Of a stretch of DNA of 64,000 nucleotides, positions 1-64,000 are shown piece after piece (the stretch's first letter is position 1; every line of letters begins with the position of its first letter). Under the pieces are notes generated by a model. The model was not told the origin of the DNA, ran no database searches, and saw nothing but the letters and a program-made list of their open reading frames with translations. The translations under genes were made by a program, and so were the position numbers. Source of the stretch: Streptomyces erythrochromogenes (GTDB lineage Bacteria; Actinomycetota; Actinomycetes; Streptomycetales; Streptomycetaceae); assembly GCF_036170895.1 (NCBI RefSeq), contig NZ_CP108036.1, positions 2,232,001 through 2,296,000 of the forward strand. Reading direction: 5' to 3'.

Positions 1-679
1 CGGCCTCCTCCAGCCTGCCGAGCTCCGCCAGGGCCTGCTTCGCGGCGCTGTCCAGGGTGACGAGCACCCAGCGTTCGAAGTCGACACCCGCCTGCTCGGC
101 GGCCTTGTGCCACCACTCCAGACGGCTGCCCGGCACTTCCAGCCTCCGCGTCGGTTCCGCGGGGACCCGGACCCGGTCCTGGCTCTCGCGGGCGGCGCGG
201 ATGGCGCTGCGCAGCTGTTTGGTGGTCCACCGGCACTGCTCGGCACGGTCGAGCCAGGTCTCCTGCTCGTCGTGCGGCAGGGACGCCAGCTCCGCGTGGT
301 GCTGGAAGCTGAGGGAGCCCCGCCGTCGGCCGAAGTCGAACCGGCGGGAGACCCAGGCGTAGTTGCGCAGCGTCTGGTACTGGAGCCCCGCGGCCCTGAT
401 CCCGCGCTGGTAGCGGTCGGTGTAGTGGTCCTTGCCGTACACGAGCCAGTCGCCCAGCCACCATGAAGAGGAATCTACGATTCCGGACAGCTGGCGGCCG
501 GCCTTCTCCCAGTCGTCGAAGGACATCCCCGCAGGCATCTGCAGACCCACCTTGGTGGTCAGCACCTGACCGCGCCGCGGGTCCTCGCCCATGCCCCTGT
601 GCGGCTTCGGCGCCGCCTCGGGGCCCGTACGGATCCGACCCGTTCTCGATCCCTCGATGTCGCCGACCTGAATCGCCAT
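1..679 (-). CDS. LmbU/NovE-family transcriptional regulator, truncated by the window edge
   Basis: The minus strand is open from an ATG at 679-677 to the left edge of the window, so the C-terminus is missing; 226 residues are visible. The start has GGAGG four bases upstream on the minus strand. The conserved core reads VGLQMPAGMSFDDWEKAGRQ, then SSSWWLGDWLVYG about 25 residues later, then a DRYQRGI...LQYQTLRNYAWVSRRF segment. This is the signature of the LmbU family (LmbU of lincomycin, NovE of novobiocin, CouE, HmtD), which are cluster-situated DNA-binding regulators. The middle of the visible part (about residues 85-160) would hold the helix-turn-helix region. It is divergent from the aminotransferase gene and shares a 372-base control region with it, so regulation of the plus-strand biosynthetic genes is likely. 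Family call is by motif memory; the DNA target is unknown. Confidence 0.8.
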   Translation of the reverse strand, partial: MAIQVGDIEGSRTGRIRTGPEAAPKPHRGMGEDPRRGQVLTTKVGLQMPAGMSFDDWEKAGRQLSGIVDSSSWWLGDWLVYGKDHYTDRYQRGIRAAGLQYQTLRNYAWVSRRFDFGRRRGSLSFQHHAELASLPHDEQETWLDRAEQCRWTTKQLRSAIRAARESQDRVRVPAEPTRRLEVPGSRLEWWHKAAEQAGVDFERWVLVTLDSAAKQALAELGRLEEA

Positions 680-760
680 CGTGCCTCCACGTGAAGGGGC
701 CAACAGAACAGGTGTGGAGGCTCGCAGCACGTGCTAAAGGCGTGCCAAAGCCGCCCGCGG

Positions 761-778
761 CGTCCCGTCGACGGGACG
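761..778. promoter_or_regulatory. 18-bp perfect palindrome, candidate operator (left copy)
   Basis: The sequence CGTCCCGTCGACGGGACG is its own reverse complement. The identical 18-mer occurs again at 60237-60254, ahead of the NRPS gene set. It lies about 80 bases upstream of the regulator start and about 275 bases upstream of the aminotransferase start. A shared operator for a cluster regulator is the simplest reading; the bound protein is not known. Confidence 0.65.
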
Positions 779-859
779 GGAACGACCGACTCGTCGAACA
801 ATCGAACAGCAGTTGCCCGCTGCCGCCGCCTGTCGTCGCCGTTCTGTTCTCCGCCTCCC

Positions 860-886
860 GGCCGAGAGGTATGTTCATTCTCGGCC
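860..886. promoter_or_regulatory. Inverted repeat around a possible -10 element
   Basis: GGCCGAGA (860-867) is followed after 11 bases by its exact reverse complement TCTCGGCC (879-886). The spacer contains TATGTT (870-875), which resembles a -10 hexamer reading toward the aminotransferase gene. A dimeric regulator bound here would sit on the promoter. It could also be a transcribed hairpin in the leader. Confidence 0.45.
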
Positions 887-1051
887 AGAGTTTCCCCGCA
901 GCGGCTCGGCAGAATTCCCAGCGCCGCCGGCTCGGCTTTTTCACGAGGCACCAGAGGTAGAGCGGAACGGCTACGGCCATTTCTCCGCGCCCGCACTGCG
1001 CCTCCCTATTCATCTCATTCAGTCGATTCGGCATGAGCAGGAGGATCGGAA

Positions 1052-2215
1052 ATGACGCACTCACGGGCCCACAAGTCGCCCGTCTCGTCGCGTGCGGCGA
1101 GGCTCAAGGGCAGCGGGCTGACCGAGGTGTTCATGCTGGCGCGGACCCGCGACGCCGTCGATCTGGCGGTCGGCACACCGGGCCACCCCGAGACCTCCGC
1201 GGACCTGATCGAGGAGGCGGCCCGTGCCATGCGGGCCGGCCACAACCAGTACGAGCACCCCAACGGGGACGCCCTGCTGCGGCAGCGGATCGCGGAGTCC
1301 CTCGGCACCCCCACCGACCCGGACACCGAGATCACGGTCACCGCGGGCGCGACGGAGGCCCTCTTCGTCGCGCTGCTGGCGACCGTCGATCCCGGCGACG
1401 AGGTCATCCTCCTCGACCCCGGCTTCGACCACTTCAGCGCCGCCGTCGAACTGACCGGGGCGGTACCCCGCTACGTACGGCTGCACGCGCCCGAGTGGCG
1501 CTTCGACCCCGCCGAGCTGGCCGCCGCCTTCTCCCCCCGGACCCGGGCCGTCGTCCTGAACACCCCCGGCAACCCGACCGGACGCGTGCTCACCCGCCAG
1601 GAGCTGGGCGAGATCGCCGCGTTGTGCGAGCGGTGGGACGTCACCGTGATCTCCGACGAGGTCTACCGCGCCTTCGTCTTCGACGGGCGCACCCACGTCT
1701 CCGTGGCCGACGTGCCCGGGCTGGCCGAGCGCAGCATCGTCGTCGGGTCCCTGTCCAAGAGCCACGCCGTCAGCGGATGGCGGCTGGGCTTCCTGCGCTC
1801 CGACCCCGTGCGCACGGGCGCCCTGCGCCAGGTGCACGAGCTCACCACGCTGGGCGCCGCGGTCCCCCTCCAGGTGGCCGCAGGGCGCACCGCCCACGGC
1901 GTCGACCTGACGGTCGCGGCGGCCGAGATGGCCGACCGGCGCGACCTCGCCCAGGACGTCTTCTCCCGCGCGGGCATGAAGTTCGCCCCCGCGGAGGGCG
2001 GTTGCTTCCTCTTCGCCGACATCTCCCCGCTCACCGGCGGCCGGCAGGACAGCCTCGGCTTCGTCCGCGAACTCCTGGACCGGACCGGGGTGCTGGTCGT
2101 ACCCGGAACGCCCTTCTTCGCCGACCCCGCCGACGGGGAGAGTTACGTGCGCATCGCGTTCAACCGGCAGACCGCGGTCCTGCGCGAGGCCGAGCGCCGC
2201 CTCTTGAACACCTGA
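1052..2215 (+). CDS. PLP-dependent class I/II aminotransferase
   Basis: This 387-residue protein is a fold-type I aminotransferase. Visible landmarks are the NPTG-type motif TPGNPTG with Asn174, Asp202 in SDEVYRAF (pyridine nitrogen contact), the Schiff-base lysine Lys236 in GSLSKSHAVSGWRLG and the phosphate-binding Arg244. The start has AGGAGG seven bases upstream. It opens the plus-strand gene set, 27 bases ahead of a P450 and in front of the PKS genes. The role inferred here is transamination of an alpha-keto acid made from the PKS product by the P450 and the hydroxy-acid oxidase domain downstream, giving a nonproteinogenic amino acid for the NRPS. Substrate cannot be read from the sequence; a role in ordinary amino-acid supply is the alternative. 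Confidence 0.9.
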   Translation: MTHSRAHKSPVSSRAARLKGSGLTEVFMLARTRDAVDLAVGTPGHPETSADLIEEAARAMRAGHNQYEHPNGDALLRQRIAESLGTPTDPDTEITVTAGATEALFVALLATVDPGDEVILLDPGFDHFSAAVELTGAVPRYVRLHAPEWRFDPAELAAAFSPRTRAVVLNTPGNPTGRVLTRQELGEIAALCERWDVTVISDEVYRAFVFDGRTHVSVADVPGLAERSIVVGSLSKSHAVSGWRLGFLRSDPVRTGALRQVHELTTLGAAVPLQVAAGRTAHGVDLTVAAAEMADRRDLAQDVFSRAGMKFAPAEGGCFLFADISPLTGGRQDSLGFVRELLDRTGVLVVPGTPFFADPADGESYVRIAFNRQTAVLREAERRLLNT

Positions 2216-2242
2216 CCGCCGACCACAACGGGGAGGAAAGGC

Positions 2243-3433
2243 ATGAAGCACCGCAGCGCCGGCCCGCTGGGCCCGCTTCCGGAGTTCCTCGGTCAGTACG
2301 TGGCCGGGGAGGGGCAGGTCCCCGACGGCATCGACGTCGTCCCGTTCTTCACGCCCGCCGGCGACAAGATGTGGCTGGTGTGCGACTACGCGCTGGCCCG
2401 CCGGGTCCTGACGGACAAGAGGTTCAGCCGCGCCGAGGCCCTCACGCCGCAGGCCCCCAAGCTCAACGACGCCCAACCCGTGCCGAATTCCATGATGAGC
2501 ATGGACGGAGCGGACCACTCCAGGCTGCGGCGCGTCGTGACCAAGGCGTTCACCACCGGCCGCACGGCCGCCATGGCGCCGGCCGTGGAGGAGCTGGCCG
2601 ACCGCCACCTCGACGCCCTGGCCGCGTCGGGGCCGGGCACCGACCTGATCGAGGCGCTCGTCGCACCGCTGCCACTGGCCGTCCTGTGCTCGCTGCTCGG
2701 CGTACCCCCCGAGGACGCCACCCGCTTCCGCGACTGGGTCGAGGTGCTCTTCGACATCTCCGCCAGCACCCCGCAGGAGAAGGCCCGCCGCCGCCTCGAA
2801 CTCATCGACTACATGGCCGACCTGATCGACCACAAGCGCCGCCGGCCGCAGGACGACCTGCTCACCTCCATGATCGCGGCGCACGAGCAGGGCGACCTGT
2901 CCATGGGCGAGCTGCTCACCATGGGACTCACCCTGCTGATGGCCGGCTACGAGACCGTCGTCGGGCAGCTCGGCCTGTCGGTGCACGCCCTGCTCCGCGA
3001 CCCCGCCGCGTACGGGGAGCTGTGCGGGCGGCCCGACCGGCTGGCCCCCACGGTCGAGGAACTGCTGCGGCTGACCCCCTCCACCCCGATCAGCTTCCCC
3101 CGGGTGGCGGTGGAAGCCGTACCGCTCGGCAGCGTCACCATCCAGGCCGGGGAGGGCGTCATCGTCTCCCTGCTGCACGGGAACCGGGACGGCAAGACGT
3201 TCACGGAACCCGGACTGCTGGATCCGCAGGGGCACGACGCCGCCCACCTGACGTTCGGGCACGGCGTCCACCGGTGTCTCGGCGCCCCGCTGGCCAGGCT
3301 CCAGTTGCAGATCGTGCTGGAGCGGCTGACGCGGCGGTTCCCGACCCTGCGGACGGCCTCGGGGCCTGACGCCGTGGTCTGGAAGGACGGCCTCGGCACG
3401 CGCGGGCTGGCCCGGCTGCACGTGGAGTGGTAG
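2243..3433 (+). CDS. Cytochrome P450 (putative alpha-hydroxylase of the polyketide acid)
   Basis: The 396-residue protein has all class I bacterial P450 landmarks: I-helix AGYET (Glu237-Thr238), the ExxR pair Glu273/Arg276, and the heme loop [15 protein letters not shown] with the thiolate Cys345. The start is supported by GGGGAGGAAAGG immediately upstream. It sits 27 bases after the aminotransferase and 109 bases before the PKS. By context it is the best candidate to hydroxylate C2 of the released polyketide acid or its carrier-bound form, making the substrate for the alpha-hydroxy-acid oxidase domain. Its oxygen-activating acid/alcohol pair is normal, unlike the two P450s at 32384-34865. 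A different position of oxidation, for example on the finished peptide, cannot be excluded. Confidence 0.9.
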
Positions 3434-3474
3434 CCGCCGCAAGCGGGCCGGTCGTACAGGCGGGTCGCCTCCCG

Positions 3475-3518
3475 GGTGTTCCGGGCGGCCCCCTCGAAGT
3501 GCTGCTCCCCGGAACACC
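3475..3518. terminator. Inverted repeat between P450 and PKS genes
   Basis: GGTGTTCCGGG (3475-3485) pairs perfectly with CCCGGAACACC (3508-3518) across a 22-base loop. It lies just upstream of the PKS ribosome binding site (GGAGTGAGG, 3528-3536). It may fold as an attenuator or RNA-stability element, or be a protein site. There is no T-run, so a strict terminator is uncertain. Confidence 0.4.
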
Positions 3519-3542
3519 TTTGGACTTGGAGTGAGGATCCGC

Positions 3543-6500
3543 ATGTCTGTCGAGACCACCCGCAGCGATGCCGAGTTCGTCGGGGACGCCGGGACCACCG
3601 GGGAGCCCGTCGCCGTCATCGGGCTGTCCTGCCGCTTCCCGGGGGCGGACGGGCCCGCCGAGGGCTTCGACCCGGCGTTCTTCCGTCTCGGGCCGGAGGC
3701 GGCCGCGTCGGTGGACGCGCGGCAGCGGCTCCTGCTGGAGCTGTGCTGGGAGGCCCTGGAGGGGGCCGGGATCGTACCGGCGTCGCTGCGCGGGGCCGCC
3801 GGTACGGGGCTCTTCCTCGGCGTGGACGACGAGGGCGGGGCCGAGGCCCTCGCCGGTGGGGTCGGGGCCGTGTTCGGCCTGAGCGGTGTGCGCCGGACCG
3901 TGCGCGCGGGAGCCGCGGCCGCACCGGCGGCTGTGCACCTCGCGGCCGAGAGCCTGCGCTCCGGGGAGAGCCTGATCGCCCTCGCGGGCACCACGGACGG
4001 GGCCGTCGTCGTCCTCAAGCCCCTGCCCCGGGCCGAGGCGGACGGCGACAGGATCCTCGCCGTGCTCGCCACCACGGGCCCGGCGGCCGGACCCGGAGCC
4101 GGCACCGGGACCGGGGCCGGGGCCGGGGCTTCAGCCCAGGACCGGGCCGCCGCCATGGACAAGGCGGGTCCCGCCGAGGGCGAGGAGGCCGACGGAGCGG
4201 ATGCCGCGGGCGGCGGCCCCACCGAAGGTCCGGACGCCGGGCGGCCCGCGGCGGTCCGCGAAGCGGTCGACGGTGACGGCGGCGCCCGCCGGTCGGTGGA
4301 CGACGTCGGCCGGGGCGTCGGACGGCCGGGCGAAGCCGACGGCGGCCTCACGGCCGGAGCGGCGGGTACCACCTCGGACGAGCCGGGCGCCGGCGGCGAA
4401 GCCGACGCCAGGCGCGAGGACTTCGCCGGAGGCGACGGGTTCACCCGGGCGGCCGGGGCCGCCGACGAGGGTGAGGACTTCGCCGGAGGCGACGGGTTCG
4501 CCGGGGCAGGGGCCCGGGCCGGGGCGCGGCTGGCCGCGGCGGTGCGCTCCGCTGGGGCCGGGCAGGCCGGCGTGGTTCGTGCGGTCGACGGGAACGGGGT
4601 GGTGTGGGCCGTGGAGGTCGACGGAACGCCCCGCGGCGGTGCACAGGAACGGTTCGCCGGGCGGCCGGCCGCCTTCCGGGCCGGCGTGCTGCCGTGGGTG
4701 CTCTCCGGGCACAGCGCGCAGGCCGAGCGCGCCCGGGCGGGGCAGCTCCTCGCACAGCTCGCCGAGGGCGCCGGCGATCGCGCCGACCTCGCCGCCATCG
4801 GCCACTCGCTGGCCGTCTCGCGCACCGCGTTCGCGCACCGCTCCGTCCTGCTGGCCGCCACCGGGGCGGAGTTCACGGAGGAACTGGCCGCGCTGGCCGA
4901 GGGCCGCCGCGGCCCCGGACGCGTGGGCGGCACGGCCGTGCCGCGCGACCGGACCGTCTTCGTCTTCCCCGGCCACGGCGCGCAGTGGCCCGGCATGGCC
5001 GCCGACCTGCTCGACGCCTCGGACGTCTTCCTCGCCAGTGTCCGGGCCACCGCCGAAGCGCTCGCCCCGTACGTCGACTGGTCCCTGGAGGACGTACTGC
5101 GCGGTGCGCCCGGCGCACCCGCGCCCGACCGCATCGACGTCGTCCAGCCCGCCCTGTTCGCCACCTCCCTCGGTCTCGCCGCCCTCTGGCGCTCCTTCGG
5201 CATCGAGCCGGCCGCGGTCGTCGGCCACAGCATCGGCGAGATGGCGGCGGCCGTCGTCGCGGGCGGACTGACCCTGGAGGACGGCGCCCGGACCAGCGCG
5301 CTCTGCGGCAAGGCCCAGGCCCGGCTCGCGGGACGCGGCTCCATGCTCTCGATCCTGCTGCCCCTCGACGAGGTGCGGCCGAGGATCGCCCCGTACGGCG
5401 GGCGGCTCTCCGTCGCGGGCGTCAACGGGCCGCGCTCGATCACCGTGGCCGGCGACCTCGACGCCGTCGAGCAGCTCCAGGAGGAGCTCACCGCCGAGGG
5501 CGTGCGGGTCAGGCGCGTCGCCATCGACTACGCGGCGCACTCCGCGCACATCGACGAGGTCCACGAAGAGCTGCTCACCGCGCTGGCCCCGGTCCGCCCG
5601 CGCAGGGGGAGCATCCCCTTCTACTCGGCCCTGACGGGCGCGCTGCTCGACACCCGCTCGCTGGACGCCTCGTACTGGTTCCGCAGCCTGCGCGAGACCG
5701 TGCTGTTCGAGAGCTCGGTCCGGTGCGTGGCCGACCACGACCTCTTCGTCGAGATCGGCCCGCACCCGGTGCTGACGCTGCCCCTCGAACAGACCCTGGA
5801 GGCCACCGGGTCCACCGCCGCCGTGGTCGGCTCGCTGCGGCGGGGCACGGACGGCCCGCACCGCTTCCTGTCCTCCGCGGCCGAGGCGTACGCGCACGGC
5901 GCCCCGGTGGACTGGAGCCCCGTCTTCCCCGCGGACGCCCCGGTCGTCGCCCTGCCCACGTACCCCTTCCGGCCCGGTACGTCCGCCACCGGCGACCCCT
6001 TCGGGACCGGCGGTGACCCCGAGCGCACGGCCCGGTTCCTGATGGACCTGGTGCGCTCCGAGGCGGCCCTGGTCCTCGGCCGCGGCACGGGCGCGGACAT
6101 CGACCCCGCCCGCACCTTCCAGGAGCTCGGGTTCGACTCCGCGACCGCGGTGGAACTGCGCAACCGGCTCGTCGCCGCCACCGGTCTGAAGCTGCCCACC
6201 ACCCTGCTGTTCGACCGGCCCACCCCCGAGAAGCTGGTCGCCCGGCTCGCCGAGCTCTCCGGGACGGTGGCCGCGCACCGGCCCGTCTCCCGGTCCGTCC
6301 CGCGCCGGGACCACGGCTCCGATGAGCCCGTCGCGATCGTCTCCATGGCGTGCCGCTTCCCGGGCGGGGTGGAGTCCCCCGAGGACCTGTGGCGGCTGCT
6401 CGTGGAGGAGCGCGACGCCGTCTCCGAGTTCCCCGGCAACCGCGGCTGGGCCCTGGAGACCCTCTTCGACGGGGACCCCGACCGCGCGGGCACCTCGTAC

Positions 6501-9500
6501 ACCCGCCGGGGCGGGTTCCTGCACGACGTCGACCGGTTCGACGCCGAGTTCTTCGGGATCAGCCCGCGCGAGGCCACGGCCATGGACCCGCAGCAGCGCA
6601 TGGTGCTCGAAACCGTGTGGGAGGCCGTGGAGCGCGCCGGGATCGATCCGGCGGCGCTGCGCGGCAGCGGTACCGGCGTGTACGTCGGCGCCATGGCGCA
6701 GGACTACGGTCCGCGGCTGCACGAGGCGGGCGAGGGCGTCGGCGGCTACCTGCTGACCGGCACGTACACGAGCGTGGTCTCCGGCCGCGCCTCCTACACC
6801 CTCGGTCTGGAGGGCCCGGCCGTCACCGTCGACACCGCGTGCTCGGCCTCGCTCGTGGCGCTGCACACGGCCGCCCAGGCGCTGCGGGCCGGGGAGTGCG
6901 AACTGGCCCTGGCCGGCGGTGTGACGGTGATGGCAACCCCCGGCATGTTCGTGGAGTTCAGCCGCCAGCGCGGACTGTCGGTGGACGGCCGCTGCAAGTC
7001 GTTCGCGGAGGCGGCGGACGGTACGGGCTGGGGCGAGGGCGCCGGCATGCTGCTGCTGGAGCGGCTCTCCGACGCGCGGCGCAACGGGCACGAGGTCCTC
7101 GCGGTCATCCGCGGCTCGGCCGTCAACCAGGACGGCGCCAGCAACGGGCTGAGCGCCCCCAGCGGTCCCTCCCAGGAGCGGGTCATCCGTGAGGCCCTGG
7201 CCGCCTCCGGCCTGTCGGCCGCGGACGTCGACGCCGTCGAGGCGCACGGTACGGGCACCCGGCTCGGCGACCCCATCGAGGCCCAGGCCGTCCTGGCCAC
7301 CTACGGACAGGACCGTGACCCCGGCCGCCCGCTGTTCCTGGGCTCGCTGAAGTCGAACATCGGGCACACCCAGGCCGCCGCCGGCGTGGGCGGCGTCATC
7401 AAGATGGTCATGGCGATCCGCAACGGCCTGCTGCCGCGCACCCTCCACGTGGACGCCCCGACCTCGCACGTGGACTGGTCGAGCGGAGCGGTCTCGCTGC
7501 TGACCGAGGCCGTGCCGTGGCCGGCGGGCGACCGGCCGCGCCGGGCCGGCGTCTCCTCCTTCGGTGTCAGCGGCACCAACGCCCACCTCGTCCTGGAGCA
7601 GGCCGCGGAACCGGAGGCCGGCGGAGCCGCGCCCGCCGAAGAGGTGCCCGCCGATGGCGCGCCCGTCCCCTTCCTCGTGTCCGCGAAGACCGACCAGGCA
7701 CTGCGGGCCCAGGCCGGCAGGCTCCTGGACCACCTGCGCGACAACCCCGGCGTCCCCCTCGCGGACATCGGCCGCTCCCTCGCCGTCGGCCGCGCCCACT
7801 TCGACCGGCGGGCCGCGGTGGTCGCCGGTGACCGCGCGGAGCTGGAGCAGGGCCTGCGGGCACTGGTCGAGGGCGCCACCGCCCGAGGCCTGGTCACCGG
7901 GCAGAGCCGGCCCGCGGCCCGCCCCGTGTTCGTCTTCCCGGGGCAGGGCGCGCAGTGGGTGGGCATGGCGGCCGGCCTGCTGGAGTCCTCCCCGGTGTTC
8001 GCCCGCCGGATGGCCGAGTGCGCGGCGGCGCTGGACCCGCTGGTCGACTGGTCGCTCCTGGATGTCGTCCGGGGCGCGCAGGGGGCTCCCGGCTTCGAGC
8101 GCGTGGACGTCGTACAGCCCGTCCTGTGGTCGGTGATGGTGTCCCTGGCCGCGGTGTGGCGCTCGCTGGGGGTCGAACCGGCCGCCGTGATCGGCCACTC
8201 GCAGGGCGAGATCGCGGCGGCCTGCGTGGCCGGCGTACTGAGCGTCGAGGACGCCGCCCGCGTCGTGGCGCTGCGCAGCCGCGCGCTGACCGTGCTGTCG
8301 GGCCGCGGCGGCATGATGTCCGTGGCCCAGCCGGCCGCGTGGGTGCGCGAGCGCATCGGCGCCTGGCAGGGCAGGATCTCCGTCGCCGCGGTCAACGGCC
8401 CGGCCCAGACCGTGGTCTCCGGCGACCCGGAGGCCCTGCGCGAGTTCCTGGCCCGGGCCAAGGAGGAGGGGGCGCGGGCCCGTCTCGTCGATGTGGACTA
8501 CGCCTCCCACTCGGCCCACGTGGAAGAGCTGGAGGGCGAGCTGGCGCGGCTCCTCGACGGGATCGGGGCGGGCCCGGGAGACGTACCGGTCTACTCGTCG
8601 CTGACCGGGGCGCTGCTGCTCGACGCGAGCGTGATGGGCGCCGGGTACTGGTACCAGAACCTGCGTGAGACCGTGCAGTTCGAGCAGGCGGTCGGGGAGC
8701 TCCTCGCGGCCGGGCACCACACGTTCATCGAGGTCAGCCCGCACCCGGTGCTCACCATCGGAGTGCAGGCCGCCCTCGACGAGGCGGGTGTGCGGGGCAC
8801 CGCCCTGGGTACCCTGCGCCGCGACGAGGACGAGGCCGGGCGGCTGCTGCTCGCGCTCGGCGAGGCCCACTGCCACGGCATCGGCGTCGACTGGTCCGCC
8901 GTGTTCGCCGGTACGGGCGCCCGCCGGGTCCAGCTGCCGACGTACGCCTTCCAGCGGAGCCGGTTCTGGCTCGACACCCCGGTCACGGCGGAGGACCCGT
9001 CCGGGCTGGGCCTCACGCCGGCGGAGCACCCGCTGCTGGGCGCGGTGACCAGCCTCGCCGACCGTGAGGGCGTGCTGTTCACGGGCCGTGTCTCACGCCG
9101 TACCCACCCCTGGGTCGTCGACCACGCGGTCGTCGGCACGGTCCTGCTGCCCGGCACCGCCCTCGTCGACATGGCCGTCTCCGCGGGCGACCGCTTCGGC
9201 CACGACCGGCTCCGGGAGCTGGTGCTGGAGGCTCCGCTGCTCGTCCCCGAGGAGGGCGGCGTCCACCTCCAGGTCGCGCTCGGACCGGCCGAGGAGTCGG
9301 GCACCCGGTCCGTCACCGTCCACTCCCGCCCCGAGGGCGCGGGCGACGCGGAGTGGACCCGGCACGCCTCGGGCGTACTGGCCACCGGCGAGCACCCGGT
9401 CCCCGCCGCCGCGCCGGCCTGGCCGCCGCAGGGCGCGCGGCCGGTCCCCCTCGACGACGTCTACGAGCGCCTCGCCGACCGCGGTTACGAGTACGGGCCG

Positions 9501-12500
9501 GTCTTCCAGGGCTTGGGCCGTGCCTGGCTGTCGGGCGAGGAGCGGTTCGCGGAGGTCTCCCTCACGCAGGACCAGCACGCCGACGCCTCGGCCTTCGCGA
9601 TCCACCCGGCGCTCCTCGACGCGGCCCTGCACGCGATGCTGCTCGGTGACGGCACCGAGCTGGCCATCCCGTTCTCCTTCAGCGGGGTCACCCTGCACGC
9701 CGCGGGTGCGACCGCGCTGCGCGTGCACGTGGTTCCGGTCGACGCCAACACCGCGTCGCTGACCGCGACGGACCCCGAGGGCCGGCCCGTCGTCACGATC
9801 GACTCGATCACACTGCGTCCGGCCGGTGACCTCCGTGCCGCGCAGAGCGCGAGCGCGGGGCGGCACTCCGGGCTGCACCGGCTGGTGTGGAAGCCCGTTC
9901 CGCGGGCGGCCGCGGAGACCGCGGCGGGGCTGTGGGCTGTGCTGGGGTCCGATCCGCACGGGTTGGCGGCGGCCGTCTCGGGTGACGCGTACGCCGACGT
10001 CGCCGAACTACGGACGGCTCTGAGCGACGGCGCCCAACTGCCGTCCTTCATAGCCCTGTCGGAGAGCTTCACGGAGGTGCACGGGGCGGTTCAGAGCACC
10101 CTGGCCACCCTCCAGGAACTCCTGGCCGACACCGCGCTCGACTCCACCCGGATCGTCGTCCTCACCCGCGGCGCCACCGCCCTCACCACCGACGAGGACA
10201 TCCACGACCTGCCCGCGGCCGCCCTCACCGGCCTCGTCCGCACCGCGCAGAACGAATACCCGGGCCGCATCACCCTCCTCGACATCGACAACACCGAGCA
10301 CCTCGCCGCGGCAGCCCACACCGCAGCCACCCACCCCGACACCCAGTACGCCCTCCGCGACGGCCGACTCCACACCCCCCGCCTCGAGAACACCCCCACC
10401 ACCCCGGGCACCGCGCTGGACCCGGAGGGCACGGTCCTCATCACCGGCGGCACCGGCGGACTCGGCCACATCCTCGCCCGCCACCTCGTCACCCACCACG
10501 GCGCCAAACACCTCCTCCTCACCAGCCGCACCGGCCCCAACGCACCCGGAGCCCGACAACTCCACGACGAACTCACCGCAGCCGGCGCCCACATCACCAT
10601 CACCGCCTGCGACACCTCCAACCGCCAAGCACTCAAAAACCTCCTCGACACCATCCCCACCGACCACCCCCTCACCACCGTCATCCACGCCGCAGGCACC
10701 CTCAACGACGCCACCCTCGACAACCTCACCCCCCACCACGTCACCCACGTCCTCCACCCCAAAACCGACACCGCCCACCACCTCCACCAACTCACCCAGA
10801 ACCACAACCTCACCCACTTCATCCTCTTCTCCTCCATCGCCGGACTCATCGGAAACCCCGGCCAAGCCAACTACGCCGCCGCCAACACCTACCTCGACGC
10901 ACTCGCCCACCACCGCCACCACCACAACCTCCCCGCCACCAGCCTCGCCTGGGGACTCTGGGACACGAGCACCGGCAGCATGGCCGCCCAGTTCTCGGAC
11001 GCCGACATGAAGCGGTGGGCCGACAAGGGCATCCTTCCGCTGACCCCCGAACGCGGCATGGAGCTGTTCGACGCCGCTCTCGGCGCCGGGCAACCGGTTC
11101 TGGTGCCAATCGAGTTGGACCTCCAGGCGCTGCGCGCCCCGGAGGCGACGGCGCCGGCGCTGCTGCGCACCCTGGTCCGCGCGCCGCGCCGCCGGGCCGC
11201 CGCGGCCGCCGGTTCTTCCTGGGCCGAGCGCACCGCCGCGCTCGCCCCCGGCGACCGCCGTCGGGCGGCGCTGGAACTCGTACGGGCCACGGTCGCGGCC
11301 GTCCTCGGCCTCGCGGGGCCCTCCGCCGTCAACGACAGCGGCCCGTTCATCCAGTTGGGCATGGACTCCCTGACCGGCATGGAGCTGCGGCGCAGGCTGG
11401 CCTCGGACAGCGGCATCGCCGTTCCCGCCACCGCCGTCTTCGACCACCCCACCCCCGGCGCCCTCACGGACTTCGTCGTCGCCGAGCTCGGCAAGATCGC
11501 CGGGGAGGCGGCGGCCCGGTCCGAGCGGCAGGACGCGAACGGATCCGGGGCCGGCTCCGGCGTCGGCCGGGACGACCCGATCGTGATCGTCGGCATGGCC
11601 TGCCGCTACCCGGGCGACACCCGTTCCCCCGACGACCTGTGGCGGCTCGTCGCCGACGGCACCGACGCCATCGGCCCCTTCCCCACCAACCGCGACTGGG
11701 ACGTCGACGGCCTCTACGACCCCGACCCCACCCGGGCGGGCAAGAGCTACACCCGGCACGGCGGATTCCTCTACGACGCCGACCGTTTCGACGCCGAGTT
11801 CTTCGGGGTTTCGCCGCGTGAGGCGTACGCGATCGACCCGCAGCAGCGCCTGCTCCTGGAGACCGCCTGGGAGAGCTTCGAGCACGCGGGCATCGACCCG
11901 GCCACCCTGCGCGGCAGCCGGACGGGCGTGTTCGTCGGCACCATGTACGACGACTACGCTTCCCGGCTGTCCTCCGTCCCGGTCGAGTACGAGGGCTACC
12001 TGAGCACGGGCAGTGCCGGCAGCGTCGCCTCCGGGCGGTTGTCCTACACCTTCGGGCTGGAGGGCCCGGCCATCACCGTCGACACGGCCTGCTCCTCCTC
12101 GCTCGTGGCCCTGCACCTGGCCGCCCAGGCCCTGCGCCAGGGCGAGTGCAGCCTGGCCGTGGCGGGCGGTGCCACCGTGATGGCCACTCCGCGGCCCTTC
12201 GTGGAGTTCAGCCGACAGCGCGGCCTCGCGCCCGACGGCCGGGTGAAGTCGTTCTCCGCCTCGGCGGACGGGACGACCTGGAGCGAGGGTGTGGGCGTAC
12301 TGCTCCTGGAGCGGCTCTCCGACGCCCGCCGCAACGGACACCCCGTACTGGCCGTGGTCCGCGGATCCGCCGTCAACCAGGACGGCGCCAGCAACGGCCT
12401 CACCGCACCCAACGGCCCCTCCCAGGAACGAGTGATCCGCGAAGCCCTCGCCGCCTCCGGCCTGTCGGCCGCCGACGTCGACGCCGTCGAGGCCCACGGC

Positions 12501-15500
12501 ACCGGAACCACCCTCGGCGACCCCATCGAAGCCCAGGCCATCCTCGCCACCTACGGACAGGACCGCGACACCGACCGGCCCCTGCACCTCGGCTCGCTCA
12601 AGTCCAACATCGGCCACTCCCAGGCCGCCGCGGGCGTCGGCGGCGTCATCAAGATGGTCATGGCCATGCGCCACGGCATACTCCCCCAGACCCTGCACGT
12701 CGACGCTCCGACCCCGCACGTGGACTGGTCGAGCGGCGCGGTCTCGCTGCTGACCGAGCGCACCCCGTGGCCGGAGACCGACCGGCCCCGCCGGTCGGCG
12801 GTCTCCTCCTTCGGGATCAGCGGAACCAACGCCCACGTCGTCCTCGAACAGGCCCCCGCCACCGCACCCGAGCCCGCCCGCGAGGCAGCGCTTCCCTCAC
12901 CTCTGCCGTGGGTGGTCTCCGGCCGCGGTGCGGACGGCCTGCGCGCCCAGGCCGCGCTGCTGCGGCGGTCGGCCGCCGAGGCCGGCTCGGACGGCGGCTT
13001 CGGCCTCGCGCACCTGGACATCGGCCACGCCCTGGCCACCACGCGGGCCGCGCTCCCGGACCGTGCCGTCGTCCTCGCCGACGACCCGGCCGCCCTGCTG
13101 GCCGGCCTGGACGCGCTGGCCCGCGGCGAATCCGCGCCGCAGCTGGTGACCGGGGATCCGGACCGGGCGGCCGGGACCTCCGGGATGGCCTTCCTCTTCA
13201 CGGGGCAGGGCAGTCAGCGGCCCGGCATGGGCCGTGAGCTGTACGGGACCCACCCCGTCTACGCCCGCGCCCTGGACGAGGTCTGCGCACGGATGGACGT
13301 GCACCTGGGCCGGTCGCTCAGGGAGCTGATCCTCTCCGAGGAGGGGAGCGAGCAGGCCGCGCTCCTCGACAGGACGCAGTACACCCAGCCCGCGCTGTTC
13401 GCCGTCGAGGTCGCGCTGTTCCGGCTCGTGGAGGAGTACGGGCTGACCCCCGACCACCTCCTCGGCCATTCGGTGGGCGAGCTGGCCGCCGCGCACGTCG
13501 CGGGGGTGCTCTCCCTCGACGACGCCTGCAAGCTCGTCGCCACCCGCGGCCGCCTGATGCAGTCCGCCCCCTCCGGCGGCGCCATGATCGCCATCGAAGC
13601 CACCGAAACCGAGATACGCAACACCCTCCCCACCCACCACGGCCACCTCGACATCGCCGCGATCAACACCCCCCACTCCACCGTCATCACCGGCGACCAC
13701 GACGCAGCCCACCAACTCGCCACCACCTGGCGCAACAACGGCCGACGCACCAAACAACTCAACGTCAGCCACGCCTTCCACTCACCCCACATGGACGCCA
13801 TCCTCAACGACTTCCGCACCACCGCCGCCGAACTGACCTACCACGCCCCCACCATCCCCATCATCTCCAACCTCACCGGAGAGCCCGCCACCACCGAACA
13901 ACTCACCGACCCCCACTACTGGGTCCAACACCTGCGCCACACCGTCCGCTTCAACGACGCCATCCAGCACCTCCGAAACCAGAACGTCACCACATTCCTG
14001 GAGCTCGGCCCGGACAGCGTGCTCACCGCCATGACCCGTACGATCCTGGCCTCCGGGGAGCCGGAGACCGGCCGGGCGGCCGGGCAGCCGGTCGCCGCGG
14101 CCCCGCTGCTGCGCAAGGGCCGGCCCGAGGGCGCGACCCTCGCGGCGGCGCTCGCGGAGGCCCACGTACGGGGCCGGGACGTGCGGTGGGACGGGTTCCT
14201 GCCCGACGGCCGGGCCGTCGCCCTGCCCACGTACCCGTACCAGCGCGACAGCTACTGGCTGAGCGCTCCGGCGGCCCCCGCGGCACCGAAGCCGGCCGGC
14301 GGGCATCCGCTGCTGGACGGGGCGGTCGAACTCGCGGCGGGACAGGGGTGGTTGTTCACCGGGACCCTTGATGCCGAGGTCCACCCGTGGCTCTCGGAGC
14401 ACACCGTCCTGGGTCGGCCGCTGCTGCCCGGTGCGGCCGTCGCCGAGCTCGCCCTGTACGCGGCCGGCCGGACGGGAGCCGCGGAGGTCGCCGAGCTCAC
14501 GCTCGAACAGCCGCTGGCGCTCGACGGACGTGTCGCCCTCCAGCTCATGGTGGGTGCGGCCGGTGAGGACGGGACGCGTCCCCTCGCCCTGCACTCCCGG
14601 CCGGAGGGGACCGCGGACGGTGCCTGGGTGCGGCACGCTTCCGGCCTGCTGGCCGACGACGTTCCCGTGGCGACGGGCGAGGAGCCCGACCTCGCCGTCT
14701 GGCCGCCCCTGGGCGCCACCGAGATCCCCGTCGACGGCCTCTATCCCCGGCTCGCCGAGCGCGGATACGCGTACGGGCCCGCCTTCCAGGGGCTGCGCAA
14801 GGCCTGGCAGCACGGCACCGACGTCTACGCCGAGATCGCCCTCCCCGACACGGACAGCGGCACCGGCACCGGCACCGGCACCGGCACCGGCACCGGCACC
14901 GAAGGCTTCGCCCTCCACCCCGCCGCCCTCGACGCCGCCCTGCACACGGCACTGGTCGGGCCCGGCGCAGGGGACCGGCTGGTGGTGCCCTTCGCGTGGA
15001 GCGCGTTGGCCCTGCGGGCCTGCGGTGCGGCACGGCTGCGGGTCCGCCTGCGGCGGGGGCCGGGCGAGGTGCACGCGCTGCTGATCGCGGACGAGAACGG
15101 CGTCCCGGTGTTCACGGCCGGCGGCCTCGCGGTGCGCGAGCTCCAGGCCGATGCGGCGGCCGCCGCCGGGCCGGTCCACGGGGCCGGGCTGTTCGAACTG
15201 CACTGGTCTCCGCTGCGGGCGGCGACGCCCGTACCGGCCGGCCCGTGGGCGGTACTCGGCGACGGCGCAGCCCTCGCCGACGCCGTACGCGCCGCCGGCG
15301 TGGCCGTACGCACCTACCCGGGGCTGGAAGCGCTGCGGGCGGCGGTCGACGCCGGGGCCCCGGTGCCGACCTCGGTCCTGGCCGCCGTACCGGACGCCGG
15401 CGGCCGGACCGTGCTCGCGGTCCTCGAACTGGCCCAGGCCTGGCTGGCGGACGAGCGCTTCGCGGACTCCCGGCTCGCCGTCCTCACCCGGGGGGCGGTC

Positions 15501-16988
15501 GCCGTCGCGGACACCGAACACCCGGATCCCGCCCTGGCGGCGGTCTGGGGCCTGGTCCGCTCCGCGCAGTCCGAACAGCCCGGCCGCTTCGCCCTGGTCG
15601 ACACCGACGGGCGGCCCGAGTCCGTACGCGTCCTCCCCCAGGCCCTGGCCTCGGCACAGCCGCAGCTCGCCCTGCGGGCCGGACGGGCTTCCGCGCCGGC
15701 CCTGCGCGGCCACCGGCCCGCCGGCCCGGCCGTGGACGCCCCGGCGGTGTTCGGAGCGGACAGCCACGTCCTGGTCACCGGCGGTCTGGGCACCCTGGGC
15801 CGGCTGCTGGCCCGGCACCTGGTCAAGCAGCACGGCGTGGGCCGGCTGCTGCTGACCGGCCGGCGCGGTCCGGCGACCCCGGGCGCGGAGGAGTTCACGG
15901 CCGAACTGGCCTCCCTGGGCGCGGAGGTGACCGTCGCCGCCTGCGACACCGGCGACCGGGCGGCGCTGGCCGCCCTGCTGGCCGCCGTCCCCGCGGACCG
16001 GCCGCTGACCGCGGTCGTCCACGCCGCGGGTGTCACCGACGACTCGGTCCTGGCGGGGCTCACTCCGGAGCGGATGGAAGGGGTGCTGCGGCCCAAGGCC
16101 GACGCCGCCCTCCACCTGCACGAGCTGACCCGGGACCTGGGCATGGAGCTGTCGGCGTTCGTCCTCTTCTCCTCCCTCGCCGGCACCCTGGGCTCCGCGG
16201 GACAGGGCAACTACGCGGCGGCCAACGCCTTCCTGGACGCCCTCGCCGGCCGGCGCCGCGCCGAAGGGCTGCCGGCCGTGTCGCTGGCCTGGGGCCTGTG
16301 GGCGCAGGAGAGCACGCTGACCGGGGACCTGGGTGCGGCGGACCTGAAGCGTCTGGCCCGCTCCGGGATCGGGGCGCTGTCCGCGGAGGACGGCCTGGCC
16401 CTGTTCGACGCGGCCGTCGCCTCCGGCGCCCCGGTCCTGACGGCGGCCCACCTCGACCTGCGGACGGCGGATCCGGACGCGGTCGCGTTCCTGCTGCGGG
16501 GGCTGGCCCCGGCCCGCCGCGCCGGGGGTTCCGCGCGGGCGGCGGCCCGCAGCACCGCGGCCGGTCTGCACGAGCGGCTGGCCCGGGCGCCCCGGCGGGA
16601 GCACCACCACATCCTGCTCGAGGCCGTACGCACCGAAGTGGCCGCGGTACTGGGCCACTCGGACGGCGACCGGGTGGCGGCCGACCGCCGGTTCCAGGAC
16701 CTCGGCTTCGACTCCCTCACCGCGGTCGAGCTGCGCAACCGCCTGACGGCCGCGACCGGCGTCAAGCTGCCGCCCACGCTCGTCTTCGACCACCCGACGC
16801 CGGGCGCCCTGGCGGACCGGCTGCGCGCGGCGCTCGTCCCCGAGGTCCCGGCGCAGGACACCCCCGAGGAGGCCGCGGACGCCGCCGGAGGGCCGGACGG
16901 TGCGCGCGGGGACAGGAGCGGGGGTGAGAGCGCGCTGGACTCGATGAGCGCCGACGACCTGGTCCGCCTGGCCCTGGGCCAGAGCTGA
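3543..16988 (+). CDS. Modular type I PKS: defective-KS loading module plus extension modules 1 and 2
   Basis: A 4481-residue PKS. ATG 3543 is preferred over the in-frame GTG at 3531 because GAGG lies six bases upstream. Order: KS-like remnant (residues about 20-175, no active Cys), Gly/Ala/Asp-rich insert, loading AT (GHSIGE, about 560), ACP ([10 protein letters not shown], Ser about 866). Module 1: KS (Cys1100 in DTACSAS), AT with GHSQG and YASH (methylmalonyl type), DH (HxxxGxxxxP, about 1861), KR, ACP (GMDSLT). Module 2: KS (Cys2850), AT with GHSVG and HAFH (malonyl type), DH (His about 3619), KR, ACP (GFDSLT about 4391). In the loading AT the usual ALRSR is ALCGK; loss of that Arg fits a monocarboxylic starter such as acetyl, propionyl or a branched acyl group. 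Both extension modules should leave a C=C. It hands over to the PKS encoded 102 bases downstream. Confidence 0.95.
3603..4070 (+). other. Degenerate ketosynthase relic in the PKS loading module
   Basis: The segment starts like a KS ([10 protein letters not shown], then [18 protein letters not shown]), but the active-site region aligns as [16 protein letters not shown] against the usual [16 protein letters not shown], placing Ala124 at the catalytic Cys. The half carrying the two catalytic His motifs (HGTGT, KSNIGH) is missing. It is replaced by roughly 150 low-complexity residues (to about 4520). It is neither a condensing KS nor a decarboxylating KSQ. Confidence 0.75.
4416..4499 (+). repeat. 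27-bp direct repeat inside the loading-module insert
   Basis: A 27-base sequence at 4416-4442 recurs exactly at 4473-4499, encoding EDFAGGDGF twice. It lies in the low-complexity insert that replaces the second half of the loading KS. It suggests the insert grew by slippage or short duplication. Confidence 0.85.
14859..14900 (+). repeat. (GGCACC)7 microsatellite within the module 2 DH domain
   Basis: Seven perfect GGCACC units encode a (Gly-Thr)7 loop inside the module 2 dehydratase, between the EIALPDTDS and [15 protein letters not shown] segments. The frame is kept whatever the unit number. The DH catalytic His and Asp motifs are intact, so the loop is probably tolerated. Confidence 0.95.
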
Positions 16989-17006
16989 GGAAGACACCCA
17001 CCCCCC

Positions 17007-17037
17007 GCCCGGGTCCGGACCCGTTCCGGACCCGGGC
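17007..17037. terminator. Strong hairpin between the two PKS genes
   Basis: GCCCGGGTCCGGA (17007-17019) and its exact reverse complement (17025-17037) form a 13-bp stem with a five-base loop, 19 bases after the PKS stop codon. It could partly terminate transcription or protect the upstream mRNA. No T-run follows. Confidence 0.6.
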
Positions 17038-17090
17038 CGAGCAACCAGACCCACACCCAGACCCCGACAGGGAAGTACGGAGAGAACAGG

Positions 17091-20000
17091 ATGGCTTCCA
17101 CAACCCAGCAGCAGGTCGTCGAGGCGTTGCGGGCCGCGCTGAAGGAGAACGAGCGGCTCAAGGCCGACCACACCCGCATCAGGGAACGCGAGCACGAGCC
17201 GATCGCGATCGTGGGGATGGCCTGCCGCTACCCGGGTGGCGTCCGTTCCCCCCAGGACCTGTGGCGGCTGACCACCGACGAGGTGGACGCCGTCGGCCCG
17301 TTCCCCGCCGACCGGGGCTGGGACCTGGCGGAGCTGTACGACCCCGACCCGGACCGGCCGCACACCTCGTACGCGCGGGAAGGCGGATTCCTCTACGGGG
17401 CGGCGCAGTTCGACGCCGAGTTCTTCGGCGTCTCGCCGCGCGAGGCCCACAGCATCGACCCGCAGCAGCGCCTGCTGCTGGAGACGGCGTGGGAGGCGTT
17501 CGAGCACGCGGGCATCGACCCGGCCACCCTGCGCGGCAGCCGGACGGGCGTGTTCGTCGGCACCATGTACGCCGACTACATGAACCGGTTCTCCCCCGCC
17601 CCGGAGGAGTACGAGGGCTTCCTGAGCGTCGGCGGCGCCGGCAGCGTGGCCTCCGGGCGGCTGTCCTACACCTTCGGGCTGGAGGGCCCGGCCATCACCG
17701 TCGACACGGCCTGCTCCTCCTCGCTCGTGGCCCTGCACCTGGCGTGCGCCTCGCTGCGCAGCGGCGAGTCCTCGATGGCCCTGGTCGGCGGCGCCACGGT
17801 GATGGCGACGCCCATGCCGTTCGTGGAGTTCAGCCGGCAGCGCGGACTCGCCGCGGACGGCCGCTGCAAGGCGTTCTCCTCCTCCGCGGACGGCACCGGC
17901 TGGGCCGAGGGCGCCGGTCTGCTGCTGGTCGAACGGCTCTCCGACGCCCGCCGCAACGGACACCCCGTACTGGCGGTGGTGCGCGGCTCGGCCGTCAACC
18001 AGGACGGTGCGAGCAACGGGCTGACCGCGCCCAGCGGCCCCGCGCAGGAGCAGCTCATCCGCCGCGCCCTGGCCGCGGCCGGGCTGACGCCCGCCGACGT
18101 GGACGCGGTGGAGGCGCACGGGACGGGCACCTCTCTGGGCGACCCGATCGAGGCGCAGGCGCTGCTGGCCACGTACGGCAGCGGGCGCCCGGCCGACCGG
18201 CCGCTGCACCTGGGCTCCCTGAAGTCGAACATCGGGCACACCCAGGCCGCCGCCGGGGTCGGCGGTGTCATCAAGATGACGATGGCGCTGCGCGAGGGGC
18301 TGCTGCCCCGGACCCTGCACGTGGACGAGGCCACCCCGCACGTGGACTGGTCGGCCGGCGCCGTCTCCCTGCTGACCGAGGCGGTCCCGTGGCCCGGGCA
18401 GGGCGAGCGGCCGCGCCGGGCCGCGGTGTCCTCCTTCGGCATCAGCGGTACCAACGCGCACGTCATCCTGGAGCAGGCGCCGGAGCCGCAGGCGGCGCCG
18501 GAGCCGGCCCCGGCCGGGCGCCCGGCCGCGCCGGCGCCCGTTCCGGTCGTGCTGTCGGCGGCCGGGGAGCCCGCGCTGCGGGCGCAGGCCGACCGGCTGT
18601 ACAAGCACCTGACCGAGGCGGACGGCGACGGGCTCGCGGACGTCGGCTTCTCCCTCGCCACCACCCGCGGGCACCTGCCGCACCGGGCGGTGCTGCTCCC
18701 CGAGGACCGCGACGAACTGCTCGACGGGCTGCGGGCGCTGGCCGACGGCGTGCCCGGCGCGGACGTGGTCCGGGCGACGGCGGCCGAGGGCCGCACCGCG
18801 TTCCTCTTCGCCGGCCAGGGCGCCCAGCGGGCCCGGATGGGCCAGGAGCTGTACGAGGCGTTCCCCGTGTACGCGGCCGCGTTCGACGAGGTGTGCGCCG
18901 CTCTGGACCCGCACCTGGAGCGGCCGCTGCGGGACGTGGTCCTCGCGGCCGAGGACAGCCCCGAGGGCGCCCTGCTGCACCGGACCGGCTACACGCAGCC
19001 GGCGGTCTTCGCCTTCGAGGTGGCGCTCTTCCGGCTGCTGGAGTCCTGGGGGATCCGGCCCGACGCCGTCCTCGGGCACTCCGTCGGCGCGCTCGCGGCC
19101 GTGCACACGGCCGGGGCGCTGTCGCTGGCGGACGCGGCCGAACTGGCCGCCGTACGCGGCCGGATCATGGAGCGGCTGCCGTCGGGCGGGGCGATGGTGG
19201 CCCTGCGCGCCTCCGAGGCGGAGGCGGCGGCCCTGCTCGCGGGCCACGAGGAGCTGATCTCTCTCGGCGCCTTGAACGGCCCGGCCGCCACGGTGCTCTC
19301 GGGCGACCGCGACGCCCTGGCCGGCGTGGTCGCGGGCTTCGAGGCGGCCGGCGGGAAGGCCACCTGGCTGCGCGTCAGCCACGCCTTCCACTCGCCGCTG
19401 ATGGCACCGGCCCTGGAGGAGCTGCGGTCCGTCGTCGCGCGGCTGGTCTTCAAGGAACCGCAGCTCGCCTTCGTCTCCGACCTGACCGGCCGCCCCGTGG
19501 GCGCGGACGAGCTCGCGGACCCGGAGTACTGGGTCCGGCACGCACGGCACGCCGTCCGCTTCCAGGACGGCGTGGCCGCCCTCGCCGAACTGGGCTGCGC
19601 CCGCTTCGTCGAGGTGGGGCCGGGCACCGACCTGACCTCGATGGCCGCGGAGTGCCTGGAGGACGCGGGCCGGGGGCGCCCGGCCGGCCACACGCTGATC
19701 CCGTCGCTGCGGCGGCGCCTGCCGGAGGTGACCGCACTGCTCACGGCGGTTGCGCGGCTGCACGCCTGCGGTGGTGACGTGGACTGGGCCGCCCTGTTCG
19801 CTGACCGCGGGGCCCGCCGGGTGGAGCTGCCCACGTACGCCTTCCAACACCGCCCGTACTGGATCGACCGGCCGGCGGCGGCCGGGGACGTGCGGTCGGC
19901 CGGGCTGGTCGCGGTCGACCACCCGATGCTGAGCGCCTCCGTGGAACTGCCTGATTCCGAGGGTCTGTTGCTGACCGGGCGGCTTTCCCTGGCCCGCCAC

Positions 20001-23000
20001 CCGTGGCTGGCCGGCCACCGTGTGGGCGGCCGGGTGCTGCTGCCCGGCACCGGCCTGCTCGACCTGGTGGCGCGCGCCGCCGGGGAGGCGGGCTGCGCCC
20101 TGGTCGAGGAACTCGTCCTGGAGGCGCCGCTGGTGGTGCCGGAGGAGGGCGAAGTCCGGCTGCGGGTGTCCGTGGCCGCCCCGGACGGCACGGACGGCTC
20201 CGGCCGCCGGGCCGTCTCCGTCCACTCCCGGCCCGAGGGCGACGCCGACGGGCAGGGCTGGTCCCGCAACGCCCACGGCACGGTCCTGCCGGACGGCGAC
20301 GGCTCCGGGCCGGCGCCGGAGCCTGCCGCCGAAGCCGGCGGGGACTGGGCCGGGGTGTGGCCGCCGCGCGGCGCCGAGCCGGTCCCCGGCCCGGTCGAGG
20401 ACCTCTACTGCGTCCTCGGCGCCAAGGGCCTCGGTTACGGCCCGGCCTTCCGCGGGGTACGGGCCGTCTGGCGGCGCGGGCAGGAGGTCTTCGCCGAGGT
20501 GGCGCTCCCCGCCGCGGCCGGGCCGGCGGCGGACGGCTACGGGCTGCACCCGGCGCTGCTCGACGCGGCCCTGCACCCCATCGCGCTCGGCGGCCTGGTC
20601 GACGGGGCCGACGGCGACGACGGGCGCACGTTCCTGCCGTACGCCTGGTCCGGCGTCCGCACGCACGGCGGGAGCGGCCCGCGCCTGCGGGTCCGGCTCG
20701 TGCCGGCCGGGGCGAACGCGGTGGGCATCGACGTCGCGGACGACTCGGGCCGGGCGGTGGCCTCGATCGGCTCGCTGGTGCTGCGCCCGCTCCCGGCGGG
20801 CGCCCTGGAGGCTCCGGCCGGACCGGGCGACGGCCTGCTGTGGCCGGTGTGGGAGGAGCTGGCCGAGCTGCCCGCCGCACCCGCCACGCACCGCTGGACG
20901 CTGCTCGGCGCGTACGAGCACGAGCACGAACTGGGCCTCGGCGGGGCCCTGTCCGACACCGGCGACCTGCTGGCGGCGCTGTCCGCCGGGGCGGACGCTC
21001 CCGCGCTGCTCCTGCTGCCCTGCCCGCTCCCCGCGGGCGGCGGCACGCCGGGCGGCGGCGCCGCGGCCGTGCGTACGGCCCTGCACCGGGTCCTCGACAC
21101 GGTCAGGCTGCTGGTCACGGACGAGCGGCTGGCCGGGACCCGGCTGGCGGTCCTCACCCGGGGCGCCGTCACCCTGGGCGGCGAGCAGCAGCCCGGCGAG
21201 CTGTCCCACCGCGCCGTATGGGGCCTGCTGCGCTCCGCGCAGGCCGAGCACCCCGACCGGTTCGCGGTGCTCGACGAGGACGGCACCCCCGCCTCCCGGC
21301 GGGCCGTCGCGACGGCGCTGGCCACCGGGGAGCCGCAGCTCGCACTGCGCGGCGGCGCCGCCTTCCGTCCCCTGCTCGCCACGGACCATGCGGAGCACCT
21401 GCTGGTCCCGCCCGCCGACACCCCGCACTGGCACCTCGACTACGTGGCCAAGGGGACCTTCGCGAACCTGGCACTGAAGCCGTGGCCGGAGGCGGCCGCC
21501 CCGCTGGAGGAGGGGCAGGTGCGGGTCCGGATGCGGGTCGCGGGCCTGAACTTCCGTGACGTCCTGCTCTCCCTCGGGGTGATCCCGGCGTCCGTGGACG
21601 GGCACGCGGGCGGTTCGGGGCAGGGCGGCGAGGGCGCCGGCACGGTCCTCGAAGTGGGTCCCGGTGTCACCGACCTGCAGCCCGGAGACCGGGTGATGGG
21701 CCTGTTCTACGGCATCGGTCCGACGTCGGTCACCGACCGCCGGTTCGTCTCCCGGATCCCGGAGGGCTGGTCCTTCCGGCAGGCGGCCGCGGTCCCCGTC
21801 ACCTATCTGACGGCCTACTACGGACTGGTGGACCTGGCGGACCTGCGCGCGGGCGAGTCGGTGCTCGTGCACGCGGGCGCCGGCGGCGTCGGTACGGCGG
21901 CGATCCAGATCGCGCGCCACCTCGGCGCCGAGGTGTACTCCACCGCGAGCCCCGCCAAGTGGGAGGCGCTGCGCGGCGCCGGGGTCGCGGACGGGCACAT
22001 CGCCTCCTCCCGCACCCTGGACTTCGAGCCGTCCTTCCTCGCCGCGACCGGGGGCCGGGGCGTCGACGTGGTGCTCAACTCCCTCGCCGGGGACTTCGCG
22101 GACGCCTCGCTGCGCCTGCTGCCGCGCGGCGGCCGGTTCCTGGAGATGGGCAAGACCGACCGGCGCGAGCCCGCCGAGGTGGCGGCCGCGCACCCGGGGG
22201 TCGTGTACCGGACGTACGACGTGCGCGACCCGGGTCCGGACCGGATCCGGGAGATCTTCGCCGAGCTCCTCGCCCTGTTCGAGCGGGGTGCGCTCCAGGC
22301 CCCGCCGGTGGCGGCCTGGGACCTGCGCCGGGCGCCGGACGCCTTCCGCCACCTGAGCGAGGCCCGGCACATCGGCAAGGTCGTGCTGGACCTGGCCGAC
22401 GAGGACGAGCGCTGGGACACCTCCCGGGCCGTCCTGGTCACCGGCGGTCTCGGCTGGCTGGGCCGGCTCGCCGCCCGCCACCTGGTGGCGCGGCACGGGA
22501 TACGGCAGCTGGTCCTGATGGGCCGCGGGCTGCCCGGCGAGGACGCCGCCCGGGACGTCGCCGCACTGCGGGAGCTGGGCGCGGACGTCCGTACGGTGGC
22601 CTGCGACGCGGCCGACCGGGACGCGCTGGCCGCCGCCCTGGGCGAGCTGGCCGGCGACGGGGTCCGCGTCGGCGGGGTCGTGCACGCGGCGGGCGTCCTG
22701 GACGACGGCCTGCTGACCTCGCTGACCGCCGGGAGCCTGGAGCGGACCCTGCGTCCCAAGGTGGACGCGGCGCTCAACCTGCACGAGCTCACCGAGCCGC
22801 TCGGCCTGGACGCGTTCGTCGCCTTCTCCTCCCTCGCGGGCACCCTCAGCGCCCCGGGCCAGGCCGGGTACGCGGCCGGCAACGCCTTCCTCGACGGGCT
22901 GATGGAGCAGCGGCGTTCGGTGGGCCGGCCGGGGGTCTCCGTCGTGTGGGGCCTGTGGGAGGGCGCCGGCGGCATGGGCGCCGGCCTGACCGGCGCGGAC

Positions 23001-23750
23001 GTCGCCCGCATGGCGCGGGTGGGCGTGGCCCCGATCACCTCCGGGCAGGGGCTCGACCTGCTGGACGCCGCGGTGCGCCGCGACCGTCCGGTGGCGGTGG
23101 CCGCGCGCTGGGACCTCGACGGGCTGCGGGCCGCGGTCGGGCAGGGCGCGGCGGTGCCGCCGCTGCTGCGGGGGCTGCTGCCGGCGGCGCCGCCGGTGTC
23201 CGTGGCGGCGAGGGCCGCCGCGCAGGCGCCGGCGCCGGCTCCGGCTCCGGCCGAGGGGGCCTCGCCGACCGGGGACCGGCTGCTGGACTGCGTGCTCCAC
23301 GAGGTCGCGGCCGTGCTGGGGCACGGCTCCGGTGCGGCGGTGGACCGGGACGGTGCCTTCGACCGGCTCGGCTTCGACTCGCTGACCGCGGTGGAGCTGC
23401 GCAACCGGCTGGCGGCGGCGACGGGCGTCCGGCTGCCCGCCACGTTCATCTACGACTGGCCGACCCCGGCCGAGCTGGTGGTCCACCTGCGGGAGCAACT
23501 CCCGCAGCCGGCCGGGGACGTCGCCCAGGCCCCCGCCCCGGCCCCGGCCCCGGCCCCGGGCCCCGCTGCCCCGGTCTCCGGCGACGACGCCGGTGTCACC
23601 GTGGCGCTGCTCGCGGACATCGCCCGGCTGGAGGCCGCGGTGGCCGACCGGCCCCTGAGCGAGGCGCAGGGCGCCGTCGTGAGCGAGCGGCTGCGCGAGC
23701 TGCTGACCGAACTGGGTTCTATGAAGGAGGATCACTCCGCGTGGGCATGA
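17091..23750 (+). CDS. Modular type I PKS, extension module 3 (KS-AT-DH-ER-KR-ACP), no thioesterase
   Basis: A 2219-residue single-module PKS. It begins with a coiled docking segment ([18 protein letters not shown]), then KS (Cys208 in DTACSSS), AT with GHSVG and HAFH (malonyl type), DH (HxxxGxxxxP, His976), ER ([15 protein letters not shown], about 1590), KR (GGLGWLG; FSSLAG; LDD motif in HAAGVLDDG) and ACP ([10 protein letters not shown], about 2096). All catalytic motifs look intact, so the beta carbon should be fully reduced. The C-terminus is a short helical tail, not a thioesterase; release must be in trans. The start has GGAG eight bases upstream. The final codons overlap the start of the next gene, so the two are translationally coupled. 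With the preceding PKS the expected chain is a 6-methyl-4,6-dienoyl group extended by the starter. Confidence 0.95.
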
Positions 23751-25744
23751 CCAACACCCCGACGGCCGCCCCGGTTTCACCGGCCGGTGCCGCCGACCCG
23801 TCCCGGTGGCTGCGCACCTATCACCCCCGAGCCTCGGCGCCCGCCCGCCTGGTGTGCTTCCCGCACGCGGGCGGGGCCGCGAACGCCTTCGTGGCGCTGT
23901 CGGCCGCACTGCCCGAGGACGTCGAGCTGCTCGCCGTCCAGTACCCCGGCCGCCAGGACCGGCGCGGCGAACCCTGCGCGCAGGACCTCTCCGAGCTGGC
24001 CGCGGGCGTGGCCGGGGCGCTCGCCGCGTCGCCCGACGACCGGCCGCTGTTCCTGCTGGGCCACAGCATGGGGGCCCTCGTGGCCTTCGAGACGGCCCGG
24101 CTGCTGGAGGAACGCGGCGGCGCGGCCCGGTTGTTCGTGTCGGCGGCCCGGCCTCCGGCTCAGGACTGGGAGGAGCCCGACCTGGCCCTCGTCGGCGACG
24201 GGGAGCTGGTCGCCGGGCTGCGGCGGCTCGGGGGCATTCCCGAACCGCTGCTGGCCGATCCGGAGATCGCCGCCGAGATCCTGCGGCTGCTGCGCGCCGA
24301 CCATCGCGCGCTGCTGCGCCACCGCTGCGCGCGGGAGCACGCCGTGGCGGCCCCCGTCACGGTGCTCCTGGCCACGGCGGACCCGAAGAACTCCCCGTCC
24401 CAGATGGCCGACTGGGCCCGCCACACCACCCGCGGGCACGAGGTCGTGACGCTGTCCGGCGGGCACTTCGCGCTCCTGGAGCGGCCCGCGGAGAGCGCGC
24501 TGCCGGTCACGGAGCGGATCCGCGGGGACCTGGCCCGGGCCGAGGCGTCCGGGGCGTCCGGGGCGTCCGGGGCGCCGGGTCCCGAGCCCCTGGCCGACCT
24601 GGTGCGGGAGCTCATGCTGGAGGGTCTCGCGGGCCGGACCCCGCGGCTGACGACCGACCTGACCGCCCTGGAGGCCGCGGCCGGCCGGGTGATGGCCCCG
24701 GAGGCCTTCGCGTACGTGTCGGGCACGGCCGGGTCCGGGGCGACGGGCCGGGCGAACAGGGCGGCCTTCGACCGCCTTCGGCTGGTGCCGCGGATGCTGC
24801 GCGGCACGCGCCGTGCCGACACCTCGGTGACGCTGTTCGGGCAGCGGCTGCCCGTCCCCGTCCTGCTGGCTCCGCTGGCCGCGCAGCAAGTGGCCCACCC
24901 GGAGGGCGAGTCGGCCACGGCGCGGGCCGCTGCGGCGACCGGCGTGCCGATGGTGCTGTCGACGTTCGCCTCGCGCACGCTGGAGGAGGTGGCCGGGGCG
25001 GCGGGCGACCACCCGCGCTGGTTCCAGCTGTACCTGCCCTCGGACCGGGCGGTGGGCGAGTCGCTGGTGCGGCGCGCCGAGGCGAGCGGCTACGGCGCCA
25101 TCGTCGTCACCGTGGACGCCACCCACCTCGGCTTCCGTCCGGCGGAACTCGACAGCGGGTACTCGCCGTTCCTGCGCGGGACGGGCATCGCCAACTTCAC
25201 GAGCGATCCCGCCTTCCGGGCCGGTCTGCCGGCGGACGCGGACGCCACCCAGACCGTCCTGCGGTGGGCGCAGATCTCCACCGACCCCACCCTGACCTGG
25301 GAGGATCTGACCCGGCTGCGCGGGCTGACCCGGCTGCCGCTGCTCGTGAAGGGGATCCTGCACCCGGACGACGCCCGGCTGGCGCTGGAGCACGGCGCGG
25401 ACGGCGTGGTCGTCTCCACGCACGGCGGCCGCCAGCTCGACGGCAGCGTGTCCGCCCTGGACGCGCTGCCCGCGGTGCGCGCGGCCGTCGGCCCGGGCGT
25501 ACCGGTGCTGATGGACTCCGGGGTCCGCACCGGCAGCGACGTCCTCAAGGCGCTGGCCCTGGGCGCGGACGCCGTCCTGTACGGCCGGCCGTACGTGTAC
25601 GGGCTCGGCCTCGACGGCGGGCGCGGCGTCGAGCACGTCCTGCGCTGCCTGCTCACCGACCTCGGGCTGGCCCTGGCCCTGACCGGCTGCGCGTCCCTCG
25701 CGGACGTCGGCCCGCACGTCCTCGCGAACGGAGATCTGCGATGA
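23741..25744 (+). CDS. Fusion: type II thioesterase + FMN-dependent alpha-hydroxy-acid oxidase
   Basis: A 667-residue protein with two domains. Residues about 25-265 are a type II thioesterase: FPHAGG, nucleophile Ser109 in GHSMG, His242 in SGGHF. After a Gly/Ala/Ser linker (about 268-282), residues about 300-665 match the lactate oxidase / hydroxymandelate oxidase family: [16 protein letters not shown], the FMN-contacting Lys537 in LLVKGI, catalytic His561 in [10 protein letters not shown], and the phosphate loop [10 protein letters not shown]...[11 protein letters not shown] at 23741 is chosen because AAGGAGG is ten bases upstream; the ATG at 23747 is too far from it. It overlaps the PKS stop. 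Inferred job: release or edit the polyketide and oxidise the 2-hydroxy acid to the 2-keto acid. The joint activity in one chain is unusual. Confidence 0.88.
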
Positions 25745-26538
25745 AGCGACCCTACGGACCCGGCGCCGACCCGACGGGCTGGCTGCGCCAGTACCACCGG
25801 CCGCCGTTGGAGGGGCCGACGCTGGTCGTCTTCCCCCACGCGGGCGGCTCGGCGACGGGCTACTACACCCTGTCGCAGGCCCTGTGCGGCGCCGCCGAGG
25901 TGCTCAACGTGCAGTACCCGGGCCGCCAGGACCGGCTCGGCGAGCGCTGCATCGACGACATCGGGGAGATGGCGGACCGGGTCGTCGAGGCGCTCCTCCC
26001 CCGCGCGGGCCGCCCGCTCGTGCTGTTCGGGCACAGCCTGGGCTCGATCGTCGCGTACGAGGTGGCCCTGCGGCTGGAGAGCCTGCACCCGGGCCGCGCA
26101 CCGATCGGCGTGATCGTCTCGGGCCGGCCGGCGGCCGCGATCCACCTGAGCCGCGGCCTGTCCCTGCTGGAGGACGAGGCCCTCGCCTCGTCGATCTCCG
26201 ACCTGGCCGGCACCCCGCCGGAACTGCTGGCCGACAAGGACCTGATGGCGGCCGTACTGCCCTCCCTGCGCGCGGACTTCAAGGCTGCGGAGAGCTACCG
26301 CGGCGCGGCGGGCACCCGCGTCTCCTGCCCGCTGTACGCCTACTCGGGGGCGCAGGACCACAACGTGCCGCGCGAGGGCCTGCTGCGGTGGAGCGAGCAC
26401 ACCTCGGCGGAGTTCACGGTCCGCTTCTTCGAGGGCGGCCACTTCTACCTCCAGTCCCAGGAACCGGAGGTGGCCCGCGCCCTCGCCTCCGACCTCCACA
26501 CCCTCACCAGAACCGCCCTCCTGACCCCCACCCACTGA
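25741..26538 (+). CDS. Type II thioesterase (GrsT/TycF-like alpha/beta hydrolase)
   Basis: A 265-residue stand-alone thioesterase with FPHAGG (31-36), Ser99 in GHSLGS and a terminal GGHFYL histidine. The start codon overlaps the upstream stop as ATGA. Such proteins hydrolyse wrong or stalled acyl groups from carrier proteins, and some release beta-hydroxylated amino acids from dedicated A-PCP proteins. Here it could serve PKS release, housekeeping, or unloading of the C-A-PCP protein at 27908-31072. It is the last plus-strand gene and converges on a P450 across a terminator. Confidence 0.92.
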   Translation: MKRPYGPGADPTGWLRQYHRPPLEGPTLVVFPHAGGSATGYYTLSQALCGAAEVLNVQYPGRQDRLGERCIDDIGEMADRVVEALLPRAGRPLVLFGHSLGSIVAYEVALRLESLHPGRAPIGVIVSGRPAAAIHLSRGLSLLEDEALASSISDLAGTPPELLADKDLMAAVLPSLRADFKAAESYRGAAGTRVSCPLYAYSGAQDHNVPREGLLRWSEHTSAEFTVRFFEGGHFYLQSQEPEVARALASDLHTLTRTALLTPTH

Positions 26539-26552
26539 CCGCACCTCATGCG

Positions 26553-26588
26553 GAAGGCCCTCCCGGTCCTCGGACCGGGAGGGCCTTC
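26553..26588. terminator. Bidirectional terminator between convergent gene sets
   Basis: A perfect 16-bp stem (GAAGGCCCTCCCGGTC, 26553-26568, with its complement at 26573-26588) and a CTCG loop lie between the stop codons of the thioesterase (26538) and the convergent P450 (26607). It can end both transcripts. Confidence 0.9.
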
Positions 26589-26606
26589 GCCGTGCGGGAG
26601 GGCGCG

Positions 26607-27848
26607 TCAGGGGCGGGGCTGGGGGGTGAGGCGGACCTTGAGGGTGGCGTGGCCGTTGGCGAAGTTGGAGAAGAGGCGGGTGGGCGGGGCGAGGAGTTCG
26701 ATGCCGGCCACGCGGGTGCGGAGCGACTCCAGCATGGAGATCATGTGGACGCGGCCCAGGTAGGCGCCGAGGCAGAAGTGGGGGCCGTGGCCGAAGCTGA
26801 CGTGCTTGTTGGGGGTGCGGCCCAGGTCGAAGGTGTACGGGTCGGCGAAGACGTCCTCGTCGAAGTTGGCCGAGCTGTTCCACAGGGTGACGATCTCGCC
26901 GGCCTTGACGACGTGGTCGCGGATCGGGATGTCGACCAGGGCGTGCCGGCCGAAGTGCATCGTCGGCGTGGTCCAGCGCATCACCTCCTCGGTGGCGCTC
27001 TCCAGGGTGACCTCCGCGTTCTTCAGCCGGCGCCACTGGTCCTCGTACTGGCTGAAGGCGTGGACGATGCCGGAGGCGGTGGCCCGGCTGGACTCGTCGC
27101 CGCCCAGGATCAGGCTGTAGGCGTTGTAGATGATCTCCTCTTCGGTGAGCGGCTCGCCGTCGACGGTGGCGGTGGCCAGCGTGCTGAGGACGTCCTCGCC
27201 GGGGTTGCGGCGGCGTTCGGCCATCAGGCCGGAGATGTAGAGGATGATCTCGTTGCGCGCCATCAGCGAGACCTCTTCGCCGTCGTCGGCGCTGTACCGG
27301 GACAGGGTCTGGGCGTTCCAGTCCACGAGCTGTTCGCGGTCCCCGGCGGGGATGCCCATGAGGTCGCCGATGGTGTGGATGGGGATCCGGTCGGCGACGG
27401 CGGTGACGAAGTCGACCTCGCCCTCCTCCACCGCCTCGGAGATCAGCCGGTCGGTGAGCTGCTGGACGTTCTCGACGACGGGGGCCAGGACCCGCGGCGA
27501 GAAGGACTTCATCATCAGGTTGCGGATCTCGCGGTGGCGCGGGCCGTCGGTGACGGCGAGCATCTTGCCGGCGGCGGAGTCCTCGCCCAGCAGGAGGGTG
27601 CTGAGGACGTTGCCCTGCTCGGAGGTGTACCGCTTGTTGTCGCGGTAGGCGGCCATGATGTCGTCGTACTTGGTGAGGACCCAGAAGCCGGGCTTGCCGT
27701 CCCGGGGGGCGTGCCAGAAGACGGGGTTGTGCGCGCGGAACGGCCGCCACATCTCGTGCGGGTCGTTGTCGTCGAACGTCTGCGGGTCGGTGAGGTCGAA
27801 GGCGGCGGGGTCGGCGAGTTCGGCCGCGGGCAGGGTGGGGGCAGTCAT
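26607..27848 (-). CDS. Cytochrome P450, candidate aminoacyl-PCP beta-hydroxylase
   Basis: A 413-residue P450 with ExxR (Glu288/Arg291) and heme loop FGHGPHFCLGAYLGR (Cys359). Its I-helix reads LGGDESSR, so the acid is Asp251 or Glu252 and the usual Thr is Ser. The N-terminal part (MWRPFRAHNPVFWHAP...FWVLTKYDD) recalls P450s that hydroxylate carrier-bound amino acids (NovI/NikQ-like), though this resemblance is from memory. It lies 59 bases downstream of the C-A-PCP gene in the same direction, the usual partner arrangement for beta-hydroxylation of a tethered amino acid. GGAGGAG lies upstream of its ATG. It is clearly different from the other three P450s here. The substrate remains unproven. 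Confidence 0.88.
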   Translation of the reverse strand: MTAPTLPAAELADPAAFDLTDPQTFDDNDPHEMWRPFRAHNPVFWHAPRDGKPGFWVLTKYDDIMAAYRDNKRYTSEQGNVLSTLLLGEDSAAGKMLAVTDGPRHREIRNLMMKSFSPRVLAPVVENVQQLTDRLISEAVEEGEVDFVTAVADRIPIHTIGDLMGIPAGDREQLVDWNAQTLSRYSADDGEEVSLMARNEIILYISGLMAERRRNPGEDVLSTLATATVDGEPLTEEEIIYNAYSLILGGDESSRATASGIVHAFSQYEDQWRRLKNAEVTLESATEEVMRWTTPTMHFGRHALVDIPIRDHVVKAGEIVTLWNSSANFDEDVFADPYTFDLGRTPNKHVSFGHGPHFCLGAYLGRVHMISMLESLRTRVAGIELLAPPTRLFSNFANGHATLKVRLTPQPRP

Positions 27849-27867
27849 GGGTGCTTTCTCCTCCGGG

Positions 27868-27895
27868 GCCGCGGCCCCCGGGTGGGGGCCGCGGC
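27868..27895. terminator. Hairpin between the C-A-PCP gene and the P450
   Basis: GCCGCGGCCCCC (27868-27879) pairs exactly with 27884-27895 around a four-base loop in the 59-base gap, upstream of the P450 ribosome binding site. It may adjust expression of the P450 relative to its upstream neighbour. Confidence 0.55.
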
Positions 27896-27907
27896 ACGGT
27901 CATGTCC

Positions 27908-31068
<3,161 letters not shown>

Positions 31069-31072
<4 letters not shown>

Positions 31073-32277
31073 CCCTTCGTTCCTTTCATGTCCGTCTCTT
31101 CCATCAGGTCGAGCAGTTCGGGGGTGACGAATTCGTCGATCGGGCAGACACCGGACAGCGTCGAGAAGTACCGGTCCGTCAGTTCGCCGCTGGTGGCGAT
31201 GGCGCGCAGCAGGTCCAGGTGGTGGGCGGGCGGGTTCAGCCGGGCCGTCTTGAGCGTGGCGCGGTATTCCGGTGTGAGCGCCTCCATCCGCTGTTCGGTG
31301 TAGGTGTCGAGGGCCGCACTCAGCCGGCCGGGGTCGTGGAGGCCGTCACCGATGCAGTCCGCGAGCAGCTGGGCCTGGTAGAAGCCGTCGGTGATCCCGC
31401 GTGCGGTGATCGAGTCCTTGTGGTGGGCGGCGTCGCCGACGAGCGCCCAGCCGGGCCCGGCGGCCTGCCGGAAGAAGTTGCGCTGGTCGCCGGTGCCGTA
31501 GACGCGTTCCAGCCGGGCCCCGCCCGCCATCTCCTCCCGCAGCTCGGGAGCCGTCTTCTCCACGTTCGTGAGCAGGGCGCCCAGCGCGTCGCCGCGCACG
31601 CTGCGGAACTGCTCCTGGGGGAAGTAGCCGGCTACGAGCGTCGCGCCGTCGTTGGTCGGTACGGTGCCGACCCAGTGCCCCGGGGCGTCGTACAGCCGGA
31701 ACCCGGGCCGGAGGCCGGACCAGTAGGAGTAGTAGGCGCACGTCGAGGTCGGGTCCTCGACGACGAGCGGGGCGCCGGCCTTCGCGGCGACGGTGGAGCG
31801 CATGCCGTCGGCGCCGACGACGAGGGTGGCCCGCTCCACGGCGCCGGTGGCGCCGAGCCGGACGCCGACGACGCGGTCGCCGTCGAAGACGAGGTCGCTC
31901 ACCGAGCAGTTCTCGCGGAATTCGACGCCCGCGTCGACGGCCCCCCGGGCGAGGATCGGGTCGAGGAGGTAGCGGCGCGGCGCGTAGGCGGCGCGCTGCC
32001 CGTCGGCCGCCCAGGAGCAGCCCTCCAGCCGGATGTCTCCATGGGTGTAGTGGACGCGGTCGAGGGCGGGGGCGCCGGTGGCCGCCACGGCGGGCAGCAG
32101 GCCCCACCGGGCGAGGGCGGCGACGCCGGGCTGGTGGATGTAGAGCGTGGACAGGGTGTCCTTGGGGAAGGTGCCGCGCTCGACCATGAGCACCCGGTAG
32201 CCGGCGCGCGCGAGCAGCATCGCGGTCGGAGCCCCGGCGCACCGGGCGCCGACCACAATCACGTCGTAGTGGGTCAA
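31069..32277 (-). CDS. FAD-dependent oxidoreductase/monooxygenase
   Basis: A 402-residue flavoprotein. The N-terminal Rossmann motif is VVGARCAGAPTAM (9-20), the second FAD motif is GADGMRS (155-161) and the ribose-contact motif is GDAAHHKD (281-288). These place it in the GARCAG branch of NAD(P)/FAD-dependent oxidoreductases related to p-hydroxybenzoate-hydroxylase-fold enzymes. The only plausible start is TTG at 32277, with AAGGAG six bases upstream. It is translationally coupled to the C-A-PCP gene. Its role may be oxidation of an NRPS building block or of the peptide. A halogenase is unlikely: the second Trp of WxWxIP is missing (WVGTVP). Substrate unknown. Confidence 0.82.
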
Positions 32278-32342
32278 AAGATGCTCCTTGTCCTGCGCCG
32301 GCCCCGGTGGCGGGCGTCGGGGATGCGTGGGGGGCGGGTACG

Positions 32343-32381
32343 GGCCGGCGGCCCGGACCGGTCGGGTCCGGGCCGCCGGCC
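32343..32381. terminator. 17-bp stem hairpin just after a P450 stop codon
   Basis: A perfect 17-bp inverted repeat (32343-32359 with 32365-32381, five-base loop) starts two bases after the stop codon of the P450 at 32384. It is long enough to act as a terminator or 3'-end protector, so the flavoprotein and genes below it may be expressed at a different level. Confidence 0.7.
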
Positions 32382-32383
32382 GG

Positions 32384-33586
32384 CTAGTTCACCCGGATCG
32401 GGAGGCGCCAGACCCCGGTGAACTCCGGGGAGGTGAGGAAGGTCGGCTTGTCGTCCGGGTCCACCCGCAGCCTCGGGAAGCGGTCGAACAGGATGTTCAT
32501 GGCCACCCGGCCCTCCAGCCGCGCGAGCGGGGCGCCGAGGCAGAAGTGGATGCCCCGGCCGAAGCCGATCTGCGGGTTGGGGGTGCGGGCCGGGTCGAAG
32601 ACGTCCGGGTCCTGGAAGACGCGGGCGTCGCGGTTGGCGGCCGAGAACCAGACCTCCAGCACGTCGCCCTCGGGGATCTTCACCCCGCCGATCTCCACGT
32701 CGCGGGTGGTGACCCGGTAGCCCGCGGCCAGCGGGCTCAGGTAGCGCAGGGACTCCTCCAGCAGGGTCGGCACCAGCGACCGGTCCTCGCGCACCCGCCG
32801 GTCCACGTCGGGGAAGGCGTCCAGGCACAGGATGGTGTTGCCCAGCAGCATGGTGGTGGTGATGTGGCCGGCCGAGATCAGCAGGTTGGCGAAGTTGACG
32901 ATCTGCCGGTCGGTGAGCCGTTCGCCGTCGACCTCCGCCTCGACGAGCCGGGACAGGAGGTCGTCCTGGGGCTCGGCGCGCCGCCGGGTGACCAGTTCGA
33001 GGATGTAGAAGCCCATCGCCATGGCCGCTTCGGCCTGGGTGTCGAGGGACTCCTCCTGTGCCTTGTCGCCCTGGTGGGTGGTGAGCTGGGTGCTCGCCAT
33101 GAGGGACTGGTCGGCCCATTCCTTGAGGAGCTCGCGGTCCTCGCGGGGGATGCCGAGCATGTCGCAGATGACGATCACGGGCAGCGGGTAGGCGAGGGCC
33201 TCGGCCAGGTCGAAGGTGTCGCCCTCGATCCGGTCGAGCAGCTCGTGGGTGAGCGCGGCGATGCGCGATTCGAGCTCGGCGACCATCTTCAGGGTGAAGG
33301 TGCGGCCCACCAGCTTGCGCAGCTTCTGGTGCTCCGGCGGGTCGGCCTGGGTGAGGTTCCCGTCGAAGGCGACGGCGGCCTGCTCCGGGCTGACGTAGCG
33401 GGCGGCGACCTCGGAGGAGTACGTCGCGGGGTCGCTCAGGATCTCGAGCGTCTCCGGGTAGCCGTAGACGTGCCACATCCCGACCTCGGGGTCGTACTCC
33501 ACGGGCGCCTCTGGACGGATGCCGCGCAGCCAGAAGTGCCGTGGATGCATCTCCCACTTGTCGAGGGGGGTGCTGGTGGTGGTCAT
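32384..33586 (-). CDS. Cytochrome P450 with Ile in place of the I-helix acid (tandem copy 1)
   Basis: A 400-residue P450 with ExxR (Glu278/Arg281) and heme loop [15 protein letters not shown] (Cys349). The I-helix reads SAGHITTT, so the acidic residue normally before the Thr is Ile242. It is clearly homologous along its length to the neighbour at 33633-34865: FWLRG near the N-terminus, VEAEVDGERL, LLGNT, EESLRYLSP and the identical heme loop. The pair looks like a tandem duplication. They lie downstream of the NRPS with the main assembly line and probably tailor the peptide or a tethered residue, but the sites are unknown. AAGGAGA lies upstream of the ATG. Confidence 0.9.
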   Translation of the reverse strand: MTTTSTPLDKWEMHPRHFWLRGIRPEAPVEYDPEVGMWHVYGYPETLEILSDPATYSSEVAARYVSPEQAAVAFDGNLTQADPPEHQKLRKLVGRTFTLKMVAELESRIAALTHELLDRIEGDTFDLAEALAYPLPVIVICDMLGIPREDRELLKEWADQSLMASTQLTTHQGDKAQEESLDTQAEAAMAMGFYILELVTRRRAEPQDDLLSRLVEAEVDGERLTDRQIVNFANLLISAGHITTTMLLGNTILCLDAFPDVDRRVREDRSLVPTLLEESLRYLSPLAAGYRVTTRDVEIGGVKIPEGDVLEVWFSAANRDARVFQDPDVFDPARTPNPQIGFGRGIHFCLGAPLARLEGRVAMNILFDRFPRLRVDPDDKPTFLTSPEFTGVWRLPIRVN

Positions 33587-33632
33587 CGGGGGTCTCCTTC
33601 GGCGGCCCGGTCACGGGCCTCGGGTCGGCGCC

Positions 33633-34865
33633 TCATCGGACGAGGAGCGGGAGCTCCGAGGTCGAGATGACGTGGGGCAGCGGCAGGAAGGCCGGCGGGT
33701 TGTCCGGGTCGGTCCGCATCTTCGGGAAGCGGTCCAGCAGGATGTCGGTGGCGATCCGGCCCTCCATCCGGGCCAGCGGTGCGCCGAGGCAGAAGTGGAT
33801 GCCCCGGCCGAAGCCGATGTGGGGATTGGGGTCGCGGTACGGGTCGAAGACGTGCGGGCGGGCGAACATGCGCTCGTCCCGGTTGGCCGCCGAGAGCGAG
33901 ATCGCGACGAGCTGGCCCGGGTGGACCGGTACGCCGGCCAGCTCGCCCTCGGCGACGCACGCCTTGTAGGCCGTCGCGATGGGGCTGAGGTAGCGCAGCG
34001 ACTCCTCGATCAGGCCGGGGGTGAGGTCCGGGTTCCCGCGGACGGCGGCCAGGTGCTCCGGGTGGGCGTCCAGGCACAGGAGGGTGTTGCCGAGCAGTGC
34101 GCTGGTGGTGGCGTGTCCGACGACGAGCAGCTCGTTGGCGAAGTTCACCACCGCGTTGTCGCTGAGCCGCTCGCCGTCGACCTCCGCCTCGACGAGCTTG
34201 GTCAGCAGGTCCTCGCGGGGCTTGGTGCGGCGCTCGGCGGCGTGTTCGCGCAGGTACTGGAACATCTCCGGGACCACGCGCATGGCGGCCTGGGCGTCGA
34301 CGTCCTCGTCGAGGTCGCGGTCGCCCGAGGTGAGGGCGACCGCGCTGTGGGCCATGCGGTCGACCCACGTCTTGAACAGGTCGCGGTCGCTCTGCGGTAC
34401 GCCGAGCAGCTCGGAGATGACGATGATCGGCATCGGGTAGGCCAGGTCGTTCACCATTTCGATGCTGTCCTGGCCGTCCACGGCGTCGAGCAGTTCGTGG
34501 GTGATCTCGACCATCCGCGGCTCCAGGGCCGCGACCATCCCACGGGTGAACGCCTTGCTGATGATCTTGCGCAGTTTGGTGTGGTCCGGCGGGTCGGACT
34601 GGAGCAGGGTGCCGTCGCTGAACTCGGGGTCGATCTCCACGTCGCCCGCGATGAGTTCGGCGACGTCGCTGGAGTACGTCTTGGGATCGCCGACGACCTC
34701 CAGCACCTCCTTGTAGCCGTACACGTTGACGATGCCGTAGTCGTTGACCTCGACCGGGTGCTCGGGCCGGTGCCCGCGCAGCCAGAAGAACTCGTCATTG
34801 ATGCCCAGGCGGTCGACGAAGGCCGCCGCCTCCGTCCCCTCCGCGCCGGCTGGTGTCCCGGTCAT
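33633..34865 (-). CDS. Cytochrome P450 with Ala in place of the I-helix acid (tandem copy 2)
   Basis: A 410-residue P450: ExxR (Glu288/Arg291), heme loop [15 protein letters not shown] (Cys359), I-helix VVGHATTS with Ala252 where Asp/Glu is usual. The proton-relay acid is therefore missing, as in its tandem partner. Some P450s such as EryF, which has Ala at the conserved Thr, work with substrate- or water-assisted protonation, so activity is not excluded. The start codon is two bases from the NRPS stop codon region (34868), indicating translational coupling. By position it belongs with the peptide assembly genes. Confidence 0.9.
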   Translation of the reverse strand: MTGTPAGAEGTEAAAFVDRLGINDEFFWLRGHRPEHPVEVNDYGIVNVYGYKEVLEVVGDPKTYSSDVAELIAGDVEIDPEFSDGTLLQSDPPDHTKLRKIISKAFTRGMVAALEPRMVEITHELLDAVDGQDSIEMVNDLAYPMPIIVISELLGVPQSDRDLFKTWVDRMAHSAVALTSGDRDLDEDVDAQAAMRVVPEMFQYLREHAAERRTKPREDLLTKLVEAEVDGERLSDNAVVNFANELLVVGHATTSALLGNTLLCLDAHPEHLAAVRGNPDLTPGLIEESLRYLSPIATAYKACVAEGELAGVPVHPGQLVAISLSAANRDERMFARPHVFDPYRDPNPHIGFGRGIHFCLGAPLARMEGRIATDILLDRFPKMRTDPDNPPAFLPLPHVISTSELPLLVR

Positions 34866-34867
34866 GG

Positions 34868-52432
<17,565 letters not shown>

Positions 52433-52433
52433 T

Positions 52434-59051
<6,618 letters not shown>

Positions 59052-59153
59052 GAAGACCGGGATCTCATGGGTTTGATTTCTCAATTAATCGCAGCCGGAC
59101 CGTCGGCGCGGCAACCCGAAAAAGCTGCCATACAGGCACTCCCCATCGGGAGC

Positions 59154-59942
59154 CTAAGGCTCCAGAACCGTTCCGGCGATGAATTCGAGCAGCTCGGAGC
59201 TCAGTCCGGGCTCGAAGAGATAGAAATGCCCGCTGGGGTAGACGCGCAGGTCGAATGCGGCGTCCGTGTGGGCGCCCCAGGTCTCCATCTCGCCCCGCGG
59301 CGCCCTGCTGTCGGATGCGCCGACGAGGGCGGTGATGGGGACGTCGAGGCGGGCGTCGACGGGCATGACGTGCCGCTCCCAGAGCGTGAAGTCGTCCATG
59401 ACGGGCGGCAGCAGGGCCTCCATGGCGTCCTCGTCCTCGGCGAGCTCCTCGTCGAAGCCGCCGAGCCGCAGGACCTCGGCCCGGAACTCCTCGTCGGAGA
59501 GTCCGTGCAGCTGGGGACGGTCGCGGAAGGGGACGGGCGAGGCCTGTCCGGAGAGGAACAGGTGGGCCGGCCGGGGGCCGCCGCGGGCTTGGAGGGCCAG
59601 GGCCAGCTCGAAGGCGAGCAGGGCCCCGCAGGAGTGGCCGAAGAAGGAGAAGGGGCCGTCCAGTACGGGCCGCAGGGCCTGCGCCAGCGTGCGGACGAGC
59701 GGGCCGACCTCGGTGGCGGCGTCCTCCAGGATCCGGTTCTGCCGGCCGGGCAGCTGGACGGCGACCACCTCGATGTCGGCCGGGAGCTGGTGCACCCAGT
59801 CGCCGAAGGCTCCGGCGCCGCCTCCCGCCTGGGGGAAGCAGACCAGTTGGTGGCGGTGTCCGGGCCGCCTGGCCCGCCATATGAAGGGGCTTTCGACGAC
59901 GAGTCCGGCGCCGGTTTCCGTGGCGTGGCTGCGCGTGTGCAT
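59154..59942 (-). CDS. Type II thioesterase, first gene of the NRPS set
   Basis: A 262-residue alpha/beta hydrolase: FPQAGG (36-41), nucleophile Ser104 in GHSCG, His in PSGHFYLFEPG near the C-terminus. ATG 59942 is chosen over the in-frame ATG at 59948 because GAGGGG lies seven bases upstream of the former and only one base from the latter. It is the third stand-alone or fused type II thioesterase in the cluster and precedes the initiating NRPS by 102 bases. Likely role: removing stalled or misprimed groups from PCPs, or helping move amino acids between carriers. The Cys after the active Ser (GHSCG) is uncommon but not diagnostic. Confidence 0.92.
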   Translation of the reverse strand: MHTRSHATETGAGLVVESPFIWRARRPGHRHQLVCFPQAGGGAGAFGDWVHQLPADIEVVAVQLPGRQNRILEDAATEVGPLVRTLAQALRPVLDGPFSFFGHSCGALLAFELALALQARGGPRPAHLFLSGQASPVPFRDRPQLHGLSDEEFRAEVLRLGGFDEELAEDEDAMEALLPPVMDDFTLWERHVMPVDARLDVPITALVGASDSRAPRGEMETWGAHTDAAFDLRVYPSGHFYLFEPGLSSELLEFIAGTVLEP

Positions 59943-59997
59943 GACCATTCCCCTCTGCGTTGTGTCGGGCGGAAGCGGGAAGCACGAAGAGGGAAAC

Positions 59998-60046
59998 GGA
60001 ACGCGGAACGCGAAATGTGGAACGCGAAATGTGGAACGCAGAACGC
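59998..60046. repeat. 14-bp tandem repeats in the predicted leader of the NRPS transcript
   Basis: GGAACGCGAAATGT occurs twice back to back (60005-60018, 60019-60032) and is followed by a third partial unit (60033-60039). The core GGAACGC also occurs at 59998, and GAACGC at 60041. They lie between the predicted promoter and the thioesterase start, on RNA if that promoter is used. Function unknown; protein sites or a structured leader are possible. Confidence 0.75.
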
Positions 60047-60117
60047 GATGCCGGATTCGATGGCACAGGGGGCCGGTTCAGATCGGCCGTGAATTGTTTC
60101 CCCGCTCTTCCGGATTG

Positions 60118-60146
60118 ATCGTAGGAGTGGCCCGGGGGCGAGGCAA
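60118..60146 (-). promoter_or_regulatory. Predicted sigma70/HrdB-type promoter for the NRPS gene set
   Basis: On the minus strand TTGCCT (60146-60141) and TACGAT (60123-60118) are separated by exactly 17 bases, a good match to the vegetative consensus. Start of transcription would be near 60111, giving a leader of about 170 bases before the thioesterase. The shared palindrome is about 90 bases upstream. Confidence 0.7.
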
Positions 60147-60235
60147 GGAATGCCCGCACTGCTCTGCCGCGGCGGCACTGGTGAGCGATTCGTCCTTGCG
60201 TTTTCGGCCACCGTGTCCCGTTGTCCGTGCTGCGT

Positions 60236-60255
60236 CCGTCCCGTCGACGGGACGG
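60236..60255. promoter_or_regulatory. 20-bp perfect palindrome, candidate operator (right copy)
   Basis: CCGTCCCGTCGACGGGACGG is a perfect palindrome whose inner 18 bases are identical to 761-778 at the other end of the cluster. Together they sit upstream of the first gene of each biosynthetic set. That pairing, not the palindrome alone, is the evidence for a regulatory role. Confidence 0.65.
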
Positions 60256-60269
60256 CCCGCACGAAGAAC

Positions 60270-60300
60270 GGGGCCGCCCGGCCTTCGGCCGGGCGGCCCC
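60270..60300. terminator. Terminator after the ABC transporter genes
   Basis: A perfect 14-bp stem (GGGGCCGCCCGGCC, 60270-60283, with 60287-60300) closed by a three-base loop lies 30 bases beyond the permease stop codon on the minus strand. It should insulate the transporter transcript from the NRPS promoter. Confidence 0.85.
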
Positions 60301-60329
60301 GTTCACGTTGCGGTGCGTGCAGCGGATCC

Positions 60330-61127
60330 CTAGATCTTCGCCTCGCGCTTGAAGGCCGAGCGGGCCCACAGGAAGCCGAGGAGGCTGAGGACGACGCCCC
60401 AACCCAGCGCCAGCCACGCGCTGTTGCCGATCTCCGTGCCCATGAGCAGGCCGCGGAGGGTGTCGGTCATCGGGGTGAAGGGCTGGTACTCGGCGAACCA
60501 GCGCAGGCCGACCGGCATGGACTCCGGCGGGACGATCGCGCTGCCGAGGAAGGGCAGGAAGGTCAGCGGCATGGGGGCGTTGCTCGCCGCCTCGACGCTG
60601 CTGGCCCCCAGGCCGATGGCCGCGGACAGCCAGCTGAGGCCGAAGGCGAGGAGGGCGAGGATGCCGAGGGCGGCGAGCCACTCGACGAAGGTGGCGTTGG
60701 GACGGAAGCCCACCAGGAGCGCGACGCCGATGACCAGCACCAGGCTGATCATGGTCTGGATGACGTTGCCGACGACGTGCCCGGTCAGCACGGAGGACTT
60801 CGAGATCGACATGGTCCGGAAGCGGTTGATGATGCCTTCGGTCATGTCCGTGCAGACGGAGACGGCGGTCGAGACGGCCCCGGCGGTGGCGGCCATCAGG
60901 AGGATGCCGGGGGCGACGAAGTTGGTGTAGTCGCCCCGGTCCCCCGTGCCGCCGCCCGGCAGTTCGATGCCGGCGCCGAGCGCGCCGCCGAAGACGTAGA
61001 CGAACAGCAGGAGCATCAGGATCGGCATCGCGACGATCGAGATGGTCATCGAGGGGTAGCGCTGTGCGTGCTTGAGGTTGCGGCGCAGCATCGTCATCGA
61101 GTCGCGCATCGCGTACGTCGTGCTCAT
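60330..61127 (-). CDS. ABC-2 type permease (DrrB-like)
   Basis: A 265-residue membrane protein with about six hydrophobic segments, the first being MTISIVAMPILMLLLFVYVF, and an ABC-2 permease pattern (TDMTEGIINRFRTM; FLPFLGSAIVPPESMPVGLRW; YQPFTPMTDTLRGLL). It is the membrane partner of the ATPase encoded upstream; start and stop overlap as ATGA. DrrAB pairs export antibiotics such as daunorubicin and give self-resistance, so this pair may export the cluster product. The adjacent DUF4097-type and RHH genes suggest instead that it could be a resident genomic cassette next to the cluster. Confidence 0.92.
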   Translation of the reverse strand: MSTTYAMRDSMTMLRRNLKHAQRYPSMTISIVAMPILMLLLFVYVFGGALGAGIELPGGGTGDRGDYTNFVAPGILLMAATAGAVSTAVSVCTDMTEGIINRFRTMSISKSSVLTGHVVGNVIQTMISLVLVIGVALLVGFRPNATFVEWLAALGILALLAFGLSWLSAAIGLGASSVEAASNAPMPLTFLPFLGSAIVPPESMPVGLRWFAEYQPFTPMTDTLRGLLMGTEIGNSAWLALGWGVVLSLLGFLWARSAFKREAKI

Positions 61128-62137
61128 CGGCGGGCCTCCTGCACCGTGTTGGCCGGGCCGGGAACGGTGGTCGCGTGGTGGCGCGAGCCGTCACCGGTGA
61201 GGGCGAGGAAGACGTCGTCCAGGTCGGGCGTGTGGACGGTCAGCGCGTCCGCCTCGACTCCGGCGCTCTCCAGCAGGTCGAGTACGGAGCGCAGCGCCGG
61301 GATGCTGCCGTCGCTCGGGATCTGCAGGGTGAGCTTCTCCTCGTCGCGGGCGCCGGGGCCGAGGGCGAGCCGGCGGGCGGCGGCGTCGAGGCTGAGCACG
61401 TCGGAGAACTGCAGGCGGATGTGGCCGCCGGGGATGCGGCGCTTGAGCTCGTCCGCGGTGCCCTCGGCGACGATCTTGCCCTTGTCGAGGACGGCGATCC
61501 GGTCGGCGAGCTGGTCGGCCTCCTCCAGGTACTGCGTGGTGAGGAAGATGGTCACGCCCTGGGCGGTGAGCTGCTGGATCAGGTGCCACATGGTGCGGCG
61601 GCTGCGGGGGTCGAGGCCGGTGGTCGGCTCGTCGAGGAAGATCAGGCCGGGGTTGCCGACGAGGGTCATCGCCAGGTCCAGCTTGCGTCGCATGCCCCCG
61701 GAGAAGGTGGAGGCCATCTTGCCGGCGACCTCGGTGAGTTCGAACTGCCGGAGTAATTCGGCGGTGCGGCGCTTGCCCTCCGCGCGGTCGAGGTGGTGCA
61801 GGTCCGCCATGAGGAGCATGTTCTCCTCGGCGGTCAGCAGCCCGTCGACCGCCGCGAACTGGCCGGTGACACCGATCCTGGCACGAATGGCGTCCGCGCT
61901 GCGCTGCAGCGAGTGCCCCACGACGGTCGCCTCGCCGCCGTCGGCGGAGATGAGCGTCGAGAGGATCTGGACGGTGGTGGTCTTCCCCGCGCCGTTCGGA
62001 CCGAGGAGCGCGAAGATCGTGCCCGCCTGCACGTGCAGGTCAATCCCGTCGAGTACGAGCTTCTCGCCGTACGACTTGCGCAGGCCGACTGCGCTGATCC
62101 CCTGGGGCGGGGCCTTCTGTTCGGTCGCGGCACTCAT
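61124..62137 (-). CDS. ABC transporter ATP-binding protein (DrrA-like)
   Basis: A 337-residue ATPase with Walker A GPNGAGKT (46-53), signature FSGGMRRKLDLAM, Walker B LIFLDEPTTGLD, and the extended C-terminal domain of the DrrA branch ending PDLDDVFLALTG. GGAGGGG precedes the ATG. It is coupled to the permease gene. Expected to energise export of a hydrophobic metabolite; substrate not determinable from sequence. Confidence 0.94.
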   Translation of the reverse strand: MSAATEQKAPPQGISAVGLRKSYGEKLVLDGIDLHVQAGTIFALLGPNGAGKTTTVQILSTLISADGGEATVVGHSLQRSADAIRARIGVTGQFAAVDGLLTAEENMLLMADLHHLDRAEGKRRTAELLRQFELTEVAGKMASTFSGGMRRKLDLAMTLVGNPGLIFLDEPTTGLDPRSRRTMWHLIQQLTAQGVTIFLTTQYLEEADQLADRIAVLDKGKIVAEGTADELKRRIPGGHIRLQFSDVLSLDAAARRLALGPGARDEEKLTLQIPSDGSIPALRSVLDLLESAGVEADALTVHTPDLDDVFLALTGDGSRHHATTVPGPANTVQEARR

Positions 62138-62182
62138 CGTGCCCCCTCCATTTCGTAGCTGTCGCGAGGCAGAGCTCTGACG

Positions 62183-63031
62183 TCAGGCGCCGTGCGCACG
62201 CTGGATGGTGATGTCGCCGAGGCTGGTCCTCGCGTGCACCTTGACGGTCTCCGCGCCCTCGGTGGGGCCTTCGGCGGATCCGAGGGTGCTGTAGACCGTC
62301 CCGGACTGGGAGTTGATGTCGAGCCAGGCGGCAGTCCCCTGGCGGATCCCGACTTCGAGGTTGCCGGCTTTAGTCTGGAGCTCGACGGTGCCCCGCGCCA
62401 CTTCCTCGATGCGTACGTGGCCGTTCGAGCTCTTTGACGACACGGACCCTTGCGCCCGGCCGACGGTGATGTTTCCATTGGCGACCTTCAGTCGCAGATC
62501 GCCCGCCACGTCGTCCAGCCACGTGTTGCCGTTGGAGTTCTTGATGTCGGCGTCGCCGCCGATGGTGCGGATCCTGACCTCGCCCGAGCCGGTGGTGACG
62601 TCCACGTCGCCCGCCGCCGTGTCGAGCTGGATGTCTCCGTGCTGGGTCTTGAGCTTCGCCGGGCCGCTCTGGTCGAGGCGGATGTAGCCGGCGCTGGTGC
62701 GGACCTCGCACTCGCCCAGCGTTCCCTTGCAGGTGATGTCGCCCATCTCCAGCGTGCCGACGAGCCGCGAGCCCTGGGGCAGGGCGACGTCGACGGTGAC
62801 CGAGCCGCGGGCGCTGAACAGGCCGCGCGCCTTCGGGGTGCGGATCGTCAGGTTCCCGTCGGCGAAGTCGACCTTCGTCTCCTCGGCGGCGCGCTGGTCG
62901 TCCTTGTCCCCGGCGGTGCGCGGGTGGATCTCCACGACCGTGTCGGTGCGGTCCGTGGCGCTGATCCGGGCGACTCCGACCTCGACGTGGATGGTCGCGG
63001 TGATGGGTCCCTTGGTCTCGTAAGAAGGCAT
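62183..63031 (-). CDS. DUF4097-type beta-strand repeat protein
   Basis: A 282-residue protein made of short repeating beta units (GDIQLDTAAGDVDVTTGSG, GDADIKNSNGNTWLDDVAG, GNITVGRAQGSV), the pattern of the DUF4097 / bactofilin-like beta-helix group. No signal peptide or membrane segment is visible. The start is ATG 63031. It lies between a ribbon-helix-helix gene and the DrrA gene in one direction, a combination seen in many streptomycete genomes (from memory). The molecular role is unknown. Confidence 0.8.
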   Translation of the reverse strand: MPSYETKGPITATIHVEVGVARISATDRTDTVVEIHPRTAGDKDDQRAAEETKVDFADGNLTIRTPKARGLFSARGSVTVDVALPQGSRLVGTLEMGDITCKGTLGECEVRTSAGYIRLDQSGPAKLKTQHGDIQLDTAAGDVDVTTGSGEVRIRTIGGDADIKNSNGNTWLDDVAGDLRLKVANGNITVGRAQGSVSSKSSNGHVRIEEVARGTVELQTKAGNLEVGIRQGTAAWLDINSQSGTVYSTLGSAEGPTEGAETVKVHARTSLGDITIQRAHGA

Positions 63032-63159
63032 GGCTGTCCCGTCCTCGTGGGTCTGGTGGCCGCCCCCGCTCCGGGGACGTGAAGATGGCGCGGGAGTGGT
63101 CGGCTCCCGCACTCCGATGTCGTGTCCCGGCGCCGCCCCTGCGCCGCCGGGCCGCCGAG

Positions 63160-63696
63160 CTAGCTCACCCAGCCGGTGAAGCTCCGCCTGCCGCTGCCGC
63201 GCCGGGGCGCCTGGGTCTCGGCCGTCGGCCGTCCGCCGCCGGTCTCCAGGGCGCCCGAGACCGCCCTGACGAGCCAGGCGTTGAGGGAGAGGCCCTCACG
63301 CGCCGCCGCCTGCTCGGCGCGCGTCTTGACGTGGCCGGGGAGCCGGAGGTTGATGCGTGCGGTGCTGCTGTCCTCCCCTTCCGGCGCGAGCGGTACGGCG
63401 GGCAGGGCGGCGGGGGTTTCGTCGAAGCCGCCGGCCTCGAAGGGCTCTTCCCGCGGCGGGGCGGTCACGACGAACTCGGGCTCGAGCCCGCGCAGCCGTA
63501 CGTCGACCGAGCCGGGAGCGAGCTCCCGGGTGACCTCGCCCATGGCGTCCGACAGGGCGTTCAGGAGGGTGAGCCTGGCTGCCGACTCTAGCGGGGCGGT
63601 GATGCGCTCGGCGAGAGCGCGGGCGTCTTCGCCGCCCGCTTCGGCGGCCACCGCGAGCTCGTGCCGAAGACTTGCGACATAGGGGCTGAGGTCCAT
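63160..63696 (-). CDS. Ribbon-helix-helix (HicB-antitoxin-like) DNA-binding protein
   Basis: A 178-residue protein. Residues about 111-151 (STARINLRLPGHVKTRAEQA, then AAREGLSLNAWLVRAVSGAL) match the RHH fold used by HicB-like and Arc/CopG repressors. The N-terminal part is helical and the tail basic. ATG 63696 gives a normal domain but its GAGG is only two bases away; an in-frame ATG at 63726 is possible. It heads the gene set that continues to DUF4097 and DrrAB, and an array of TGGCGCCA sites lies immediately upstream, so autoregulation is likely. Confidence 0.78.
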   Translation of the reverse strand: MDLSPYVASLRHELAVAAEAGGEDARALAERITAPLESAARLTLLNALSDAMGEVTRELAPGSVDVRLRGLEPEFVVTAPPREEPFEAGGFDETPAALPAVPLAPEGEDSSTARINLRLPGHVKTRAEQAAAREGLSLNAWLVRAVSGALETGGGRPTAETQAPRRGSGRRSFTGWVS

Positions 63697-63717
63697 GTCC
63701 TCAGCATGACACACACA

Positions 63718-63820
63718 TGGCGCCATGGCGAGCCAATCTGGCGCCACATGTGCCGCCATTTACAAAGATGCAGGTCAGAGTGTGTGCCACTAGGGAGCCA
63801 AGCTGAGCCAAGTGGCGCCA
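63718..63820. promoter_or_regulatory. Operator-like array upstream of the RHH gene
   Basis: Three perfect TGGCGCCA palindromes (63718-63725, 63739-63746, 63813-63820) are interleaved with three GAGCCAA elements (63730-63736, 63795-63801, 63805-63811). The first two palindromes are 21 bp apart, two helical turns. Two GAGCCAA copies are 10 bp apart, one turn. The phasing suits co-operative RHH dimers. Confidence 0.6.
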
Positions 63821-64000
63821 CTACTCGACTGATGCCGGCAAGCCGGAGCCTCCGGGTGCCCCCGCGGAACCGGCGGGGCCGCGGCCGTGAGGCGCCGGGC
63901 CGTGTCCGAACAGACCCCGGAAGAGGCGGACCGGCTTGCTCCGGCGCGCGGCACGCGGCACGCGGCACCCGGGATCGCGGGACGGGAATTCCGCAGGCGG
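63821..64000. other. Right-edge non-coding stretch, no feature recognised
   Basis: About 180 bases at the right edge show no convincing gene start, terminator or known site. A short run of GCACGCG-like direct repeats is seen near 63946-63967. Confidence 0.4.

Follow-up and report, generated by a model that had tools for sequence, protein, structure and literature searches.

The DNA analysed here (the window) is a stretch of 64,000 nucleotides from Streptomyces erythrochromogenes. Between positions 1052 and 26538 it carries a single run of plus-strand genes, in which domain searches and motif reading identify an aminotransferase, a cytochrome P450, a polyketide synthase (PKS) lacking a thioesterase (TE), and an FMN-dependent alpha-hydroxy-acid oxidase (HAO). 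An earlier sequence-only reading had listed exactly this set, with a three-module PKS, and all members are present, matched by PF00155, PF00067, the PKS domain families and PF01070; two details needed amendment. The oxidase domain does belong to the set, but the open reading frame reported for it (23806-26538) is off-frame up to about position 25740, and the true genes are 23747-25744 and 25741-26538. Likewise, no TE domain was found when PKS1 and PKS2 were inspected for one, but two type II thioesterases lie directly 3' of the PKS. The genes are tightly packed: the start of the TE-HAO gene overlaps the stop of PKS2 (ATGA), and the ATG of TE_b overlaps the stop of TE-HAO.

Table 1. Features in and around the proposed cassette, in window coordinates.
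Feature	Position	Strand	Basis and reading
LmbU-family transcriptional regulator	1..730 (gene end upstream, outside window)	-	NF038070, 230.8 bits (cut-off 125), on L002:18871-19731
Class I/II PLP aminotransferase	1052..2215	+	PF00155 E=6.5e-53; PLP lysine motif SLSK; proposed last step, 2-keto to 2-amino acid
Cytochrome P450a	2243..3433	+	PF00067; heme and I-helix motifs; proposed C2 hydroxylase of ACP-bound chain
PKS1	3531..16988	+	loading unit, modules 1 and 2
PKS1 loading unit	3531..6245 (end approximate)	+	truncated KS remnant-AT0-ACP; domain and motif reading
PKS module 1	6327..11450 (ends approximate)	+	KS-AT(YASH, methylmalonyl type)-DH-KR-ACP; domains, motifs
PKS module 2	11574..16823 (ends approximate)	+	KS-AT(HAFH, malonyl type)-DH-KR-ACP; domains, motifs
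PKS2 (module 3)	17091..23750	+	KS-AT(HAFH)-DH-ER-KR-ACP, N-terminal docking domain, no TE; domains, motifs
TE-HAO	23747..25744	+	PF00975, PF01070; type II TE domain (Ser107, His240), FMN alpha-hydroxy-acid oxidase domain (~24587-25741)
TE_b, free-standing type II thioesterase	25741..26538	+	PF00975 E=5.4e-48
Cytochrome P450b (tailoring)	26607..27848	-	PF00067
NRPS module N3	27908..31072	-	C (no HHxxxDG)-A (DALFLGLVL)-T; domains, code
FAD monooxygenase (tailoring)	31069..32277	-	PF01494
Cytochrome P450c (tailoring)	32384..33586	-	PF00067
Cytochrome P450d (tailoring)	33633..34865	-	P450 family matches
NRPS2	34868..52444	-	C-A3-T-E-C-A4-MT-T-C-A5-T-E-C-A6-T-TE; A3/A5 DVFSVAAYA, A4 DAYWWGGTF, A6 DIGIMAGIG
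NRPS1	52434..59084	-	A1-T-E-C-A2(dead)-T; A1 DAWTVAAVC; A2 motifs broken; A domain first, no starter C domain
TE_c, type II thioesterase	59154..59948	-	PF00975 E=3.2e-45
ABC exporter	60330..62137 (membrane subunit 60330-61127, ATPase 61124-62137)	-	domain search

The KS of the loading unit is a remnant without the active-site Cys and with most of the domain absent, while AT0 keeps GHSIGE and has LCGKAQ at the site where AT1 has LRSRAL; the group R of the product probably derives from a monoacyl-CoA starter. The three extender AT motifs (YASH, HAFH, HAFH), which we take to mean methylmalonyl, malonyl and malonyl specificity, together with the reductive order DH-KR, DH-KR, DH-ER-KR, support R-CH=C(CH3)-CH=CH-CH2-CH2-CO-S-ACP as the predicted PKS product, and the skeleton R-CH=C(CH3)-CH=CH-CH2-CH2-COOH derived earlier thus follows from the domain reading.

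From this gene set we infer all six steps of a route to an unusual amino acid. PKS1 and PKS2 would extend a monoacyl-CoA starter by one methylmalonyl and two malonyl units to give the chain; P450a would hydroxylate C2 while the chain is still on the last ACP; the TE half of TE-HAO would free the 2-hydroxy acid, and its fused FMN oxidase half would convert this with O2 to the 2-keto acid. The aminotransferase would then yield a 2-amino-6-methyl-4,6-dienoic acid, which either A1 or A6 of the hexapeptide NRPS would load beside piperazate residues.

The oxidase half has the fold of the FMN alpha-hydroxy-acid oxidase family and carries the Tyr, Tyr, Asp, Arg, Lys, His and Arg that we take to be the family's catalytic residues; these are conserved across 23 aligned TE-HAO fusions. 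In the AlphaFold model of the fusion (mean pLDDT 80) the best fold match is lactate monooxygenase, structures of which are 40-41% identical, and the closest single-domain solved sequence is lactate 2-monooxygenase (302 bits), followed by hydroxyacid oxidase 1 (268 bits) and 4-hydroxymandelate oxidase (240 bits). Lactate 2-monooxygenase decarboxylates its substrate, which counts against the proposed oxidase step. Fold and active-site residues are common to these enzymes, to lactate oxidase and to the HAO domain, which differs from all four in being fused to a type II TE and in lying beside a PKS. No description of a route using TE-HAO was found in the titles or abstract openings of the open-licence literature searched.

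Among 295 Streptomyces genomes, a close HAO (at least 63% identity) occurs in seven, the P450a family in nine and the aminotransferase family in 11, and all seven close-HAO genomes carry the three together. The close HAO is thus found in seven of the nine genomes with the P450a family, G013 and G123 being the two without, while four genomes with the aminotransferase family (G036, G048, G055, G143) have neither a close HAO nor the P450a family. Excluding our own genome, and for genomes that are not independent of one another, the co-occurrence of HAO and P450 has P = 3e-11 and that of HAO and aminotransferase P = 2e-10. Homologues of the aminotransferase, P450 and oxidase, 57-72% identical, also adjoin PKS genes in five genomes that are more distant, and G042 carries an almost unaltered set; this recurrence argues that the grouping is not due to chance. 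G136 and G234 have the gene order aminotransferase-P450-PKS-PKS-TE-HAO on a single contig, and in G042 and G131 it is split between two; G073 has both cassette ends on two contigs, without PKS1, and G247 has aminotransferase-P450-PKS-HAO, with a shorter PKS and no adjoining TE_a match. Piperazate genes adjoin the cassette in our genome and in three of six related ones, and a quite different NRPS does so in two others (G136 and G131).

The remaining 23 of 30 HAO loci were generic (54-57% identity), with no TE, PKS, P450a or aminotransferase match within 3-4 kb at each. Scanning contigs with the fusion alignment gave at least 80 loci that match in the oxidase part only, with at most 57% identity in the best segment, and these were excluded from the counts. 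A class-wide search at 1e-140 matched our own genome alone among 394, and the spread beyond Streptomyces is taken solely from a protein-level list of TE-HAO fusions. When the contigs bearing these fusions were matched by size, at least 20 of 78 distinct sizes recurred in the aminotransferase or P450 list and at least 10 of the 78 in both; among the 47 contigs measuring at least 30 kb, the figure was at least 19; the best 120 entries per list were compared, so that these figures are lower bounds. Shifting the sizes by 1-11 left 0 or 1 match.

The sequence-only reading had likened this logic to the Bmt residue of cyclosporin, for which a fungal PKS and an aminotransferase turn a polyketide into an alpha-amino acid for an NRPS. 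That conversion is common to both systems, whereas cyclosporin is fungal and uses different enzymes. The closest precedent appears instead to be ilamycin/rufomycin, with the cassette a variant of that known route, set apart by an added oxidase that forms one protein with the enzyme of chain release. As a stand-in for the ilamycin reference (KY173348) we used the cluster of genome G013, chosen by its NO synthase, Trp prenyltransferase, giant PKS and seven A domains. P450a and the first P450 in that cluster share 56% identity over 396 aa (30-32% for the other P450s of the window), and the two form one clade with support of 100/100. Judged against the G013 enzyme, an IlaD-type P450 thus adjoins a multi-module type I PKS without TE, and the operon also contains type II thioesterases, TE_a and TE_b, the former 43% identical to the G013 TE. 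The aminotransferase, in contrast, is not a close IlaH-like enzyme: it shares 30% identity over 210 aa with that of G013 and falls in a different branch, and G013 has no match to the cassette aminotransferase family at 1e-105.

According to excerpts of the ilamycin study, mutants deleted for the PKS or the P450 gene no longer made ilamycin, and feeding of the free amino acid restored production, while free 4-hexenoic acid gave no rescue (PMC5577134), which favours oxidation on the ACP. Deletion of ilaH only lowered the titre to two thirds, and the same excerpts propose that the P450 alone reaches the keto stage and name no HAO among the amination genes (PMC5577134). The two systems thus have in common a TE-less PKS, a P450 of the same clade, a type II TE, a class I/II aminotransferase and a free amino acid that is then used by an NRPS; ilamycin differs in its one giant PKS, C6 chain, aminotransferase branch and lack of a named amination HAO, and the cassette in its two PKS proteins, methyl-branched diene and TE-HAO fusion. 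The P450 identity and clade and the ilamycin genetics lead us to replace cyclosporin as the closest model. With the co-inheritance of P450, aminotransferase and oxidase, they also lend strong support to the amination logic proposed earlier, in which C2 hydroxylation and formation of the keto acid precede transamination. We consider it quite probable that 1052-26538 is a polyketide-to-alpha-amino-acid cassette serving the adjoining NRPS by the full six-step route.

The same building block might also be made in another order, with the P450 alone forming the keto group on the ACP, transamination perhaps also taking place there, and TE-HAO rescuing leaked hydroxy acid or editing. The ilamycin proposal, which uses such a P450 gene, points this way, as does the G013 locus, where a search of 40 kb gave no HAO (a generic HAO lies elsewhere in that genome); HAO would thus not be strictly needed for a route of this kind. 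Across the genomes, however, the P450a family and a close HAO mostly go together, and retention of the catalytic residues in all 23 fusions argues for a needed step, so that we regard this order as unlikely.

It is also conceivable that the oxidase serves a route of the phenylglycine or hydroxyphenylglycine type, from mandelate via phenylglyoxylate to transamination, and that the PKS does something else. In known routes of this type a mandelate oxidase works with an aminotransferase, and the 4-hydroxymandelate oxidases are related to the HAO domain in both sequence and fold, yet they are outscored by lactate 2-monooxygenase and hydroxyacid oxidase 1. A TIGR01263 search of the genome found no 4-hydroxymandelate synthase in the cluster; the sole HPPD/4-hydroxymandelate-synthase-like gene above the cut-off is 2.9 Mb away, and a weak partial match that stays below it, at 39.5 bits, is 0.6 Mb away. 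With no synthase gene near the cluster and the HAO co-inherited with the PKS cassette, we rejected this role as hardly credible. Finally, the peptide could carry the polyketide as an acyl side chain or as its N-terminal cap, the aminotransferase and oxidase making an unrelated residue; the related depsipeptides aurantimycin and polyoxypeptin are reported to bear PKS-type acyl side chains. NRPS1, however, opens directly with A1-T-E, which argues against a simple N-acyl cap, and neither the ilamycin-type clade of P450a nor the different NRPSs beside the cassette in G136 and G131 fit such a role, which we judge very improbable.

As for the peptide, a PF13434 gene (L002:16527-17891), which we take to be of the ornithine N-monooxygenase type, and a PF04299 gene (L002:18120-18767), presumably a KtzT-type piperazate synthase, lie just upstream of the window, and two A domains appear to be piperazate-type. 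The peptide made is therefore probably a cyclic hexapeptide containing piperazate, related to piperazimycin yet distinct from it. For A3/A5, a first rough alignment gave the code DVFVVAAYA, later ones DVFSVAAYA. An attempt to assign the new residue to one A domain failed: the tree places A1 and A6 as sisters, no ilamycin-type A domain groups with either, and the A1 code resembles both the GrsA Phe code and that of the seventh G013 domain (DVWTLAAVG). Both A1 and A6 are thus kept as candidates.

Piperazimycin is a cyclic hexadepsipeptide with piperazates and 2-amino-8-methyl-4,6-nonadienoic or decadienoic acid (PMC5702503). The likeness drawn to it earlier, in the 2-amino-4,6-diene pattern, gains weight from the piperazate genes and the piperazate-type A domains, but the cluster is probably not that of piperazimycin, in which the methyl sits at C8 rather than the predicted C6; nor do the A-domain codes of this NRPS point to the alpha-methylserine and hydroxyacetic acid of piperazimycin. 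Cyclic piperazate hexapeptides that lack a polyketide residue are also on record (PMC6022709). The piperazimycin gene cluster was not mentioned in the titles and abstract openings of the literature searched; a cassette of the present kind may be the source of its dienoic amino acids.

More broadly, we lean slightly towards the view that this is a portable stepwise cassette of actinomycetes, in which a bifunctional TE-oxidase releases and oxidises the C2-hydroxylated chain, and which is plugged into different NRPSs to supply long unsaturated side chains, perhaps including those of piperazimycin. If true, this would point to a further cyclic hexapeptide, would open the origin of piperazimycin-type dienoic amino acids to experiment, and would provide enzymes for the laboratory synthesis of unsaturated amino acids. 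It would also amount to a general rule for the making of long-chain alpha-amino acids from polyketides in bacteria: the chain is hydroxylated on its carrier, a single fused enzyme then releases and oxidises it, and transamination follows.

From 1052 to 26538 in the window (G000:C1:2232001-2296000; genome size 8.6 Mb), the plus strand carries an aminotransferase, a P450 (P450a), two PKS genes, a fusion of a type II thioesterase with an FMN alpha-hydroxy-acid oxidase (TE-HAO) and a second thioesterase (TE_b), confirming the grouping of aminotransferase, P450, PKS and oxidase proposed in the sequence-only reading. ATGA overlaps join the PKS2, TE-HAO and TE_b genes; an ORF listed as a single gene at 23806-26538 was rejected, as it is in the wrong frame until ~25740. 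On the minus strand there follow P450b, a single NRPS module (N3), an FAD monooxygenase, P450c, P450d, NRPS2, NRPS1, a third thioesterase and an ABC exporter. Directly upstream of the window are KtzT-type (piperazate synthase), KtzI-type (ornithine N-monooxygenase) and acetylglutamate kinase genes.

Coordinates of selected features in and beside the window
Feature	Window	Upstream stretch	Strand	Remark
argB-like acetylglutamate kinase		L002:14781-15815		upstream of window
Ornithine N-monooxygenase and KtzT-type genes		L002:16527-18767		just upstream of window
LmbU-family regulator	1-730	L002:18868-19731	-	between piperazate genes and aminotransferase gene
N3, orphan C-A-T module	27908-31072		-	C domain without HHxxxDG; A code DALFLGLVL
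A2, second A domain of NRPS1	~52695-54125		-	core motifs A3, A4, A5, A8 and A10 broken

PKS1 starts with a shortened KS without the active-site Cys, then an acyltransferase (AT0) and an ACP. A long Gly/Ala/Glu low-complexity stretch separates the truncated KS from AT0 in this loading unit (window ~3588-4610). AT0 has LCGKAQ at the site of LRSRAL in the methylmalonyl AT1, and absence of the Arg at this site is a mark of loading acyltransferases accepting monoacyl-CoA; the AT0 of G136, another Streptomyces genome, has Trp at the same place. The first AT of the ilamycin PKS IlaE is likewise reported to lack its Ser and Arg, in the portion of PMC5577134 consulted. DH and KR domains are present in all three modules, joined by an ER in module 3, and the acyltransferase motif is YASH (methylmalonyl) in module 1 but HAFH (malonyl) in modules 2 and 3; the predicted chain reads R-CH=C(CH3)-CH=CH-CH2-CH2-CO-S-ACP, and the acyltransferase motifs and DH/KR/ER content thus bear out the skeleton first proposed.

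Among solved sequences, lactate 2-monooxygenase (302 bits) is the closest to the HAO half, followed by hydroxyacid oxidase 1 (268 bits), glycolate oxidase (~254), 4-hydroxymandelate oxidase (240) and lactate oxidase (~205). The score table is headed by two lactate oxidase chains of double length, solely through the summing of two copies. The HAO motifs Tyr, Tyr, Asp/Arg, Lys and His/Arg are all found and are conserved across 23 aligned fusions, while the TE half (TE_a) retains its Ser and His motifs. Lactate monooxygenase structures, at 40-41% identity, are the best match to the predicted structure of the fusion (mean pLDDT 80, pTM 0.56; alignment of 23 sequences). TE and HAO domains occur together in 80 of the 120 best proteins listed, the window's own counted; the names given include, besides Streptomyces, Kitasatospora, Actinomadura, Nocardia, Micromonospora, Actinoplanes, Actinophytocola and Amycolatopsis. 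On a plasmid of S. cynarae, TE and HAO are separate adjoining genes.

One set of 295 Streptomyces genomes was searched with TE-HAO, P450a and the aminotransferase. The TE-HAO query at 1e-100 had a match in 168/295 genomes, nearly all of the matches listed being generic oxidases of at most 57% identity; a close HAO, of at least 63% identity, was set apart in 7/295 (5 full-length fusions, 2 HAO only). At 1e-105 the P450a family was found in 9/295 genomes and the aminotransferase family in 11/295, and all three are common to the seven close-HAO genomes (chance of co-occurrence, own genome excluded, 3e-11 for HAO with P450 and 2e-10 for HAO with aminotransferase, which are not strict probabilities since the genomes are related). 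The order AT-P450-PKS-PKS-TE-HAO lies on a single contig in G136 and G234, and is split over two in G042 and G131; in G073, one contig bears KtzI-KtzT-AT-P450 and a second PKS2-TE-HAO-TE-P450-N3-P450. In G247 the order is KtzI-KtzT-AT-P450-PKS-HAO; the PKS there is shorter and lacks a loading unit, and no neighbouring match to TE_a was found. In the five more distant of these genomes, the aminotransferase, P450 and HAO are 57-72% identical to the window's. As a control, TE, PKS, P450a and aminotransferase matches were absent at 23 generic-oxidase loci of 30 (3-4 kb searched per locus), with weak NRPS matches at one control locus and a 35% MMPL match at three. G123 (L143-L144) has a P450a-family member (60%) but lacks the close HAO and the aminotransferase, and its one PKS match there, 4 kb away, is weak; G036, G048, G055 and G143 have aminotransferase relatives (55-61%) without a close HAO or a P450a-family match at 1e-105.

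The peptide machinery beside the cassette varies. G042 likewise has ornithine N-monooxygenase, KtzT-type and argB-like genes adjoining it; in G136 (L118-L120, L131) and G131 (L121-L122) the PKS cassette adjoins NRPSs only 30-41% identical to the window's, with codes including DILQLGLIW and DLPKVGEVG, and no KtzT or KtzI match was found in these stretches. In the window, NRPS1 reads A1-T-E-C-A2-T and NRPS2 C-A3-T-E-C-A4-MT-T-C-A5-T-E-C-A6-T-TE. A3 and A5 share DVFSVAAYA, which we take to be a piperazate code, and the code of A4, accompanied by the methyltransferase domain, reads as Val. A2, A3 and A5 form one 100/100 clade with a pair of A domains from G247, a genome with KtzI and KtzT relatives in the cluster concerned; judged by its sequence, A2 is a dead piperazate-type domain, and its G042 counterpart is also dead. 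N3, similar in code to DALFAGAVA domains of G013, a genome with an ilamycin-type cluster, may load the A2 position in trans. NRPS1 begins with an A domain, which makes an acyl-cap role for the polyketide unlikely; as an amino acid, the PKS-derived residue would be taken by A1 or A6. Piperazimycin contains piperazates and a 2-amino-4,6-diene residue, according to the part of PMC5702503 consulted, and shares both with the product predicted here, whereas its other residues are not suggested by the window's NRPS.

The closest known relative is ilamycin. G013 has a P450, giant PKS, TE, aminotransferase, NO synthase, Trp prenyltransferase, more P450s and a seven-A-domain NRPS, a gene set that corresponds to the ilamycin/rufomycin cluster. 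P450a shares 56% identity with the first P450 of this G013 locus, against which the remaining P450s of the window reach 30-32%, and the two fall in one 23-row clade (support 100/100, in a tree whose long outgroup branches were flagged by the program). In the sections of PMC5577134 consulted, deletion of ilaE or of ilaD, the P450 gene, abolished ilamycin production, which was regained with the amino acid fed and not with free 4-hexenoic acid; oxidation on the ACP is proposed there. On the P450 clade and these genetics, ilamycin replaces cyclosporin, the model of the initial comparison, and the polyketide-to-amino-acid interpretation itself is supported. No HAO match turned up in the 40 kb searched at the G013 locus (G013 does have a generic HAO at another place in its genome), and the G013 aminotransferase is only 30% identical to the window's. 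We thus suggest that the window encodes chemistry of the same kind that differs in its second half, where the releasing TE carries a fused oxidase; P450a and HAO would divide the two oxidation steps between them.
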